Part shown: one piece after another, positions 1 through 64,000 of the stretch
Position numbering within the stretch: position 1 is the first letter of the stretch
Layout of the letters: every line of letters starts with the position of its first letter
Assembly: GCF_003721565.1 (NCBI RefSeq)
Contig: NZ_RJJE01000009.1
Span: 1,054,934 to 1,118,933, forward strand
From: Rufibacter immobilis
GTDB taxonomy: Bacteria > Bacteroidota > Bacteroidia > Cytophagales > Hymenobacteraceae
DNA: 64,000 bases
Direction of reading: 5' to 3'
The notes under the pieces: generated by a model
The model's database searches: none
The model's input: only the letters and a program-made list of their open reading frames with translations
Told to the model about the DNA's origin: nothing
Position numbers and translations under genes: made by a program

Positions 1-169
1 CGGGAAAAGGCCCGGAAACGAACGGCCTCGGCTTTTCTCTGCTTGAAGCGGCCTGCCGTATCCTGCAAAGGTAGCGCATTCTTCCGGAAAACCTGTTGCC
101 CTGCCGCAGTGGGCTCTTTCAAAGCGTTGGGCTTTTGCGTACCTTAGGCGGTAGAACTACTTTTCACCC

Positions 170-1735
170 ATGTCTGCTATCCTTTACCGCCGGTCTCTCC
201 GGCCGCTGCTCCTGGCCTTGCTGCTGTGGAGCCTCTCCCTCCCCTCCTCGGCCCAAGTAGATTTCCAGAAACTAGACGCCTATTACCAGAAAGCCCTTAA
301 AGACTGGAACGTGCCGGGCATGGCCATTGCCATTGTGAAAGATGACTCCGTGGTGTTTGCCAAAGGCTACGGCGTGCGCGACATCCAGAAAGGCGGTGCC
401 GTAGACGCCAACACCCTCTTCGGGATTGCCTCCAACACCAAAGCCTACACCGCCGCCGCGCTGGCCATGCTGGTAGACGAAGGCAAACTGAGCTGGGATG
501 ATCCAGTGACTAAGTACCTCCCCTACCTGCAACTCTATGACCCCTACGTGACCCAGCACCTCAACATACGAGACCTGCTCAGCCACCGCGTGGGCTTGCA
601 GACCTTCTCCGGAGACTTACTGTGGTACAACACCACCTACAGCCGCAAAGAAATTCTGGAACGCGCCAAATACCTAAAACCGGCGTATCCGTTCAGAGGC
701 GGGTACGGCTACTCTAACCTCATGTTCATCGCCGCCGGCGAAGTGGTGGAAGCCGTGAGCGGGAAAACCTGGGAGCAGTTCATTCAGGAGCGCATCTTCC
801 GTCCGTTGGGCATGACTCGTTCTTACACCTCAGTGAACCAACTGAAGGGCGTGGAGAACGTGGCTACGCCGCACGGCAATCCTACCACCCAGGGTGGTAA
901 ACCCGTGCCCACAGTCCTTACTGCCTGGGACAACTGGAATCCCGCTGCCGGTATCTTCACCAGCGTAACCCAGGATGCCAAATGGCTGAAACTACAATTG
1001 AACCGGGGCACCTACCACGGCCAGCGCCTGTTCTCTGAAGCCGCCTCGCACACCATGTGGACCATGCACAACGCTCTTCCCGTGGCCCCCCAGATGGAAA
1101 CCATCACGCCCTCTCTCCACTTCAGCGGGGCCGGTTTGGGCTGGATGCTCAATGATTACCAGGGTCGTAAGATTGTGGTACACGGCGGTGGCCACGAGGG
1201 CATGAACAGCCGCACCGTACTGGTTCCAGAGGAAAAACTGGGCATCGTGATCCTGACCAACAGCATGAGCAGCATCATGGCGCCTATCGCCAATTACACC
1301 ATTGACCAGTTCATGGGCATTAAAGACGGCCGCGACTGGAGCCAGTTTAACCTGGAGATGGCCGCCAAGGCCGCAGAAGCGCAGAAAGCCGCTGAGGGCA
1401 AATCCGCCAAAACGAAACTGGCCAAAGCCAAGCTTACCCGTGACCTCAACGCCTATGCCGGCACTTACCACAGTCCCCTTTACGGCAATGCCACGGTGGC
1501 CTTACAGAAAGGCAAGCTGGTCTTGAGTCTGGCCGCCGCGCCTGCCCTGGGCGGTGAGCTTTCCCTCTGGCAACCCGATATCTTTGACCTGCGCTGGAAA
1601 AATAATTTTGCGCTGCTCACCCCTACTAAAGCCCGCTTTTTGCCCGGCCCAGACGGCTCCATCGCTGAACTAAGGCTGGATGCCAACAACCCTGATTTCC
1701 ATTTTTCTGAGCTGGAGTTCACGCGGGTACAATAA
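170..1735 (+). CDS. Serine hydrolase, class C beta-lactamase family (CubicO-like), exported
   Basis: A 521-residue exported protein of the beta-lactamase/penicillin-binding serine hydrolase fold. An N-terminal signal peptide ends near SSA-Q (residue 28). The catalytic S-x-x-K motif is SNTK at residues 88-91, the Y-x-N motif is YSN at 181-183, and HGGG at 338-341 takes the place of the KTG box. Residues from about 430 resemble the DUF3471 beta-barrel domain common at the C-terminus of such proteins. Family members are esterases, D-aminopeptidases or peptidases; the substrate cannot be told from sequence, and true beta-lactamase activity is not implied. The gene stands alone and is followed by a strong hairpin terminator. 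Confidence 0.9.
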   Translation: MSAILYRRSLRPLLLALLLWSLSLPSSAQVDFQKLDAYYQKALKDWNVPGMAIAIVKDDSVVFAKGYGVRDIQKGGAVDANTLFGIASNTKAYTAAALAMLVDEGKLSWDDPVTKYLPYLQLYDPYVTQHLNIRDLLSHRVGLQTFSGDLLWYNTTYSRKEILERAKYLKPAYPFRGGYGYSNLMFIAAGEVVEAVSGKTWEQFIQERIFRPLGMTRSYTSVNQLKGVENVATPHGNPTTQGGKPVPTVLTAWDNWNPAAGIFTSVTQDAKWLKLQLNRGTYHGQRLFSEAASHTMWTMHNALPVAPQMETITPSLHFSGAGLGWMLNDYQGRKIVVHGGGHEGMNSRTVLVPEEKLGIVILTNSMSSIMAPIANYTIDQFMGIKDGRDWSQFNLEMAAKAAEAQKAAEGKSAKTKLAKAKLTRDLNAYAGTYHSPLYGNATVALQKGKLVLSLAAAPALGGELSLWQPDIFDLRWKNNFALLTPTKARFLPGPDGSIAELRLDANNPDFHFSELEFTRVQ

Positions 1736-1752
1736 AACACCGCCTCCCCTGG

Positions 1753-1806
1753 AACCAGAAGGCCTCTGCCCTGCATTAAACTGGCAGAGGCCTTCTGGTT
1801 TGGGGC
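1753..1806 (+). terminator. Intrinsic terminator of the serine hydrolase gene
   Basis: Perfect 18-bp arms (1753-1770 and 1783-1800) around a 12-nt loop. The T-rich stretch after the stem (1806-1812) comes from the decayed palindromic repeat that abuts it. Confidence 0.8.
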
Positions 1807-1833
1807 TTTTTTAAGAAAAACGGCCCCTAAACG
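1800..1833. repeat. REP-like palindrome, copy 1
   Basis: TTGGGGC, a T-tract, an A-tract, then GGCCCCTAAACG: a partly decayed left arm and an intact right arm of the dispersed family, fused to the terminator stem. The rest of the gap to 2032 shows no gene. Confidence 0.7.
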
Positions 1834-2032
1834 GAAATGCCTGTAATATTCTACCCGCCCCCTCGACTTATGACGCAGTTATTGGAAAATGATCCGCCAC
1901 TCACCCTGTCTCTTCTTTTTTCAATCCATTATAAATCAAACCGTTACCGCCACTTCCTTCTAGGAATGTGGCAATAAATTCGTATTATTATCCTGAGAGT
2001 TCTGCTTTCTACAAACTAAACGAGCTTAGATC

Positions 2033-5026
2033 ATGTCTAAAAAGAGTACCCTGGCTATCTTACTGGCCGCCGCTATGCTAACGCAGGCCCAGGCGCAAAC
2101 CCAGAAGAAGGCCGCTCCGGTTAAAAAAACCACCGCTACGGCTTCGGCCAAAACCCAGCAAGGCACCCGCAAGCTGGAAACCGTCACTAAAAAGAATGGT
2201 GAACTGGTAATTCCTTACGAGAAATACCAACTGGCCAACGGCCTTACCGTGATTGTGCACGAAGACCATTCAGACCCTATTGTACACGTAGATGTGACCT
2301 ACCACGTAGGCTCCGGCCGCGAGGAAGTGGGTAAATCTGGTTTCGCGCACTTCTTTGAGCACATGATGTTCCAAGGCTCAGACAACGTAGCCGATGAAGA
2401 ACACTTCAAGATCGTCTCTGAGGCCGGCGGAACCCTGAACGGAACCACCAACCGCGACAGAACCAACTACTTTGAGACCGTGCCCTCCAACCAACTGGAG
2501 ACCGCTCTTTGGCTGGAAGCAGACCGCATGGGCTTCCTCCTGGATGCCGTAACCCAGCAGAAATTTGAGGTGCAGCGCGAGACCGTGAAAAATGAGCGCG
2601 GCCAACGGGTAGACAATGCCCCCTACGGCCTGTCTTATGAAAAAGTGAGCGCCGCCCTGTATCCCTACGGCCACCCGTACTCCTGGACCACCATTGGGTA
2701 TATTGAGGATCTGAACCGCGTAAACGTCAATGACCTCAAGAACTTCTTCCTGCGCTGGTACGGACCAAACAACGCTACCCTCACCGTGGGCGGTGACGTG
2801 ACCCCGGCCCAGGTGGTGAAACTGGCAGAGAAATACTTCGGCTCTATCCAGCGCGGCCCCGAGGTGAAGAACCAGAAACTGCCGGCTCCGGTGTTAACCC
2901 AGGACCGTTACATCTCTTACGAAGACAACGTCCGCTTCCCATTGGTGCAGATCACGTTGCCTACCGTGCCGGCCAATCACCCAGATGAGCCAGCCCTGGA
3001 TGTTCTTTCTAACATCATTGGCGGTGGCAAAACGTCTCTCATTTACCAGAACATGGTAAAAACGCAGAAAGCCAACCAGGCCGGTGCGTACCACTCCACC
3101 TCTGAGTTAGCCGGTGAATTCACGCTGTCTGCGCGGGTACTCCCTAACCAGAACCTAGCCGATGCCGAGAAACAACTGCGTGATGCCATTGCCGAGTTTG
3201 AGAAAAAAGGCGTGACCGATGAGGACATTGCCCGTTACAAAGCCTCATATGAAGCCAGCATCATCAACAGATTGTCCAGCGTATCTGGCAAAACGTCTAC
3301 TTTGGCGGCTAACCAGTTCATGACCGGCAATGCAAACCACTTGGTAAAGGAAAGACAGGCGGTGAACGCGGTGACCAAAGCCGATGTACTGCGTGTGTAC
3401 AACCAATATGTGAAAGGCAAGAAAGCCGTGATTCTGAGCGTGGTGCCCAAGGGCAAATCTGAGCTGATTGCCAAAGCCGATAATTTCAAAGTAGATCCTA
3501 GCGGCTACAAAGCTCCGGCAGACCAGTACTCTGGCCTTAAGTATGTGAAAGCCAAAGACACTTTTGACCGCAGCAAACGCCCGGCTGCCGGTGCTGTGCC
3601 TACCATCACGGTTCCACCGTTCTGGAAGGAAAGCATGGCCAACGGCATCAAAGTGATTGGAGCCAAGTCTGACGAGGTGCCAACCGTGACCTTGCTGTTC
3701 ACCCTGCAAGGCGGGCACAAACTGGAGGCACATGATCCGTCTAAGGCGGGTATCGCGTCTTTGACCGCCTCTATGCTGAATGAGTCTTCCCAGAAATTCA
3801 CCGCTGAGCAAATCAGTACAGAACTGGAGAAACTAGGCTCATCCATCGGGTTTGGCAGCGGCGCGGAAAGCATGACCGTACAAGTACAGTCTCAGGTGAA
3901 AAACCTGGATGCCACCTTGGCTCTGTTGGAGGAGCGCATGTTCCACCCTCGTTTCGACGCGTCTGAGTTTGACCGCCTCAAGAAGCAGCGCCTGGAAGCC
4001 ATCAAAAACCAGAGCACCCAGCCAACCGTGGTAGCCGACAACGTGTACAGCAAAATGCTCTACGGCGAAGGCAATATCAGAGCCATTCCAGTAGTGGGTA
4101 CCGTACAAACCGTGGAAAGCATCACGCTAGATGACGTGAAGAAATTCTACGCGAACTACTTCTCCCCTAGCGTGACCAACCTGGTAGTGGTAGGTGACAC
4201 TGATCAAAAACAGATCATGTCTAAACTGGCGTTCCTGAACAAGTGGCAAGCCAAACCGGTGACCATGCCGTCAGACACCAAGTTGGCCAGCATTGACAAG
4301 ACTAAGATCTTCATTGTAGACAAGGAGAAAGCCGCGCAGTCTGAAATCAGAATCGGGTACATGGCCCTTCCTTATGATGCCACCGGCGAGTACTACAAAG
4401 CCGGGCTCATGAACTACGTGCTGGGCGGGGCCTTCAACAGCCGCATCAACTTGAACCTGCGTGAAGACAAAGGCTACACCTACGGCGCCCGTTCCGGTTT
4501 CTCCGGTACTGAGGAAGCTGGTCCGTTCACGGCTTCTGCCGGGGTTCGTTCCAATGCCTCAGATGCTTCGGTGGTGGAGTTCATGAAAGAGATCAAGCGT
4601 TTCCGAGAGGAAGGCATTACTGATGCCGAGCTGGCTTTTATGAAAAATGCCATCGGGCAATCTGATGCCCGTAAGTACGAGACCTCGTTCCAGAAAGCGG
4701 CCTTCCTGAACAACATGCTCCGCTACAACCTGGACGCCGACTACGTGAACAAGCAGAACCAGATTTTGCAGAACATCACCAAGGAGGAGATCAACGCGCT
4801 GGCCAAGAAATACCTGCCGGTAGACAACATGAGCATCATGCTGGTGGGCGACAAAGCTGCTATCAAACCTGGTTTGGAGAAACTGGGCTATGAGGTGGTG
4901 GAACTGGACCCAGACGGCGCTCCGGTGCAGGCTCAGGCAGCAGTTCCCGTTGCCCCGGTAGAGCCTAAGAAAGCCGAGCCCGCCAAGAAAGGCCGCAAAG
5001 CCAGAGCTGAAGGCCGTGTTTTCTAA
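2033..5026 (+). CDS. M16 family zinc metallopeptidase (insulinase/pitrilysin-like), copy A
   Basis: A 997-residue exported protein with tandem M16 domains, as in two-domain pitrilysin-like proteases. A signal peptide ends near AQAQ (residues 19-22), followed by a Lys/Ala/Thr-rich linker. The inverted zinc motif HxxEH is HFFEH at residues 106-110, and the distal glutamate is probably Glu187 in ETVKNE. The second half (from about residue 530) lacks HxxEH, as is normal for the non-catalytic M16 domain. The C-terminus is Pro/Lys-rich and ends in EGRVF. It probably degrades peptides in the periplasm. A paralogue of identical length lies at 26263-29256 with the same terminator type, so this is a duplicated gene. 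Confidence 0.93.
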   Translation: MSKKSTLAILLAAAMLTQAQAQTQKKAAPVKKTTATASAKTQQGTRKLETVTKKNGELVIPYEKYQLANGLTVIVHEDHSDPIVHVDVTYHVGSGREEVGKSGFAHFFEHMMFQGSDNVADEEHFKIVSEAGGTLNGTTNRDRTNYFETVPSNQLETALWLEADRMGFLLDAVTQQKFEVQRETVKNERGQRVDNAPYGLSYEKVSAALYPYGHPYSWTTIGYIEDLNRVNVNDLKNFFLRWYGPNNATLTVGGDVTPAQVVKLAEKYFGSIQRGPEVKNQKLPAPVLTQDRYISYEDNVRFPLVQITLPTVPANHPDEPALDVLSNIIGGGKTSLIYQNMVKTQKANQAGAYHSTSELAGEFTLSARVLPNQNLADAEKQLRDAIAEFEKKGVTDEDIARYKASYEASIINRLSSVSGKTSTLAANQFMTGNANHLVKERQAVNAVTKADVLRVYNQYVKGKKAVILSVVPKGKSELIAKADNFKVDPSGYKAPADQYSGLKYVKAKDTFDRSKRPAAGAVPTITVPPFWKESMANGIKVIGAKSDEVPTVTLLFTLQGGHKLEAHDPSKAGIASLTASMLNESSQKFTAEQISTELEKLGSSIGFGSGAESMTVQVQSQVKNLDATLALLEERMFHPRFDASEFDRLKKQRLEAIKNQSTQPTVVADNVYSKMLYGEGNIRAIPVVGTVQTVESITLDDVKKFYANYFSPSVTNLVVVGDTDQKQIMSKLAFLNKWQAKPVTMPSDTKLASIDKTKIFIVDKEKAAQSEIRIGYMALPYDATGEYYKAGLMNYVLGGAFNSRINLNLREDKGYTYGARSGFSGTEEAGPFTASAGVRSNASDASVVEFMKEIKRFREEGITDAELAFMKNAIGQSDARKYETSFQKAAFLNNMLRYNLDADYVNKQNQILQNITKEEINALAKKYLPVDNMSIMLVGDKAAIKPGLEKLGYEVVELDPDGAPVQAQAAVPVAPVEPKKAEPAKKGRKARAEGRVF

Positions 5027-5069
5027 TTGACAATTCTAGAGGATTGGCCCAAAAGGCTATCCCTGTTTT

Positions 5070-5109
5070 AAAGGCGTTTCCGGAAAAAGACCCCGGAAAC
5101 GCCTTTTTT
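5070..5109 (+). terminator. Intrinsic terminator of M16 copy A
   Basis: Stem AAGGCGTTTCCGG / CCGGAAACGCCTT followed by a T-run. An almost identical hairpin follows the paralogue at 29279-29318. Confidence 0.85.
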
Positions 5110-5179
5110 CATGCCCGTGGGTACTGCTTATCATTTAGTGGCTACACTTACTCCACCACCTGCTCCCGCTTATGTTCCA

Positions 5180-5214
5180 TTTAGCGGCCCTTTTTCCAGA
5201 AACAGGTCAAAAAC
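5180..5214 (+). repeat. REP-like palindrome, degenerate copy
   Basis: TTTAGCGGCC, T-tract, CCAGAAACAGG, then TCAAAAACGC. The left half is recognisable and the right half decayed. Its end overlaps the last bases of the TonB receptor gene on the other strand. Confidence 0.45.
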
Positions 5215-7471
5215 GCTTCTGCAGTTGCAGGCCGCTGTAGAAGTTGCGGCCGGGCGCTGCCTGGAAATACCGGTTCCCGAAGGCGTTTAAGTCATTGCCC
5301 AAACTGTAGTCCCGGTCGGTGGCGTTCTCTACGCCGCCGTATACTTCCAGCCGCCACGTTTGGGCAAAAGCACGTCTGTAGCCGGCCTGGGCACCCACCA
5401 CCACATAGTCTGGCGCGTAAACGGTATTGGCATCATTAAGTGGTATCTCAGCGGAGTAGTTGGCCGTGGCGTTTAAATAAAGCCCTAGTTGGCTCTCCAC
5501 GTCCAGACCGACCACGGCTACGTGCGGGGCGGTACCGGTGAGACGGTTGCCCGAGAAGTCATTCTCGTTCTGCCGGTAATCTCTGAACCGGAAGTGGTTG
5601 TAGGTGTAGGTAGCCCACAGCCGCAGCAACCGCAGCTGTGCTTCCGGCGCCTGAATGATGGCGTAACCCAACGCAGCTTCCACGCCTTTCTGACGCGTAG
5701 CACCAGCATTGGCAAATACCGCCACCCCAGAAGGAGTGGTTCGGCTCACGATGGTTTCCTTCAGCTTGAAATGAAAGCCAACCAGATCAAATGTGAAGCG
5801 CTGGTTGAGCAAGATCCCTCTAAGACCCAATTCATAGTTCAGTCCCCGCTCTGGTTGCAAAGCCGTGTTGATGCTTCCGTCTGAAGGCCGCACCTCGGCC
5901 TCAGTGGGTGGTGAGAAACCGGCGCTCACGCTGGCATGCGCAGACAAAGCAGGCGAAATCACTTTTACCAGCCCCACTCGGGGTGAGAATTGGGCATCAA
6001 ACTCCCGGTTTTGAATGTAGCCGGTTGGTCTGGCTACCGCATCAGAGACGCGGGCAATCTTGTACTTCAGGTCGTTCAGGCTGGCTCCCAGGGTAAGCAG
6101 GAAATCAAGAGGCAAATCCACGGCGGCCTGCCCAAACACAAAACCCTCGGTCACGGCGACTTCATCGTCATACCTCAAGGCTCCCGGGGTACCGGCATTG
6201 TTCACGTATTGGCGGGCATTCACAAACCGACGCTGCCCTTCCAGCCCCAGCGTGAAACGGGCGGGCATTCCGCCTATACTGGTGCGGTAAGTAGTGCGCG
6301 TACGGCCCCCGAAACTCTGGTTCACGTTTCGCTCATAGTCGGTCACGAAGGGATGGTTGAGAAAACTGAACACGCCAAACAAAGAAGTGGTATTGCTCCA
6401 GCGTTCATTGAACTGGTAGTTGTGCACAAAGCCCAGGTTGAGCCCTTCCAGGTTAAGCGATGCGTTCTGGTCTTTGTTCTGCTGGCGCGCCGCCCGCGGA
6501 TTGGCCTCAAACTGCTCCCGCGTGAGGGCACCGGGCAATTCATAGAACAAATCTGAATACAGGGCATGGAAGGAGAAGGTCTGTTTCTGGTTAGGGTAAA
6601 ACTGCCCCGACAGTAGTACCGTCTTGCGGTCCATGGCGCTTTGCTCCCGGTAGCCGTCCAGGGTCTGGTGGTCATAGCGCAACAGCAGGTTAGATTTCTC
6701 AGAGGCCACGCTGGCCGAAGCGAAACCTCGGCGTAAGCCATAGGAACCCACCATGCCCCCGGCCAGCACGCTGCTTTCTGCGGGTTTCACGGTTTCCAGC
6801 AAGATGGTGCCGCCGGTACCCGCCCCGTACACGCTGCCCGCCGGACCTTTGAGCACCTCAACGTTGCCAATGGTGGCGGCATCCAGTAAGTTCAGCGGAA
6901 TAGTGCCGTTGGCTTCCACCAGAGGCACTTCATTTAAGTAGACTTTCACATTGCGCACCCCGTATGGCGCCCGCAACGAGCTTCCCCTAATGGAGATGCG
7001 GTAACTGGCAGTGGCCCGTTCTTCCATGCGCACTCCCGGAATGGTATTGAGGGCCGGTACCAGCGTAGTTTCACTGAACCGTTCCAGATCACGTTTTTCC
7101 AACAGGCCCACTGCCCCGGCGGTTTGCAGCAAGGGCCGCTGGGTTTCGTAGCCTCTCACCACCACTTCCTGTAATTTCACCGCCAGGGGTTCTAACAGAA
7201 TAACCAGTGGCTTCCTACTCTGGGGCACTACTAATTTCTGCAACCGATGGGTGGCGCGCTGCACCAACAGCGTGTCAAAACGGGACGCCAGTATGATGCT
7301 GAACTGACCGGTGGCATCTGTCAGGGATTGAAGACCGGTTCTGGCATCGCTCACCACGGCTCCCTCCAGCGGTTTTTGGGTTTGGGCATCCAATACACGG
7401 CCCGTCACGGTCACCTGCGCAGCGGCAGAAAGAACTAGTAGAAAGAAAAAAGAGGTAAAAAGGTATTTCAT
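5207..7471 (-). CDS. TonB-dependent outer-membrane receptor
   Basis: A ligand-gated outer-membrane importer. I place the start at the ATG at 7471 because MKYLFTSFFFLLVLSAAAQ is a clear signal peptide; the open frame extends 26 codons further upstream with no signal character. Domains are: a carboxypeptidase-regulatory-like beta-sandwich (about residues 20-90), a plug with RISIRGSSLRAPYG and VEVLKGPAGSVYGAGTGG (about 105-235), then a 22-strand-type beta-barrel ending in the typical terminal Phe (QLQKRF). No SusD-type partner is adjacent, so a siderophore, metal or other small-ligand role is more likely than glycan uptake. The ligand is unknown. Confidence 0.88.
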   Translation of the reverse strand: MKYLFTSFFFLLVLSAAAQVTVTGRVLDAQTQKPLEGAVVSDARTGLQSLTDATGQFSIILASRFDTLLVQRATHRLQKLVVPQSRKPLVILLEPLAVKLQEVVVRGYETQRPLLQTAGAVGLLEKRDLERFSETTLVPALNTIPGVRMEERATASYRISIRGSSLRAPYGVRNVKVYLNEVPLVEANGTIPLNLLDAATIGNVEVLKGPAGSVYGAGTGGTILLETVKPAESSVLAGGMVGSYGLRRGFASASVASEKSNLLLRYDHQTLDGYREQSAMDRKTVLLSGQFYPNQKQTFSFHALYSDLFYELPGALTREQFEANPRAARQQNKDQNASLNLEGLNLGFVHNYQFNERWSNTTSLFGVFSFLNHPFVTDYERNVNQSFGGRTRTTYRTSIGGMPARFTLGLEGQRRFVNARQYVNNAGTPGALRYDDEVAVTEGFVFGQAAVDLPLDFLLTLGASLNDLKYKIARVSDAVARPTGYIQNREFDAQFSPRVGLVKVISPALSAHASVSAGFSPPTEAEVRPSDGSINTALQPERGLNYELGLRGILLNQRFTFDLVGFHFKLKETIVSRTTPSGVAVFANAGATRQKGVEAALGYAIIQAPEAQLRLLRLWATYTYNHFRFRDYRQNENDFSGNRLTGTAPHVAVVGLDVESQLGLYLNATANYSAEIPLNDANTVYAPDYVVVGAQAGYRRAFAQTWRLEVYGGVENATDRDYSLGNDLNAFGNRYFQAAPGRNFYSGLQLQKRF

Positions 7472-7704
7472 GGGAAGGAGTTCAGGAAGAATGGGCGTGC
7501 CGGGTTCCCTTACGGATTCCGGTGCCGGATGGAGGTGCAAAACTATCAAAAAAAGGTATTCTGCCTCTTTCCCTCTACTCTGCGGTTTTCTGGAAGAACG
7601 ACAGACAGTTTTGTGCTTCCCATGTACTAAAAGATGCTTTGTTCAGTTCTACTTACTACATAGCTTCTATTTAATATTTATATAAAATTTAATATTCCTA
7701 CCCC

Positions 7705-9366
7705 ATGAAAAGACTTTTGCTGCTTCTTTTCTTTCTGAATGCGTTACCAACATTTTCCCAGATACCGCCTACTGAAAACCAGAAACTGGAGAGCCTGGCC
7801 AAGGTATGGGGCTTCCTGAAATACTACCACCCTACGGTGACAAAAGGGAAAGTAGACTGGGATGCTGAGTTAATGGCAAAGATAGCAGAGGTGAAACGAG
7901 CGAAAGACAGAAAGGAGCTTGCCGCCATCTACACCGCATGGATAGACGGACTGGGCAAAGTGAAAGCCTGCCGCAAATGCAACACCAACCTCCCCGACAG
8001 CCTGACGCGCAACGTCACGTTTGCCTGGTTCCAAGATTCTGCCGTGTTCACGCCCCAACTTACCCAACGGCTCCTGCACCTGCGGGCGAACCGCAACCAG
8101 GGGAAAAATTTTTACGTGCAACGCAGGTATCCGCTGTTCAAGACACAGGCGTATTTCCCCAATGAAAAGACCTATGAAACGCTGGCAGACTATCCCGCAG
8201 AGGAATACCGTTTGCTCAGCCTTTTCCGGCACTGGAACATCATCAATTACTTCTTCCCTTATAAATACCTGATTGGCCAACCTTGGGACCAGGTACTGAC
8301 GGACATGCTGCCTAGCTTTAAAAATGCCTCCACGGCAACAGAATACCACCTGGCCATGCTGGAGCTAAGCAACAGCATCAATGACGGGCACAACTTCTTC
8401 CAGACTAAATTCACGGCCGCACACTTCGGCTTTTATCATGTTCCCTTCAAATACAAACTGATAGATAACAAGGCCGTGGTCACAGGTTTCTACAACCAGG
8501 AACTGGCCACTGCCAATGGCATCAAGTTGGGAGACGTGATCACCAAGCTGGATGGGAAACCCCTGGCGGAAGCGCTGCAACCAAAACTGAAATATATCTC
8601 GGGCTCCAACCATGCCTACAAATTAAGCCGCACGCAGTTTTTTCTCTTCAATGGTTCTACCAATACGCTCAACATCACGGTAGAGACAGATGGCATAGAA
8701 CAGACGAAGGAGATAAAGAGGTACTATTTTAGCCGCTTCGGGCCTCAGGATACCACGCTATCAAAGCAGCCTTGGCGCTTGTTGCCCGGCAAAGTAGGTT
8801 ACCTTGACCTGAGCAATCTGGTGGCAAAAGAGGTTAATACGGCTATGAAGAATATCTGGGATACGAAAGGGATTATTCTTGACCTCAGGGAATACCCCAA
8901 GCCGGTTAGCCATGCGGTAGCCGCTTATCTTAAAGCCGAGAGATCACATTACGCCTACCTCACTTACCCAGACCTCTCCTACCCCGGCGTGTTCAGGCCC
9001 AACTCCCCCTGGAAATCAGGGAGTAAAAACAAACGGGACAACTACAAAGGCAAGGTAGTTCTCTTGATTAACGAAGGTACCATGAGTGCCGGTGAATTCG
9101 CGACCATGAATTTCCAGACAGCCCCAAACGTAGTGACCATTGGGAGCCAGACGGCGGGCGCCGATGGCAACATCGTATACATTCCGTTTCCGGGCGGTTT
9201 CAAAGCCAGCATGTCTGGGCTAGGCGTGTACTACCCAAGCGGGCGCGAGACCCAACGCATAGGAATTGTGCCTGACATAGAAGTAAAACCCACCATTGCC
9301 GGCACCAAGAGAGGCGAAGACGAAGTTCTGAACCGGGCGTTGCAGTACATAGAAACGGGGAAATAA
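7705..9366 (+). CDS. S41 family peptidase (tail-specific protease family), exported
   Basis: A 553-residue exported serine peptidase. The signal peptide ends near TFSQ (residues 16-19). An N-terminal alpha-helical region is followed by a PDZ-like segment (about 250-300, with GIKLGDVITKLDGKPL) and the S41 catalytic domain (about 360-540). The nucleophile is Ser461 in TMSAGEFA. The architecture matches Bacteroidota S41 proteins rather than classical CtpA, which is shorter. It probably cleaves C-terminal tails of envelope proteins. It diverges from the TonB receptor across a 233-bp AT-rich gap (7472-7704) in which I see no other gene. Confidence 0.88.
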   Translation: MKRLLLLLFFLNALPTFSQIPPTENQKLESLAKVWGFLKYYHPTVTKGKVDWDAELMAKIAEVKRAKDRKELAAIYTAWIDGLGKVKACRKCNTNLPDSLTRNVTFAWFQDSAVFTPQLTQRLLHLRANRNQGKNFYVQRRYPLFKTQAYFPNEKTYETLADYPAEEYRLLSLFRHWNIINYFFPYKYLIGQPWDQVLTDMLPSFKNASTATEYHLAMLELSNSINDGHNFFQTKFTAAHFGFYHVPFKYKLIDNKAVVTGFYNQELATANGIKLGDVITKLDGKPLAEALQPKLKYISGSNHAYKLSRTQFFLFNGSTNTLNITVETDGIEQTKEIKRYYFSRFGPQDTTLSKQPWRLLPGKVGYLDLSNLVAKEVNTAMKNIWDTKGIILDLREYPKPVSHAVAAYLKAERSHYAYLTYPDLSYPGVFRPNSPWKSGSKNKRDNYKGKVVLLINEGTMSAGEFATMNFQTAPNVVTIGSQTAGADGNIVYIPFPGGFKASMSGLGVYYPSGRETQRIGIVPDIEVKPTIAGTKRGEDEVLNRALQYIETGK

Positions 9367-9406
9367 CCTCATGGCACACTTCCTTCGGCTTTCCATTTTC
9401 ACTTTT

Positions 9407-9446
9407 GCGTTTAGGGGCAGTTTTTAGAAAAATAGCCCCTAAACGT
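9407..9446. repeat. REP-like palindrome, near-perfect copy
   Basis: GCGTTTAGGGGC ... GCCCCTAAACG with centre AGTTTTTAGAAAAAT. It lies about 40 bp after the S41 peptidase stop codon. Confidence 0.9.
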
Positions 9447-9550
9447 ATACTATTATGAATACATGCTCTCCCTTTAACCGTAGCACGGCAAGGAAAAGAT
9501 GGCTTAAACATTCCTCAACACATACGAACAAAACACCCGCATAAAACAAC

Positions 9551-9607
9551 AGAGGCCTTGCGTTTAGGGGCGGTTTTTCTAAAAACAGCTCCTAAACGCA
9601 AGGCCTC
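9551..9607 (+). repeat. REP-like palindrome nested in a longer terminator-like stem
   Basis: The repeat core (GCGTTTAGGGGC ... GCTCCTAAACGC) is extended on both sides by locus-specific complementary flanks (AGAGGCCTT / AAGGCCTCT), giving 21-bp arms with one G-T mismatch. It lies between convergent genes and probably terminates both. Confidence 0.9.
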
Positions 9608-9631
9608 TGCCACAGCAGGGTTCTACGGCAC

Positions 9632-12268
9632 CTAGTCTTTCAGGGCCAGGGTGCCTTCTACCATCTGCTTGCCTTTCTTCGTTTTGGTATCTGGCTGGCC
9701 GCCGCCTATGCTCACGGTCACGTTGCCCGGCAGGTGCTTGGCGGTACCGTCCTCGGCAATGACGTGGAGGTCCTGCGGACGGAGGTCAAAAGAAACCACC
9801 TTGCTTTCGCCGCGTTTGAGGGCAATGCGTTCAAACCCTTTCAGGGCTCTGAGGGGCGTTTTGTAACCGTTCACCTGGCGCGTGAGGTAAAGCTGCACCA
9901 CTTCTTCGCCGTCCATCTTACCAGAGTTAGTCACGCGCACGCTCACCCGCACCGGGCTGTTCACTTGGCTGTTTTTGGGCAGTTCCAGCTTGTCATACGT
10001 GAAGGTGGTGTAGCTGAGGCCGTATCCGAACCCATACAAAGGCTGCCCGGTGAAGTAGCGATAGGTGCGATTGGTCATGGAATAGTCGCCGAACGGCGGC
10101 AGGTCCTGGTCGCCTTTGTAGAAGGTCACCGGCAGGCGGCCCGCCGGGTTGTAATCCCCAAACAGCACATCGGCAATGGCCGTACCCGCCGATTGGCCTG
10201 CGTACCAGGCGTTCACAATGGCCGGAATGTTCTGGGCCTCCCACGGAATGGCGATGGCGCTGCCGGTCATCATCACAAACACCACTGGTTTGCCGGTTGC
10301 TTTGAGCGCTTTCATTAAATCAGTCTGTACTTTGGGCAGTAAGATAGAAGTACGGTCGCCGCCGTTGAAGCCGGGCTCGTCTACTTTCATTTCCTCGCCT
10401 TCCAGCTGCGGCGAAATGCCGCCCACAAAGATGATGGCGTCGGCGTCTTTCACGCGGTTAGCCAGGGCTTTGAAGTCCGACTTAGCAAAGTTACCGGCCC
10501 GCAGGTGTACCGAGGCCTTTCCGCCATCCTGGTAGTACTCCAGCACCAGGCGGTATTTCTTGCCTTGCTGCGTGGACAGTTTATAACTTTTGGCGCCCCA
10601 GCGGTTGCGGGTCCAGGCATTGAGCTGCTCTTTACCGTCCACCAACAGACGATATCCGTCATCGCCCTCCACCTCAAAAGTAATGGAACCGGTAGTAGTA
10701 GCGGTAAAGTCTGTGGTGTAGCGGGCCGAGAAGTTGTAAGCTTTCATGCTGCCTACCACGGTTTCGCCTTCCTGCCAGAAATGGCTGATCTCGGGCTCCT
10801 GGCGGGTGGCCACAGGCTGGCCTTTCAGCTCCACGTTGTTGAAGTATTCGGCTTTCACGCCGGGGTTGCCCTCAAAACTCAGCTGCGACTTCACATCTGT
10901 GTACACCAGTAGGGTGTCTTTGGTAAAGGTAGAAGCGCGTTCATACACCACTTGCGTACCGGCACCCACTTTGTTTTTGATGCCCTGCAAGGCGGTCACA
11001 ATCTCAGAAGGAATTCCGTTGTAGTTCCCCAGCACCGCAATAGGATTATCAGCGTTGGGGCCTATCACGGCAATCTTCTTCAGGTTCTTTTTGAGGGGCA
11101 GGGTGTTTTTCTCGTTCTTGAGGAGCACCATAGACTGGCGCGCCATTTTAAGGGCGTGGGCTTTGTGGGGCTCACTCTCCAGCACTTCGGGCGGAGTCTG
11201 GGCGTATTTCACCATGGCAATAGGGTCAAACATACCCAGGCGGAACCGGATGGTGAACAGGCGCTTCACAGACACATCAATCATGCGCTCAGTGATCTGG
11301 CCGTTTTTCACGGCCTGCACCAGGGCTTTGTAGGCATCGGTTCCGCAGTCAATGTCAGTGCCGTGCATCACCGCATCGGCGGAGGCAGAGGCGGCATCTG
11401 GGTGGGTTTTGTGGTTCTTGAAGAAATCGTCAATGGCCCAGCAGTCTGAGGTGACGTAGCCGGTGAATTGCCACTGGTTGCGCAGGATGTCGTTCATGAG
11501 CACATCACTCCCGCAGCAGGGCTGGCCTTTGAAGGCATTGTAAGCGCACATGACCCCGGCCACTTTGGCGTTCACTACCAGTTCCTCAAAGGCGGGCAGA
11601 TACGTGTCCCAGAGGTCATAGTTGGTGGCGGTGGCGTTGAACACGTGGCGCTCAGGCTCGGGGCCGCTGTGTACGGCGTAGTGTTTGGCGCAGGCGGCCG
11701 CTTTCAGGTATTTGGGGTCATCGCCCTGCAAGCCGCGCACAAACGCCCGGCCCAGCATGGCCGTGAGGAACGGATCTTCGCCGTAGGTTTCCTGCCCCCG
11801 GCCCCAGCGCGGGTCCCTGAAGATGTTGATGTTGGGGGTCCAGTACGTTAAGCCCACGTAGCGCTGCCCGCTCTTGCCTTCCTGAATGGCTTTGTTATAG
11901 ATAGCCCGGCCTTCCAGCGCCGAGAAATCGGCCATGCGTTGCAGGGAGGTGGTGTCAAAAGTAGCGGCCATCCCAATGGCCTGCGGATACACAGTTACTT
12001 TATAAGGTGTACGGGCCACGCCGTGCAGCACCTCGTTCCACCAGTCATAGCTGGGAATGCCCAGGCGGTCAATGGCCGGGGCCGAGTTGAGCATCTGGGC
12101 TACCTTTTCTTCCAGAGTAAGGCGCGACACCAGATCGTTCACCCGGGCTTCTATGGAGAGCGAGGGGTCCTGGAACGGATACGCATATTTTTCTTCTTTT
12201 TTCACCGAGGTGAAGGCTGCAATGCCAACGATGGCACTGAGAAAGACAAAGAGAAGCGCTTTTTTCAT
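9632..12268 (-). CDS. Glycoside hydrolase family 3 (beta-glucosidase/beta-xylosidase type) with PA14 insert
   Basis: An 878-residue exported exo-glycosidase. A signal peptide covers residues 1-20. The GH3 N-terminal TIM-barrel includes the nucleophile Asp275 in VTSDCWAI and the substrate-binding stretch AKHYAVHSGPEPERH. The GH3 C-terminal domain starts near residue 380 and is interrupted by a PA14 carbohydrate-binding domain (about 470-600, with GDDGYRLLVDG). A fibronectin-III-like domain (about 775-845) closes the protein. The order resembles xylosidase/glucosidase-type GH3 enzymes with PA14 inserts. The natural substrate is probably a plant or microbial beta-glycan oligosaccharide. It is not in a visible polysaccharide-utilisation locus. 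Confidence 0.92.
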   Translation of the reverse strand: MKKALLFVFLSAIVGIAAFTSVKKEEKYAYPFQDPSLSIEARVNDLVSRLTLEEKVAQMLNSAPAIDRLGIPSYDWWNEVLHGVARTPYKVTVYPQAIGMAATFDTTSLQRMADFSALEGRAIYNKAIQEGKSGQRYVGLTYWTPNINIFRDPRWGRGQETYGEDPFLTAMLGRAFVRGLQGDDPKYLKAAACAKHYAVHSGPEPERHVFNATATNYDLWDTYLPAFEELVVNAKVAGVMCAYNAFKGQPCCGSDVLMNDILRNQWQFTGYVTSDCWAIDDFFKNHKTHPDAASASADAVMHGTDIDCGTDAYKALVQAVKNGQITERMIDVSVKRLFTIRFRLGMFDPIAMVKYAQTPPEVLESEPHKAHALKMARQSMVLLKNEKNTLPLKKNLKKIAVIGPNADNPIAVLGNYNGIPSEIVTALQGIKNKVGAGTQVVYERASTFTKDTLLVYTDVKSQLSFEGNPGVKAEYFNNVELKGQPVATRQEPEISHFWQEGETVVGSMKAYNFSARYTTDFTATTTGSITFEVEGDDGYRLLVDGKEQLNAWTRNRWGAKSYKLSTQQGKKYRLVLEYYQDGGKASVHLRAGNFAKSDFKALANRVKDADAIIFVGGISPQLEGEEMKVDEPGFNGGDRTSILLPKVQTDLMKALKATGKPVVFVMMTGSAIAIPWEAQNIPAIVNAWYAGQSAGTAIADVLFGDYNPAGRLPVTFYKGDQDLPPFGDYSMTNRTYRYFTGQPLYGFGYGLSYTTFTYDKLELPKNSQVNSPVRVSVRVTNSGKMDGEEVVQLYLTRQVNGYKTPLRALKGFERIALKRGESKVVSFDLRPQDLHVIAEDGTAKHLPGNVTVSIGGGQPDTKTKKGKQMVEGTLALKD

Positions 12269-12407
12269 GAAACGAGGGAATTAAGCCGAAAAAGGTTGAT
12301 TGTTCCGTAAGTTGGTGAATTTTTCAAAGACTTCCGCCCTACTCCGCAGCGATATTGCCGAAAAAAACAGTTCTTCCGCCTTCTGCCCCGTTAAATTCCT
12401 CAAGGTC

Positions 12408-12446
12408 TGTTTTGGGCCTGTTTTTGAAAAAGGAGGCTCTAAACGC
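12408..12446 (-). repeat. REP-like palindrome, degenerate copy
   Basis: TGTTTTGGGCCTG ... GGAGGCTCTAAACGC, in the 349-bp gap 12269-12617 between divergent genes. The rest of that gap holds the AraC-type operator and promoter listed separately. Confidence 0.7.
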
Positions 12447-12499
12447 ACTGGCTTCCCTTCAGAGAAACGGTAGCCTCTTCTCTCACGCCTCCCGGGCAT

Positions 12500-12544
12500 T
12501 GTTTGAATTTTGCAAGCAATGGTTTGAATGGGGCAAACTCCGCC
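12500..12544 (+). promoter_or_regulatory. AraC-type operator, copy 1
   Basis: Two direct half-sites GTTTGAAnnnnGCAA start at 12501 and 12522, exactly 21 bp apart, the usual phasing for AraC/XylS regulators. The 44-bp block matches 13946-13989 at 36 of 44 positions, and both sit 58 bp before a TAnnTTTG promoter box. Confidence 0.75.
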
Positions 12545-12558
12545 ACGCCGGCACCGCC

Positions 12559-12567
12559 TACTTTTGC
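12559..12567 (+). promoter_or_regulatory. TAnnTTTG promoter box for the Atu4866-like gene
   Basis: TACTTTTGC matches the Bacteroidota -7 consensus TAnnTTTGc, 50 bp before the chosen ATG at 12618. No -33 TTG box is well placed, consistent with activator dependence. Confidence 0.65.
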
Positions 12568-12617
12568 TCCATAAAACCGGAAAGCGCAAACGCTTCTCCT
12601 CCTTTTCACCAATTGCC

Positions 12618-12866
12618 ATGAAAGAAACAGCAAACCCTTACGCAGGCATGTGGGTCACCGCCGATGGGTACATCCGGCACGAACTCCTGCCCAACGGCCG
12701 CTATGACGAGGCCCGCGGCTCCCGCCGAAGCGCTTACCAAGGCTCCTACACCCTCACCGGAGACCACATTGACTACAAAGACGACACCGGCTTCACTGCC
12801 GATGGCGACTTCAGAGACGGCATTCTCTACCACGCCGGCATGGTGCTGTACCGGGAAGAGAAGTAG
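12618..12866 (+). CDS. Atu4866-like small protein
   Basis: An 82-residue protein resembling the Atu4866 family (single compact beta-barrel domain, function unknown), with motifs NPYAGMWVTADGYIRHELLPNG and YHAGMVLYRE typical of it. I chose the ATG at 12618 over a longer in-frame start at 12528, because the longer start would lie upstream of the promoter box at 12559 and adds 30 basic residues that look like noncoding sequence. The gene shares an operator with the SDR gene at 14039 and sits next to the araC-type gene, so the three probably form one small regulon. Confidence 0.8.
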   Translation: MKETANPYAGMWVTADGYIRHELLPNGRYDEARGSRRSAYQGSYTLTGDHIDYKDDTGFTADGDFRDGILYHAGMVLYREEK

Positions 12867-12907
12867 ACTCCTGCTTTTCAGAAAGCAGTCTGAAAAACCG
12901 TCTCACA

Positions 12908-12943
12908 ACCGTAGGGGCAACCACAAGGGATTGCCCCTACGGT
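12908..12943. repeat. GTAGGGGCAA palindromic element, single copy
   Basis: Perfect 13-bp arms (ACCGTAGGGGCAA / TTGCCCCTACGGT) around a 10-nt loop. It is unrelated to the GTTTAGGGGC family. Very similar GTAGGGGC...GCCCCTAC repeats are known to me from several phyla (recalled, not searched). It may also terminate the upstream gene. Confidence 0.7.
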
Positions 12944-12975
12944 AATGTTAATTAAAGAAAGGTCTTTTCTGACCG

Positions 12976-13013
12976 GCGTTTAGCGGCCGATTTTCCAAAA
13001 ACGGAAGAGAAAC
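12976..13013. repeat. REP-like palindrome, degenerate copy
   Basis: GGCGTTTAGCGGCC ... CCAAAAACGG then decayed right arm, between the Atu4866-like gene and the AraC-type regulator. Confidence 0.55.
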
Positions 13014-13057
13014 AGGATCACAAGTGTACGTCCACCCAAAATCACTTATCTTACGCC

Positions 13058-13951
13058 ATGGCAACCACCGAGACTCTAGAAGAGTTTTACCACCACAAAT
13101 TCAACGGACTCCCCGAGAACCTGAAGAAGGACATAGGGCACTTCAACGTGTTCCGGCTAGAAGACTGTGCGCTCACCCCCGCCAACTACAGCCGCCGCGA
13201 CTTCTACAAAATCTCCTTGATCAGGGGCCACTTGCGCTACCATTACGCCGATAGGAGCGTGGAGGCCACGGGCACCACGCTCATGTTTTTCAATCCGCAG
13301 GTGCCGTACACCTGGGAAACGGTGACGGGGGAGCCCAGCGGGTATTTCTGCATTTTCAAAGAAGCATTTTTCACCGAGAAGATCAGGGGAAGTTTGCAAG
13401 ATTTACCCATGTTCGCCATGGGCGGAAAGCCGTTTTACTCCTTGGCCCCGGCGCAGGAGCAGCAGGTGAGCGCCATTTTTGAGAAGATGCTTTCTGAGAT
13501 CAACTCAGACTACCTCTATAAGTACGACCTGCTGCGCAACTACGTGACGGAGATGACGCATTTCGCCCTGAAAAGCCAACCCGCCGAGGTATTGTACGAG
13601 CACCCAGACGCCAATGCCCGCATTACGGCCGTGTTCAGTGAGCTGCTGGAGCGCCAGTTCCCCATTGAATCGCCGGGCCAGCGGTTCCAGTTGCGGTCGG
13701 CGAAGGACTTTGCCGAGCAGCTGGCCGTGCACGTGAACCACCTGAACCGCGCCATCAAGAAAACCACCGGCAAAACCACCACCGAGCTGATCGCCTCGCG
13801 CCTGGTGAGCGAAGCCAAGGCCCTGCTCAAGCACACTGACTGGAACATCTCAGAGATTGGCTACAGCCTGGGCTTCGCTGAACCCGCGCATTTCAACAAC
13901 TTCTTCAAGAAACACACCACCCTGCCGCCCTCACAGTTCAGGCATGTTTGA
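13058..13951 (+). CDS. AraC family transcriptional regulator
   Basis: A 297-residue regulator: an N-terminal cupin-like ligand-sensing half (about 1-170) and a C-terminal AraC/XylS double helix-turn-helix (about 200-297), ending in the family signature ISEIGYSLGFAEPAHFNNFFKK followed by PSQFR. It probably activates the flanking Atu4866-like and SDR genes, since both carry the same 21-bp-phased direct repeats. The ligand is unknown. The ATG follows TATCTTACG by only a few bases, so the transcript may be nearly leaderless. Its stop codon lies inside the operator for the next gene. Confidence 0.92.
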   Translation: MATTETLEEFYHHKFNGLPENLKKDIGHFNVFRLEDCALTPANYSRRDFYKISLIRGHLRYHYADRSVEATGTTLMFFNPQVPYTWETVTGEPSGYFCIFKEAFFTEKIRGSLQDLPMFAMGGKPFYSLAPAQEQQVSAIFEKMLSEINSDYLYKYDLLRNYVTEMTHFALKSQPAEVLYEHPDANARITAVFSELLERQFPIESPGQRFQLRSAKDFAEQLAVHVNHLNRAIKKTTGKTTTELIASRLVSEAKALLKHTDWNISEIGYSLGFAEPAHFNNFFKKHTTLPPSQFRHV

Positions 13952-13989
13952 TTTTTGTAAGTGATGGTTTGATGGGCGCAAACCCCGCC
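13946..13989 (+). promoter_or_regulatory. AraC-type operator, copy 2
   Basis: Half-sites beginning GTTTGA at 13946 and 13967 (21-bp spacing) match operator copy 1 at 36 of 44 positions. The site overlaps the araC-type stop codon. Confidence 0.75.
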
Positions 13990-14003
13990 GCCCGCCCCTT
14001 CCC

Positions 14004-14011
14004 TACCTTTG
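14004..14011 (+). promoter_or_regulatory. TAnnTTTG promoter box for the SDR gene
   Basis: TACCTTTG lies 58 bp after the operator start, exactly as at 12501/12559, and 28 bp before the ATG at 14039. Confidence 0.65.
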
Positions 14012-14038
14012 TTTTAAACTTTTAAAACCTTGGAAATC

Positions 14039-14896
14039 ATGGGAAATCAAACCAAAAAAGTGTGGTTCATCACGGGTGCCTCTAAAGGCATTGGCCTCTC
14101 CTTAACCCGCCAGTTGTTGCAGCAAGGGCACATGGTAGCGGCTACCTCCAGAAGCGTGGCCCAACTTCAGGAAGCCGTGGGTGTCTCTACAAACCAGTTT
14201 CTGGCCCTGCCCATGAACCTACCCAACGAGGAAAGCGTGGCGCAGGCGCTGGCGAAAACCATGGAAACCTTCGGGCAGATAGATGTGGTGGTGAACAATG
14301 CCGGGTACGGCCACCTGGGCAGCCTGGAAGAACTCTCTGACCAGGAGGCGCGCCAGAACTTTGAAGTGAATGTCTTCGGGACGCTGAACGTGATCCGGAA
14401 GGCGCTGCCATACCTGCGCCGCCAGGGCAGCGGCCATATCTTCAACATCTCTTCTATTGCGGGTCTGAGCGGAAGTTTCCCTGGCTTCGGGATTTACTGC
14501 GCCACCAAGTTCGCCGTGAACGGACTTACGGAGGCCCTGGCCGAAGAGGTAGCCCCCTTCGGGATAAAGGTGACGCTGGTGATGCCCGGCTACATCAGAA
14601 CCAACTTCTTAACAGACAGCTCACTGGTCACGCCGCAAGCTCCTATGCCCGAATACGCCAACGCCCGCGAAATGCAGGCGCTGCACCAGGAACAAATCAA
14701 CGGCAACCAACCCGGCGACCCGGAGAAAGTAGTAGCCGCTCTCATCCAAACCGCCGCTGCTGAGAACTCTCCTTTGCACTTACTTCTGGGTTCAGATGCC
14801 TATGAATTTGCAAATGCTAAACTGAACAGCTTGGAGCAAGAGTTTGCGCAGTGGGAAAGAGTCACCCAGTCGGTGGGGTTTGAGGTGGAGGTGTAA
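14039..14896 (+). CDS. SDR family oxidoreductase, AraC-linked
   Basis: A classical short-chain dehydrogenase of 285 residues. The Rossmann glycine motif is TGASKGIG near the N-terminus, NNAG follows, and the catalytic pair is Tyr-x-x-x-Lys in YCATK with Ser in ISSIAG. I use the ATG at 14039; a TTG nine bases upstream is also in frame. NAD(P) dependence is certain for the family, but the substrate is unknown. It is probably controlled by the upstream AraC-type regulator. A 66-nt palindrome follows the gene. Confidence 0.9.
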   Translation: MGNQTKKVWFITGASKGIGLSLTRQLLQQGHMVAATSRSVAQLQEAVGVSTNQFLALPMNLPNEESVAQALAKTMETFGQIDVVVNNAGYGHLGSLEELSDQEARQNFEVNVFGTLNVIRKALPYLRRQGSGHIFNISSIAGLSGSFPGFGIYCATKFAVNGLTEALAEEVAPFGIKVTLVMPGYIRTNFLTDSSLVTPQAPMPEYANAREMQALHQEQINGNQPGDPEKVVAALIQTAAAENSPLHLLLGSDAYEFANAKLNSLEQEFAQWERVTQSVGFEVEV

Positions 14897-14985
14897 GTAG
14901 AAAGATTTGTTTGCTGTTAGCTGAGCGAGCAAGAACGTTTGTTTATCTTGAAAGAGTAGATCAGGAAAGCCGCCCAGAACTCTTG

Positions 14986-15051
14986 AAAGCCACGGCTCCC
15001 GTTTAGGGGCTATTTTTAGAAAAATAGCCCCTAAACGGGAGCCGTGGCTTT
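14986..15051. repeat. REP-like palindrome with extended 32-bp arms
   Basis: Core GTTTAGGGGCTATTTTT / AAAAATAGCCCCTAAAC (15001-15036, 2-nt loop), flanked by 15-bp locus-specific arms (AAAGCCACGGCTCCC and its complement), making an almost continuous 66-nt palindrome ending in TTTT. It lies between convergent genes, so it probably works as a bidirectional terminator. Confidence 0.95.
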
Positions 15052-15105
15052 TAAGTACTGCGCAACCTCTTTCCAAAGCGCAGCATTAAAATGGTAACAG
15101 TACTG

Positions 15106-15858
15106 TCAGATAGCGGTATACCCCCCGTCTAAGATGAAGTAGCTGCCCGTGGTGAACGAGGATTTGTCTGAGCTCAGAAAAGCGACCAGATCGGCTACTT
15201 CCTGCGGGGTACCTAAGCGGTTCATGGTGGCTTTGGCGGCAATGGCCTTTAAGGTAGGCTCATCCAGGTTATTGGTTAAGAGAGGCGTTTCAATGTAACC
15301 TGGCCCTACGGCGTTGCACCGGATGTTGCGTTGCCCGTATTCGGCGGCAATGTTTTTGGTGAGGCCCACCACGCCATGCTTGGCCGCGGTGTAGGCGGGG
15401 TTGTTGGGTGCGGCCACGGTGCCGTGGATAGAGGCCATGTTCACAATGTTGCCCCCGCCGTTTTTCTCCATCTGCTCCAACTGGTAGCGGCAGCCATAGA
15501 ACACCCCGTTCAGGTTGAGGGCGATGACCTTGTCCCAGCCGGCAATGTCATACGCCCCGGTGGGTGCGGGCGGTCCGGCAATACCGGCGTTGTTGCAGGC
15601 AATGTCCAGGCGGCCGTACTGGGCCACGGTTGCTTCCACCAATTTCCTATTGTCCTCGGCCAGGGAGGCATCGGCGGCCACAAAAACAGCTTCTCCGCCC
15701 GCGGCTTGTATGGCTTTCACCGTTTCCTCGCCTTGGGCGGCGTTGATATCAGAAACCACCACTTTAGCACCTTCACGGGCATAGGTTTCGGCCACCGCCC
15801 GGCCAATCCCCGACCCGGCTCCCGTGACAATGGCCACTTTATCTGTTAACAATGACAT
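15106..15858 (-). CDS. SDR family NAD(P)-dependent oxidoreductase (classical, 250 aa)
   Basis: A classical SDR of standard length. TGAGSGIG binds the cofactor and an Asp in VVVSDI after beta-strand 2 suggests NAD rather than NADP. CNNAG is the structural motif. The catalytic residues are Ser in MASIHG and Tyr/Lys in YTAAK, and the C-terminal LDGGYTAI is typical of the FabG/glucose-dehydrogenase-like subgroup. The substrate is unknown. The 258-bp gap upstream (15859-16116) shows no gene. Confidence 0.92.
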   Translation of the reverse strand: MSLLTDKVAIVTGAGSGIGRAVAETYAREGAKVVVSDINAAQGEETVKAIQAAGGEAVFVAADASLAEDNRKLVEATVAQYGRLDIACNNAGIAGPPAPTGAYDIAGWDKVIALNLNGVFYGCRYQLEQMEKNGGGNIVNMASIHGTVAAPNNPAYTAAKHGVVGLTKNIAAEYGQRNIRCNAVGPGYIETPLLTNNLDEPTLKAIAAKATMNRLGTPQEVADLVAFLSSDKSSFTTGSYFILDGGYTAI

Positions 15859-16116
15859 AGCAATAACATTAAGTTATACAGTGAAACAATATGTATTAGA
15901 TACTGATTTTCTGCGCTTCGGGATAACCTAATCCTTGATATGCATTTTCCAACGTCAGCCCAAGGCCCTCGCCCTGAAGCTTCCGCAAGCTAACATTTCA
16001 CGGAACATCTGTGAAGGTTTTGTCTATGGTTACGTGCCGAAGGAGTTCCTGAAACCGAGGAACAGTACTGTTCAATAGAAATGGCAACACGCACGCTCTT
16101 CAAGGCTGTGGGTTGA

Positions 16117-17037
16117 CTACGCCGCTGATTTCTTGGGCAGGCAGCAGACCTTGTACTTCTGGCCGCTGCCGCAGGGGCAGGGTTCATTACGGCCCAGGCG
16201 CTTGCCGTAGGGGTTGAGCAGTTCCTGGAAGTTCAGCCGGAAGCGGCGTTTGGGGTTCTGCCGGAAAATGCGAGTGAGCATGGCGTACAGCCGGGGATGC
16301 TTTTCGGAGAGCTGGCCGGGTTTCTCAAAGAAGTACTCCGTAGACACGGCGAAGAATTCGGCCTCATTGGTGGCGCCGTACGGATTGATGTCTGACTCGC
16401 CTTTCTTGATCTGTTTGATCTTGCGGTCTACCAGTTCCTGCCAGGGCTGCACCAACTCGTTGGGGAGGTACGCGCCGGGGGTACCGTCAATCTCCCCATC
16501 AGCTTGGTCCAGCAGGTGCGCGAACTCATGGATGCCCACGTTCTGGCGGTCGGTCATGTTGTGGAAGCCACGCTCCAGCGCCGGTTTGGAGAGCGTCACG
16601 TAATGGTCGTTCTGGAAAGGGTTCACGCGGCCCAGCACCTCAGACACGGCCTCACTGTCCTGGTCCTTGAACCGCTCCAGACTGCCGGGGAACACCAGCA
16701 CCTCGCCCAGATTCCGATACTCCCAGTCCTGTATCCCGAACACGGGAATAATGGCACTGCACGCCACCAGCACCCGGGTCACATCATCCAGGGCCACCTC
16801 AATGCCGGTGATGCGCTTTTCAGAAAGAAACAGCTGGATCATTTTCTCAAAGCGCTGCTTCTCCTCCGGGGTCTGGAGCGTGTGGTAAAAACCTACCCTA
16901 TCTACCAATACTTTCCGCCATTCTGCCGGGAACTCCTGCGCCAGCACTTTATTCCGGTGCCTTCCCTTGCGGGTAGCCCAGCGGTAAAAGATGCCACAGA
17001 TAATCAATACAAACGCAACAAAAGCAACTGTTCCCAT
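16117..17037 (-). CDS. MtfA-like M90 zinc metallopeptidase with C-terminal SEC-C motif
   Basis: A 306-residue protein from the ATG at 17037; an in-frame GTG at 17097 would add 20 residues ahead of the membrane segment. Residues 3-20 form one transmembrane helix, followed by an M90/MtfA domain with zinc motif HEFAH (residues 170-174) and the downstream motif NEAEFFAVSTEYFFEKP. The last 24 residues are a SEC-C zinc finger (NEPCPCGSGQKYKVCC), as found at the end of SecA. E. coli MtfA, which binds the Mlc repressor, is about 265 residues and lacks both the membrane helix and the SEC-C motif. A membrane-linked proteolytic role is inferred. Confidence 0.88.
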   Translation of the reverse strand: MGTVAFVAFVLIICGIFYRWATRKGRHRNKVLAQEFPAEWRKVLVDRVGFYHTLQTPEEKQRFEKMIQLFLSEKRITGIEVALDDVTRVLVACSAIIPVFGIQDWEYRNLGEVLVFPGSLERFKDQDSEAVSEVLGRVNPFQNDHYVTLSKPALERGFHNMTDRQNVGIHEFAHLLDQADGEIDGTPGAYLPNELVQPWQELVDRKIKQIKKGESDINPYGATNEAEFFAVSTEYFFEKPGQLSEKHPRLYAMLTRIFRQNPKRRFRLNFQELLNPYGKRLGRNEPCPCGSGQKYKVCCLPKKSAA

Positions 17038-17120
17038 AGGGCTACCAACGTGAGACGGAACGGTAAAGATACTTTTGGCCGCTATTGTCGGAGCCACTAC
17101 CTATGAAGAAGAAACAGAAA

Positions 17121-17166
17121 ACCGCGTTTAGGGGCCGTTTTTCCAAAAACAGCCCCTAAACGCGGT
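17121..17166 (+). repeat. REP-like palindrome, near-consensus copy
   Basis: ACCGCGTTTAGGGGC ... GCCCCTAAACGCGGT with centre CGTTTTTCCAAAAACA. It lies between two minus-strand genes, downstream of the 17189-17983 SDR. Confidence 0.95.
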
Positions 17167-17188
17167 TCATAGGAAAACCCCGAAAAGA

Positions 17189-17983
17189 TTACTCCTCGCT
17201 GGGTTTGGATTGCTGGTGCATGTTTTCGGCTACCATGCTGTCTGGCATGAGTTTGCTGGCGGCCACCATGGCTTTATTCTTGAACCCCGAGATTATTTCC
17301 AGCTTGCCCGCCATAAGCGCCTCATACCCGTCTTGGGCAACTTTGGCCGGATCTGCCAGATCGCCTTCCTTGATCATCTTGGCGTTCTCCATGTCGGCTT
17401 TCTGGAAGAAATCGGTGGCGGTAGGGCCGGGCAGCAGTTTGGTAATGGTCACGTCCGTTTCCTTCACCTCGTTCTGGATGGCCTCCGTGAACGTGGAGAC
17501 AAATGCTTTGGTGGCGTGGTACACACTCTGGAGCGGACCCGGCAGCTCACCGCCAATGGAGGAAACCATCAGGATCTTGCCTTGGTTGCGGGCCACCATC
17601 TCCTGCAGGAAATGCTTGGTGAAGGTAATGTAAGCGCCAATGTTGAGCTGCACAATGTCCAGTTCGCGGTTAATATCAGTGTCCACAAACTCGCCGTACT
17701 GGCCCTGGCCGGCGTTGTTCACCAGCACGTCTACCTGTAGGCCGCGGGCTTTCACTTCTTCGCAGACCTCAAACGGCGCCTGGCGCTGGAACAGGTCTTT
17801 GGCGAAGGTCACCACCTCCACGCCGTGCTGTTGCCGGAACTCGGCGGCGCATTGGTCCAGCTCGGTCTGGTCGCGGGCCACCAGAATGAGGTTGTAGCCG
17901 TTTTGGGCGAAGATTTTGGCCAGCTCATAGCCAATGCCAACGGTGCCCCCCGTCACGAGGGCGTATTTTGCGGTACTTGTCAT
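17189..17983 (-). CDS. SDR family oxidoreductase (264 aa)
   Basis: A short-chain dehydrogenase with TGGTVGIG as the cofactor loop, VNNAGQG, catalytic Ser in VSSIGG and Tyr/Lys in YHATK. An Arg after beta-strand 2 (LVARDQTEL) favours NADP(H). The C-terminal stretch with MVAASKLMPD is typical of the DltE/YqjQ-like subgroup rather than FabG. The substrate is unknown. It reads away from the GbsR/MarR gene, from which it is separated by a palindromic repeat. Confidence 0.9.
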   Translation of the reverse strand: MTSTAKYALVTGGTVGIGYELAKIFAQNGYNLILVARDQTELDQCAAEFRQQHGVEVVTFAKDLFQRQAPFEVCEEVKARGLQVDVLVNNAGQGQYGEFVDTDINRELDIVQLNIGAYITFTKHFLQEMVARNQGKILMVSSIGGELPGPLQSVYHATKAFVSTFTEAIQNEVKETDVTITKLLPGPTATDFFQKADMENAKMIKEGDLADPAKVAQDGYEALMAGKLEIISGFKNKAMVAASKLMPDSMVAENMHQQSKPSEE

Positions 17984-18082
17984 GGTTCTGCTACGTTAAG
18001 TGGAGCTTTTATTAACGAGGCTGCGCCCGCCTTGTTCCCTGTTAAGCTCACTTTTCTACTTGTTTCCCAAAGGCTTCGGGCA

Positions 18083-18130
18083 TTTTGCGTTTAGGGGCTC
18101 TTTTTGGAAAAAGAGCCCCTAAACGCAAAA
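18083..18130. repeat. REP-like palindrome, fully symmetrical copy
   Basis: TTTTGCGTTTAGGGGC ... GCCCCTAAACGCAAAA with centre TCTTTTTGGAAAAAGA. Both halves match, so no orientation can be assigned. Confidence 0.95.
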
Positions 18131-18219
18131 CGGCTTCCGGCAGATGATGTGTCTTCCCGTAAGGCCTGCTGCTCTATTTTTCCTACAACGGTAAAACCTT
18201 TTCTTTTTCAGGAAGTATA

Positions 18220-18237
18220 TTTCAATAAATATTGAAA
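18220..18237. promoter_or_regulatory. Palindromic operator of the GbsR/MarR gene
   Basis: TTTCAATA-AA-TATTGAAA, perfect 8-bp arms. It overlaps the TTG that would serve as -33 box for the promoter at 18253, so it is placed for autorepression. Confidence 0.6.
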
Positions 18238-18260
18238 GTTTGAAAACTTATGTATATTTG
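18232..18260 (+). promoter_or_regulatory. Promoter of the GbsR/MarR gene, probably leaderless
   Basis: TTG (18232-18234), 18-bp spacer, then TATATTTG (18253-18260). The ATG at 18265 starts only four bases later, so the transcript probably begins at or very near the start codon. Confidence 0.6.
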
Positions 18261-18264
18261 AGCC

Positions 18265-18771
18265 ATGGAATTAGCAGAGGCGAAACAACGGTTCATAGAA
18301 GCCTGGGGAAAACTGGGGTCTGAGTGGGGCATTAACCGCACCATGGCCCAGGTACACGCCCTGCTCTTGATTTCGCCGGAGGCCCTCACCACCGAGCAGG
18401 TGATGGAGCAACTGCAGATTTCGCGCGGCAACGCCAACATGACCCTGCGTGACCTCATTAACTGGGGCCTTATTGAGAAGCAGCACCGCAGCGGCGAGCG
18501 CAAGGAATATTTCTTCGCGGAGAAAGATGTCTGGACCATTGCCCGCCAGGTAGCCAAAGAACGCAAACGCCGCGAGCTGGAACCGGTGCTCAAGCTGCTC
18601 ACGCAGCTACAGGAAGTGGAAGGCGATGCGCAGGACCCTGACTACAGTACTTTCAAAAAATCGGTGACGGACATTAACAAGCTGGCCGGTAACGTGGACA
18701 AAACCCTGGAGACCATGCTGAAAGCCGAGGAGAACTGGTTCTTCGGGTCTATTTTCAAGCTGTTCAAGTAG
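18265..18771 (+). CDS. GbsR/MarR-family transcriptional regulator
   Basis: A 168-residue winged-helix regulator. The N-terminal part carries the MarR/GbsR DNA-binding domain (about 10-100), with recognition helix region QLQISRGNANMTLRDLINWGLI and wing RSGERKEYFFAE. The C-terminal helices (about 110-168) look like a dimerisation stem. GbsR-type repressors bind short palindromes, and one overlaps this gene's own promoter. Downstream genes in the same direction encode a TIGR01777 epimerase and a DUF2071 protein, so it probably regulates this three-gene cluster. The inducer is unknown. Confidence 0.88.
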   Translation: MELAEAKQRFIEAWGKLGSEWGINRTMAQVHALLLISPEALTTEQVMEQLQISRGNANMTLRDLINWGLIEKQHRSGERKEYFFAEKDVWTIARQVAKERKRRELEPVLKLLTQLQEVEGDAQDPDYSTFKKSVTDINKLAGNVDKTLETMLKAEENWFFGSIFKLFK

Positions 18772-18791
18772 CGGCTATTTTTTTGCCTTTT

Positions 18792-18823
18792 ATGTTTCAA
18801 TTTTTACTGAAAATTCAAAACAT
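18792..18823. promoter_or_regulatory. Possible second operator before the TIGR01777 gene
   Basis: Imperfect inverted repeat ATGTTTCAATTTTT / AAAATTCAAAACAT (11 of 14 paired) containing a TTCAA half-site like that at 18220. Suggestive only. Confidence 0.3.
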
Positions 18824-18847
18824 TTAATCACTTAAAAAAACAATAGT

Positions 18848-19912
18848 ATGGCCAAGATTGTCTTAGCAGGCGGAAGCGGCTTTATTGGGCAGCTCCTCTC
18901 CCACCATTTCCTCGCCAAGGGCGATGAGGTAGTCATTCTCACCCGGAAACCCGCCGCGTGGCAAACTCCGGCCCGGCAAATCTACTGGGATGCCACTGGC
19001 CCCGGACCATGGGTGCAACACCTGGAACGCGCCGATGTCCTGATCAACCTCACGGGCAAAAGCGTGAACTGCCGCTATACCCAAAAGAATAAGCAGGAAA
19101 TTATTTTTTCACGGGTGAATGCTACTCAAGCTCTGGGAGACGCGGTGCGGCAATTACAGCGTCCGCCCCGACTCTGGATCAACGCCTCCTCGGCCACCAT
19201 CTACCGCCACGCGCAGGACGGTCCGCAAGACGAATTGACGGGCGAGATTGGCACGGGTTTCTCGGTGGAAGTATGCGGCAAATGGGAGAACGCCTTCTAC
19301 GCCCAGCACACGCCCGGCACCCGTAAGATTGCTCTGCGCCTGGCCATTGTCTTGGCCAACGAAGGAGGGGTGATGCCTTATTACCTGAACCTGGCCCGTC
19401 TGGGGCTGGGCGGCCGCCAAGGCAACGGCTTGCAGTGCTTCAGCTGGATTCATGCCCGGGATGTGATTAGCGGCATTGAGTTTCTGATGCAGCACGAAGA
19501 ACTGGAAGGTGACTTCAATCTTTCCTCTCCCCGCCCCGTGCCCAACCACCATTTCATGCAAACACTGCGGCAGGCCCTGGGCATTTCCTTTGGCCTGCGG
19601 GCCAGAAAATGGATGCTGGAGATTGGCGCCTGGCTCCTGAGAACAGAAACCGAACTGCTCCTGAAAAGCCGTTGGGTAGTGCCCACCCGCCTGCAACAGT
19701 CCGGGTACCAGTTTCAGGTACGAACCATTGAAGAGGCCGTGCGGCTGTGCCTGCCTGCCAAAGAAGCGGTTCCTGTTTTAAGCCCCAAATTTGAAAAACA
19801 GCCCCAAAAGGGGAAAGACTTAAGTTATTCTTTGGCAAGTTCTAACGTTCAGACTTCCACTTATGAAAAAGACCTTCCTTACCGCCGAATGGCGCAAACT
19901 CATCATCGCTAA
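18848..19912 (+). CDS. TIGR01777 family NAD(P)-dependent epimerase, with anomalous C-terminal tail
   Basis: An extended-SDR/epimerase-like protein (354 residues; the family is usually about 300). GGSGFIG near the N-terminus binds NAD(P). The C-terminal DUF1731 motif region (RKWMLEIGAWLLRTETELLLKSRWV) ends near residue 300 with GYQFQVRTIEEAVRLCL. The final 50 or so residues have no family counterpart. They read through a decayed palindromic repeat (19772-19812) and then overlap the DUF2071 gene by 50 bp in another frame, so the native stop codon appears lost. The function is presumed sugar-nucleotide or lipid-related epimerase/reductase; the substrate is unknown. Confidence 0.85.
   Translation: MAKIVLAGGSGFIGQLLSHHFLAKGDEVVILTRKPAAWQTPARQIYWDATGPGPWVQHLERADVLINLTGKSVNCRYTQKNKQEIIFSRVNATQALGDAVRQLQRPPRLWINASSATIYRHAQDGPQDELTGEIGTGFSVEVCGKWENAFYAQHTPGTRKIALRLAIVLANEGGVMPYYLNLARLGLGGRQGNGLQCFSWIHARDVISGIEFLMQHEELEGDFNLSSPRPVPNHHFMQTLRQALGISFGLRARKWMLEIGAWLLRTETELLLKSRWVVPTRLQQSGYQFQVRTIEEAVRLCLPAKEAVPVLSPKFEKQPQKGKDLSYSLASSNVQTSTYEKDLPYRRMAQTHHR
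19772..19812 (+). repeat. Decayed REP-like element inside a reading frame
   Basis: TGTTTTAAGCCCC ... GAAAAACAGCCCCAAAAGG resembles other degenerate copies (compare 12408). It is the only copy found wholly inside a coding frame. Confidence 0.5.
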
Positions 19913-20579
19913 TTATGCCATTGATCCGCAGTTGCTGGTCAGGCACCTCCCCCCTCACACAGAACTTGATCTCTGGAACGGCACCTGCTACGTGAGCCTC
20001 ATTGGGTTCATGTTCCAGAACACGCGAATCAAAGGCATTCAGGTGCCGTTTCACGTTAACTTTGAGGAGGTAAACCTCCGTTTTTACGTGAAGTACCTAG
20101 ACAACGGACTATATAAACGGGGGGTGGTGTTCATCAAAGAAATAGTCCCCAAACCTGCGATTACCTTGATAGCTAACGTGCTGTATGGTGAGCACTATGC
20201 CACCCGACCTATGCAACATACCTTGGAGCAGCAAGAGAACGAACTGAAGGTTGAGTACCGATGGCAGGAAAAGTCTTGGTATCATCTACGGGTTCTGACT
20301 TCAGCCACATCGCACCCTATTGCGGAGGGAAGCGAGGCAGAATTTATTACAGAGCATTACTGGGGGTATACCAAACGTAACGGATACAAGACCTCTGCTT
20401 ATCAGGTAGAACATCCCCGGTGGGAGGTTTATCCGGTGAAGGAATACGCTATTTCCGCGGATTTCCAGGCGCTCTATGGCCCTGAGTTCGTGGTCCTGAA
20501 CACTGCCTCCCCACTTTCCGTTTTCCTGGCCGAAGGCTCCCCCATCGTGATCAAAGAAGGAGATTACCTGAAGAGCTGA
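19863..20579 (+). CDS. DUF2071 family protein (YqjF-like)
   Basis: A 238-residue protein matching the DUF2071/YqjF family: N-terminal MKKTFLTAEWRKLIIANYAI, then PPHTELDLWNGTCYVSLIGFMF, the conserved RFYVK and YNWTKRNGYKT-like stretch (here WGYTKRNGYKT), and FLAEGSPIVIKEGD near the end. The family fold resembles acetoacetate decarboxylase, but its biochemical role is unknown. The gene overlaps the 3' extension of the TIGR01777 gene and is probably co-transcribed with it. Confidence 0.85.
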   Translation: MKKTFLTAEWRKLIIANYAIDPQLLVRHLPPHTELDLWNGTCYVSLIGFMFQNTRIKGIQVPFHVNFEEVNLRFYVKYLDNGLYKRGVVFIKEIVPKPAITLIANVLYGEHYATRPMQHTLEQQENELKVEYRWQEKSWYHLRVLTSATSHPIAEGSEAEFITEHYWGYTKRNGYKTSAYQVEHPRWEVYPVKEYAISADFQALYGPEFVVLNTASPLSVFLAEGSPIVIKEGDYLKS

Positions 20580-20718
20580 CGCAACGCCGTGAGAAAATCC
20601 AGACGTGCAGACCTGTGTCAGATGCACCAACAACTGATGGATCACAGGCCCAATAAGCAGTTTGTCCTTTCCTTCTTTTGATACTGTTCTTGAAATTATG
20701 GCCTAAAATGTTAGGAGA

Positions 20719-22824
20719 CTAACGCTTGAAATAGACCGTAAAGGTAGAGCCTTTGCCTTTCTCGCTTTCCACCTCAATTCTGCCACCGGCGTTTTCCACA
20801 ATGCGTTTGACAATGTAGAGGCCAATGCCGGTGCCTTCCACGTGGTCATGCAGGCGCTTGAACATGGTGAAAATCTTTGCTCGGTCTTCTGGTTTCATGC
20901 CCAAACCGTTGTCTGTGACAGACAGCACCAGAAACCCCGGCACATGCTCCGTGCGGATCCTGATTTCTGGCGCACGCTCTGGACTGCGGTACTTGAGGGC
21001 GTTGCTGAACAGGTTGTAGACAATGCTGCGCACATTCTTAGCCGAGAACTTCACGGTGGAGTCTGGGCTTAGGCGGGTGTTGATAACAGCTCCGGTGCTG
21101 TTGATGGTGTTCTCAAAATCCAGCTGCACGTCAGCTAGCACATCCCGCAGGTCTATGGAGGTCACATCATCCCCGGCCACACGCTGAACTTTGGCTACCT
21201 CCGTAAGGTCTGCCACGGCCCGCTTGAACCTGTTCACAGAGGCGTGCATGAGGCTGAGTACCCGTTGCACCACGTCTTGCTGTTTAATGTCTTCCGGCAG
21301 GTAATCCAGCAGGGTGTCCATGAGGCCCTCAATGTTAGAGATGGGCGCTTTGAGGTCATGGGAGGCGGAGTACACAAAATTATCCAGATCAGCGTTGATG
21401 GCGCGCAGCTCCGCGTTCATCGCCTCTATTTCATGGCGGGCCTCTACCTGCTCGTTTATCCCAATGGCCACGGCAATCACGCCTATGATCTCTCTTTTGG
21501 CATTGCGCATGGGGTGGTACACAAAGCTGAAGTACACGGGCTCCAACTGGCCATTGCGCTCCAGCATGACCTGCAGTTCATTGTTCACATAGGGCACCCC
21601 AGAAGTGTACACCCCATCCAGCAGCTCTTTGATGCCTTGGTCCTTCACCTCAGGCAAGGCCTCCAGAATGGGTTTCTTGATCACATCTTCATACTGCTTG
21701 CCCCAGAGTTCACAAATGCCGGGGTTAGCCAGTTCCACCACATGTTCTGGTCCGCGCAGAATACAAATGGCCACCGGTGCCTGCTCAAATAATGCGATCA
21801 ACTCGGCTTGCTGACGGGCCGCTTCTTCCCGAGCTTGGATGCTGGCAATAGACGTGGCAACCTGCCCCACCAGCAACTCATGGAAGTTTTGGTAATCCTG
21901 GTCATATTCCAGCTCATGGCTGATGCCTGACACAAAGAAACCAATCAGGCGGTTTTGCCCAGGCTGAAAAATAGGCAGCACCACAGCCCTCTGCGGCATC
22001 TGGACCACCTGCCCGTCTTCCCGCAGGCTATGCAGGTCTTCCACCAAGTACAGGGCATGGGTACGCTGCACCTCCGTAAAAGGCCACTTGCCCACGGTTT
22101 CAGGGGTGGAGAGCGGCACTCTTTCCGGGGCCCTTTCCTGACCAGATGCGCCCAGAAGCCTAGCTTCTGTCTCTTGTCGGTTAATGAGATAGATCTGGCT
22201 AAAAGGCAGGTCAAGGGGGTTCTGGGCTAAAATCTGCGAGGCCTCCTGGCAAGCCTGGTCCAGCGACTGGATCTGGGCCATGGCATCGGCTATGTCTTTC
22301 AGGGTTTTGAGGCGGCGTTGCCCAAGCACGGTGCTGGTTACCTCTGTACAGGCGCAGAAAACGCCGTACACCTGCCCCTCGTCATTAAAGGCGGGGCTAT
22401 AGGAAAAGGTCCAATAGGTTTCCTCCAGAAATCCCTTCCGTTCCAGAATAAGGCGCAGGCCTTCGGCATAGAAAGAGTCCCCACCGTTCAGGATATTTTC
22501 CGCGATGCCTCCTATGTCTTTCCAGACCTCAGCCCAGACTTTTCTGGCCGAGGCCCCCAACGCCGCCGGATGTTTATCGCCCAGGGCGGGAATATAGGCA
22601 TCATTGTGAAAGGCATACAGTTCCCTGGACCACCAGATAAACATGGGGAAGTTTGAGTTCAGTAGCAGCCTGATGTTTGCCTGCAAACTCTGGGGCCAAT
22701 TAGTAGGTGGCCCTAGCGGATGCGCTTCCCAATTGAAGGCCCGCATCATGGCCCCCATCTGTCCTTTTCCCTGAAAAATACGCAACGCATCTGCGGCAAC
22801 TTCATCTCTGTAGTTCTGTGGCAT
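20719..22824 (-). CDS. PAS/GAF sensor histidine kinase
   Basis: A 701-residue cytoplasmic-looking sensor kinase without transmembrane segments. In order: a PAS-like domain (about 35-165), a GAF domain (about 170-325), a PAS domain (about 335-460), a HisKA dimerisation domain with phospho-acceptor His489 (ASHDLKAPISN), and a HATPase_c domain (about 590-701) with N-box NLFSNALKYR, G1 VTDNGLGM and G2 GTGIGLYIVK. No response regulator is adjacent, so it is an orphan kinase; partner and signal are unknown. Confidence 0.92.
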   Translation of the reverse strand: MPQNYRDEVAADALRIFQGKGQMGAMMRAFNWEAHPLGPPTNWPQSLQANIRLLLNSNFPMFIWWSRELYAFHNDAYIPALGDKHPAALGASARKVWAEVWKDIGGIAENILNGGDSFYAEGLRLILERKGFLEETYWTFSYSPAFNDEGQVYGVFCACTEVTSTVLGQRRLKTLKDIADAMAQIQSLDQACQEASQILAQNPLDLPFSQIYLINRQETEARLLGASGQERAPERVPLSTPETVGKWPFTEVQRTHALYLVEDLHSLREDGQVVQMPQRAVVLPIFQPGQNRLIGFFVSGISHELEYDQDYQNFHELLVGQVATSIASIQAREEAARQQAELIALFEQAPVAICILRGPEHVVELANPGICELWGKQYEDVIKKPILEALPEVKDQGIKELLDGVYTSGVPYVNNELQVMLERNGQLEPVYFSFVYHPMRNAKREIIGVIAVAIGINEQVEARHEIEAMNAELRAINADLDNFVYSASHDLKAPISNIEGLMDTLLDYLPEDIKQQDVVQRVLSLMHASVNRFKRAVADLTEVAKVQRVAGDDVTSIDLRDVLADVQLDFENTINSTGAVINTRLSPDSTVKFSAKNVRSIVYNLFSNALKYRSPERAPEIRIRTEHVPGFLVLSVTDNGLGMKPEDRAKIFTMFKRLHDHVEGTGIGLYIVKRIVENAGGRIEVESEKGKGSTFTVYFKR

Positions 22825-22978
22825 AAAGGGAGGTTAATGGGCAATTATTGATTTGGGATTTCGCACCAGCAAAGTTTCTGAAAACAAGGGCATACCTTAT
22901 ACGGACTGCCGCCGAAAGAAGGCAGCATCTTTTCCGCAGACAGAAGAGAACATCTGACTACAAAACAAAAGGAACACC

Positions 22979-23016
22979 TGTTTTAGGCGCTCCTTTTACA
23001 GAATGAAAGCCAAAAT
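22979..23016 (+). repeat. REP-like palindrome, degenerate copy
   Basis: TGTTTTAGGCGCTCC ... GAAAGCCAAAATAG, in the 263-bp gap between two minus-strand genes. Nothing else was recognised in the gap. Confidence 0.4.
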
Positions 23017-23087
23017 AGTTACAGTCCCCAGAGTAAGTTACTGGTTTCTGGGAGACTCCTTTTTCTTCCTTTTCCGTGGCACTGTAG

Positions 23088-25883
23088 CTAGAACCGGAAA
23101 AAGCTGTTGGTGCCGCCCACTTTGCCGCCGAAGTTGCGGATGTTGTAAGTAAACGTGAGCATGGCGTAGCGGGTAAGCACCTGCGTCTGGAAGTCTTCCA
23201 CAAAGTTCTCCCTAATGGCCCGGTACGCCCCTATGTTCTGGTCCAGCAAATCATACACCGACAGTTTCAGCTGCGCCCGGTCGTTTTTCAGGAAAAGGAA
23301 GGTAACGGCGGCGTTCAGGCGGCTGATGTCTTTGCGCAGGCCGGGCGCCACGTTGGAGTTGTAGGTGTAGTCAAATGTGGCTTCCCAGACAATCTTCTTA
23401 GGCACGCGCACCACCACGCCGGTACGGGAGGTAGTGGTAGAAAACCGGATGTCCTGGAACGCATCATCTTCATACACACTGCGCCGGCGGCCCAGGGTAA
23501 ACGACTCATTGAACTCAAACTTGTCGTTCAGGTTCACGCGCGCGCTCAGGCTAGGGTTGAGGGAGATATTCTGCCCGTAGCTGCGCAGGTTGTTGAGGAT
23601 GATGAGCGTTTTCATGTAGTTCACCCACAGGGAGGCCGTGAGGGAAAACTGCCGCTGGCCGTCAAACTTCCAGTCTTTTGTAACTTCAGTGCTGCTGTTC
23701 AACTGCCAGTTCCCGTCGGTGTTCACGGGGCGGGTGGTCTGCTGGCCGGTGGTTTCGTCTAAGGTTCTGGCCCGGGTCACGGCGTCATTGCTGATGCTCC
23801 CCGACAGGTACGCCCAATAGTTGACAGACCGCTTGGTATCAAACTTCCGGAAATGCAGGTTCACCGAGTGCGAGATAGTGGGGGTGAGTTCCGGATTGCC
23901 GTACTGGATGAACAAAGGGTTGGACTGATCCGTGACGGGCTGCAGATCGGCGGCCGAGGGCTCCCGCACGTTCACGTTGTAGCTGAAGTTGAAGCTTTTC
24001 CAGCTGGCTGTGAGTGACGGGAACGCATAAAAGTAATCCTGATCAATGGGCTGGAGTTTCTGGAACGTGTTCTCAATGTTGAGCAGCGTAAACCGAATAC
24101 CCGGTTGCAGGGTCAGGTCCTTGACTTTCCACTTCAGGCTGGTGGTCACGTAATTGCGCCAGCCGCTGCGCTCCACCTTATCTGAGAGTGTCGGAAGCAA
24201 TAAAGGCTCCTCAGCTCCTTCGCCCGCCAAATCAAAGGTAGACACCCGGTTGCCGTCCTTGAAGTACTCAGCGTTCAGCCTCACTACGCCGCTCAGGTTC
24301 TTGCTGAAGGGCTCGGTATAAGAGAAGGAGGTATTGATGGCGCGGTTTGTCACCACATTATCGCGCAACTGGTCCAGGAACTCTGAGTAGGGATTCTGGC
24401 CGTAGTAATAGCTTTCTACTTGGTAGTATTGGTCCTGGTCACCATCGTTGATGTTATAGGTGCCATAGAAATTGAACTGCCGGCCTTTCTTCTTGCGCGA
24501 GCTTCGGTCAAACGACAGGTTCCCGGAGAAGGTGGTGGTGGTATTGTCCAGTTGTTGCTGGTTCTCACTGCTGTTGAGCGGCTCATTGATGCTGCGGAAG
24601 GTATTGGTGAACAGCCCCTGATTAGACGCGCTCCGGGCCAGCACCACGCTGGGCGAGAAACTGAGGTTGGTCACGGAGTCAATCTTCCAGTCAATTCTGC
24701 CGCCGAACCGGTGGCTTTGGTTGTCGCTGTCCTGGTTTCTAGTGCGACGCGAGACTAGTGTATCATTGGGGAGGCTCTGCGCCGAGTTCACCACTTGGTT
24801 CAGATCGGCGTCAATGCCGCCGTAGAAATACTGCAGGTTCACCTTCACGTCGCCTTTGAGCAGGGTGTTGAAGTTCCCACCCGCCCCGGTAGACCGCTGA
24901 ATGCCCTCTTCGGTGCCCCCGAAGGAAATGCCGTTCACGGCAAAACCGCCGTCGCTGCGCACCATAATGGAGTTCATGCCGCTGCGGTTAAAGCCGCCAA
25001 TACGGGAAATGTCCTCAAACCCGAAGGCCGGTTTGTTCAGGTTGTTAGAGTAACCCAGCACGCTGATTTGGGTGGTGTCCCGGAAGACGTTCAGGATACC
25101 GCCGCCTTCGTACCGTTGGTCAGTGCCCGTACCCGCGTACACCTTCCCAAACGCGCCCTGTTTGATGCCTTTTTTCAGCTTGAGGTTAATCACCTGCGGA
25201 ATCTCATTCACCGGCAGGTCGGGGTCTCTTCGCTGGGCATCGGGGTCGTTTACCACCTGCACCTTGTCAATCATGTCGGCGGGCAGGTTGCGGGAGGCCA
25301 CTTTGGGATCGTTCCCAAAAAACTCTTTTCCGTCTACCAGAATCTTGTTCACCGCCTTGCCGTTCACCGCAATACTGCCCGAACCGTCTACCGTCACACC
25401 CGGCAGTTTCTTCAGGAGGTCTTCCAGCAGCGCCGTGGGCAGGGTCTTGAACGAGTTGGCGTTGAACTCCAGCGTGTCTTTGCGCACTACAATGGGCGGT
25501 GCCTCAGACATGATCACCACTTCGCCCAACAAGTGATCAGCTTGGGTCATTTCCACTTGCCCTAAGTCCAGTTCTGCATTGCCGGCTGTTAAGGTAAACT
25601 CCTTCCGGTACACCTTGAAACCAGTCATGGTAATCACAATGCGCAGGGGTTTGTTCAGGGCCAGGCCAGGCACCCTGAAACTGCCTTTGTCATCACTCAC
25701 CCTAAACGTGACCAGCGTGGTGTCCTGGGCGGTATAGACTGCAATGGTGGCATAAGGCAGGGCTTCTTTGTGGGTAACGTCCCAGAGTTTGCCCTTCACC
25801 TCGCCTTTCTGGTTTTGGGCGAAAGTGGCCGTGGGCAGGCCCATCAAAAACAACAGCAAGCAAGTGAGTAAGCTTGATTTCAT
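23088..25883 (-). CDS. TonB-dependent receptor-like outer-membrane beta-barrel protein (OMP_b-brl_3 type)
   Basis: A large exported outer-membrane protein. I place the start at the ATG at 25883, since MKSSLLTCLLLFLMGLPTATFAQ is the signal peptide; the frame is open 17 codons further up. After the signal come a carboxypeptidase-regulatory-like domain (about 25-110, with ATIAVYTAQDTTLV), a plug-like region with LLKKLPGVTVDGSGSI and ILVDGKEFFGNDPKVA, then a long beta-barrel ending in FRF. This matches the Bacteroidota OMP_b-brl_3/TonB-receptor family, whose ligand is unknown and which normally works without a SusD partner. Confidence 0.88.
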   Translation of the reverse strand: MKSSLLTCLLLFLMGLPTATFAQNQKGEVKGKLWDVTHKEALPYATIAVYTAQDTTLVTFRVSDDKGSFRVPGLALNKPLRIVITMTGFKVYRKEFTLTAGNAELDLGQVEMTQADHLLGEVVIMSEAPPIVVRKDTLEFNANSFKTLPTALLEDLLKKLPGVTVDGSGSIAVNGKAVNKILVDGKEFFGNDPKVASRNLPADMIDKVQVVNDPDAQRRDPDLPVNEIPQVINLKLKKGIKQGAFGKVYAGTGTDQRYEGGGILNVFRDTTQISVLGYSNNLNKPAFGFEDISRIGGFNRSGMNSIMVRSDGGFAVNGISFGGTEEGIQRSTGAGGNFNTLLKGDVKVNLQYFYGGIDADLNQVVNSAQSLPNDTLVSRRTRNQDSDNQSHRFGGRIDWKIDSVTNLSFSPSVVLARSASNQGLFTNTFRSINEPLNSSENQQQLDNTTTTFSGNLSFDRSSRKKKGRQFNFYGTYNINDGDQDQYYQVESYYYGQNPYSEFLDQLRDNVVTNRAINTSFSYTEPFSKNLSGVVRLNAEYFKDGNRVSTFDLAGEGAEEPLLLPTLSDKVERSGWRNYVTTSLKWKVKDLTLQPGIRFTLLNIENTFQKLQPIDQDYFYAFPSLTASWKSFNFSYNVNVREPSAADLQPVTDQSNPLFIQYGNPELTPTISHSVNLHFRKFDTKRSVNYWAYLSGSISNDAVTRARTLDETTGQQTTRPVNTDGNWQLNSSTEVTKDWKFDGQRQFSLTASLWVNYMKTLIILNNLRSYGQNISLNPSLSARVNLNDKFEFNESFTLGRRRSVYEDDAFQDIRFSTTTSRTGVVVRVPKKIVWEATFDYTYNSNVAPGLRKDISRLNAAVTFLFLKNDRAQLKLSVYDLLDQNIGAYRAIRENFVEDFQTQVLTRYAMLTFTYNIRNFGGKVGGTNSFFRF

Positions 25884-26045
25884 ACAGGCAGGATAGAAAT
25901 GGAACATGAAGGAAAAAAGGTGGCTTTCAGGCACTAATGTTAAAGAATTACCCGTGAAGGGTCATGGTGCTGCCTCCACATTTAACAAACATTAACTTTT
26001 GAATCTCTGAACTTCAGGAAGAGACCAAGGCTCCAAAAGGCCTTT

Positions 26046-26084
26046 CCGTTTAGCGGCTGTTTTTCTGAAATCAGAGGCAAAACA
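26046..26084. repeat. REP-like palindrome, degenerate copy
   Basis: CCGTTTAGCGGCTG ... GAAATCAGAGGCAAAAC, within the 379-bp gap 25884-26262 between divergent genes. I see no gene or other clear element in the rest of that gap, which is AT-rich toward the M16 start. Confidence 0.6.
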
Positions 26085-26262
26085 CCAACCTAGGCTGCCG
26101 CTTTATATATTTCTTATATTTTTCCCCTGCTTTTTCTGCTTCTACCCCACTGCTCCAAGAGAACTGCTTCTTCTGCCAGATACAAAAACCAATAATTTTT
26201 TATAGAAATATCAGACTAATTAGTAAATTACTTAGGTCAAATTCATTTATAACCACAAGCGT

Positions 26263-29256
26263 ATGTCAAAGAAGAGTACCCTAGCCGTGTTACTGGCCGC
26301 CGCTATGCTCACGCAGGCTCAGGCGCAAGCCCCCAAAAAAGCCGCCCCGGCCAAAAAGGCCACCACTACCACTGCTGCCGCCAAAGCTGGGCAAGGCACT
26401 AAACTGGTAGAGAAAGTGACCCGGAAGGGCTCTGAACTGATGATCCCGTATGAGAAGTATGTGCTGCCTAACGGCCTTACCGTAGTGGTGCACGAAGACC
26501 ATTCAGACCCCATTGTGCACGTAGATGTGACCTACCACGTGGGCTCAGCCCGCGAGGAAGTGGGTAAATCCGGATTCGCGCACTTCTTTGAGCACATGAT
26601 GTTCCAGGGTTCAGACAACGTAGGTGACGAGCAGCATTTCAAGATCGTATCTCAGGCGGGCGGCACCCTGAACGGAACGACCAACCGCGACCGCACCAAC
26701 TACTTTGAGACCGTTCCTTCCAACCAACTGGAGACCGCCATCTGGCTGGAGGCCGACCGTATGGGCTTCCTCCTGGATGCCGTAACCCAGCGTAAATTTG
26801 AGGTACAGCGCGAGACCGTGAAAAATGAGCGCGGCCAGAACTATGACAACCGCCCGTATGGGTTGGTGTATGAGAAAAACAGCGCCGCCCTTTATCCTTA
26901 CGGCCACCCGTACTCCTGGACCACCATCGGGTACATTGAGGATCTGAACCGGGTAAACGTCAACGACCTCAAGAACTTCTTCCTGCGCTGGTACGGACCT
27001 AACAACGCTACATTAACGGTGGGCGGTGACGTAACCCCGGCCCAGGTGGTGAAACTGGCAGAGAAATACTTCGGGCCCATCCAGCGCGGGCCGGAAGTTA
27101 AAAACATGAAACTGGCCGCTCCGGTACTCACCCAGGACCGCTACATTTCTTATGAGGACAACGTCCGCTTCCCTATGTTGCAGATGACGTTCCCAACGGT
27201 GCCCAACTACCACCCAGACGAAGTTCCACTCGACATTTTAGCCGAAATCATTGGCGGTGGCAAAACGTCTATCCTGTACCAGAACTTAACCAAGGCCCAG
27301 AAAGCCGTACAAGCCAACGCCGGACACCCCTGCACCGAACTGGCCGGTGAGTTCAGCTTAACCGTGTTGCCATTGCCCGGCCAAACCTTAGCCGACATGG
27401 AGAAAGAATTGCGCAGCGCTTTCGCGGAATTTGAGAAACGCGGCGTCACAGATGATGATCTGGAGCGCTTTAAAGCTTCTTATGAAGCCGGTATTATCAA
27501 CAGCCTTTCCAGCGTGTCGGGCAAAACGTCTACCCTGGCTTCTTACCAGACCTTCACGGGCAACCCTAATTACCTCACCAACCAGCTCAAAGCCCACCGT
27601 GCCGTTACCAAAGCAGACGTAATGCGCGTGTACAACCAGTACATCAAAGGCAAAAAAGCGGTAATCCTGAGCGTGGTGCCCAAAGGCAAGCCCGAGATGG
27701 TGGCCAAAGCCGATAACTTCACCGTGGACAAATCTGGTTACAAAGCTCCGGCAGACCAATACTCTGGCCTTAAGTACGTAAAAGCCAAAGACACCTTTGA
27801 CCGCAGCAAACGTCCGGGTTCTGGACCTAACCCTACCATCACCGTACCTCCGTTCTGGAAGGAAAGCATGGCCAACGGCATCAAAGTGATTGGTTCCAAG
27901 TCTGACGAGGTGCCTACCGTCACTATGTTGTTCACCCTGCAGGGCGGGCACAAACTGGAGGCGCATGATCCGTCCAAGGCAGGGATCGCGTCACTCACTG
28001 CGGCCATGATGAATGAAGACTCAGAGAAATTCACCGCCGAGGAAATCAGCAGCAAGCTGGAGAAACTGGGCAGCTCTATTTACTTCGGGAGCGGTTCAGA
28101 AACCATGACCGTGCAGGTGCAGTCTCAGGTGAAGAATCTGGATGCTACCCTGGCTCTGCTGGAAGAGCAAATGATGCACCCCCGCTTCTCCCAAGATGAC
28201 TTTGACCGCCTGAAGAAACAGCGCCTGGAAGCCATCAAAAACCAGAGCACGCAGCCTACGGTCATCGCCAACAACGTGTACAACAAAACCCTGTACGGCG
28301 AAGGTCACATTCAGGCCATTCCGGTGATTGGCACCACCGCTACCGTAGAAAGCATCACGCTGGATGACGTGAAGAAGTTCTATGCCAACTACTTCTCGCC
28401 CAGCGTGACCAACCTGGTAGTGGTAGGCGACGTGGATCAGAAGCAGATCATGCCCAAATTGGCGTTCCTGAGCAAGTGGCAAGCCAAATCGGTCACCATG
28501 CCCGCAGAGCCTAAACTGGCCAGCATTGACAAGACCAAGATCTTCATTGTGGACAAAGAGAAAGCCGCGCAGTCTGAGATCAGAATTGGCTATATGGCTA
28601 TGCCGTATGATGCCACCGGTGATTACTATAAAGCCGGGCTCATGAACTACGTGCTGGGCGGGGCCTTCAACAGCCGTATCAACCTGAACCTGCGCGAAGA
28701 CAAAGGCTATACCTACGGCGCCGGTTCCTATTTCTCCGGAACAGAATCTTCGGGGCCTTACACCGCCTACGCCGGGGTACGCTCCAATGTGTCTGACAGC
28801 GCCGTGGTGGAGTTCATGAAGGAGATCAAGCGCTTTAGAGAAGAAGGCATCACCGACGATGAGCTCGCCTTTATGCGCAGCGCCATCGGGCAGTCCGATG
28901 CCCGCAAGTACGAGACCTCGTTCCAGAAAGCAGCCTTCCTCAACAACATGCTCCGCTACAACCTGGACGCCGACTACGTGAACAAGCAGAACCAGATTTT
29001 GCAGAATATCACCAAGGAGGAGATCAATGCGCTGGCCAAAAAGTACCTGCCGGTAGAGAAAATGAGCATCATGCTGGTGGGCGACAAAGCTGCCATCAAG
29101 CCAGGCCTGGAGAAACTGGGCTACGAGGTGGTGGAGCTAGACCCAGACGGCGCTCCGGTACAGGTTAAAACCGAAACCGTGGCCACGCCAGTGGAACCTA
29201 AAAAAGAAGAACCTCTCAAAGGCCGCAAAGCCAAAAAAGAAGGCCGCATTTTCTAG
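26263..29256 (+). CDS. M16 family zinc metallopeptidase, copy B (paralogue of 2033-5026)
   Basis: A 997-residue exported two-domain M16 protease. The zinc motif HFFEH is at residues 107-111 and the second domain lacks it. It aligns end to end with copy A. Identity is uneven: the N-terminal catalytic half and the region from about residue 870 (LNNMLRYNLDADYVNKQ) are nearly identical even at the DNA level, whereas residues about 340-450 differ much more (for example NQAGAYHSTSEL versus VQANAGHPCTEL). The pattern suggests duplication followed by gene conversion or selective divergence. The divergent segment may alter substrate choice. Confidence 0.93.
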   Translation: MSKKSTLAVLLAAAMLTQAQAQAPKKAAPAKKATTTTAAAKAGQGTKLVEKVTRKGSELMIPYEKYVLPNGLTVVVHEDHSDPIVHVDVTYHVGSAREEVGKSGFAHFFEHMMFQGSDNVGDEQHFKIVSQAGGTLNGTTNRDRTNYFETVPSNQLETAIWLEADRMGFLLDAVTQRKFEVQRETVKNERGQNYDNRPYGLVYEKNSAALYPYGHPYSWTTIGYIEDLNRVNVNDLKNFFLRWYGPNNATLTVGGDVTPAQVVKLAEKYFGPIQRGPEVKNMKLAAPVLTQDRYISYEDNVRFPMLQMTFPTVPNYHPDEVPLDILAEIIGGGKTSILYQNLTKAQKAVQANAGHPCTELAGEFSLTVLPLPGQTLADMEKELRSAFAEFEKRGVTDDDLERFKASYEAGIINSLSSVSGKTSTLASYQTFTGNPNYLTNQLKAHRAVTKADVMRVYNQYIKGKKAVILSVVPKGKPEMVAKADNFTVDKSGYKAPADQYSGLKYVKAKDTFDRSKRPGSGPNPTITVPPFWKESMANGIKVIGSKSDEVPTVTMLFTLQGGHKLEAHDPSKAGIASLTAAMMNEDSEKFTAEEISSKLEKLGSSIYFGSGSETMTVQVQSQVKNLDATLALLEEQMMHPRFSQDDFDRLKKQRLEAIKNQSTQPTVIANNVYNKTLYGEGHIQAIPVIGTTATVESITLDDVKKFYANYFSPSVTNLVVVGDVDQKQIMPKLAFLSKWQAKSVTMPAEPKLASIDKTKIFIVDKEKAAQSEIRIGYMAMPYDATGDYYKAGLMNYVLGGAFNSRINLNLREDKGYTYGAGSYFSGTESSGPYTAYAGVRSNVSDSAVVEFMKEIKRFREEGITDDELAFMRSAIGQSDARKYETSFQKAAFLNNMLRYNLDADYVNKQNQILQNITKEEINALAKKYLPVEKMSIMLVGDKAAIKPGLEKLGYEVVELDPDGAPVQVKTETVATPVEPKKEEPLKGRKAKKEGRIF

Positions 29257-29278
29257 GGTAACCTAAACAATCTGTTTT

Positions 29279-29318
29279 AAAGGCGTTTTCGGGAAAAGAC
29301 CCCGGAAACGCCTTTTTC
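29279..29318 (+). terminator. Intrinsic terminator of M16 copy B
   Basis: Stem AAAGGCGTTTTCGGG / CCCCGGAAACGCCTTT with T-run, almost the same as the hairpin after copy A (5070-5109). The duplicated unit therefore included the terminator. Confidence 0.85.
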
Positions 29319-29420
29319 TTTGAACTTCTTCTTAGGTTTAGGGAAAACTACGCAACCGTGGGTGCAGGCCGAGTTGATTTAGCATGAAGATTGGCCGTTT
29401 TCCCTACAGGCAGCACCGGC

Positions 29421-29459
29421 TGGTTTGGGCCTGTTTTAGGAAAAACGGCCGCTAAACGG
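29421..29459 (-). repeat. REP-like palindrome, degenerate copy
   Basis: TGGTTTGGGCCTG ... ACGGCCGCTAAACGG, upstream of the ketopantoate reductase gene. Confidence 0.65.
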
Positions 29460-29531
29460 GTGCTTCGGCCCTGAAGGCCAGCGTGGGACCTGGTGGTTTG
29501 CGTAGAACTTACCTAACACAAAAGAAACAAG

Positions 29532-30461
29532 ATGAAGAAAATAGGCATTGTGGGCATTGGCGGCGTGGGTGGCTACTTTGGCGGGCTGCTGGCGAAAAAG
29601 TACGAAGATTCAGACCAGGTGCAGGTGTATTTCATGGCCCGCGGGGAGCATGGGGAAGCCATCCGGGAGAAAGGCCTCACCGTAGAAACCACTACCGGAA
29701 ATTTTGTGGCGCACCCTACACTGGTGAGCGCAGACCCCACAGAACTGGGCCCCATGGATCTGCTCCTGATCTGCACCAAAAGCTATAGCCTGGAGCAAAG
29801 CCTGGAGCAGTACAGCGCCTGCATTACGCCCAACACCGTATTGCTGCCGCTGCTCAACGGCGTAGACAGCAAAGAGCGCATCAAAGCGGTGTTGCCGCAG
29901 AACGAAGTCTGGGACGGTTGCGTGTACGTGGTATCAAGGTACCTGGAGCCGGGTTTGGTAAAAGAGACCGGCGGCATCGGGCGCCTGATCTTTGGGGCCG
30001 CAGACGGCACTCCGGAAAAACTGAAACAGGCAGAGACTCTCTTTGGGGATGCTGGCTTTAAGGTGCTCCACCCAGACAACATCCTTTCCTCCATCTGGGA
30101 GAAGTTTCTCTTTATCTCGTCTATGTCTTCCACCTTGGTGTACTTTGAGGAAACCATTGGCTCGGTATTAAGCACCCCGGCACACAGACAGCTCCTGGCT
30201 TCCCTGCTGGAAGAACTCAAAGCCGTAGCCAGAGCCCAGCACATCACTCTGCCCGAAGACATCAGCCAGCGGCACCTGGACATGATGGCCCGCCTGCCAC
30301 ACGACAGCATCACCTCCATGTACAGCGACTTCCTGAACGGGAACAAAACCGAGACCGAGTCTCTCACCGGCTACGTGGTTCGGCTGGGGCAGCGGCTGCA
30401 AGTACCCGTCCCTACTTTTGACAAGGTATATGCCGCCCTTCGCCAGAAGGTAAAGCAATAA
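29532..30461 (+). CDS. panE: Ketopantoate reductase family protein (2-dehydropantoate 2-reductase)
   Basis: A 309-residue ApbA/PanE-type oxidoreductase. The N-terminal Rossmann motif is GIGGVGGYFGG (NADPH binding), the catalytic Lys lies in LLICTKSYSLEQ, and NGVDSKERI follows as in PanE. The C-terminal helical ApbA_C domain starts near residue 175. It would reduce 2-dehydropantoate to pantoate with NADPH in CoA biosynthesis. Because PanE-like paralogues of other specificity exist, and no pantothenate gene is adjacent, the symbol is provisional. Confidence 0.8.
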   Translation: MKKIGIVGIGGVGGYFGGLLAKKYEDSDQVQVYFMARGEHGEAIREKGLTVETTTGNFVAHPTLVSADPTELGPMDLLLICTKSYSLEQSLEQYSACITPNTVLLPLLNGVDSKERIKAVLPQNEVWDGCVYVVSRYLEPGLVKETGGIGRLIFGAADGTPEKLKQAETLFGDAGFKVLHPDNILSSIWEKFLFISSMSSTLVYFEETIGSVLSTPAHRQLLASLLEELKAVARAQHITLPEDISQRHLDMMARLPHDSITSMYSDFLNGNKTETESLTGYVVRLGQRLQVPVPTFDKVYAALRQKVKQ

Positions 30462-30465
30462 TTTC

Positions 30466-30515
30466 AGTTTGCGTTTAGGGGCTGTTTTTGGAAAAAGAGC
30501 CCCTAAACGCAAACT
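30466..30515 (-). repeat. REP-like palindrome, consensus copy in minus orientation
   Basis: AGTTTGCGTTTAGGGGC ... GCCCCTAAACGCAAACT with centre TGTTTTTGGAAAAAGA, the exact reverse of the plus-orientation centre. It lies between two convergent stop codons and probably terminates both genes. Confidence 0.95.
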
Positions 30516-30521
30516 ATTCGC

Positions 30522-31703
30522 TTAACCTCCAATCTGCTGCAAAAGCGTGGAACCGGCCATCCAGGCCATGAGCAGCACTACCAGCACACCGAACAAGGTC
30601 AGTAGCTTGGGGTGCCGGTAATTGCCCATCAGGCTTTTCTTGTGCGCCGCCAGTAACATAGTAGCCAGCGTTACCGGCAGCACAAAACCGTTCAGCAGCC
30701 CCGCCCACACCAGCAGTTTCACGGGTTTGCCAATAAAGATAAAAATGGTGGTAGACACTACAATAAAGCCAATGATGACCCAGTTCTCGTGCTCGGCAAT
30801 GCGTTTGTCAAAGGACTTGATGAAAGAGACCGAGGTATAGGCCGAGCCCACCACAGAGGTCACCGCCGCCGACAGCATCACAACCCCGAACAGTTTGTAC
30901 CCAAAGGATCCGGCCGCCAATTCAAACACGGAAGCCGGCGGATTCTCCGGGTTCAGGATTTTGCCCTGCTGCAACACGCCCAGCGTGGCCAAAAACAGGA
31001 AAATCCGGATGATAGAGGCCAGCGAGATACCAGACACGGCGCTGGCAGTTACCTGACCTAAAGCTTCTTTTCCTTTAACGCCCGCATCCAGCAGCCGGTG
31101 GCCGCCCGCAAACGTAATGTACCCGCCCACCGTGCCGCCCACCAGCGTGACAATGGCCGCGAAATCTACTTCCTCTGGCGCAATGGTCCTGATAGCGGCC
31201 TCCGCCACCGGCGGCGATGACACCCAGGCCACGTACACAATGAGCCCGATCATGAGCGCGCCCAATATCTGCGTAAACCTGTCCATCAGCTTCCCGGCTT
31301 CCCGCACCAGGAATATACCAATGGCAATGGCCGCCGAAATTACTGCCCCTACCTCCACAGGAATGCCTGCCAGCACATGGAGCCCCAGCCCTGCGCCGCC
31401 CACATTGCCAATATTGAAGGCCAGCCCGCCCAAAACTATGAGGAAAGCGATGAAGGCCCCCAACCCCGGCAGCACGGCGTTGGCTACATCCTGCGCCCGC
31501 TTCTCAGAGACAGCGATTACCCGCCAGACGTTCAGCTGCACGCCTATGTCCAGCACAATGGAAAGCAGAATCACAAACCCAAAGCTGGCGCCCAGGCTTT
31601 GGGTAAAGACGGTGGTCTGGGTTAAGAAGCCCGGCCCCACGGCCGAGGTAGCCATGAGAAAAGCCGCCCCCAGCAGCACGCTCCAATTTCTCTGTGTTTT
31701 CAT
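30522..31703 (-). CDS. Nramp-like transporter linked to 5-oxoprolinase genes
   Basis: A 393-residue polytopic membrane protein with about 11 predicted helices. It starts MATSAVGPGFLTQTTVF, related to the Nramp helix 1 region, but lacks the DPGN metal-binding motif (GPGF here). It is the last gene of a pxpB-pxpC-pxpA operon, three bases after pxpA. In Bacillus subtilis the equivalent YcsG lies in the ycsF-kipI-kipA cluster. The context suggests uptake of 5-oxoproline or a related compound rather than metal ions, but this is inference. Confidence 0.8.
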   Translation of the reverse strand: MKTQRNWSVLLGAAFLMATSAVGPGFLTQTTVFTQSLGASFGFVILLSIVLDIGVQLNVWRVIAVSEKRAQDVANAVLPGLGAFIAFLIVLGGLAFNIGNVGGAGLGLHVLAGIPVEVGAVISAAIAIGIFLVREAGKLMDRFTQILGALMIGLIVYVAWVSSPPVAEAAIRTIAPEEVDFAAIVTLVGGTVGGYITFAGGHRLLDAGVKGKEALGQVTASAVSGISLASIIRIFLFLATLGVLQQGKILNPENPPASVFELAAGSFGYKLFGVVMLSAAVTSVVGSAYTSVSFIKSFDKRIAEHENWVIIGFIVVSTTIFIFIGKPVKLLVWAGLLNGFVLPVTLATMLLAAHKKSLMGNYRHPKLLTLFGVLVVLLMAWMAGSTLLQQIGG

Positions 31704-31706
31704 AAG

Positions 31707-32477
31707 CTAGAGCACTGGGGCCTGAAGCGTTACCTTTTCCTGCGTGAGGGTTTCCCTAATGAGGCGGGCAAACGCCACGGCATGGGCGCCATCACCGTGC
31801 AGGCAGACGGTATCTGCCTTAATGGGTACCTCCACGCCTTGCTGAGCCAGCACTTTGCCTTCCTTGACCATACGCACCACCTGCTGCACCGCCTCCTCTT
31901 GGTTGGTGATGAGGGCATTGGGCAGCCTACGGGGAGTGAGCGTGCCGTCTTGCTGGTAGGTTCGGTCGGCGAAAACTTCATGGGCGGTTTTGAGGCCCAG
32001 CTTCTCCCCTGCTTGTACCAGTGCGCTTCCGGCCAAGCCATACAGCACCACCTCCGGGCTTACTTTATAGACGGCTTCGGCAATGGCTTCGGCCAGGGCT
32101 GGTTGCACGGCGGCCATGTTGTACAAAGCTCCGTGGGGCTTTACGTGGTGCAGCACCCCGCCTTCGGCTTTAATGAAACCAGAGAGCGCCCCAATCTGGT
32201 ACACCACCAGGTCAAAGGCTTCCTCAGGGGAAATGGCCATGTCGCGCCGGCCAAAGCCCACCAGATCCTGAAACCCCGGATGTGCTCCCAAGGCTACCTG
32301 GTGCTGCAACGCCTGCCGCACCGTTTTTCTCATCACAGAAGGGTCTCCGGCATGAAAGCCACAGGCGATGTTTGCGGAGGTGACCAGCGGCAGAATAGCC
32401 TCATCATGGCCTAAGCGGTACGTCCCGAAGCTCTCGCCTAAGTCACAGTTTAAATCTACGGTATAGCGGTTGTCCAT
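31707..32477 (-). CDS. pxpA: 5-oxoprolinase subunit PxpA
   Basis: A 256-residue LamB/YcsF family protein. All signature blocks are present: [31 protein letters not shown] and [11 protein letters not shown]. With PxpB and PxpC it forms the ATP-dependent 5-oxoprolinase that converts 5-oxo-L-proline to L-glutamate, a metabolite-damage clearance reaction in the cytoplasm. Its start overlaps the end of pxpC by 22 bp, so translation is probably coupled. Confidence 0.95.
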
Positions 32478-33475
32478 TTTTTCAGTTGTAAGGATAAGGC
32501 TGATTGTAGGCGTTCCAGGTCTTGCTCCTGCTCACAGTAGAGCGTCTGCGCCTGGTCCAGGGAAACCTCCAAAAAACGGAGGCGGCTCCCGGGCCGTGCC
32601 TGCGCCAGCACCGGTAAGTCTGCGGTAATTACCTGGCCAATGCGGGGGTAACCACCCGTGGTCTGATGCTCCGCCATTAAGATAATAGGATTCCCGCTGG
32701 AAGGCACCTGCACCGTGCCAAAAGTGACCGCGCCAGACAGCAACTCCACCGGCTGGTTCAACCGTAGCACAGGTCCTTCGGTCCGGTAGCCCATGCGGTC
32801 AGAGGCGGTCGAGATGTGGAAGTCGGTTTGCCAGAAGGCCGCTTTACTGTCAGAAGTGAACAGATCATACTCCGGCCCCGGCAGTACGCGTACCGTTGGA
32901 TTCTCCTGGTAAGTGGGCAGTATTTGAGGGGAAACGCTCCAGTTGGCCACCAGAAAAGCTTTCTCCGGCGGGCACTTTTGCGGCCACTGCCGCACCTGCT
33001 CCGTAAGCTGATTTCTAAATGGAAGCACATCGTTTTTCTGCAATGCCCTGCCCTGCCAACCTCCCAGCCCAGCCCGTCCGTATGTAGCGGCACTGCCCAT
33101 GACCAGCGGCACTTCAAAACCACCGGCTACAGCCAAATATGCCCAGCTTCCCTGCACCGGCGGACCAAATTCCAGCACGGTTCCTTTCTTCACGTACACC
33201 GGCCGGTTCATGGGCACAGCCTTTCCGTTCAGTCTGGGCGATAGATTGGCGCCCGTGAGCGCCAGCACCTGGTCTTCCTGAAACACCACTTTGGGTCCCA
33301 TTAGGCTTATTTCCAGGGCGGCCGCGTTTTCTGGGTTCCCTACCAACAGGTTTGCCAGACGCAGGGCAAACTTGTCCATGGTTCCGCTCACCACCATGCC
33401 CTGTTTCTGGTAGCCATACCGCCCCAGGTCCTGCAAGGTGGTCAGTAAACCAGGTTTGGTGATTTTAATGCTCAT
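32456..33475 (-). CDS. pxpC: 5-oxoprolinase subunit PxpC (biotin-dependent carboxyltransferase family)
   Basis: A 339-residue protein from the ATG at 33475, chosen because the KipA/PxpC family begins [19 protein letters not shown]; the frame is open 16 codons further upstream but that part lies inside pxpB. Family blocks include [30 protein letters not shown] and [10 protein letters not shown]. It acts with PxpA and PxpB in ATP-driven 5-oxoproline hydrolysis. It overlaps pxpB by 11 bp. Confidence 0.93.
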
Positions 33476-34196
33476 ACGCTCCCTCCTTCCATGAGGCAAA
33501 CTCCCGCTCCGTGATGGGCACAAAACGCACCAAATCTCCCATGTTCAGCAAACTAGGCGATTCGCGCTGCGGGTCAAATAAAGTGAGCGGGGTACGGCCA
33601 ATCAGTTGCCAGCCGCCGGGTGTCTCTAAGGGGTACACCCCGGTTTGCTGTCCGGCAATGCCCACGGCCCCGGCCGGAATAACTTTTCTGGGTACCTGCT
33701 TGCGGGGTGCCGCAATGCGTGGATCCATGCCTCCCAAGTAAGGAAAGCCCGGCGCAAACCCGATCATGTACACCAAGTACTGCGGCTGGGTATGGAGGGC
33801 AATTACTTCCTGGGGGTGTAGCCCGGTGTGCTGCGCCACAAACGCCAGATCGGGCCCAAAATCACCACCATAGACTACCGGGATTTCTTTAATCTGGGCG
33901 GGTGCCGTGGCCGCTGAGGCAGGCAGTTGGCTCAGCATCTGCCGCAGGTGCCGTTCTACTTCTGCATAGGGGGCTAGTTCCCCTTTCTGGCTCACGAGCC
34001 AGGGATCATAGTACACCGTTACCGTGGTAAAAGCCGGCACATATTCCACCAGCCCCGTGAAAGGATGCTGCTCAAGATACCGCGCCACCGCCTTCACGCG
34101 TTCGTGCACCTCCGGGGCGATCTCCTCGCCCAACTGCAGTACAATGGCCGCATCTCCCAAGGGGTAAATTTTCACAGATGACATGGTTGGCTTCAT
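33465..34196 (-). CDS. pxpB: 5-oxoprolinase subunit PxpB
   Basis: A 243-residue KipI/allophanate-hydrolase-subunit-1 family protein. Signature blocks are VYYGGDFGPDLAFVA-like (VVYGGDFGPDL), GFAPGFPYLGGMDPRIAAPRK and GAVGIAGQQTGVYPLETPGGW. It is the first gene of the operon pxpB-pxpC-pxpA-transporter on the minus strand. A second ATG four codons in (MSSVKIYPLGD) is an equally good start. It is the family counterpart of the Bacillus KipI protein, but here the enzyme role is more likely than kinase inhibition. Confidence 0.93.
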   Translation of the reverse strand: MKPTMSSVKIYPLGDAAIVLQLGEEIAPEVHERVKAVARYLEQHPFTGLVEYVPAFTTVTVYYDPWLVSQKGELAPYAEVERHLRQMLSQLPASAATAPAQIKEIPVVYGGDFGPDLAFVAQHTGLHPQEVIALHTQPQYLVYMIGFAPGFPYLGGMDPRIAAPRKQVPRKVIPAGAVGIAGQQTGVYPLETPGGWQLIGRTPLTLFDPQRESPSLLNMGDLVRFVPITEREFASWKEGAYEH

Positions 34197-34210
34197 ACCG
34201 TGCTTTTCTA

Positions 34211-34246
34211 GTTTGAACCAATTTTAGGAAAAAGAGCCCCTAAACA
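34211..34246 (-). repeat. REP-like element, right half only
   Basis: GGAAAAAGAGCCCCTAAACA with no matching left arm, upstream of the pxp operon. Confidence 0.65.
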
Positions 34247-34380
34247 CGATCTGGAGCAAGAGCGCCGGTACCAGCCCCGGCATGGCTTCATTCAGAAGAT
34301 TGTACTACTTCTTCCTATACTTCGTTTTCTTTCCGACAATCCGCCAGGCTCCGGTGCTGTTTCAGGCAGTTCTGCCTCCG

Positions 34381-34423
34381 CGCGTTTAGGGGCTCTTTTT
34401 CCAAAAACAGGCCCTAAACGCAA
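34381..34423 (+). repeat. REP-like palindrome, near-consensus copy
   Basis: GCGTTTAGGGGC ... AGGCCCTAAACGC with centre TCTTTTTCCAAAAAC. The 295-bp divergent gap 34197-34491 contains this and the half copy at 34211, and nothing else recognised. Confidence 0.95.
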
Positions 34424-34491
34424 GCCGTTTGCCCAGAGAATTACGGGCGAAGCCAAATGGAATGGCGGGTTCTTCGTATTTTTAACCTATC

Positions 34492-37092
34492 ATGAAAAAT
34501 AAGTACCTCTGGCCGTTGCAGCAAGGCCTGCTCCTGTTTTCCTTCGCCGCGGCGGTTTCCTGCACCAAGCCTATGTCTGTGACCAGCGCATCTGTTCCCG
34601 TTGTACCCGGCGTGTCCAAGCCGCTCGCCGATTTCAGGATGGCGCAGTTGAGCAAGGTGGCCTATGATTTACACTTTACCATTCCGGCCCAGAAAGAAGC
34701 CCCGGTGCTGGCCTCTGAGGTCCTTTCTTTCCATTTAAAAGAGACAGGGCAACCGCTGCAACTAGATTTCAAGGAGCGTACCGAGAACCTGAAGCAGGTG
34801 AAGGTGAACCAGAAAGTGGTGCCCATTTCGCACACGCAGGAGCACCTCATTCTACCGGCGCAGTACCTGAAGAAAGGCGAGAACCAGGTAGAGATTGAGT
34901 TTGTGGCCGGTAACCTTTCTTTGAACCGGCAACAGGATTTCCTGTACACGCTGCTGGTGCCCGACCGCGCCCGTACCGTGTTCCCCTGCTTTGACCAGCC
35001 CAGCCTCAAGGCTACCTTCAAACTCACGCTGACCCTTCCGCAGGAATGGAAGGCCATTGCCAACGCCCCGCTGCAGGACTCAGCCATGAGTGCCGGGCAG
35101 AAGACGTACCGTTACCAGAACTCAGACATTCTCCCTACGTATCTGTTCTCTTTCGCGGCCGGCAAGTTTGACCACGTGGCTCAGGCCAACGGCCCCCGCC
35201 CCATGCACTTCCTGCACCATGAAACGGATAAAGAAAAGCTACAGCAGAGCCTTCCGGCTATTTTCCAGATTCATCAGGATGCGCTCCGCTTTATGGAAGA
35301 GTATACCGCCATTCCTTACCCGTTCCAGAAGTTTGACTACGTGGCCATTCCAGATTTCCAGTACGGCGGCATGGAACATGTAGGCGCTATCCAGTACAAG
35401 GCCTCTACCCTGTTTCTGGACGAAGGCGCTACCCAGGACCAGAAAATTTCCCGTTCCAGCCTCATCTCCCATGAAACGGCGCACATGTGGTTTGGGGATC
35501 TGGTCACCATGGAGTGGTTCAATGATGTCTGGATGAAAGAAGTGTTCGCCAATTTCATGGCCGACAAAATTACCCAGGTAGCCGTTGCCAACGCCAACTA
35601 TGACCTCAAGTTTCTGGTAGACCACCTGCCCGCCGCCTACGGAGTAGACCGCACGGCCGGGGCCAACCCCATAAGGCAACCGCTGGACAACCTGCAGGAT
35701 GCCGGTTCTATGTACGGCAACATTATTTACCACAAAGCACCCGTGATGATGCGCCAGCTGGAGCGGCTCATGGGCGAGGAAGCCTTCCGGAAAGGCCTAC
35801 AGCAATACCTTAAAACGTACGCCAACGGCAACGCCACCTGGCCAGACCTCATCCAGATCCTGGACCACCTTACCCCCGCCGACCTACAAGCCTGGAATCA
35901 GGTGTGGGTGAACGAGCCGGGCCGCCCGCAGTTTGACTATACCCTCCAGACCAACGCCGGCAAAATCTCCCGCCTCACCATCCGGCAGCAAGGCGAAGAC
36001 GGTTCTGCCCGGTTCTGGCCCCAGCACTTTGAGATTGCCCTAGTGTACCCAGACCACCTCAAAGAAATCACCGTGAACATGAACCAGCCCGAGGTGACTT
36101 TAGCCACTGCCGCCGGTGAAGCCGTTCCCTCATTTATTCTGTTCAACTCCACCGGGCAAGGCTACGGCGTATTTCCGGTAGACACCCAGACGCAGCAGGG
36201 CCTGTACACCTTGCAGAACCCGGTGGCGCGGGCATCTGCGTATATCAATCTGTATGAAAACATGCAGAACGGAAGAGAGATTACGCCACCGCAACTCCTG
36301 AACTTCTACCGCCTTGGCCTTTCCCGCGAGCAGGAAGAACTCAACCTGAAACTGATGACTGGCCAGCTGAGTGATATTTTCTGGCGCTTCCTTCCGGCCA
36401 GCCAAAGAGCGGCCCTGGCCCCGCTACTGGAACAGGAAGTCTGGTCGGCGCTGGAGAAGGCATCTTCCGGCAACGTGAAAAAACTGCTTTTCAAAACCTA
36501 CCAGGGCATTGCCCTCAGCCCGGCGGCGCAAGACCGCCTGTACCAGATCTGGGACAAAGAGCAGGCGCCCACCGGCGTAAGGCTTACCGAAGACGACTAT
36601 ACCTCCCTGGCCCAATCTTTGGCCGTGCGAGACTACCAGAACAGCCCGCAGCTACTGGCCCGGCAACTGGCGCGCATCTCCAACCCAGACCGCAAGAAAC
36701 GCCTGCAATTCCTGCTGCCCGCCCTTTCTTCTGATGTGAAAGAACGGGATGCCTTCTTCGCTTCCCTCAAAAAAGAAGAAAACCGGGAGGTAGAATCCTG
36801 GGTACTGTCGGCGTTGGGTTATTTGCACCACCCGCTGCGCACGGCCACCTCTGAAAAGTACCTGAAGGAGAGCCTGGACCTGCTGGAGGAAATCCAACTG
36901 ACCAGTGACATCTTCTTCCCCGCCTCCTGGCTTTCGGCCACGCTGGGCTCTTACCAGAGCGCTGAGGCCGCCACTACCGTGCGCACTTTCCTGGAGACTC
37001 ACCCCAACTACAATCCTAAACTGAAAGCCAAGATACTGCAAGCCGCAGACGGCGTGTTCAGGGCAGAGAAACTGGTGCCGCAGGTAAAGTAA
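34492..37092 (+). CDS. M1 family metallopeptidase (aminopeptidase N-like), probable lipoprotein
   Basis: An 866-residue aminopeptidase. The N-terminus has a hydrophobic signal followed by VSC-T (Cys24), a loose lipobox, so it is probably a membrane-anchored lipoprotein. The exopeptidase motif is YGGMEH with Glu295 (in place of GAMEN). The zinc site is HETAH at 327-331 with the distal Glu350 in WMKEVFANF. A C-terminal ERAP1-like helical domain runs from about residue 560. It would remove N-terminal residues from peptides in the periplasm. It stands alone between a repeat-rich gap and yceI. Confidence 0.92.
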   Translation: MKNKYLWPLQQGLLLFSFAAAVSCTKPMSVTSASVPVVPGVSKPLADFRMAQLSKVAYDLHFTIPAQKEAPVLASEVLSFHLKETGQPLQLDFKERTENLKQVKVNQKVVPISHTQEHLILPAQYLKKGENQVEIEFVAGNLSLNRQQDFLYTLLVPDRARTVFPCFDQPSLKATFKLTLTLPQEWKAIANAPLQDSAMSAGQKTYRYQNSDILPTYLFSFAAGKFDHVAQANGPRPMHFLHHETDKEKLQQSLPAIFQIHQDALRFMEEYTAIPYPFQKFDYVAIPDFQYGGMEHVGAIQYKASTLFLDEGATQDQKISRSSLISHETAHMWFGDLVTMEWFNDVWMKEVFANFMADKITQVAVANANYDLKFLVDHLPAAYGVDRTAGANPIRQPLDNLQDAGSMYGNIIYHKAPVMMRQLERLMGEEAFRKGLQQYLKTYANGNATWPDLIQILDHLTPADLQAWNQVWVNEPGRPQFDYTLQTNAGKISRLTIRQQGEDGSARFWPQHFEIALVYPDHLKEITVNMNQPEVTLATAAGEAVPSFILFNSTGQGYGVFPVDTQTQQGLYTLQNPVARASAYINLYENMQNGREITPPQLLNFYRLGLSREQEELNLKLMTGQLSDIFWRFLPASQRAALAPLLEQEVWSALEKASSGNVKKLLFKTYQGIALSPAAQDRLYQIWDKEQAPTGVRLTEDDYTSLAQSLAVRDYQNSPQLLARQLARISNPDRKKRLQFLLPALSSDVKERDAFFASLKKEENREVESWVLSALGYLHHPLRTATSEKYLKESLDLLEEIQLTSDIFFPASWLSATLGSYQSAEAATTVRTFLETHPNYNPKLKAKILQAADGVFRAEKLVPQVK

Positions 37093-37190
37093 AAAGAGCT
37101 TCGGCCAAGCCGATGCGAAGCAAGCCCATTAGGTTATACGCGGGGCTTATAAACAAAACCAGACTTTCATCGTTGAGAGAGAAAAAACAA

Positions 37191-37214
37191 GCGGTACGTA
37201 TTTTTACGTACCGC
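37191..37214. promoter_or_regulatory. Perfect palindrome upstream of the YceI gene
   Basis: GCGGTACGTA-TTTT-TACGTACCGC, 10-bp arms, 29 bp before the ATG. It could be an operator, or a terminator of the M1 gene 99 bp upstream, although no T-run follows. Confidence 0.5.
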
Positions 37215-37242
37215 CTCCTGTATCAACCAAACCTTTTGTACT

Positions 37243-37944
37243 ATGAAAAACTCCTTCTCCCTTAAAACAGCTGGCCTGGCCCTGATGGCCGGTTTGGCCA
37301 TGGCTTCCTGCAACGAGGCTCCCAAAGGCGACAAAGCCACCATCACAGATGAAAAAAGCGCCGCCGCCGCCTCTGGGCAGAAATTTGTGGTAGACACAGA
37401 AGCATCATTGGTAGAGTTTACCGGCAATGGCGTGGGCAAGAACCACCCCGGTTCCTTTAAATTAACGTCTGGCTCCGTGGCCGTGGCCAATAACCAGATC
37501 ACCGGCGGCGAGTTCATCATTGATATCAAATCAATGGACATGGAGGAAGAGGGCGACATGATTGACAACAAACTGAGACCGCACCTGCTCAGCGGCGATT
37601 TTTTTGACGCCGAGAAGTTTGGCACCGCCAAGTTTGAGATCACCAAGGTAGAGCCCTACCAAAATGCCGGCAATGACACCTCTATTGTACAGGGCGCTAA
37701 CTTTAACGTGAGCGGCAACTTCACACTCAAGGGCGTGACCAAGAATATCTCGTTTCCGGCCCGCATTGAACTGGACGACAACACCATGGAAGCCGAAGCC
37801 AACTTTGACATTGACCGCCGCCAGTGGCAAATGAACTACGGCAATGACAAAACCCTGGGCGACAAGTTCATCTCTGAAACCGTGAACATAGAACTGGACC
37901 TCATTGCCAAAAGACCGGCAGACGCTTCAGCCAGCGTTCAATAG
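37243..37944 (+). CDS. YceI family lipoprotein
   Basis: A 233-residue lipoprotein: signal with lipobox MASC (Cys23), then a YceI lipocalin-like domain (about 45-225) with ASLVEFTGNGVGKNHPGSF, GEFIIDIKSMD and NFTLKGVTKNISFPA. YceI proteins bind polyprenoid-type lipids in a hydrophobic pocket in the periplasm; the physiological role is often stress-related and remains unclear. A palindrome sits just upstream. Confidence 0.9.
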   Translation: MKNSFSLKTAGLALMAGLAMASCNEAPKGDKATITDEKSAAAASGQKFVVDTEASLVEFTGNGVGKNHPGSFKLTSGSVAVANNQITGGEFIIDIKSMDMEEEGDMIDNKLRPHLLSGDFFDAEKFGTAKFEITKVEPYQNAGNDTSIVQGANFNVSGNFTLKGVTKNISFPARIELDDNTMEAEANFDIDRRQWQMNYGNDKTLGDKFISETVNIELDLIAKRPADASASVQ

Positions 37945-37961
37945 GAAACATCACCTCATTT

Positions 37962-38008
37962 ACAGAAACAGCCCGAAGACCTGCGTTTTCGGGCTGTTTC
38001 TGTAAAAA
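37962..38008 (+). terminator. Terminator of the YceI gene
   Basis: 16-bp stem ACAGAAACAGCCCGAA / TTCGGGCTGTTTCTGT (37962-37977, 37988-38003). The right arm doubles as the left arm of a decayed palindromic repeat. Confidence 0.75.
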
Positions 38009-38026
38009 GGGTCGCTAAACGCAAAA
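37981..38026 (-). repeat. REP-like palindrome, degenerate copy merged with a terminator
   Basis: CTGCGTTTTCGGGCTG ... GGGTCGCTAAACGCAAAAC. The stem of the terminator at 37962 uses its left half. Confidence 0.6.
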
Positions 38027-38052
38027 CGCGGCAATGGCTGGGCTTTCAGCTT

Positions 38053-38955
38053 CTAGGGGTTCACCAGCAGGTCTTTCACGGCTTGTTCAATGGTGGGCCA
38101 CACCGGCGAGGTAGGCGCTACCAGATCAAAATGTCCGGCGTTGGGCAAGAGTACGGTCTTCACCAGATAATTTCTGTGCGAGGAATGCTGCGCCAGCGTC
38201 TGGGCTTGGCTTACCGGCACAATAGGGTCTTTAACGCCCTGTACCAATTTCACGGGCAGGCGCATGGGCAACACCCCCACCGTCGATGCCTGCGCGTACC
38301 GGTCCGGCACCTGGTCTGGCATACCGGCTAACAGCTGCGGCACCGCCTGGTTACAGCTCCCCGGGGCCAGGGCATACGCCTTTAAGTCTGGAATACCGGC
38401 CAACGAGACCACTCCCTTGCTCTTGAGAGGGTTTCTGGTGTACAGCGGGCTGTGGCGGGGCAAACTTTTGCGACTGGCGGCCCACAAGGCCAGATGTCCG
38501 CCCGCGGAGTGGCCCATGAGCACGACCTCCTTCGCGTTTACAGGATACCGTTTGGCTAGTTCGCGTACAAAATCCACGCCCTGTGCCACATCCAGAAACG
38601 TGCCGGGCCACCCGCCACCTGGGTTGCCCACGCGCCTGAACTCCATGTTCCAGGTGGCAAAGCCCGCCTTGGTGAGCGCGGCGCTGGCGTGGTTCATATA
38701 GCTGTAGTTGTACTGGGCAAGCCAACACCCACCATGAATCAAAACCACTACCGGAAAAGGGCCTTTCCCTTCGGGTAAGCGCAGCACGCCAAACTGCAGA
38801 GAGTCGGTTCCATAGGCAATACGCTCTCCGGTGGCAGGGGTGGACAACTGCATCAGGTCTTGCCACGTGATCGGCTTGGGTGGCTGGGTCTGGGCCAGCA
38901 GTGCGCTGCTGGAAAGAGAGAAACAAAGCAGCAGGAATAGAAGGAAGCGCCTCAT
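38053..38955 (-). CDS. Alpha/beta hydrolase, exported
   Basis: A 300-residue exported hydrolase of the esterase/lipase-like S9 group. The signal peptide ends near LLAQ (about residues 18-21). The oxyanion motif is LIHGGCW, the nucleophile elbow GHSAGGH, the acid is Asp in VKDPIVP, and the base is His in NAGHFDLV. The substrate is unknown; esters or acyl peptides are likely. Confidence 0.88.
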   Translation of the reverse strand: MRRFLLFLLLCFSLSSSALLAQTQPPKPITWQDLMQLSTPATGERIAYGTDSLQFGVLRLPEGKGPFPVVVLIHGGCWLAQYNYSYMNHASAALTKAGFATWNMEFRRVGNPGGGWPGTFLDVAQGVDFVRELAKRYPVNAKEVVLMGHSAGGHLALWAASRKSLPRHSPLYTRNPLKSKGVVSLAGIPDLKAYALAPGSCNQAVPQLLAGMPDQVPDRYAQASTVGVLPMRLPVKLVQGVKDPIVPVSQAQTLAQHSSHRNYLVKTVLLPNAGHFDLVAPTSPVWPTIEQAVKDLLVNP

Positions 38956-39159
38956 ACAGTTAAGGGATTATCTACGGGACTAAAAAACCTCTAACCAACG
39001 TTAGAAGCGTGAAGGTACAAGGGGCATTTCGTTTTGAACAAGTATATTGCCGCGCTTTTCTGGGTAGAACGTAAGAAAGACAGGACTTTGGGCAGGCAAG
39101 GCCAGAACACCCCACCAACCACAGCGCCAGTTCACCAGATAAAACCCGCAGGATAAGAA

Positions 39160-40404
39160 ATGAAACGAGTAGTAATTACCGGATTGGGCGCGCTTACGCC
39201 TATTGGCAATACAGTAGACGCCTATTGGCAAGCCTTAACCCAGGGCGTGGGCGGGGCGGGCCCCATCACCAAATTTGACGCCTCCAAGTTCAAGACCCGC
39301 TTTGCCTGTGAGCTAAAAGATTTCAATCCACAAGATTTTCTGGCCAAGCCCGAGGTACGCAAATACGACCTCTACACCCAGTACGCATTGGTTGCCGTGG
39401 AAGAAGCCGTGCAGCACGCTGGCCTTGACTTTGAGCGCCTGAACCGCAACCGCATTGGCGTGATCTGGGGCACCGGCCACGGCGGCATGGGTACTTTTCA
39501 GGAACAGACCGTAGAATTCGCCCACGGCGACGGCACCCCCAGGTTCAACCCCTACTTTATCCCCAAGATGATTGTGGACATCGCCGCCGGAGTGATCTCC
39601 ATGAAGTACGGGTTAAGGGGCATCAACTTTGCTCCCGTTTCGGCCTGCGCTTCTTCCAACACGGCCCTCATTGAAGCGTTCAACTACATACGCTGGGGCA
39701 AAGCCGATATGATTATTGCCGGGGGGTCTGAGGCTCCTATCAATGAGACCTGCATGGGCGGTTTTGGGGCGCTCAAAGCCTTGTCTACCCATAACGAAGA
39801 CCCCACGGTTGCCTGTAGGCCGTTTGATGTGAAGCGGGACGGTTTTGTGATGGGCGAAGGCGCCGGAGCCCTCATTCTGGAAAGCTATGAGAGCGCGCAA
39901 CAACGCAATGCCACTATCTTAGCCGAAGTAGTGGGCGGAGGCATGGCCGCCGATGCCTACCACCTCACGGGCACCCACCCCGAAGGCGAGGGTGCGTACC
40001 TGGGCATGACGCTGGCGCTGGAAGAAGCTAACCTCTCCCCCGCCGAGATTGATTACCTCAACTGCCACGCCACCTCCACTCCTGTGGGAGACGCCAGCGA
40101 GCTGAAGGCCGTGGAGCGGGTATTCGGCCAGAACCCACGCCTGCACCTCAGCGCCACCAAATCCATGACCGGGCATCTACTGGGGGCCGCCGGAGCCATT
40201 GAGGCCATCGCCTGCGTAAAAGCCGTGCAGCACAACCTTATTCCGCCCACCATCAACGTAACTGAACCGGAACCGCAACTGAGCCAGAAGTTCAACTTAA
40301 CCCTCCACCAAGCGGTTGCCACCCAGGTGAAGTACGCCATGAGCAACACCTTCGGGTTTGGCGGCCACATTGCCACGGCTATTTTCAAGAAGTTTGAAGA
40401 ATAG
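39160..40404 (+). CDS. fabF: Beta-ketoacyl-ACP synthase II
   Basis: A 414-residue KAS II that elongates acyl-ACP with malonyl-ACP in fatty-acid synthesis. The catalytic triad is Cys163 (SACASSN), His near 303 (CHATSTPVGD) and His near 339 (SMTGHLLGAAG). MKRVVITGLGALTPIGN and the C-terminal NTFGFGGH are typical of FabF. It is not adjacent to acpP or other fab genes, so it could be a second, specialised copy. Confidence 0.92.
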   Translation: MKRVVITGLGALTPIGNTVDAYWQALTQGVGGAGPITKFDASKFKTRFACELKDFNPQDFLAKPEVRKYDLYTQYALVAVEEAVQHAGLDFERLNRNRIGVIWGTGHGGMGTFQEQTVEFAHGDGTPRFNPYFIPKMIVDIAAGVISMKYGLRGINFAPVSACASSNTALIEAFNYIRWGKADMIIAGGSEAPINETCMGGFGALKALSTHNEDPTVACRPFDVKRDGFVMGEGAGALILESYESAQQRNATILAEVVGGGMAADAYHLTGTHPEGEGAYLGMTLALEEANLSPAEIDYLNCHATSTPVGDASELKAVERVFGQNPRLHLSATKSMTGHLLGAAGAIEAIACVKAVQHNLIPPTINVTEPEPQLSQKFNLTLHQAVATQVKYAMSNTFGFGGHIATAIFKKFEE

Positions 40405-40451
40405 GTAACCGGGCACTAATACGCGGCCCAACTCACTGTGACCTGCCAATC

Positions 40452-40490
40452 TGGTTTAGGGCTGATTCCGGAAAAAGAGCCGCTAAACGC
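40452..40490 (-). repeat. REP-like palindrome, degenerate copy
   Basis: TGGTTTAGGGCTG ... GAAAAAGAGCCGCTAAACGC, first of a tandem pair after fabF. Confidence 0.75.
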
Positions 40491-40512
40491 AATAGTATAG
40501 TTATTCCTTAAG

Positions 40513-40569
40513 AAAAATGGCCCCTACACATCCGTTTAGGGGCCATTTTTTCAGAATGGAGGCAAAACC
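40513..40569 (+). repeat. Tandem REP-derived inside-out terminator
   Basis: A right-arm remnant followed by a left arm makes a perfect 14-bp stem (AAAAATGGCCCCTA 40513-40526 / TAGGGGCCATTTTT 40537-40550) ending in a T-run. The second repeat continues to about 40569 with a decayed right arm. It probably terminates both convergent genes. Confidence 0.85.
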
Positions 40570-40593
40570 AGAGAACGGTTAGGCTGGCATTGG

Positions 40594-41289
40594 TTACCGG
40601 CTGGCGCTGGCACCGGTGCCTTTAATAAGGTTGTCTTTCTGCATGCGGCTCACGGTTAACTCCGCAAACTTCTCTGAGAAGCTCTGCAGGCTAGACGGGC
40701 TATACGACTCTGACTGCGCCGACCAAAGCAAGCGCTCCGAGGTGGCGTCATAGAGGTTGGTCTCCAGGAAGTAGACTTTGTCTTCGCGGTAATAGCCGGG
40801 GTTGTACATGGTAGGGTACAGGTACGTGTAATAGCCCCTGAACGTACCGTACCAGGCAAACCGGGTTACCGGCGTGTACATAGTGGAACCGGGCACGTAA
40901 CGGGTTTCGGTCTCTGTGTTCACCAGGGCCACCGTTAATATGGCATCATGGCCGTTGCCTTTGATCTTGTCCAGAATAGCGTCTGCCGTGGTTTTGCCAT
41001 CACGCATGAGCGCCGGCGGAAACAAGTCTATGCTTCGGGCTGCCTGTATGCCTTGTTGCTGCAACTGCGTCTGTAGTTGCGCCTCTATGGTTTGCCGGGC
41101 CACCGGATTATCGGTAAGGGCGGCTACAATGATGCGGTTGTAGTTGGCGGTGGTGGCATCGGGGCTTTTCCAGGTGCCCGTAATTTGGGTGGAAGACGCG
41201 CAGCCTGTTACCACAGCCGCCCACACAAGCCCTATCGCCACCGGCGAAGCCAGTCTCTTGAAATATTGTCTTAACATACTCATAATCAT
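40594..41289 (-). CDS. Lipoprotein of unknown function
   Basis: A 231-residue probable lipoprotein: hydrophobic signal followed by VTGC-A (Cys30). The mature part has NYNRIIVAALTDNPVARQTIEAQLQTQL, a helix that resembles DUF4136-like or penicillin-binding-activator-like lipoproteins, and a Tyr-rich stretch (YYTYLYPTMYNPGYY). I do not recognise a defined family, so no function is assigned. Start codons at residues 1, 3 and 5 are all possible. Confidence 0.8.
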   Translation of the reverse strand: MIMSMLRQYFKRLASPVAIGLVWAAVVTGCASSTQITGTWKSPDATTANYNRIIVAALTDNPVARQTIEAQLQTQLQQQGIQAARSIDLFPPALMRDGKTTADAILDKIKGNGHDAILTVALVNTETETRYVPGSTMYTPVTRFAWYGTFRGYYTYLYPTMYNPGYYREDKVYFLETNLYDATSERLLWSAQSESYSPSSLQSFSEKFAELTVSRMQKDNLIKGTGASASR

Positions 41290-41576
41290 ATATTTTGGTC
41301 AATCTCTTCTACCTGATAAAAAACGGATGCAGAGGAATATGGATGTCTTTGCCTAACAGAATTGTCATATTTACCATGTATCTCCGTATTTCGCGCAGAG
41401 GCCATAGCCCCAATTATCTGTATTAAATAGTAATAATTATATATAGAAGAAATCTCTGAAGCGCGGCAAAAAGCCAATACAGTGTTGCCATTACACCATT
41501 TGCGGTGAAAAGATCTGCTTAAAATACCTAGATATCGGTATTACATTTTAGTCCTATTCCTCTGTACTTTGTAAAA

Positions 41577-41805
41577 GAAAAAACGAGGGATAATCCAAAG
41601 CAGATTAACGGACAGCGACGAAGAAGGAAAGAGGCAGTTTACCCGCAGAAAACCAGCACCCACTATCATTCAAGCCAATACTACCCCACTGTGCTCCGGT
41701 TGGGCGACTTAGACTTTAACTATTTTCATATAACATATAATACAATATTTTACCCCTAAACATGAGAGCTCCTGTACTTCGGTCAGGGGCTCTTTTTATT
41801 TTATG
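41577..41805 (+). ncRNA. Possible small RNA of about 220 nt
   Basis: A near-promoter box (TACTTTG at 41565-41571, one base shorter than TAnnTTTG) and a strong UUCG-capped terminator (41765-41800) bracket about 220 bp with no convincing reading frame. The family is not recognised. It could equally be a leader of a deleted gene. Confidence 0.2.
41752..41800 (+). terminator. Intrinsic terminator with UUCG tetraloop
   Basis: Stem AGAGCTCCTG / CAGGGGCTCT with one bulge and a C(TTCG)G cap, followed by a T-rich run. Preceded by CCCCTAAAC and built on AGGGGCTCTTTTT, so it looks derived from an inside-out palindromic repeat. The 665-bp gap 41290-41954 holds this, the possible RNA and a promoter, and nothing else recognised. 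Confidence 0.75.
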
Positions 41806-41895
41806 CTGTTCCACCACCTCGCTCTGTGCGTTTGCCCAAGACCATATCCATTTAGCATTCAAAAAATCCTCAACGGCAGACTCAATAACTCTTTG

Positions 41896-41904
41896 TATCT
41901 TTGC
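41896..41904 (+). promoter_or_regulatory. TAnnTTTG promoter box of the 41955 lipoprotein gene
   Basis: TATCTTTGC matches the -7 consensus exactly. It predicts a transcript start near 41910, downstream of any start for an alternative frame at 41762 and about 45 bases before the proposed start. Confidence 0.6.
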
Positions 41905-41954
41905 ACTTTATCTTTTAAGGCTTAGACCAAAAAAGACAATTACTTATATTTTAT

Positions 41955-42404
41955 ATAAAATTAAAAAGATTACTTCCCTATGCCTTTGCTTTTTTGGCAA
42001 TAGGTACTTTTACTGGCTGTGACACCTCAGAAGACGAAATGGAGCAGTTGGTTACCCTAAACCTTGTAGAAGGCCATTGGATTATGACCGACCTGATCTA
42101 CGAATTTTACATCAACGACCAGCTACAGAAAGATCAAGGCGAACGTGAGGAACCCAATGCCCCCTGCACTTTTGCGGGCGGTAAATTTATGTCTCCGGGA
42201 GAAGAAACCTGTGACTACACCTTCACCAAAGTAGATGGCAAAGATTACATAACTCTTGCCGAGAACGGCGAAGACAAAGGCACGTACCAGATCACTAAAC
42301 TGACCACTACAGAAATGGAATGGGTGATCACGGAAACCCTCCAAATTGACAGCAAGACTACCCACAAAGATGTCTCTACTTACAAGTTCAAGAAACAGCA
42401 GTAA
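41955..42404 (+). CDS. Small lipoprotein (lipocalin-like), start codon ATA or defective
   Basis: The frame from 41955 reads I-KLKRLLPYAFAFLAIGTFTGC-D, a textbook lipoprotein signal with lipobox FTGC, then an acidic mature domain of about 128 residues with YTFTKVDGKDYITLAENGEDKGTYQITKL, resembling lipocalin-like extracellular proteins of Bacteroidota. There is no ATG, GTG or TTG that includes the signal: the codon at the expected start is ATA. An in-frame TTG at 41994 would cut the signal in half. Either an ATA start is used, or the start codon has mutated and the gene is silent. Length from 41955 would be 149 residues. Confidence 0.65.
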   Translation: MKLKRLLPYAFAFLAIGTFTGCDTSEDEMEQLVTLNLVEGHWIMTDLIYEFYINDQLQKDQGEREEPNAPCTFAGGKFMSPGEETCDYTFTKVDGKDYITLAENGEDKGTYQITKLTTTEMEWVITETLQIDSKTTHKDVSTYKFKKQQ

Positions 42405-42437
42405 TCTTTACCTATCTTGCCAAGTGAGCTTCTAGAC

Positions 42438-42475
42438 TGCGTTTAGAGGCTCTTTTTTTGAAATCAAGCCTAAAC
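42438..42475 (+). repeat. REP-like palindrome, TTTAGAGGC variant, upstream of the RAYT gene
   Basis: GCGTTTAGAGGCTC ... GAAATCAAGCCTAAACC. It shares extended flanks (ACTGCG before, AACCAGGCTT after) with the copy at 44671-44711 on the far side of the RAYT and HNH genes. Confidence 0.85.
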
Positions 42476-42626
42476 CAGGCTTCCTTTTCTTCTTCCTTCT
42501 GGAACAGCAGTCTTTTTCCCTGCTCTCTTGTGTTCCAACTTTAGCGCCGTGACCGACCTACCTTGTTGGCTTGACCACGAACCATTCCCTTGCCCGTTCT
42601 GTAAAAAGAAAACTTTTTGTTTGCAC

Positions 42627-43145
42627 ATGGAGGAACACCGGCATATCACCTTCTTCACGGCCACCATTTTGGAGTGGAAACACCTGTTGAAACCAGACAA
42701 GTACAAAGATATAGTCTTGAACAGCCTTCGGTTTCTGGTAAGGGAGAAGCGGGTAAAAGTGTATGGCTTCGTGCTTATGCCCAACCATGTGCACCTGCTC
42801 TGGAAGATGGAGGAACCGCACCGGCGGCAAGATGTGCAGCGTGACTTCCTGAAATTCACCGGGCAACAGATGAAATTCAATTTGGCCAAGAACCACCCAG
42901 AGGTTTTGGAGCGGTTTAGGGTAGAGGCGAAGGACCGGCAATATCAGTTCTGGGAGCGGAATCCTTTGTCTATTTCCTGCTATTCTGTTGCCGTGACAGA
43001 ACAGAAACTAACGTACATCCACCAGAACCCACTGCAGGAGAAATGGAAACTGGCTGAACTGCCGGAGGGCTACTATTACTCCTCGGCTAGATTTTATTTG
43101 GAGAACAAAGATGACTTTGGTTTTCTAACGCACTATCTTGAGTAA
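42627..43145 (+). CDS. REP-associated tyrosine transposase (RAYT), Y1/HUH family
   Basis: A 172-residue single-domain HUH endonuclease of the IS200-like Y1 transposase fold. The N-terminus MEEHRHITFFTATILEWKHLL is typical, the HUH metal motif is PNHVHLLW near residue 52, and the catalytic tyrosine is in KLTYIHQNPL with the family tail YYYSSARFYL. A longer frame starts at a TTG at 42528, but the 33 extra residues are Cys-rich and lie at the edge of the repeat. RAYTs cut and rejoin single-stranded REP hairpins. This one lies between variant copies of the window's dispersed palindrome, so it is the best candidate for its mobilising enzyme. Confidence 0.88.
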   Translation: MEEHRHITFFTATILEWKHLLKPDKYKDIVLNSLRFLVREKRVKVYGFVLMPNHVHLLWKMEEPHRRQDVQRDFLKFTGQQMKFNLAKNHPEVLERFRVEAKDRQYQFWERNPLSISCYSVAVTEQKLTYIHQNPLQEKWKLAELPEGYYYSSARFYLENKDDFGFLTHYLE

Positions 43146-43158
43146 AGAGCCGCAGTTT
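43143..43158 (-). repeat. REP-like right-arm remnant after the RAYT stop
   Basis: TAAAGAGCCGCAGTTTGG starts at the RAYT stop codon and matches the right half GAAAAAGAGCCGCTAAAC. It suggests the RAYT gene was once flanked by repeats on both sides. Confidence 0.4.
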
Positions 43159-43160
43159 GG

Positions 43161-43184
43161 GTTGTTGGTGAGAACACCAACAAC
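43161..43184. repeat. Twin hairpin, left (GTTGTTGGTG)
   Basis: GTTGTTGGTG-AGAA-CACCAACAAC, 10-bp perfect arms and 4-nt loop, followed by GGCGGG. Its partner is at 44585-44608. It lies between the RAYT and the HNH gene. Confidence 0.85.
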
Positions 43185-43220
43185 GGCGGGATATATAATG
43201 ATTATCACGACAATGATTGC

Positions 43221-43240
43221 TAGTTTAAACTATTAATAGT
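43221..43240. promoter_or_regulatory. Overlapping palindromes upstream of the HNH gene
   Basis: TAGTTTAAACTA (43221-43232) and ACTATTAATAGT (43229-43240) are two perfect 12-mers sharing ACTA, just nine bases before the start codon. Operator-like arrangement; the binding protein is unknown. Confidence 0.5.
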
Positions 43241-43248
43241 ATAAGAAT

Positions 43249-44571
43249 ATGGATCAAATTAGTAATTACTATAAAGTGGGCCTGTCTTTTATATCTCTCA
43301 AACAGAGTATATACTTAGATTTTGCGGGCGAAGCAGATTCTAAGGAAGTGTTTAAAAACTTTCTGCTGCTATTCAACCATCAAACAAATGCGCATGAACC
43401 AAAAATAGTTATAAACCCACTCCAGCTAAGCAGTCCTGATTTACGCGAAGGAATCGTACACTTCATAGAAACCCATGAAAAAATACTTCCACCAATACTA
43501 AAAAAATTACCAAGTCTTCTCAACTCTTTTCAAAATGAATACTTCCTCATTATTGAAGGTCGAATCACTGACACAGAAAAGCTTATCCAACACTGGAATT
43601 ACTTGTCTGAGATCCATCTACAAAAAGGTATTTATAACCAAAATAGTCTAACCAGCTTTGAATGGGGAGAGCTCCTTAAGAATTATGATATTGAATATTT
43701 TGGGCATCAGAAGCTACTCATAGAAGGGGGTAATCATAAAAAGAATAATACATGTCGTTTTTGTGGAGCAAAAACAAATGAACAAAATCAATTTGGCTCA
43801 ATTGTAAGCTTCAACAAAAAAGCTCATGCATTCTCTGAGGCATTAGGCAACAAGAAAGTACTCACCAGTGATGAGTGTGATAGTTGCAATGAGCGTTTTG
43901 GAGCTCACAAAGGAATTGAATCTTCATTGATAAATCTCTTACAGGTATTTCGCAGTACATATAGTCTAGAAGGCAAGAAAGGATTAAAGAAGCTTAAAGG
44001 GAAAGATTTCTTAATAGACAGTTCCGGATTCTTAGATATTTTAAAAAGAGTTAACCTTTCTGACTCTACCCAAAAGCAAAGTATTGAAACGCAACTGAAC
44101 CTTAATGAAACCTTCATCCCACAAGACATCTACAGGTGTCTGTCAAAATATATCTTGAGTGTTATTGACAAACAAGATGTAATTCATTTTCAAAACACTA
44201 TAGATTGGATAAATAAAGCATTTGATGCAACTGAATTGCCTCCTATTTCTATTTTTCAACACATTAACTTCTTTAAAAGAGATCCACTTGTAGTAATATA
44301 TAAAAGGAAAACAACCAACACTACTTTCCCATATTTAGTAGGAGAGTTTCATTACGCAAACTTGATTTTCGTCTTTATATTACCCTTCTGTTTTAAGGAC
44401 AAGAAGACTTTTGTGCAGGCCGAAGATTACCAATGCTTCTGGTCTGAATTCAATCAAAGGCCTAATTACAATTGGACTTCAAACTCGTTCCTTTCTATAC
44501 AAGAATGTGCTATATCTATCAATCTCAAAATAGATGGAATTGAAATTGGCACAAATACATTCTTGAAATAG
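43249..44571 (+). CDS. HNH endonuclease domain protein (HNH_5-like), AT-rich island gene
   Basis: A 440-residue protein of unrecognised overall family. Residues about 165-225 hold a zinc-type HNH nuclease core: CRFCGAKT, then KKAHAFSEALGNKK and SDECDSCNERFGAHK, that is CxxC...H...CxxCN, closest to HNH_5. The flanks (about 1-160 and 235-440) are unassigned. Base composition is far more AT-rich than the neighbours, and codon use differs, so it was probably acquired horizontally. Twin hairpins bracket it and two overlapping palindromes lie before the ATG. Genes of this class are often found with phage-defence or mobile loci; no methyltransferase or partner gene is visible, so a defence role is only a guess. 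Confidence 0.8.
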   Translation: MDQISNYYKVGLSFISLKQSIYLDFAGEADSKEVFKNFLLLFNHQTNAHEPKIVINPLQLSSPDLREGIVHFIETHEKILPPILKKLPSLLNSFQNEYFLIIEGRITDTEKLIQHWNYLSEIHLQKGIYNQNSLTSFEWGELLKNYDIEYFGHQKLLIEGGNHKKNNTCRFCGAKTNEQNQFGSIVSFNKKAHAFSEALGNKKVLTSDECDSCNERFGAHKGIESSLINLLQVFRSTYSLEGKKGLKKLKGKDFLIDSSGFLDILKRVNLSDSTQKQSIETQLNLNETFIPQDIYRCLSKYILSVIDKQDVIHFQNTIDWINKAFDATELPPISIFQHINFFKRDPLVVIYKRKTTNTTFPYLVGEFHYANLIFVFILPFCFKDKKTFVQAEDYQCFWSEFNQRPNYNWTSNSFLSIQECAISINLKIDGIEIGTNTFLK

Positions 44572-44584
44572 ACGATTCCCTACC

Positions 44585-44608
44585 CTTGTTGGTGTTATCA
44601 CCAACAAG
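44585..44608. repeat. Twin hairpin, right (CTTGTTGGTG)
   Basis: CTTGTTGGTG-TTAT-CACCAACAAG, followed by CACAACAACGG. Same TTGTTGGTG/CACCAACAA stem as at 43161 with a different loop. It follows the HNH stop codon by 13 bases. Confidence 0.85.
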
Positions 44609-44652
44609 CACAACAACGGTTAAACTTGCAATCTCCTAATTCTCCCAAAACC

Positions 44653-44690
44653 AAAAAAGAGCCTCTATACTGCGTTTAGAGGCTCTTTTT
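44653..44690. terminator. REP-derived terminator between convergent genes
   Basis: Perfect 14-bp stem AAAAAGAGCCTCTA / TAGAGGCTCTTTTT with A- and T-runs on both sides, so it can act on both strands (HNH gene and ettA). Confidence 0.85.
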
Positions 44691-44711
44691 CTTAAATCAG
44701 GGCAAAACCAG
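44671..44711 (+). repeat. REP-like palindrome, TTTAGAGGC variant, right of the HNH gene
   Basis: TGCGTTTAGAGGCTC ... AAATCAGGGCAAAACCAGG. Shares the same variant arm and flanks with 42438-42475, framing a segment of about 2.2 kb. Confidence 0.85.
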
Positions 44712-44713
44712 GC

Positions 44714-46381
44714 TTAGTCCATCAGTTTCTTATACCGGATGCGCTTAGGTTCTACGTCGCCCAGGCGCTTCTTCTTGGCTTCTTCGTAGTCTGAGAAGTT
44801 ACCTTCAAACCAAACTACTTGACTGTCGCCTTCGAAGGCTAGGATGTGGGTGGCGATGCGGTCCAAGAACCAGCGGTCGTGGCTGATGACCACGGCGCAG
44901 CCCGCGAAGTTCTCCAGCGCGTCTTCCAGCGCCCGGATGGCGTTTACGTCCAGGTCGTTGGTAGGCTCATCCAGGAGCAGCAGGTTGGCACCTTGCTTCA
45001 GGGTCATGGCCAGGTGCACGCGGTTACGCTCGCCCCCAGACAGTACGCCCACTTTCTTCTCCTGGTCACCGCCCGTGAAGTTGAACTTGCTCACGTAGGC
45101 CCGCGCGTTCACTTGGCGGCCTGCTAAGAGCATAGTCTCGGTGCCGCCGGAGATGGTTTCAAATACAGATTTGTTGGGGTCCAGGCTCTCGTGTTGCTGG
45201 TCTACGTAGGCAGTCTCCACCGTTGGGCCTACATTGATAGTACCGGCATCTGGGGTTTCACGGCCAGTGATTAAACGGAACAAGGTAGATTTACCCGCTC
45301 CGTTAGGACCAATAATGCCCACAATACCCGCCGGCGGCAGATTGAAGGTTAAGTCTTCAAACAGTAATTTATCGCCAAACGCTTTGCGCAGGCCTTCGGC
45401 TTCAATCACCACGTTGCCCAGGCGCGGACCGTCTGGGATGAACAGCTCCAGTTTCTGTTCTTTCTCTTTGGCTTCCTCAGAGGCCATCTTCTCATAGTTA
45501 CCCAGACGCGCTTTAGATTTGGCTTGGCGGGCTTTCGGGCTCATGCGGGCCCACTCCAACTCACGTTGCAGGGTTTTCTGGCGCTTGCTCTCGGTTTTCT
45601 CTTCTTTGGCCAGACGCTCAGCTTTCTGCTCCAGCCAGCTGGAGTAATTGCCTTTCCAAGGAATGCCTTCGCCGCGGTCCAGTTCCAGAATCCAGCCGGC
45701 CACGTTGTCCAGGAAGTAACGGTCGTGGGTAACGGCAATCACGGTGCCTTTGTATTGTTGCAGGTGCTGCTCCAGCCAGAGCACAGACTCAGCGTCTAAG
45801 TGGTTGGTTGGCTCATCCAGCAGCAGCACGTCTGGCTCCTGCAACAAGAGGCGGCAGAGGGCTACGCGGCGCTTCTCACCCCCAGAGAGGTTCCCAATCA
45901 CGGCTTCGCCCGGCGGGGTGCGCAGGGCATCCATGGCGCGTTCCAGTTTGCTGTCCAGGTCCCAGGCCCCCAGGTGGTCCAGTTTCTCCTGCACTTCGCC
46001 CTGGCGGGCCATTAGTTTGTCAAAGTCGGCGTTCTCATCAGCGAAGGCTTCGTTTATTTCCTCAAACTCCTTTAGAAGAGCCACGGTCTCGGCGGCGCCT
46101 TCCTGCACAACCTCCATTACGGTTTTGGTAGGGTCCAGCTGCGGTTCCTGCTCCAGGTACCCCACGGAGTACCCCGGCGAGAACGCCACTTCACCCTGGA
46201 ACTGCTTGTCTACGCCGGCAATCACCTTCAAAAGAGAGGATTTACCAGAGCCGTTGAGACCCAGCACGCCAATTTTAGCGCCGTAAAAGAAAGAGAGGTA
46301 GATGTTTTTTAAGACTTGTTTCTGCGGAGGGTAGATTTTACTCACCCCCGCCATGGAGAAGATGATGGTTTCGTTGCTCAT
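44714..46381 (-). CDS. ettA: Energy-dependent translational throttle protein EttA (ABC-F)
   Basis: A 555-residue ABC-F ATPase. The first ABC domain has Walker A GLNGSGKSS, signature LSGGEKRRVA and Walker B LLLDEPTNHLD; the second has GPNGAGKST, LSGGERNRVH and LLLDEPTNDLD. The interdomain linker is Lys/Arg-rich (about 240-310), as in EttA, which binds the ribosome E site and gates the first elongation step depending on ADP/ATP ratio. Length and the C-terminal EPKRIRYKKL match EttA rather than antibiotic-resistance ABC-F proteins. Confidence 0.92.
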   Translation of the reverse strand: MSNETIIFSMAGVSKIYPPQKQVLKNIYLSFFYGAKIGVLGLNGSGKSSLLKVIAGVDKQFQGEVAFSPGYSVGYLEQEPQLDPTKTVMEVVQEGAAETVALLKEFEEINEAFADENADFDKLMARQGEVQEKLDHLGAWDLDSKLERAMDALRTPPGEAVIGNLSGGEKRRVALCRLLLQEPDVLLLDEPTNHLDAESVLWLEQHLQQYKGTVIAVTHDRYFLDNVAGWILELDRGEGIPWKGNYSSWLEQKAERLAKEEKTESKRQKTLQRELEWARMSPKARQAKSKARLGNYEKMASEEAKEKEQKLELFIPDGPRLGNVVIEAEGLRKAFGDKLLFEDLTFNLPPAGIVGIIGPNGAGKSTLFRLITGRETPDAGTINVGPTVETAYVDQQHESLDPNKSVFETISGGTETMLLAGRQVNARAYVSKFNFTGGDQEKKVGVLSGGERNRVHLAMTLKQGANLLLLDEPTNDLDVNAIRALEDALENFAGCAVVISHDRWFLDRIATHILAFEGDSQVVWFEGNFSDYEEAKKKRLGDVEPKRIRYKKLMD

Positions 46382-46421
46382 GGCGTATGTGTATAGATTC
46401 TGCTCTGAGTATTGGCAGGCG

Positions 46422-46462
46422 GCGTTTAGAGGGCGTTTTCAGAAAAAGAGCCGCTAAACAAA
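46422..46462 (-). repeat. REP-like palindrome, degenerate copy
   Basis: GGCGTTTAGAGGGCG ... GAAAAAGAGCCGCTAAAC, upstream of ettA. The remainder of the 253-bp divergent gap shows a promoter-like TAAATTTTG at 46542 and no gene. Confidence 0.75.
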
Positions 46463-46634
46463 ACCAAAAACCTTGTTCTTAGAAATCAGTATGAAAGCAA
46501 ATGTCAAGTTTAGGTTTTTCTGCCAACGGCCACAAATATCGTAAATTTTGGCGGGCCCGGGTTATGAAAATTGGAGGTAATTCATAAACTTGTACCAAAA
46601 TAGACTTTAAAATTTTCAGTTAATAATCCAGTAG

Positions 46635-47951
46635 ATGGAAACCAAAGATTTGTCTGAGGAGGCCCATAAGTACGGCTACATTGAGGGGAACCAGGTGTGG
46701 TTGAAACCGTTTATGCATTTCCCGGCACGCCAGGTAGGTGACGTAAAAGAGGTCCCTGAAGAATCACTGCAGTACTTTGCGAATCGTTTTGAGAACTTCA
46801 GACAAAAGGTTTACAGCCTGTTGGAGAAGATAGAGACCTCTGAGAACAAGGGGTCTTTCCTGATGAAAGTGCTGCACTTAAAAGAGCAGATTGAGAAGTA
46901 TGATGCCGTTGGCGACTTTGAATCTTTGCACCACCGCCTTTCTGCCGCTGAAGCCGAGATCAAGGAAGCCATTGCCCGCAACCGCGACAAGAACCTGGCC
47001 ACCAAGATCACGCTCATCCAGCAGGCCGAGGCCCTGCAAACCAGCATTGACTGGCAAGAGACCACAGACAAACTGAAGGAACTGCGCCAGAACTGGATCA
47101 AGACCGGCCCGGTAGACAAGTCCCTCACAGATGAACTGGAGGAGCGTTTCAAAACGGCCGTGGAGGCTTTCTTCACCCGCAAGAAAGAGTTCTTCCAGGA
47201 CAAAAAGGACATGCTCTCCCGCACGGTAGACAAGTACAAAGTCCTCATTGCCCAGTCTGAAGCCCTCAAAAGCTCTGAGGAGTGGGAAGAGACCAGCAAA
47301 AAGCTGAAAGACTTGCAAAACCAGTGGAAAGAGATTGGCGGCACCCTGCCCCGCAAAATGTCCAATGACCTCTGGAACAGCTTCAGGGCGGCCAACAACC
47401 ACTTCTTTGAGCGCCTCAAAAAGCACATCAACAGCCAGAAAACTGAGTCTAAGGACAAGTATCTGGAAGACAACCTGGAAAAGAAACGCTCCCTGGTGGC
47501 CCAGGCCGAGGCCCTGTTAGACGAACCGGTACAACAGGCCGTTTCCCAAGCCAAGGAGCTACAGGCAGCCTGGAAGAAAGTAGGCCCCGTGAAACAGGAA
47601 GCGTCTGATGCCGTGTGGGAAAGCTTTCTGGTAGCCTGCGATAAAATCTTTGAACTGAGCAGCCTGGAACACTTCATGCGCAAGCGTCCTTTGCCGGAAG
47701 GCAAGAACTCTGAGACAGACCAGCTGTACGCCCGCATTAACGCCCTGCGTGATTTCATCAAGCATGACAAGCAGGAACTGGAAGTACTGGAAACCAACCT
47801 GGGCCGTTTAAACCCTAACCCGGGCAATGAAGCGTTCAGGTCTATGCTGGAAGGCAAGATCAAGAACTTCAACCGTAAAATCCGTACCAAGAACGAACTC
47901 ATAGAGCTGCTGCGCAAAAAGTCTGGCGCGCAAAGCAACAAAATTGCCTAA
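46635..47951 (+). CDS. DUF349 domain-containing protein
   Basis: A 438-residue, strongly helical, charged protein with at least three DUF349 repeats: about residues 125-195 (LKELRQNWIKTGPV), 200-270 (LKDLQNQWKEIGG) and 285-350 (AKELQAAWKKVGPV). The N-terminal 110 residues and the last 60 are coiled-coil-like. DUF349 proteins are cytoplasmic and of unknown function. It ends in a basic tail before the stop, just upstream of a hairpin that reaches the next start codon. Confidence 0.88.
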   Translation: METKDLSEEAHKYGYIEGNQVWLKPFMHFPARQVGDVKEVPEESLQYFANRFENFRQKVYSLLEKIETSENKGSFLMKVLHLKEQIEKYDAVGDFESLHHRLSAAEAEIKEAIARNRDKNLATKITLIQQAEALQTSIDWQETTDKLKELRQNWIKTGPVDKSLTDELEERFKTAVEAFFTRKKEFFQDKKDMLSRTVDKYKVLIAQSEALKSSEEWEETSKKLKDLQNQWKEIGGTLPRKMSNDLWNSFRAANNHFFERLKKHINSQKTESKDKYLEDNLEKKRSLVAQAEALLDEPVQQAVSQAKELQAAWKKVGPVKQEASDAVWESFLVACDKIFELSSLEHFMRKRPLPEGKNSETDQLYARINALRDFIKHDKQELEVLETNLGRLNPNPGNEAFRSMLEGKIKNFNRKIRTKNELIELLRKKSGAQSNKIA

Positions 47952-47958
47952 GTCATTC

Positions 47959-47997
47959 GTAAGCCGTTAGAAATTGTCCTAAATTCTAACGGCTTAC
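47959..47997 (+). terminator. Hairpin between DUF349 gene and OMP gene
   Basis: Perfect 14-bp arms (GTAAGCCGTTAGAA / TTCTAACGGCTTAC), 11-nt loop, no T-run. It ends three bases before the ATG at 48001, so it may act on translation as well as or instead of transcription. Confidence 0.6.
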
Positions 47998-48000
47998 ACT

Positions 48001-48792
48001 ATGAAAAAATACCTTCTACTCCTTTTCCTGTGCGCCTCCTTCCTGGCGCAGGCTCAGAACATCAAAGGCCCGTACCTGGGGCTCACCACCCAGTTCCAGA
48101 ACACCTGGATCATCAATGACGAACAATACGAAGGGGTGAACTACAAACACCGCTTCACCACCAAGTGGGCTCCTTATGGTTTTGTGGCTGGTTACAAATT
48201 CAACGAGAACCACAACGTGCAGGCAGAGATTTACCGCTCGCACCAAGGCGAGAAGTTTGACTTGGTAGACCGCGACGGCAACAAGACCGGTGAGAAAGAG
48301 ATTGACCTGGTGTACTGGAACATTCCGCTGTTATTCAAATACACTACCACGGGTACGCTGCGCTTCAATTTCCAGGTGGGGCCGCAACTGGGAATATTAC
48401 AGAAAGGCACGGAAGAGAACCGCTTTTCGCGCACCGCCACCTACCAGCTCAAAGAGAAATCTTTCCCCATTCAGGCTGGCACCTATCTATTGGCCAGCAC
48501 CGAGGACCGTGACCGCTCCGGCAACGCCAACGTAGGCAAGTTCAACGAGTATGATGCGGGTATTTTATTGGGAGCCGGGGTAGAATACAGCCTCACCGAT
48601 AACCTGAGCCTTACCGCCAACCTGCGGTATCTCTACAATTTCGTGAACATCCGCAAAGAGGAACACATAGTAGACAACGCCAGAGACCCAGATGAATACA
48701 CGCTGCGGCAGAACATGGTAGGCGGATTGCAAATTGGCATTAACTACCTGTTTAACACCGGAGATGGCTCTAGCAGCGCCCGTCACCAATAA
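48001..48792 (+). CDS. Outer-membrane beta-barrel protein (porin family)
   Basis: A 263-residue exported protein: signal peptide ending near AQAQ (residues 16-19), then alternating amphipathic beta-strands of the Bacteroidota OMP_b-brl (PF13568-like) type, with YWNIPLLFKY and GAGVEYSLTDNLSLTANLRYLYNFVNI. The barrel probably lies in the outer membrane. No ligand or partner is evident. Its start codon is three bases after a 14-bp hairpin. Confidence 0.82.
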   Translation: MKKYLLLLFLCASFLAQAQNIKGPYLGLTTQFQNTWIINDEQYEGVNYKHRFTTKWAPYGFVAGYKFNENHNVQAEIYRSHQGEKFDLVDRDGNKTGEKEIDLVYWNIPLLFKYTTTGTLRFNFQVGPQLGILQKGTEENRFSRTATYQLKEKSFPIQAGTYLLASTEDRDRSGNANVGKFNEYDAGILLGAGVEYSLTDNLSLTANLRYLYNFVNIRKEEHIVDNARDPDEYTLRQNMVGGLQIGINYLFNTGDGSSSARHQ

Positions 48793-48804
48793 GAAAAAAA
48801 ACGG

Positions 48805-48837
48805 CAACGGGTAAACATTTTACTTATTTACCCGTTG
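48805..48837 (+). terminator. Terminator of the OMP gene
   Basis: CAACGGGTAAA / TTTACCCGTTG, 11-bp arms with an 11-nt loop, followed by TGTGTTTTAG. Confidence 0.75.
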
Positions 48838-48876
48838 TGTTTTAGCATTGCGAACGGTTGGTAATAAGAAGAAATC

Positions 48877-48907
48877 TTTGAATTGTCAATCAAAATTCTA
48901 TTTTTGC
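48877..48907 (+). promoter_or_regulatory. Bacteroidota promoter of the DUF2795-like gene
   Basis: TTTG (48877-48880), 18-bp spacer, TATTTTTGC (48899-48907). Both boxes match consensus. The ATG is 57 bases downstream. Confidence 0.75.
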
Positions 48908-48963
48908 AGGCCGTTTCCATGAGCAAACAATTTGTATAGACATACTTAAAAAACGGATTTACT

Positions 48964-49185
48964 ATGTATTGGACACTTGAACTTGCCTCTTACCTGGAAG
49001 ATGCGCCATGGCCAGCTACCAAAGATGAATTAATTGACTATTCTATTCGCTCCGGCGCCCCTATGGAGGTGGTAGAAAACCTTCAGGCCCTGGAAGACGA
49101 TGGTCAGCCCTATGAAAGCATTGAAGAAGTTTGGCCAGACTACCCTACCAAGGAAGACTTCATGTTCAACGAAGACGAATACTAG
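48964..49185 (+). CDS. Small acidic DUF2795-like protein
   Basis: A 73-residue acidic protein (MYWTLELASYLEDAPWPATK ... YPTKEDFMFNEDEY) that matches the short DUF2795 proteins conserved in Bacteroidota. Function unknown, cytoplasmic. It is preceded by a strong promoter, so it is probably well expressed. Confidence 0.88.
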   Translation: MYWTLELASYLEDAPWPATKDELIDYSIRSGAPMEVVENLQALEDDGQPYESIEEVWPDYPTKEDFMFNEDEY

Positions 49186-49188
49186 TCT

Positions 49189-49268
49189 TAATTAAGAATT
49201 GGGAATTAGGAATTAAGAATGGCCTTATTGATAATTCTTAATTTCACATTCATAATTCCCAATTAAGA
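49189..49268. repeat. AT-rich imperfect inverted repeat
   Basis: Two blocks rich in AATTAAGAATTGGGAATTA and its complement (about 49190-49220 and 49240-49268) can fold into one long imperfect stem, between the DUF2795-like gene and a TTG-started ABC gene. It may be a terminator or a MITE-like element. Confidence 0.55.
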
Positions 49269-49271
49269 ACG

Positions 49272-50000
49272 TTGGCTGTTTTAGAAATAAAAGGATTGGT
49301 TGCGGGATACGACGAGCGCGTACTCCTCCGCAACCTTTCTTTTTTAGTGCCAGAGCCTGCGTTTGTAGCCATTATTGGGCACAACGGCAGCGGCAAGTCT
49401 ACTTTGCTCAAAACGCTCACGGGGCAGGTGCCCTACCAGGGGCAGATTCTGGTGCAGGGCCAGCCGCTCAAAACCACTTCTGGCGTACTGGCCCAATCCC
49501 TCTCTTACCTTCCGCAGAAAAACAATGTAGCCTTTCCCATCAAAGTGCGGGAGTTGGTAGTGATGGGCCTGTTCAGGCAGAAACGGCTGCTGGAGCATTA
49601 TACCGCCGCAGATTACGCCCTCACGGATGACGTACTTACCCGCCTGCACATCTCTCACCTGAGCCAGCGCACGTTCACCCAACTTTCGGGCGGGGAGCAG
49701 CAGTTGGTCTGGCTGGCGCAGCTCATGCTCCAGAACGCGCCCATCGCGCTGCTAGATGAACCTACCCAGCAGCTGGATGTGTACCACAAAAAAAGGGTGT
49801 TTGATCTTATGACCAGCTGGGTACACCACGAACAGAAAACGGTGCTTTGCATTACGCATGATTTGCTCAACCTGCTGCCCCTGCAAGGCTACCTCCTCAA
49901 CATCTCGCACCCGTCCCCAACCTTAGAGGTCATCACGCCCCAGACGGTATTGGCGCAGCAACAATTCCTGGAGGAGAGACAGCATGCCCCATCTAAGTAG
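49272..50000 (+). CDS. ABC transporter ATP-binding protein, orphan
   Basis: A 242-residue ABC ATPase of the FecE/BtuD-like importer class. Walker A GHNGSGKST, Q-loop YLPQKNN, signature LSGGEQQLVW, Walker B IALLDEPTQQLD, H-loop CITHD. Start is TTG at 49272, giving MAVLEIKGLVAGYDERVLL; no ATG fits. There is no adjacent permease or binding protein, so its partner is elsewhere. Metal-chelate, hemin or cobalamin uptake is typical for the class. Confidence 0.85.
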   Translation: MAVLEIKGLVAGYDERVLLRNLSFLVPEPAFVAIIGHNGSGKSTLLKTLTGQVPYQGQILVQGQPLKTTSGVLAQSLSYLPQKNNVAFPIKVRELVVMGLFRQKRLLEHYTAADYALTDDVLTRLHISHLSQRTFTQLSGGEQQLVWLAQLMLQNAPIALLDEPTQQLDVYHKKRVFDLMTSWVHHEQKTVLCITHDLLNLLPLQGYLLNISHPSPTLEVITPQTVLAQQQFLEERQHAPSK

Positions 50001-50005
50001 ACCAA

Positions 50006-50044
50006 CCGTTTAGCGGCTCTTTTTCCAGAAACAGCCCCAAAACA
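50006..50044 (+). repeat. REP-like palindrome, degenerate copy
   Basis: CCGTTTAGCGGCTC ... AAACAGCCCCAAAACAG, between convergent ABC and ispD genes. Confidence 0.8.
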
Positions 50045-50065
50045 GCACGTACGAACTCTGAAAAG

Positions 50066-50764
50066 TTATGTCCTTTTCTCCTGTAACAGGAAAGCCTCGG
50101 CCAGCACAAGATCTTCGGGGGTGGTTAGTTTGATGTTTCGGTAGCTGCCTTCCACCAGTTGGATCTTGTGCCCGAACCGTTCCACCACAGAGGCATCATC
50201 GGTGAAAAGCGGACTTTCGGGTTGACTGTAGGCCCGGCGCAGCAACGGTAGCCGGAAGCACTGGGGCGTCTGCACCAGCCGGTACGCGGCCCGGTCTACG
50301 GCTTTGGAAGTGCCGCCCCGCACTCTTCTAATGGAGTCTTTCAATGAAACCGACACCACGGCAGCTCCCCGTTGCGCGGCGGTGCCATAGGCGGCCTGCA
50401 AAATAGCATTGTCCACGAACGGGCGCACCCCGTCATGCACCGCCACCACCCCATCTTCCTCCTGCTCCAAGGCTGCCAACCCATTCTTCACCGACTGAAA
50501 CCGGGTATTACCGCCCAAAACCACCTGATGCGGCACCGTGAATTGATGCTGCTGGCAAAGAGAATTCCAGGTAGAGACTTCCGCCTCCGGCAACACCACC
50601 ACCAACGGCATGGCCGCGTCAAACGCATGGAAACGCTGCATGGTGTGCATGAGCACCGGCGTGCCGGCAATGTGTAGAAACTGTTTGGGCAGGGTTGCCT
50701 TCATTCGGCTGCCCGAGCCGCCGGCTACAATAACAGCGTATTTCTTGAAAACGGGAGATTCCAT
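50066..50764 (-). CDS. ispD: 2-C-methyl-D-erythritol 4-phosphate cytidylyltransferase
   Basis: A 232-residue enzyme of the MEP isoprenoid pathway; it couples MEP with CTP to form CDP-ME. The N-terminal nucleotide loop is VAGGSGSRMKATLPKQFL, with VVAVHDGVRPFVD and RLVQTPQCFR as further family motifs. I use the ATG at 50764; seven more codons are open upstream. Confidence 0.92.
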   Translation of the reverse strand: MESPVFKKYAVIVAGGSGSRMKATLPKQFLHIAGTPVLMHTMQRFHAFDAAMPLVVVLPEAEVSTWNSLCQQHQFTVPHQVVLGGNTRFQSVKNGLAALEQEEDGVVAVHDGVRPFVDNAILQAAYGTAAQRGAAVVSVSLKDSIRRVRGGTSKAVDRAAYRLVQTPQCFRLPLLRRAYSQPESPLFTDDASVVERFGHKIQLVEGSYRNIKLTTPEDLVLAEAFLLQEKRT

Positions 50765-50805
50765 AGGAAGTGGCAAGTTACGCATTCCCGCTTGCCTAGG
50801 CCAGC

Positions 50806-50845
50806 GCCGTTTAGGGGCTCTTTTTCCAAAAGAAGGGCCAAACCA
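50806..50845 (+). repeat. REP-like palindrome, near-consensus left arm
   Basis: GCCGTTTAGGGGCTC ... GAAGGGCCAAACCAG, upstream of ispD. Confidence 0.85.
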
Positions 50846-50891
50846 GAAGTATCTTCATTTCTTTCTAGCGGCACATGGCCAGAAGCGGCAG

Positions 50892-50932
50892 CTGTTTTGA
50901 AGCAGTTTCCGGAAAAACAGCCGCTAAACGCA
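50892..50932. repeat. REP-like palindrome, degenerate copy
   Basis: TGTTTTGAAGCAG ... AAAACAGCCGCTAAACGC. With the copy at 50806 it forms a close pair in the gap 50765-50969. Confidence 0.75.
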
Positions 50933-50969
50933 AAGTGGGGGTTCTTGCCGGGAATAGGTATTCTTGGGT

Positions 50970-53503
50970 TTAGAATTCCAGGATGAAGGTGGCACCTTTG
51001 TCTACTTCGCTGGTGACGCTCAGGTTCCCGCCCATGGCTTTGGCCTGCGAATGCGCAATGTACAGCCCCATGCCTTTGCTGTCTTTGTGGTGGTGGAACC
51101 GCTGGTATAGCCCGAAGATGCGTTCGCCGTACCGGTTCAGGTCTATGCCCAGGCCGTTGTCTGAGAAGTACAGCACCTGGCGGTTGCCTTCCTGCACAGT
51201 TTTCACCTCAATGCGCAACGGACGGTTGGGCGACCGGTACTTGACGGCGTTGGTGAGCAGATTCAGCAAAATGCTGTGCAAGTAACCGGCATTGAAATAC
51301 ACTGTGGGCACTTGGGAGAAATCAGTGACCAGTTCTGCATGGGTAGCCATGAGTGAGTTCTCCACAGACAGCACCACCTTCTCCAGCGCTTCCTGCAAGT
51401 TTACCTCTTCTTTGTTCTCTTCTGGATTGTTCTTGATGACCAGCACCTCCAGCAAATCATTGATGATGGTGTTCATTTGGGCGGTAGACTCAATGAACTT
51501 CTGGATCAGGATCTTGTTACGGCCCTCCGGCACAGCGTCCAGGTTAATCAGATTGGCGATACCGGTAAGATTAGCCAGCGGCGCGCGCAGGTTGTGCGAG
51601 GTGATAAAGGTAAACTGCTTCAGGTCGGCGTTGTTCCGGGTGAGTTCAGCAATAAGCACCTCCCGCTCCTGTTCATAATTTTTACGGGCAGTGATGTCGC
51701 GGAACATGGAAATCCAGTGCGTGAGCTGCCCCTTACTATCTATCATAGGAATAAGGAGCAGCTGCACCCAAAAATAGCTTCTGTCTTTTCTATAGATCAC
51801 CAGTTCAGCCTCACCCACTTGGCCCTCTGCCATAGATTGCTGAAGCTGTGCTATGGGGTTTCTGAACTGGTGTTAGGCCCTACTATGAAACTCATGTTTC
51901 CGCCCAGCACTTCCTCTTTCTCATAGCCCGTCAGTTGGGTGAAGGCTTTGTTGAAGAAGAGAGCCTCCAGTTGCCACGGTTTCTCAGGGTTGGCTTTACT
52001 GATGATGATGGCGTCCTGCGCGTTCGCAATCACAGATTCCTGCAGCTTTAGTTTTAGCTCCTCTTCCTTCTGCCGGTTGATATGCGTAGACATGGCAAAA
52101 TACCGCTCCAGCCGCCCGTTGGAGTCTAGCAGGGGTTGCATCTGTAGCCTAATCCAATGTTTCTCCCCGCTCTTGGAGTACTGTATGATCTCGCATTCAG
52201 TAGATTCCAGCTTTTCCAGACGCCCTCTCATGCATTCCTCCATCTCTGGGTCGGTCTCGGGGCCATTCATAAAAGTGGAAGGAATCTTACCTTGCACCTC
52301 TTCCAGCGTATAGCCCATTAAACGGGTAAAGGCATCATTTACCCACTGGATGGTAAGGTCTGGGTTCAGGATCATAACCCCATTGATGGTTTCACGGGCT
52401 ACCACGGAGAGCATTCTTACCTCTTCCTCGGCTTGCTTCTGGGCAGTGATATCCTGTATGGCACCCACCACCCTTACCGGTTTCTGGTTTTCATCTCTGA
52501 TGAGGTATCCTTGATCTATGACCCAAGCATATTCCCCATTGGCTTTCCTGAAGCGGTACTCTTCCCGCCAATGCCCTCCTTTAGTGCCGTATTGCAGCAT
52601 TTTATCTAAGGAACCTGACACCCTGCCCAGATCATCTGGGTGTACCTGCGCCGCCCACATATCAAATTCGCCCCCATACTCCTGCACCTTGTAGCCAAAA
52701 AGACGCTCATAGCCTATGCCCCACTTAATTTTTTTGGCCTCAATGTCAAAATCCCAGATGGCATCATTGGTGGCTATAGTGGCGTAGTAGTAGCGTTCAT
52801 TGCTTTGCCGTAGTTCTATTTCAGCTAGCTTGTTTTCCAGAACGAGTTGCAGCAAAGCACTAACACTCTCTAAGGAGGCTTCCTCTTCTGGTGCGGGTGC
52901 TTTGGGCTCATCATAATAAATACCCAAAGTCCCCAGCATTTTCCCCCCTGAGCCTATGAGCGGGAAAGCCCAACTTGCCCTAAACCCATTAGCTAGGGCT
53001 TTTACGCGCAGGTCTTGCCACCGTGGGTCACGGGCAATATCCGTACAGATCACTTTCTCCTGCTGATCTGCCGCCGCCCCGCAAGTACCTACGGTCTGGC
53101 CTATCTCTATGCCGTCAATAGCCTCAATGAAGTTCTCTGGGAAATTGGGCGCTGCCACCACATACAGGTGTCTTTCCTGCAAGCGCATGCAGACACACCG
53201 CATTTTGGGGTGCAGCTTCTCAATGCCAGCCAAGTACAGGCTCACTATTTCCTCCAGGGTAGAGCCGGGGGTGGCATTCTTCTCCAACACCTGTTTCCCC
53301 AAAAGCTCCAACTCTACGCCAAAGGGACCTTTAGGCTTGGCCGAAGAGAGAGAAGCCGGAAAAGCATCTCCAGACACAGCTTGAGCTTTGGCTTGGGCCA
53401 ACTCTTCCCTTACCTGCGCCAATTCCAACTGCAATGCTTTCACCTGCTCCTGGGCATCTTCCAAGACACTAAATGACAAGTCTTTATCTACAGATCTATT
53501 CAT
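50970..53503 (-). pseudogene. PAS/GAF sensor histidine kinase, split by a frameshift
   Basis: Two adjacent reading frames, 51851-53503 (550 residues) and 50970-51833 (287 residues), are halves of one kinase of about 844 residues. N-terminal half: coiled coil (about 15-45), GAF (60-205), two PAS domains (about 225-450), and the first part of a third, LOV-like PAS ending in GYEKEEVLGGNMSFIVGP. C-terminal half: the rest of that PAS domain, then HisKA with His80 of the fragment (ITSHNLRAPLAN), then HATPase_c with ALKYR-like NAVKYRSPN, SDNGLGID and GMGLYIAHSQ. One extra C in the CCCC run at 51855-51858 (minus strand) restores one frame, reading ETPIAQLQQSMAEG. It may be a true pseudogene, phase-variable, or a sequencing error. 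Confidence 0.88.
51851..51858 (-). other. Frameshift site (GGGG run on the plus strand) with premature stop
   Basis: The stop TAG (51851-51853) directly follows the four-base homopolymer. Adding one base restores the PAS reading frame. Confidence 0.8.
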
Positions 53504-53846
53504 AGCACCTGCTACAACATTGTGTTCATTTCGTCCTTATGCCTTTTCCCCGGAGCATTCGCTTTTATCTGCTGCTCACATAGTTATTCCAGAATTTCTT
53601 TCCAGAATACCTGCCTGCCTTCTACCTTTTCAACTCATGAAAGTACCACTTGCTCCAATCTATTACAACAAGCTTATTTTTTAAATTTTCTTAAAAAGAC
53701 GAGACTATTTAAACGTCACGCCATCTGTTCCTGAGTTACTTCTTTAAGAACGAGAGTGCTGGTAAAATGGCTCTTAGTCCACCAACTTTGTTGACTCTTA
53801 ATTTTCGACTTACTGAACGGAAACTGCTTCCTGCTACCACCAGATG

Positions 53847-53886
53847 TGCGTTTAGGGGCTCTTTTTCTGAAAACAGCCCCTAAACA
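53847..53886 (+). repeat. REP-like palindrome, consensus copy
   Basis: TGCGTTTAGGGGCTC ... AACAGCCCCTAAACA, in the 437-bp gap 53504-53940. The remaining left part of that gap holds no gene that I recognise. Confidence 0.92.
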
Positions 53887-53928
53887 AAAAGCCCCACGGG
53901 TGAAACTACCAGTGGGGCTTTTTGTTTG
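53882..53928 (-). terminator. Terminator of queA
   Basis: 16-bp stem AAACAAAAAGCCCCAC / GTGGGGCTTTTTGTTT with a 14-nt loop, 13 bases beyond the queA stop. It overlaps the repeat right arm. Confidence 0.8.
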
Positions 53929-53940
53929 AAAATAAATGTA

Positions 53941-54987
53941 CTATAGAATGAGCATTACGTCTCCGTAGCTGAAGAACTTATATTTCTCCTTGATAGCGGT
54001 TTGGTAAGCCTCCACAATCAGTTCGTAGCCTCCAAAGGCGGCGGCCATCATTAACAGCGTAGACTCCGGCATGTGGAAATTGGTAATGAGGCTATTGGCG
54101 ATTTTGAAGTCATAGGGAGGGAAGATGAACTTGTCTGTCCAGCCCTCGTTTGGCTTCAGGCGGCTGTTCGCCGACACCGAGGACTCCAGGGCCCGCATAG
54201 TGGTGGTACCAATGGCGCAAACGCGTTTCTTAGCATCTAGGGCTTTGTTCACAATCTTGGTGGTTTCCTCGGTCACGAAGAACTGCTCAGAGTCCATTTT
54301 GTGTTTGGTGAGGTCTTCCACATCTACCTGGCGGAACGTGCCCAGGCCCACGTGCAGCGTGATAGGTGCTACGTCAACCCCTTTCAGTTCCAGGCGCTTC
54401 AGCACCTCACGGGTGAAATGAAGCCCGGCGGTTGGGGCGGCTACGGCACCGGTTACCTCTGCATACACAGTCTGGTAACGCTCTTCGTCCTCTGGCTCCG
54501 GCTCGCGTTTGATGTATTTGGGAAGCGGGGTCTCGCCTAAGCTGTGCACCACTTTGTAGAACTCTTCATCTGGTCCGTCATACAGGAACTTGATGGTACG
54601 GCCGCGCGAAGTGGTGTTGTCAATCACTTCCGCCACCAGGTCGCTGTCTCCGAAGTAGAGTTTATTGCCTACCCGTATCTTGCGGGCTGGGTCTACCAAT
54701 ACGTCCCAAAGGTGAATGCGCTTGTCCAGCTCGCGCAGCAGGAACACTTCAATCTTGGCACCGGTTTTCTCTTTGTTGCCGTACAGACGGGCCGGAAACA
54801 CCTTGGTGTTGTTGGTTACCATCACGTCGCCGTCATCAAAGTAAGAGATGATGTCTTTGAAGACCTTATGTTCTATCTTGCCGCTGTCACGGTGGATCAC
54901 CATCATTCTGGCTTCATCACGGTTTGGGGCCGGATGCGTGGCCATCAGCTCATTGGGCAGGTCAAATTTAAACTCTGATAACTTCAT
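53941..54987 (-). CDS. queA: S-adenosylmethionine:tRNA ribosyltransferase-isomerase
   Basis: A 348-residue QueA of normal length, which transfers the ribosyl moiety of SAM to preQ1-modified tRNA to make epoxyqueuosine. Motifs: [12 protein letters not shown] at the N-terminus, [32 protein letters not shown] and [13 protein letters not shown]. It acts on tRNAs with GUN anticodons. A short AT-rich palindrome lies just before the ATG. Confidence 0.95.
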
Positions 54988-54988
54988 G

Positions 54989-55010
54989 TTTTAATATTAC
55001 GGTATTAAAA
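54989..55010. promoter_or_regulatory. AT-rich palindrome before queA
   Basis: TTTTAATA-TTACGG-TATTAAAA, two bases upstream of the start codon. Possible operator; no preQ1 riboswitch-like fold was recognised. Confidence 0.35.
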
Positions 55011-55229
55011 TATTAGCGAAAAATAGTGCGCAAAGGTAGGCACTTTCCGCTAAATTCTTTTACTTTCAGGCAAATTAAGTATCTGGCTCACTCTGCTCTT
55101 TTCGTTTTCACAGAAAGCAGGCCGGCTGCGTACGCGCAGTAGATATTTTACTATCAACTTCTTAATTAAATAACGATTTCATAAAGAGGATGTTCTCTTC
55201 GGCATCTTTAAAAGCTGTATCTTTCCCAT

Positions 55230-56483
55230 ATGATTTACTTCCGGCTGGTATTTGAGAGCTTCCGTTTTGCGTGGCAGGCCCTGCGGTCTAACCTCCTGCG
55301 CACGATCCTTTCTTTGCTGGGCGTAACCATAGGTATTTTTGCCATTATCTCTGTGTTCACCATTGTAGACTCCCTGGAGCGCAGCATACGCCAGAGCATG
55401 AGTTTTGTGGGCGAGCGGATTGTGTACGTGGAGAAGTGGCCCTGGATTTTCAAGGACGATGACATTCCCTGGTGGAAGTTCATGCAGCGCCCATCGCCCA
55501 ACATGCGGGAATTCCGGTTTATGGAGGAACAGCTGGAGAACGACGAAGGGGTGGCCCTGGTGGCCCGCCGCGGCAGCAACACCTTTAAACAGCGCAACAA
55601 CAGCATGAGCGGCATTATGCTGCAAGGCGTTACCCAAGACTTTAACAAAGTAGCCGAAGTGCCCATTGCCGAAGGGCGGTTCTTTACCCAACAGGAAACT
55701 GAAGGCTCCCGCAACGTGATCATTATTGGTGCTGAGGTGGCCTCCAATCTGTTCCCGTACGGCAGCGCCTTGGGCGGTAACATCAGAATCAGGAGCCAGA
55801 AGTTCACCGTGGTGGGCGTCATGGAAAAGCAGGGGGCCGGTTTGTTTGAAGGCATGCCCACCAATGACAAAAACGCTTACGTTCCCTTTGGGGCCTTCGG
55901 GAAAATGTTTGCCGGCGGCCCAAGAGGCATCCAGCCCACGCTCATGATCAAAGGCCGCGCCGATGACCCTAACCTCCAGAACCTGGAATATGAGGTAAAA
56001 GGCAAGATGCGCACCATCAGGGGCCTAAAACCCTATGAAGAAGACAACTTTGCCATTAACCGCTCAGAGATGATGGCAGACGCCATTGGCGAAATGTTCT
56101 CCATCATTGGCATTGCCGGTTGGGTTATTGGCGGTTTCTCTATTCTGGTGGGCGGCTTTGGCATTGCCAACATCATGTTCGTGTCTGTGAAAGAGCGCAC
56201 CAACATCATTGGCATCCAGAAATCTCTGGGTGCCAAAAACTTTTTTATCCTGTTCCAGTTCCTGTTTGAGTCTGTCTTCCTGAGCCTTATAGGCGGCGGG
56301 GTGGGCATTCTGCTGGTTTCCCTCATAACCTTAATCCCCATGGGTGCGTTAGACATCATCCTTACGCCTGGCAACATTCTCTTAGGGTTGGGCGTATCGG
56401 TCGTGATTGGTGTGCTCTCAGGCATTATACCGGCGGTCATTGCTTCCCACCTGGACCCCGTTATTGCCATCAGGTCTAAATAA
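55230..56483 (+). CDS. ABC transporter permease (MacB/FtsX type)
   Basis: A 417-residue permease with one N-terminal transmembrane helix (about 20-45, LLGVTIGIFAIISVF), a MacB-like periplasmic domain (about 50-270), and three helices in the FtsX domain (about 290-410) with GFGIANIMFVSVKERTNIIGIQKSLGA, typical of MacB-type type VII ABC systems. The partner ATPase and membrane-fusion protein are not adjacent. Probable role is export or mechanotransmission of a lipid, peptide or lipoprotein. Confidence 0.9.
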   Translation: MIYFRLVFESFRFAWQALRSNLLRTILSLLGVTIGIFAIISVFTIVDSLERSIRQSMSFVGERIVYVEKWPWIFKDDDIPWWKFMQRPSPNMREFRFMEEQLENDEGVALVARRGSNTFKQRNNSMSGIMLQGVTQDFNKVAEVPIAEGRFFTQQETEGSRNVIIIGAEVASNLFPYGSALGGNIRIRSQKFTVVGVMEKQGAGLFEGMPTNDKNAYVPFGAFGKMFAGGPRGIQPTLMIKGRADDPNLQNLEYEVKGKMRTIRGLKPYEEDNFAINRSEMMADAIGEMFSIIGIAGWVIGGFSILVGGFGIANIMFVSVKERTNIIGIQKSLGAKNFFILFQFLFESVFLSLIGGGVGILLVSLITLIPMGALDIILTPGNILLGLGVSVVIGVLSGIIPAVIASHLDPVIAIRSK

Positions 56484-56608
56484 CCTCCCAGCCCACCCGT
56501 TTACCCCCTTCATTCGCTTTTGCAACAGAGTATTTGCAACAGATAATTTGACGCGCCTGTTTGGGAATGTTTTCCGTAGAACAGACAGGCTATATACATG
56601 ATTGATAT

Positions 56609-57472
56609 ATGACGAAGTTGAGAAAAACCAGCAAAACCAAGCTGCAAGACGAAACCACCAACGTGGGCAGCGGCACCACCATTGTTCAGCCAGAGGTAAA
56701 TGACAACAAGGTTGAATCTTTACAGGAAGCAAAGAAAATAGCCAAGCAGGAAGCCCCTGTCCTGGGTGAAGATGACAAGCGAATCCGGGAGGCGTTCACA
56801 GACAAAGACTGGAACGAAATCAAAATAGCCGACTCCTGGCAGATCTTCAAGGTGATGTCTGAGTTTGTGGAAGGCTTTGAGAAGATGGCCAAAATTGGTC
56901 CGTGCGTTTCTATTTTCGGATCGGCGCGCACCAAGCCAGACAACCCTTATTACAAAATGGCCGAGGAAATTGCCGCCAAACTGGTGCGCCACGGCTACGG
57001 CGTGATCACGGGCGGCGGACCCGGTATTATGGAGGCCGGGAACAAAGGCGCCCACTCTGAGGGGGGCCGCTCTGTGGGGCTCAACATCCACCTGCCGTTT
57101 GAGCAGTTCAACAACATTTACATTGACCCAGACAAGCTCATCAACTTTGACTACTTCTTTGTGCGCAAAGTGATGTTTGTGAAATACGCCCAGGGTTTCA
57201 TAGGAATGCCCGGCGGCTTTGGCACCCTGGATGAACTGTTTGAGGCCATGACCTTAATCCAGACCCGCAAGATTGGCCGTTTCCCTATTGTGTTGGTGGG
57301 CAAAGCCTACTGGCAAGGCATGTTTGACTGGATCAAGACCGCCATGCTGGAGATGGAGCACAACATTAGCCCAGAAGATCTGGACCTGGTGCAACTGGTA
57401 GACAACGCCACCGATGCCGTTAAGATCATTGATGACTTCTACAGCAAATACATGCTGTCTCCCAACTTCTAA
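56609..57472 (+). CDS. LOG family protein (TIGR00730)
   Basis: A 287-residue Rossmann-like protein. The LOG signature is GGGPGIMEAGNKGA and PGGFGTLDELFEA, the nucleotide-phosphoribohydrolase motif. The first 75 residues are a charged, unstructured extension. LOG proteins hydrolyse cytokinin ribotides or nucleoside monophosphates; in bacteria the physiological substrate is usually unknown. Confidence 0.9.
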   Translation: MTKLRKTSKTKLQDETTNVGSGTTIVQPEVNDNKVESLQEAKKIAKQEAPVLGEDDKRIREAFTDKDWNEIKIADSWQIFKVMSEFVEGFEKMAKIGPCVSIFGSARTKPDNPYYKMAEEIAAKLVRHGYGVITGGGPGIMEAGNKGAHSEGGRSVGLNIHLPFEQFNNIYIDPDKLINFDYFFVRKVMFVKYAQGFIGMPGGFGTLDELFEAMTLIQTRKIGRFPIVLVGKAYWQGMFDWIKTAMLEMEHNISPEDLDLVQLVDNATDAVKIIDDFYSKYMLSPNF

Positions 57473-57490
57473 GAACGCTCTCCAGCGCCA

Positions 57491-57525
57491 GTTTTGGCCT
57501 GATTTCAGAAAAACCGCCCCTAAAC
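57491..57525 (-). repeat. REP-like palindrome, decayed left arm
   Basis: TTTTGGCCTG ... ACCGCCCCTAAACG, just after the LOG gene; its right arm pairs with the next copy. Confidence 0.75.
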
Positions 57526-57542
57526 GTATTTGGGGCGGTTTT
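57510..57542 (+). terminator. Inside-out REP terminator after the LOG gene
   Basis: AAAACCGCCCC (57510-57520) / GGGGCGGTTTT (57532-57542), formed by a right arm followed by the left arm of a second repeat, then a T-rich run. Confidence 0.85.
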
Positions 57543-57567
57543 ATTTTTTAGAAACAGGCGCTAGACG
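57530..57567. repeat. REP-like palindrome, second of the tandem pair
   Basis: TTTGGGGCGGTTTTATT ... GAAACAGGCGCTAGACG, decayed right arm. Confidence 0.6.
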
Positions 57568-57686
57568 AAGTTCAGTCTAATTATTTTCTCCACAACCTTA
57601 TCTATATCTTATATTTTTTACCGATTTTTATAGCCCCCCTTTGTCATTTAATACAATATCCAATCTATACTAACCCTTTAATTATC

Positions 57687-58187
57687 ATGAAAAAAGCAAT
57701 TGTCATGCTTTTGTGCGGCACCACTCTGTTCGCTTCCGGCTGCGCATCTATCGTAAGCAAGACCAGGTATCCAATTAATCTCTCAAGTGCCCCAGACGGC
57801 GCTAAGTTCAGCATTGTTGACCGTAATGGACATGAGGTGGCTTCTGGGCAAACTCCCACCACAGTTACCCTTAAAACCGGAAACGGCTTCTTCAAGAAAG
57901 CGATTTATTCTATTAAGTTTTCAAAGGCAGGGCACACAGACAAAACCCTCACCCTGGAAGCTGATCTTAACGGATGGTACTTCGGGAACCTTATTTTTGG
58001 CGGCTTTATTGGTATGCTCATTGTAGACCCTGCCACTGGCGCCATGTACAAATTCAACCAGAGAGACGTGCAGGCATTGCTAAGCCAGAACACGGCGTTT
58101 GCCCCTCTCCAAAGTGAAGGACTCAAGATTGTTTCTGTGGAGGATATCCCTCAGGAACTGAGAGACAAATTGATTGAGATCAAATAA
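57687..58187 (+). CDS. Lipoprotein with PEGA-like domain
   Basis: A 166-residue lipoprotein: lipobox ASGC-A (Cys19), then ASIVSKTRYPINLSSAPDGAKFSIVDRNG, a PEGA-like beta-sandwich, and two helices near the end (KIVSVEDIPQELRDKLIEIK). A Gly-rich hydrophobic stretch (GNLIFGGFIGMLIVDP) lies near residue 110. Function unknown; probably in the periplasm or outer membrane. Confidence 0.8.
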   Translation: MKKAIVMLLCGTTLFASGCASIVSKTRYPINLSSAPDGAKFSIVDRNGHEVASGQTPTTVTLKTGNGFFKKAIYSIKFSKAGHTDKTLTLEADLNGWYFGNLIFGGFIGMLIVDPATGAMYKFNQRDVQALLSQNTAFAPLQSEGLKIVSVEDIPQELRDKLIEIK

Positions 58188-58199
58188 CTGTTTTTTACT

Positions 58200-58248
58200 T
58201 GTTTTCAGAAAAACCGCCCCTAAACGCACTTTAGGGGCGGTTTTGTTT
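58200..58248 (-). repeat. REP-derived inside-out terminator
   Basis: Perfect 15-bp stem AAAACCGCCCCTAAA (58210-58224) / TTTAGGGGCGGTTTT (58230-58244) with a 5-nt loop and T-rich tail, after the lipoprotein gene. A right arm joined to a left arm of the repeat family. Confidence 0.9.
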
Positions 58249-58314
58249 TAGTTCCGTATTAAGAAGCCGCCTTGGCAGCAGACTTTCTTTACTTATAGAC
58301 CCTTCAGCATTTTC

Positions 58315-58350
58315 TGTTTAGGGGCTCTTTTTCTGAAAACAACCCCTAAA
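58315..58350 (+). repeat. REP-like palindrome, near-consensus copy
   Basis: TCTGTTTAGGGGCTC ... AACAACCCCTAAATGG, in the 306-bp gap 58188-58493, which holds three elements: 58200, this copy and the palindrome at 58418. Confidence 0.9.
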
Positions 58351-58417
58351 TGGGAAGTACTGGAAGATGATGACAAAGCAACACTGTATTCCTATCCAGC
58401 CTCTAAGCATATTTTTT

Positions 58418-58466
58418 AATTATCGGTAATTATTTATTGATTTTCAATAAATAATTACCGATAATT
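58418..58466. promoter_or_regulatory. 49-nt perfect palindrome upstream of DUF2975-HTH
   Basis: Perfect 23-bp arms (58418-58440 and 58444-58466) with a 3-nt loop; left arm begins AATTATCGGTAATTATTTAT. It sits 27 bases before the DUF2975 start codon and is a strong candidate operator for the HTH protein encoded by the second gene. Confidence 0.75.
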
Positions 58467-58493
58467 GTTTTCATATTTAAACTTGATGTCGCT

Positions 58494-59021
58494 ATGGAAA
58501 ACACTCCCTCTACCATTTTAAGATTCATGAACGTTATCTTCTGGGTACTGTTTATTGGTCTCTGCATCAAAACAGGTGCTATTCTCGTCTCGTTTGCCGT
58601 AAGTCTTTTTGTAAATGCCGAGGGCGCCAAGGACTTGTACCAAGGGCTGGATTTGTCTCAACTCTACCACTTCAACAGGTCACTCTACATTCAGACGGTG
58701 TCGCTGTTTATTGCCCTCACGGGTCTGAAAGCCTACATCGCCTACCTGGTGGTCAAGGTTTTTCTCAAGTTCAAGCTCGCAAGGCCGTTTAGCAAGCAAT
58801 TGGTGGCGTTGTTCTCCCAGGTGAGCTACTACGCGGTGGGAGCCGGTATCATTGCCTTGATCGCCAGCGGGCACAGTAAATACGTCCTGAAAAAGGGAAT
58901 AGCCATTCCGCTCCACTGGGGCAGCGAGGAGATTTTATTTTTTGCGGGCGTGATCTATATCCTGACGCTGATCTTCAAAAAAGGCGCCGAGCTGCAAGCC
59001 GAGAACGATTTAACCGTTTAA
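58494..59021 (+). CDS. DUF2975 family membrane protein
   Basis: A 175-residue membrane protein with four predicted helices (about 14-42, 62-88, 104-128, 145-165), matching DUF2975. Typically encoded with a small HTH regulator, as here. The three-base gap to the HTH gene indicates an operon. Molecular function is unknown. Confidence 0.88.
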   Translation: MENTPSTILRFMNVIFWVLFIGLCIKTGAILVSFAVSLFVNAEGAKDLYQGLDLSQLYHFNRSLYIQTVSLFIALTGLKAYIAYLVVKVFLKFKLARPFSKQLVALFSQVSYYAVGAGIIALIASGHSKYVLKKGIAIPLHWGSEEILFFAGVIYILTLIFKKGAELQAENDLTV

Positions 59022-59024
59022 CGA

Positions 59025-59231
59025 ATGCCCATCATTGTAAACTTAGACGTTGTCATGGCCCAACGCAAAATCTCCCTGAATGAGTTGTCTGAAAAAGTTG
59101 GGGTAACTTTATCTAACCTTTCCATCCTAAAAACAGGAAAGGCCAAGGCCATCCGGTTTAGCACGTTGGAGGCCATCTGCAAAACGTTAAACTGCCAACC
59201 GGGAGATATTTTAGAATACGTAGAGGATTAA
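59025..59231 (+). CDS. Small helix-turn-helix regulator (Xre/YozG-like)
   Basis: A 68-residue single-domain HTH of the Xre/YozG group: ISLNELSEKVGVTLSNLSILKTGKAKAIRFSTLEAICKTL forms the DNA-binding fold and CQPGDILEYVED is the typical tail. It probably binds the 49-nt palindrome upstream and autoregulates the pair. Confidence 0.9.
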   Translation: MPIIVNLDVVMAQRKISLNELSEKVGVTLSNLSILKTGKAKAIRFSTLEAICKTLNCQPGDILEYVED

Positions 59232-59321
59232 AAACTCAAGAATGTGCTTAGACGAAGTTTGTTTCACGTTTCCCAAACCTCCTTCGCGCAGCGAGATTCT
59301 TTCAAAACCCTTTTGCCTTCC

Positions 59322-59948
59322 ATGACTACTGCTACCAAAAGACAGAAACAGGCCCGTGTGCTGCGCGATTTCCGGAAGATACACCGGCTCACCGGGGCTT
59401 TCCTGTTCGTGTTTTTCTTTGTGCTCTCCGTGACGGGGCTGCTGCTTGGCTGGAAGAAACACACGGGGGGCATCATTCTGGCCAAAACCCACGCTGGCAC
59501 GTCTACCAACCTCAAAGACTGGCTCCCAGTGGAACGCCTCACCGCCAACGCTTTCCAAGTTGTCAAAGATTCTCTGGGGCAAGACGTTTCGCTCACGCTG
59601 GACCGCATAGACATGCGCCCAGACAAAGGCACCGTGAAATTCCTCTTCGTGGAGAAGTACCTGGGGGTGCAGCTAGACGGCGCCACCGGTCAACTGCTGC
59701 ACCTGGAAACCCGCCGCGCCGACTTTATTGAGAACCTGCATGACGGCACCATCCTGGACCGGATCTTTGGTATAGACAGCGGCGCCCTCAAGGTCATCTA
59801 CAGCACCGTCATGGGCGTGGCCCTGCTCATCTTTACCGTAACCGGTTTTTGGCTTTGGTATGGCCCAAAACGCATGAAGCAGGAACTTCCCTCACCATCG
59901 GCCAAACCCGAAGGCGTAAAACCGGGGAGACCGTTGCGCCCGGTGTAA
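59322..59948 (+). CDS. PepSY-associated transmembrane protein
   Basis: A 208-residue membrane protein from the ATG at 59322 (a longer GTG start at 59244 adds 26 residues with no membrane character). Helix 1 is about 27-47 (GAFLFVFFFVLSVTGLLLGW), the PepSY-like periplasmic region about 60-150, and helix 2 about 165-185. In PepSY-TM families such proteins assist reductase or siderophore-related complexes. The partner is not visible here. Confidence 0.8.
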   Translation: MTTATKRQKQARVLRDFRKIHRLTGAFLFVFFFVLSVTGLLLGWKKHTGGIILAKTHAGTSTNLKDWLPVERLTANAFQVVKDSLGQDVSLTLDRIDMRPDKGTVKFLFVEKYLGVQLDGATGQLLHLETRRADFIENLHDGTILDRIFGIDSGALKVIYSTVMGVALLIFTVTGFWLWYGPKRMKQELPSPSAKPEGVKPGRPLRPV

Positions 59949-59984
59949 CTTAGCCTACAGTCCTGGCTTTTTCTGGAGAGCTCC

Positions 59985-60030
59985 TTTGCGTTTAGGGGCT
60001 GTTTTTCCAAAAAGAGGCGCTAAACGCAAA
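59985..60030. repeat. REP-like palindrome, near-consensus copy
   Basis: TTTGCGTTTAGGGGC ... GAGGCGCTAAACGCAAA with centre TGTTTTTCCAAAAA, so the two halves come from opposite orientations. Confidence 0.92.
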
Positions 60031-60088
60031 ACCGGAACCAAAAACTTGCCGGCAGGAAATAGGCTCGCCCCGGAAGCCCGGCAACTCC

Positions 60089-60096
60089 TATCTTTG
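60089..60096 (+). promoter_or_regulatory. TAnnTTTG promoter box of the D-threonine aldolase-like gene
   Basis: TATCTTTG, 25 bases before the ATG at 60121. It argues for that start and against the longer frame that runs through the repeat. Confidence 0.7.
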
Positions 60097-60120
60097 TCTT
60101 TCCACCACTGCCCCTTCGCC

Positions 60121-61239
60121 ATGCCCTTCCTGAACCAAATCTCTGAACCCACGCTCCTGCTCCATGAGCAGATCGCCCGCGCCAACATCCACCGCATGGC
60201 CGAAAAAGCCAAAAGGCAGAATGTGCGCCTGCGCCCGCATTTCAAGACCCACCAAAGCAGACAGGTAGGCGAATGGTTTAAGGTGGAAGGCGTTACGGCT
60301 ATCACGGTTTCCTCCGCGAAAATGGCGCAGTACTTCGCACGGCACGGCTGGTCAGACATCACCATCGCCTTCCCGCTGAACCGCCGGCAGTTGTCCCAGA
60401 TTGCCGAACTGGCGCAGCAGATTAATCTTGGAGTTACGGTTACGTCAGCGGATGATGTGGTATTTCTGCGGGAGCAGCTTTCTGTACCCGTCAACATCTG
60501 GGTGAAAGCAGACACCGGCTATGGCCGCACTGGCATTAAAACCGAAGATACCGCCGTGCTGGATGCCGTTTTACAGGAAATGGTGCAAACACCGCAGCAC
60601 ACCTTCTCCGGCTTTCTGGCCCACGCTGGCCACACGTACAAAGCCCGGGGTAAAGATGCTATTGCTGAAATACATGCGCAAACGCTGGCTAAAATGCAGG
60701 CGCTGAAAGAACGTTATGATGCGGCTTGGCCTGATCTGCAACTTTCCATTGGCGACACACCCAGTTGCAGCGTGATGGAAGATTTCTCGGGCATGGAAGA
60801 AATCCGGCCCGGCAACTTTGTCTTCTATGACCTCATGCAACACCGCATCGGTTCCTGCCGCCTGGAAGACATTGCCGTAGCCATGGCCTGCCCCGTGGTA
60901 GCCCTGCACCCAGACCGGAACGAGGTCATTCTCTACGGCGGCGCGGTACATTTCTCCAAAGACGCGCTGCCGCAGCCAGACGGTAGCGTCCTCTTCGGGT
61001 TGGTGGTGCTGCTGACGGAAGATGGTTGGGGAGCACCTTTGCCTGCTACAGCGGTAGTTTCTCTCTCGCAAGAGCATGGCGTGGTACGGACTTCGCCGGA
61101 GTTATTTTCTCAGTTTAAGGTGCGGGATTTGGTGGGTGTGCTGCCAGTGCATTCTTGTTTGACTGCTGATTTGATGAAAGGTTACACCACGTTGCAGGGC
61201 GAGCGGCTGGAACATTTAAGTGGCACTGGCCAAAGCTAG
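60121..61239 (+). CDS. D-threonine aldolase / D-serine deaminase-like PLP enzyme
   Basis: A 372-residue fold-type III PLP enzyme with an alanine-racemase-like N-terminal barrel. The PLP Lys is Lys42 in RPHFKTHQS. The C-terminal metal site is His344 and Cys346 in PVHSCLT, as in DSD1/D-threonine aldolase. It cleaves or dehydrates D-beta-hydroxy amino acids; which of the two cannot be decided. The ATG at 60121 is chosen over a longer frame beginning at 59986, whose first 45 codons run through the repeat and the promoter. Confidence 0.87.
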   Translation: MPFLNQISEPTLLLHEQIARANIHRMAEKAKRQNVRLRPHFKTHQSRQVGEWFKVEGVTAITVSSAKMAQYFARHGWSDITIAFPLNRRQLSQIAELAQQINLGVTVTSADDVVFLREQLSVPVNIWVKADTGYGRTGIKTEDTAVLDAVLQEMVQTPQHTFSGFLAHAGHTYKARGKDAIAEIHAQTLAKMQALKERYDAAWPDLQLSIGDTPSCSVMEDFSGMEEIRPGNFVFYDLMQHRIGSCRLEDIAVAMACPVVALHPDRNEVILYGGAVHFSKDALPQPDGSVLFGLVVLLTEDGWGAPLPATAVVSLSQEHGVVRTSPELFSQFKVRDLVGVLPVHSCLTADLMKGYTTLQGERLEHLSGTGQS

Positions 61240-61240
61240 G

Positions 61241-61286
61241 GTTTCAGTTTCCGCCTGTTTTAGGAAAAAGAGGCTCTAAACGGAAC
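61241..61286 (-). repeat. REP-like palindrome, degenerate copy
   Basis: GTTTCAGTTTCCGCCTG ... GAGGCTCTAAACGGAAC, with short locus-specific flanks (GTTTC.../...GAAC). Confidence 0.7.
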
Positions 61287-61469
61287 TGGCGCTGACGCCC
61301 GCAGGAGCTGCGCACACTACGAGGTCTTCTGCACAACGGCTAACTCGTTACATACCATCATCACCAATGATTGGATGTAAGCAGCAGTACCACTTACTCA
61401 AATGACCTCGCAGCGTCTCCGGACCTGCGAGCGTCTGTGCCAACAGCGGTTTCCCAAGCGGGCATTCCT

Positions 61470-61508
61470 GTTTCCCGGCTCTTTTTCCCAAAACAGCCCC
61501 AAAACGCC
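61470..61508 (+). repeat. REP-like palindrome, degenerate copy
   Basis: TGTTTCCCGGCTC ... AACAGCCCCAAAACGCC. The 393-bp gap 61240-61632 has this, the copy at 61241 and the uvrA promoter, and no gene that I can support. Confidence 0.7.
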
Positions 61509-61601
61509 ACCACAAAACTCCTTCCCGCCCCTAAACTATTCTGCTCTGAATTCGGTTAAGAAGAGATGTGTTGGCCGCTGCTTTTCTAGCGGGTAAATAC
61601 C

Positions 61602-61610
61602 TACCTTTGC
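61602..61610 (+). promoter_or_regulatory. Promoter box of uvrA
   Basis: TACCTTTGC, exact match to the -7 consensus, 23 bases before the uvrA ATG. Confidence 0.7.
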
Positions 61611-61632
61611 TCTTTAAACCGAACCAAATCGG

Positions 61633-64000
61633 ATGACGCCAAAAGATTCTGCGGCTACCCCTGTAGCCAAACAAAATAGCTCTACCGTAGACGTACCCTT
61701 CATTGAAGTGTACGGCGCGCGGGAACACAACCTCAAGAACATCAGCCTCAAAATACCGCGCAACGAGTTGGTGGTCTTCACGGGCATCTCGGGCAGCGGG
61801 AAATCCTCGCTCGCGTTTGACACCATCTACGCCGAGGGACAGCGCCGCTACATGGAGACGTTTTCGGCCTACGCCCGCTCGTTCTTGGGCGGACTGGAGC
61901 GCCCCAATGTAGACAAGATTGAGGGGCTTTCGCCGGTGATTTCCATTGAGCAGAAAACCACCTCGCGCAACCCGCGTTCCACGGTAGGCACTATCACCGA
62001 GATTTACGACTTCCTGCGCCTGCTCTACGCCCGCACCGCCGAGGCCTTCAGCTACGTGACCGGCGAGAAGATGATAAAACAGTCTGATGACCAGATTGTG
62101 CAGCACGTGCTGGAGCATTTCTCTGGTAAGAAAACCATTGTGCTGGCGCCCGTGGTGAAAGGCCGCAAAGGCCACTACCGTGAGCTGTTTGAGCAAATCA
62201 GGAAAATGGGCTTCCTGCGCGCGCGCATTGACGGCGAACTGGTGGAACTCACGCCCAAGATGCAGGTAGACCGCTACAAGATCCATGACATTGAGATTGT
62301 GATTGACAAACTGGTGCCCTCTGTTGAGGACCGCTACCGTCTGTCTACCTCCATCCAGAACGCGCTACAGCACGGCAAAGGCACCGTACTGGTGCTGGAC
62401 GCTGACACCAACGCCACGCAGTTCTACTCCCGCCACCTCATGGACCCGGCCACCGGTATTGCCTATGATGACCCGGCACCCAATACCTTCTCGTTTAACT
62501 CGCCGTACGGGGCCTGCCCGGTATGTAACGGCTTGGGCGAAATTGAGGAACTCACCGAAGATTCCATTGCGCCAGATAAGAGCCTGAGCATTAGCCGTGG
62601 GGGCATCGCGCCGCTGGGCGAGTACCGCGATATCTGGATTTTCAGTCAGATCACGGCCCTGCTCAAGCGCCACAAAGCCTCTTTGACCGTTCCCATTTCT
62701 GATATTCCCGCCCAGGCCTGGCATGACCTGCTGTATGGTTTTGAAGAGGAAGACCCCAAAGGCAAGCGCGAGCCGTTCATCTTTGAGGGCGTCATGAGCT
62801 TCCTGAAAAAACAGCTGGAGTCTGACTCTGAGAACGTACGTGCCTGGATTCAGGAATACACCACCCAGAGCACCTGCCCCGAGTGCAACGGCTACCGCCT
62901 GAAAAAGGAATCTTTGCACTTCAAGCTAGATGATAAACACATCGGCCAGCTGGCCGAAATGGACATTGCCGAGCTGGCCGCCTGGGTAGCCAACCTGGAA
63001 GAGCGCCTGAGCGAACGCCAGAACCTCATCGCCCGCGAGCTGCTTAAGGAAATCCGGAAGCGGATTGGCTTCCTGGTAGACGTGGGATTGGAATATTTGC
63101 ACCTGCACCGCTCGGTGAGAACTTTATCAGGTGGCGAAAGTCAGCGGATAAGATTGGCCACGCAAATTGGGACGCAGCTGGTGGGCGTGTTGTACATCAT
63201 GGATGAACCCAGCATTGGCTTGCACCAGCGCGACAACGAGAAGCTCATCAAGGCCCTGCAAGACTTGCGCGATTTGGGCAACTCCGTGGTAGTGGTGGAG
63301 CACGACAAAGACATGATTCTGGCCGCCGACTACGTGGTGGACATAGGACCAGGCGCAGGCGCGCACGGCGGGCAGATTGTGACCGCGGGTACCCCGAAGG
63401 AGATGATGGAAAGCGGCACCACCACCGCCGACTACCTAAGCCACCGCCGCGGCATTCCGGTGCGCAAGCAGAAGCGCGAAGGCAATGGCAAGAGCCTCAT
63501 TCTGCGCGGTGCCACCGGCCATAACCTGAAGAACGTGACGCTGGAGCTGCCATTGGGCAAGTTCCTGTGCGTAACGGGTGTCTCGGGCTCCGGGAAATCA
63601 TCGTTGATCCATGACACGCTGTTCCCCATCCTGAACAAGTATTTCTTCAATGCCAAGCGTGAGCCGCTTCCTTACCAGGAGATTGACGGCCTCAAGAACA
63701 TTGACAAGGTGATTGAGGTAGACCAAAGTCCTATTGGGCGTACGCCGCGCTCTAACCCCGCCACCTACACCGGTGTATTCACGGAGATACGCAGTCTGTT
63801 CGCATCACTGCCTGAGGCTAAAATCAGAGGCTATTCGGCGGGACGTTTCTCTTTTAACGTGAAAGGTGGCCGCTGCGAGACCTGCGAGGGCGCGGGTATG
63901 CGTACCATTGAGATGAACTTCATGCCAGACGTGTACGTGCCCTGCGAAACCTGCAAAGGCAAACGCTACAACCGCGAGACGCTGGAAGTACGCTTCAAAG
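61633..64000 (+). CDS. uvrA: UvrABC system protein A, partial (3' end beyond window)
   Basis: The N-terminal 789 codons of the excinuclease ATPase that loads UvrB onto damaged DNA. The start is ATG at 61633 ([13 protein letters not shown]), which adds about 25 residues before the conserved [12 protein letters not shown]. The first ABC domain has Walker [14 protein letters not shown] and signature [12 protein letters not shown]; the zinc modules are CPVCNGLG with CPECNGYRL, and CETCEGAG with [10 protein letters not shown]. The second ABC domain begins with [13 protein letters not shown]. The frame is open to the window edge with no stop, so the gene continues outside. Confidence 0.95.

What the first reader, a model, noticed from the sequence alone, without database searches (positions are those of the whole stretch)
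1800..61508. Dense family of about 34 intergenic REP-like palindromes in 64 kb
Copies share left arm GCGTTTAGGGGC, right arm GCCCCTAAACGC and an asymmetric centre (CTCTTTTTCC then AAAAACAG) that occurs in both orientations (consensus plus copy 34381; exact reverse at 30466). I counted about 34 full, half and decayed elements, one per 1.9 kb, almost all between genes. Several lie between convergent stop codons. Their spread of decay (perfect at 14986 and 18083, scarcely recognisable at 22979) implies long-running activity. This fits REP elements mobilised by a RAYT. I do not know a described family with this sequence.
Basis: partly seen in the sequence, partly recalled or inferred. Interest (0 to 1): 0.75.

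Follow-up and report, generated by a model that had tools for sequence, protein, structure and literature searches.

The report
Position-conserved intergenic palindrome family in Rufibacter
This bacterium carries a 44-letter mirror-image DNA motif an estimated two thousand times, mostly between its genes; the copies look like jumping elements but in the regions compared mostly sit where related species have theirs, so they seem inherited in place, while their sequence has become unusually uniform in this one species.

Summary
A profile finds 35 copies in the window and 213 in 464 kb of the genome, none in the reversed sequence. The strict pattern occurs 785/806 times (forward/reverse) genome-wide, control 0. 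That suggests about 2,000 copies (extrapolated).

The mobile-REP reading is not supported. The family occurs in 16 of 16 genomes of the genus, by name Rufibacter; a palindrome pattern found it in no other of 291 sampled genomes of the order, bar two places in one. When this genome has a copy in a gap, 101 of 131 orthologous gaps in seven relatives also have one, against 37 of 125 otherwise. Of 59 one-to-one pairs, 46 sit at the same offset (random 13.5). The one Y1 (RAYT-like) gene detected is not flanked directly by this palindrome, and Y1 number does not track copy number.

New: at 16 inherited positions, copies here resemble each other (0.759) more than their orthologues (0.666); relatives show the reverse. 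Twelve of 72 symmetric copies have private, mutually complementary flanks. I favour an old gene-end element, homogenised in this lineage. Function and homogenising mechanism are inferred.

The parts
1793..1836 (-). copy, intermediate
5063..5102 (-). copy, weak
   Evidence: profile score 17.2
5175..5218 (+). copy, intermediate
9405..9448 (.). copy, symmetric
9558..9601 (.). copy, symmetric; 8 bp of private complementary flank on each side
12405..12448 (-). copy, intermediate
12974..13017 (+). copy, asymmetric
14997..15040 (.). copy, symmetric; palindrome runs 14982-15055 (36-nt arms) through private flanks
17122..17165 (.). copy, symmetric
18085..18128 (.). copy, symmetric, 100% complementary arms
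19771..19814 (-). copy, asymmetric, weak, inside a called ORF
22979..23020 (+). diverged copy (approximate limits), below threshold here; copies in the same gap of relatives
26044..26087 (+). copy, asymmetric
29270..29311 (-). copy, weak
   Evidence: profile score 17.1
29418..29461 (-). copy, intermediate
30469..30512 (.). copy, symmetric, fills most of a 60-bp convergent gap
34206..34249 (-). copy, asymmetric
34380..34423 (.). copy, symmetric
37981..38024 (+). copy, intermediate; left arm is also the 3' arm of a terminator-like hairpin (5' arm 37959-37980)
40449..40492 (-). copy, asymmetric
40508..40526 (-). half copy; 40513-40529 pairs with 40534-40550
40530..40573 (+). copy, asymmetric
42437..42480 (+). 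copy, asymmetric
44670..44713 (+). copy, asymmetric; strong half doubles as 3' arm of a terminator-like hairpin starting 44654
46420..46463 (-). copy, intermediate; same position in all 7 relatives
50004..50047 (+). copy, intermediate
50805..50848 (+). copy, asymmetric; copies in the same gap of the 7 relatives
50890..50933 (-). copy, asymmetric
53846..53889 (+). copy, intermediate, directly beside a canonical terminator; copies in the same gap of 5 of 6 comparable relatives
57486..57529 (-). copy, asymmetric
57544..57563 (+). half copy
   Evidence: profile score 9.0
58186..58229 (-). copy, asymmetric
58312..58355 (+). copy, intermediate
59986..60029 (.). copy, symmetric (overlaps a doubtful TTG ORF start)
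61242..61285 (-). copy, asymmetric
61466..61509 (-). copy, intermediate

Best explanation
An old, genus-restricted family of intergenic imperfect palindromes (genus-wide about GTTTnnGGgCtgTTTT-nn-nAAAaCAGgCCnnAAAC) that is inherited in place and acts as a functional element near gene ends. Shown: in the regions compared, positions are mostly orthologous across the genus; where a gap has a copy it usually has one; copies are densest between convergent genes. Shown: in this species the sequence has become uniform (SCGTTTAGSGGCYSTTTTTC half-site), and over a third of copies (72 of 196) have two matching halves, some with private flanks that also match. Inferred: arm-to-arm matching arises by hairpin-templated template switching during replication. 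Inferred: the elements serve the ends of transcription units on either strand (termination, mRNA 3'-end protection, or a protein-binding site), and selection keeps them. The force that makes copies at different loci alike is not shown.
For: Orthologous gaps: 101 of 131 relative gaps hold a copy when ours does, 37 of 125 when it does not. 46 of 59 one-to-one pairs are within 15 bp of the same offset from a gene end; random placement gives a mean of 13.5 and a maximum of 21 in 200 runs. Flank-anchored test, score 7 or more plus weak 3-7: symmetric 77 of 80, intermediate 45 of 52, asymmetric 57 of 74, element-free control gaps 39 of 82; with the gap length restricted to 60-400 bp and score 7 or more the fractions are 0.88, 0.77, 0.73 and 0.47. 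G042 against G051 (85.1% identical in aligned blocks): 50 of 50 and 53 of 53 copies inside blocks align with no large gap. Copies per gap are under-dispersed: of 46 tandem gaps of 200-350 bp, 12, 28 and 6 hold none, one and two (variance 0.37, mean 0.87); 17 of 21 convergent gaps of 60-120 bp hold one (such short gaps have room for little more). Density per kb of gap, computed: convergent 4.6, tandem 2.45, divergent 1.6. Strong-half deviations are not a decay spectrum: 216 of 365 are G/C swaps, 207 of them at four columns, against 104 transitions. Complementary flank runs of 5 bp or more outside the 44-mer: 12 of 72 symmetric copies against 0.24 expected. Long stems diverge between species yet stay paired at two loci viewed.
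Against: Asymmetric copies fold hardly better than element-free gaps (median -10.2 against -8.7 kcal/mol), so a pure RNA-hairpin role does not fit them. In tandem gaps their orientation is random with respect to transcription (12 sense, 13 antisense). 25 copies lie in divergent gaps, one of them conserved in all seven relatives. A canonical U-tract terminator overlaps the copy in only 13 of 139 element-bearing gaps. Symmetric copies are almost all the GGGGC variant (34 of 35 strict ones) while asymmetric strong halves are 39% GCGGC, so template switching from ordinary asymmetric copies does not by itself make the symmetric class. Element-free control gaps are often occupied in relatives too (39 of 82). 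Without the block restriction, 9 of 64 and 5 of 63 anchored copies of the closest pair had no detectable counterpart. Gene calls are crude ORF calls. The homogenisation comparison rests on 16 loci and was not given a significance test.
Confidence: 0.45

Rival explanations
1. REP elements spread by a RAYT (Y1 transposase), still or recently transposing.
For: Dense intergenic palindromes with hundreds of near-identical copies. One detected RAYT-like gene with NHLH and YIHQNP motifs and 181 aa, like subclass 2.6 of PMC6006769 (passages read). Copies of this repeat lie about 215 and 260 bp from its frame, one on each side. 7 of 30 Y1 loci have copies within 600 bp on both sides. All 16 genus genomes have the repeat and 15 of 16 have Y1 hits.
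Against: Orthologous positions. No correlation of Y1 number with repeat number. The repeat lies within 200 bp of only 5 of the 20 Y1 frames resolved (10 of 30 loci not resolved), while 16 of those 20 have some other short hairpin within 200 bp, a few of them terminator-like and without a random control. No GTAG-type foot in the consensus. Mostly single copies: 22 of 207 spacings under 150 bp.
Confidence: 0.12
2. Concerted evolution by in-place overwriting: a master palindrome of this lineage is copied onto resident copies (for example single-stranded hairpin DNA annealing at replication gaps), so positions stay old while sequences become uniform.
For: Paralogues here 0.759 against orthologues 0.666 and non-orthologous cross-genome pairs 0.650; relatives the other way (orthologues 0.691, paralogues 0.621). 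Column 9 is A in 15 of 16 copies here but in only 4 of 46 positional orthologues (12 of the 46 unaligned at that column). About 800 strict copies genome-wide. Symmetric copies sit at old positions (77 of 80 anchored pairs at 16 sites). Strong palindromes (score 19 or more) are 39 of 196 here and 34 of 710 in relatives.
Against: No enzyme or intermediate identified. Some copies look only partly overwritten (C10_260k 3252 keeps GCATTT). Selection for one binding motif could give the same pattern, and so could retention here with loss elsewhere. Few loci.
Confidence: 0.2
3. Genome-wide binding sites of a sequence-specific DNA-binding protein (nucleoid, terminator-roadblock or other); the dyad is an operator and the weak half a tolerated poor half-site.
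For: Genus-wide nearly invariant positions GTTT, TTT, AA, AAAC, with clear covariation in relatives only at column pairs 9:36, 10:35 and, weaker, 14:31. G/C degeneracy at fixed columns. Random orientation. Weak folding of asymmetric copies.
Against: Perfect palindromes with private flank extension are not needed for an operator. About 2,000 sites is very many. No candidate protein.
Confidence: 0.18
4. DNA uptake sequences (as in Neisseria), paired at gene ends.
For: About 2,000 copies extrapolated; paired inverted half-sites densest between convergent genes, as described for Neisseria in PMC1852404 (passages read); a uniform core in this genome.
Against: No exact half-site CGTTTAGVGGCYNTTTT outside the elements in 464 kb: 182 of 182 lie inside. 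Relatives lack a uniform core. Competence genes not searched.
Confidence: 0.05

Closest known systems
REP elements / REPINs (Enterobacteria, Pseudomonas)
   Same: Short palindromes, hundreds to thousands of copies, intergenic, many near gene 3' ends (features partly recalled, partly from passages)
   Different: No GT[AG]G foot, mostly solitary, orthologous in position across the genus, no demonstrated link to a RAYT
Atypical hairpins beside TnpA-REP subclass 2.6 of Bacteroidetes (PMC6006769, passages read)
   Same: Same phylum; this genome's Y1 protein has the subclass motifs and length (NHLH, YIHQNP, 181 aa against 179 in the paper's table)
   Different: The hairpins closest to Y1 genes here are other short sequences, and four such hairpins occur 0-3 times in 464 kb here, the Y1 locus included, and 0-3 times in each relative's stretches
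Paired DNA uptake sequences acting as terminators (Neisseria, Pasteurellaceae)
   Same: Inverted half-sites at gene ends, thousand-fold copy number, core uniform within the species
   Different: No free exact half-sites found; relatives have mixed cores
Template-switch-maintained hairpins (PMC8794818; abstract and outline read)
   Same: Compensatory changes across whole stems and extension of perfect stems
   Different: Described for RNA genes; here many dispersed intergenic copies

Membership tests
REP elements | Short palindrome repeated over 100 times between genes | tested here: met
REP elements | Conserved GT[AG]G tetranucleotide at the foot of the hairpin | tested here: not met
   foot is SCGTTTAG / CTAAACGS; the paper's subclass 2.6 hairpins also lack it
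REP elements | Gene for a cognate RAYT flanked by the same palindrome | tested here: not met
   5 of 20 resolved Y1 frames (of 30 loci) have a copy within 200 bp, not this genome's own; within 600 bp this genome's gene has one on each side
REP elements | Presence/absence differences between related genomes (mobility) | tested here: not met
   50 of 50 and 53 of 53 in aligned blocks without a large gap; 55 of 64 and 58 of 63 anchored copies present or weak. Same-species strains not available
REPIN / BIME | Inverted pairs at regular short spacing | tested here: not met
   22 of 207 spacings under 150 bp; regularity of those not tested
TnpA-REP subclass 2.6 | NH[LIV]H and YIH[QN]NP motifs, about 179 aa (the Y1 protein) | tested here: met
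   the subclass insertion and C-terminal motif were not tested
Intrinsic terminators | GC-rich hairpin followed by a T tract | tested here: not met
   overlapping terminator in 13 of 139 element-bearing gaps of 50-500 bp; a few such as 44654-44690 do qualify
DNA uptake sequences | Core motif also over-represented singly, inside genes too | tested here: not met
   182 of 182 exact half-sites in 464 kb inside elements
MITEs | Terminal repeats with target-site duplication and transposase homology | not tested
   no clean empty site was identified from which to read a duplication
Rfam families | Match above gathering score | tested here: not met
   0 matches in the window

The most novel reading that the evidence does not exclude
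A bacterial genome in which about 2,000 dispersed 44-bp elements undergo concerted evolution in place. Copies do not jump; resident copies at ancestral sites are overwritten, by the lineage's master palindrome and by hairpin-templated arm copying. This would be a molecular-drive process working on sites too short for ordinary gene conversion.
Probability: 0.2. Interest if true: 0.8.

Novelty: new variant of a known kind. Interest (0 to 1): 0.52.

Why it matters
Dense intergenic palindromes are usually read as traces of transposition. Here, in the regions compared, they are mostly old and fixed in place, usually one to an occupied gap, yet uniform in sequence in one species. That makes two questions testable: what homogenises short dispersed repeats without moving them, and whether a whole genus marks many of its gene ends with one sequence-specific element instead of ordinary terminators. 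It also warns that a high count of near-identical palindromes does not prove mobility.

Tried and rejected
Rejected or left open: Rfam families (0 matches). Hairpins beside Y1 genes as dispersed families: my first whole-genome pattern had a spacer one base too long for the hairpin next to the own Y1 gene and does not test it (it gave 0-8 hits per genome, controls 1-16); repeated with correct spacing on 464 kb of this genome and 1.87 Mb of relatives, four such hairpins occur 0-3 times per genome sample, controls 0-1. A strong-half orientation bias towards transcription or replication: none overall. Viral contigs: 0 exact matches. Plasmids: no match at E 0.01. Asymmetric copies as neutrally decayed symmetric ones: they have a consensus of their own, and weak+weak combinations would be detected in 74-94% of simulations with profile m1, while only 13 of 213 detected copies lack a good half. 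Template switching as the sole origin of the symmetric class: doubtful, because symmetric copies are almost all the GGGGC variant.

Literature: searches. 'Rufibacter' with 'repetitive extragenic' gives 0 papers. The string GTTTAGGGGC gives 15 papers, unrelated by title and start of abstract. No description of this family was seen in those listings; the held library lacks most subscription papers. Passages were seen from PMC3733652, PMC12306157, PMC6006769 (section 25 in full), PMC8049555 and PMC1852404; outline and abstract of PMC8794818.

Limits: genes are ORF calls of 80-100 aa or more, not curated. Profile m1 was trained on this genome's copies, so relatives' diverged copies are under-counted. 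Of this genome 464 kb of 4,769 kb was examined in detail; of seven relatives 1.87 Mb. In the flank-anchored test most copies had no anchor (59-63 of 72 symmetric copies per relative), mainly because only parts of the relatives were fetched, and they are not in its counts. The aligned-block test favours undisturbed blocks: 50 of 82 copies of G042 and 53 of 123 of G051 were in blocks, and 'aligned' there means no large gap, not a recognisable copy (one of the 50 aligned at 0.46 identity). The flank-anchored version gave for G042 to G051 49 present, 6 weak, 9 absent, 18 without anchor, and for G051 to G042 48, 10, 5, 59.
Full report
WHAT IS THERE. The window lies in a 4.77-Mb genome in 17 contigs. 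Its nearest named relatives are Rufibacter species, Hymenobacteraceae by my own knowledge. GCGTTTAGGGGC with up to two mismatches occurs 45 times in the window against 7.83 expected. A profile from strict copies finds 193 places at score 12 or more in 464 kb (window plus 400 kb fetched) and none in the reversed sequence; 30 are in the window. A broader profile trained on all copies finds 213 at score 8 or more (reversed control 0), 35 of them in the window. Over the whole genome the strict 31-base pattern with up to two mismatches occurs 785 times forward and 806 reverse, control 0. Because the element is nearly symmetric, these are about 800 elements. By extrapolation from 464 kb there are about 2,000 in all.

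ANATOMY. Strict copies are 44-bp palindromes, TTGCGTTTAGGGGCYSTTTTTNNAAAAASRGCCCCTAAACGCAA. Of 196 copies aligned on their better half, 72 are symmetric, 66 intermediate and 58 asymmetric. The asymmetric ones have a conserved strong half, SCGTTTAGSGGCTSTTTTTC, and a weak half with its own consensus, about GAAATCAGGCYTAAACCAG. Strong-half deviations are not random: 216 of 365 are G/C swaps, 207 of them in columns 3, 11, 13 and 16, with 104 transitions and 45 other changes; columns 7, 8 and 18 never vary. Columns 11 and 16 are linked (odds ratio 5), so there are at least two subfamilies. The symmetric form folds at -32.8 kcal/mol, the asymmetric consensus at -8.5, no better than shuffles. Asymmetric copies in place have a median of -10.2, element-free gap windows -8.7.

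PRIVATE FLANKS. Outside the 44-mer, the two flanks of some symmetric copies complement each other with sequence unique to that copy: runs of 5 bp or more in 12 of 72, expected 0.24; in 2 of 66 intermediate copies (expected 0.14); in 0 of 58 asymmetric ones. The extreme in the window is 14982-15055 with 36-nt arms. Within copies, mirrored deviations from the consensus number 119 against a permuted mean of 86.1 and maximum of 106 in 1,000. Strong palindromes (score 19 or more) are 39 of 196 here and 34 of 710 in the relatives. Template switching can produce and repair such stems (PMC8794818, abstract and outline read). Inserting a palindrome into an existing hairpin loop would also give complementary flanks.

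WHERE THEY SIT. 180 of 196 copies lie outside called ORFs, 177 of them between two called genes. Per kb of gap there are 4.6 in convergent, 2.45 in tandem and 1.6 in divergent gaps (computed from counts). In tandem gaps the centre lies a median 70 bp from the upstream stop and 127 bp from the downstream start. In tandem gaps the strong half is 12 sense to 13 antisense for asymmetric copies and 13 to 19 for intermediate ones. There is no consistent strand bias across the six stretches. Numbers per gap are less variable than Poisson: of 46 tandem gaps of 200-350 bp, 12, 28 and 6 hold none, one and two; of 21 convergent gaps of 60-120 bp, 17 hold exactly one, though so short a gap has little room for two. 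Canonical terminators separate from the copy are found in 8 of 38 convergent gaps with a copy and 5 of 9 without. This hints that copies can stand in for them, but numbers are small.

RELATIVES. In 120 sampled genomes of the family the strict pattern is found only in the genus, 12 of 120 genomes. With a looser half-site all 16 genus genomes have it: 1168 per strand here, 41-429 per strand in the others, controls 0-8 per strand. In 291 sampled genomes of the order a palindrome pattern finds the four genus genomes in the sample and two places in one incomplete genome. Using flanking genes, gaps orthologous to 60 gaps of this genome were found in seven relatives. If our gap holds a copy, the relative's does in 101 of 131 (symmetric only 36 of 45, mixed 13 of 15, others 52 of 71); if not, 37 of 125. 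Of 59 one-to-one pairs, 46 lie within 15 bp of the same offset from a gene end, against 13.5 for random placement. At 46.4 kb all eight genomes have the element at the same spot in a gap of 250-254 bp, with conserved sequence around it and diverged arms. At C10_100k 92129 and 93469 whole stems differ between species and stay largely complementary. In the two closest relatives compared, 50 of 50 and 53 of 53 copies inside alignable blocks align without a large gap. The flank-anchored test, free of that block bias, gives 55 of 64 and 58 of 63 anchored copies present or weakly present. Element-free control gaps score 39 of 82, so the contrast matters more than the raw rate.

UNIFORM HERE. At 16 loci with positional orthologues, copies of this genome are more alike among themselves (0.759) than to their orthologues (0.666), and orthologues are hardly closer than unrelated copies of other species (0.650). 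Among relatives, orthologues (0.691) exceed paralogues (0.621). Column 9 is A in 15 of these 16 own copies; among the 46 orthologues it is A in 4 and unaligned in 12. No significance test was made. So uniformity arose in this lineage at sites it already had, or was kept here and lost elsewhere; the data do not separate these.

THE TRANSPOSASE QUESTION. One Y1 gene is detected, 181 aa, between a dnaE-like and a trxA-like gene (my reading), with NHLH and YIHQNP. PMC6006769 describes subclass 2.6, mostly Bacteroidetes, 179 aa in its table, NH[LIV]H, YIH[QN]NP, flanked by atypical hairpins with copies elsewhere. Near this gene the repeat occurs about 215 bp upstream and 260 bp downstream of the frame, while CTTCCGGATTTACTAATCCGGAAG lies within 155 bp. 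In 30 Y1 loci (97 kb) there are 55 copies, and 7 of 30 have copies within 600 bp on both sides; no control for intergenic context was made. I resolved 20 of 30 frames; 5 have a copy within 200 bp, and 16 have some other short hairpin there, on both sides of the gene in several (for types). Those hairpins are not dispersed families in the stretches held: 0-3 places per genome sample (the earlier pattern was mis-spaced). Y1 number and repeat number are unrelated. I therefore do not file the family under RAYT-driven REPs, without excluding an ancient link.

VERDICT. Observation confirmed; mobility not supported within the genus; most likely an inherited gene-end element with lineage-specific homogenisation. 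The function and the homogenising mechanism remain inferences.

Noticed in passing
window 49186-49268: AT-rich imperfect repeat block (AATTAAGAATTGGGAATTAGG type) downstream of a small ORF; blocks of a similar kind sit at this place in several relatives.
   Followed up: no
window about 43160-43200 and about 44620; C10_100k about 88 kb: A second palindrome, GTTGTTGGTnnnnACACCAACAAC type, recurs in gaps of this genome.
   Followed up: no
gap 37944-38053 and its orthologues in G006, G063, G057, G027, G051: Five relatives carry about 200 extra bases with inverted-looking arms (TCTTGGAAGGACCTTGGTGGCGAACGG type) where this genome has a 108-bp gap: a candidate MITE-like element (by eye).
   Followed up: no
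L058, L059, L038, L039, L040, L048, L052, L053: Y1 genes of the genus carry short hairpins of at least two types (GGCGCGGAAGTTACTTCCGTGCC; GGAAGTTTATAAACTTCC) directly at their ends, in several on both sides: possibly the real cognate REPs of these RAYT-like genes, though not dispersed in the stretches held.
   Followed up: partly
window 58418-58466: Perfect AT-rich inverted repeat AATTATCGGTAATTATTTATTGA, 23-nt arms, 3-nt loop, in a gap before 58494.
   Followed up: no
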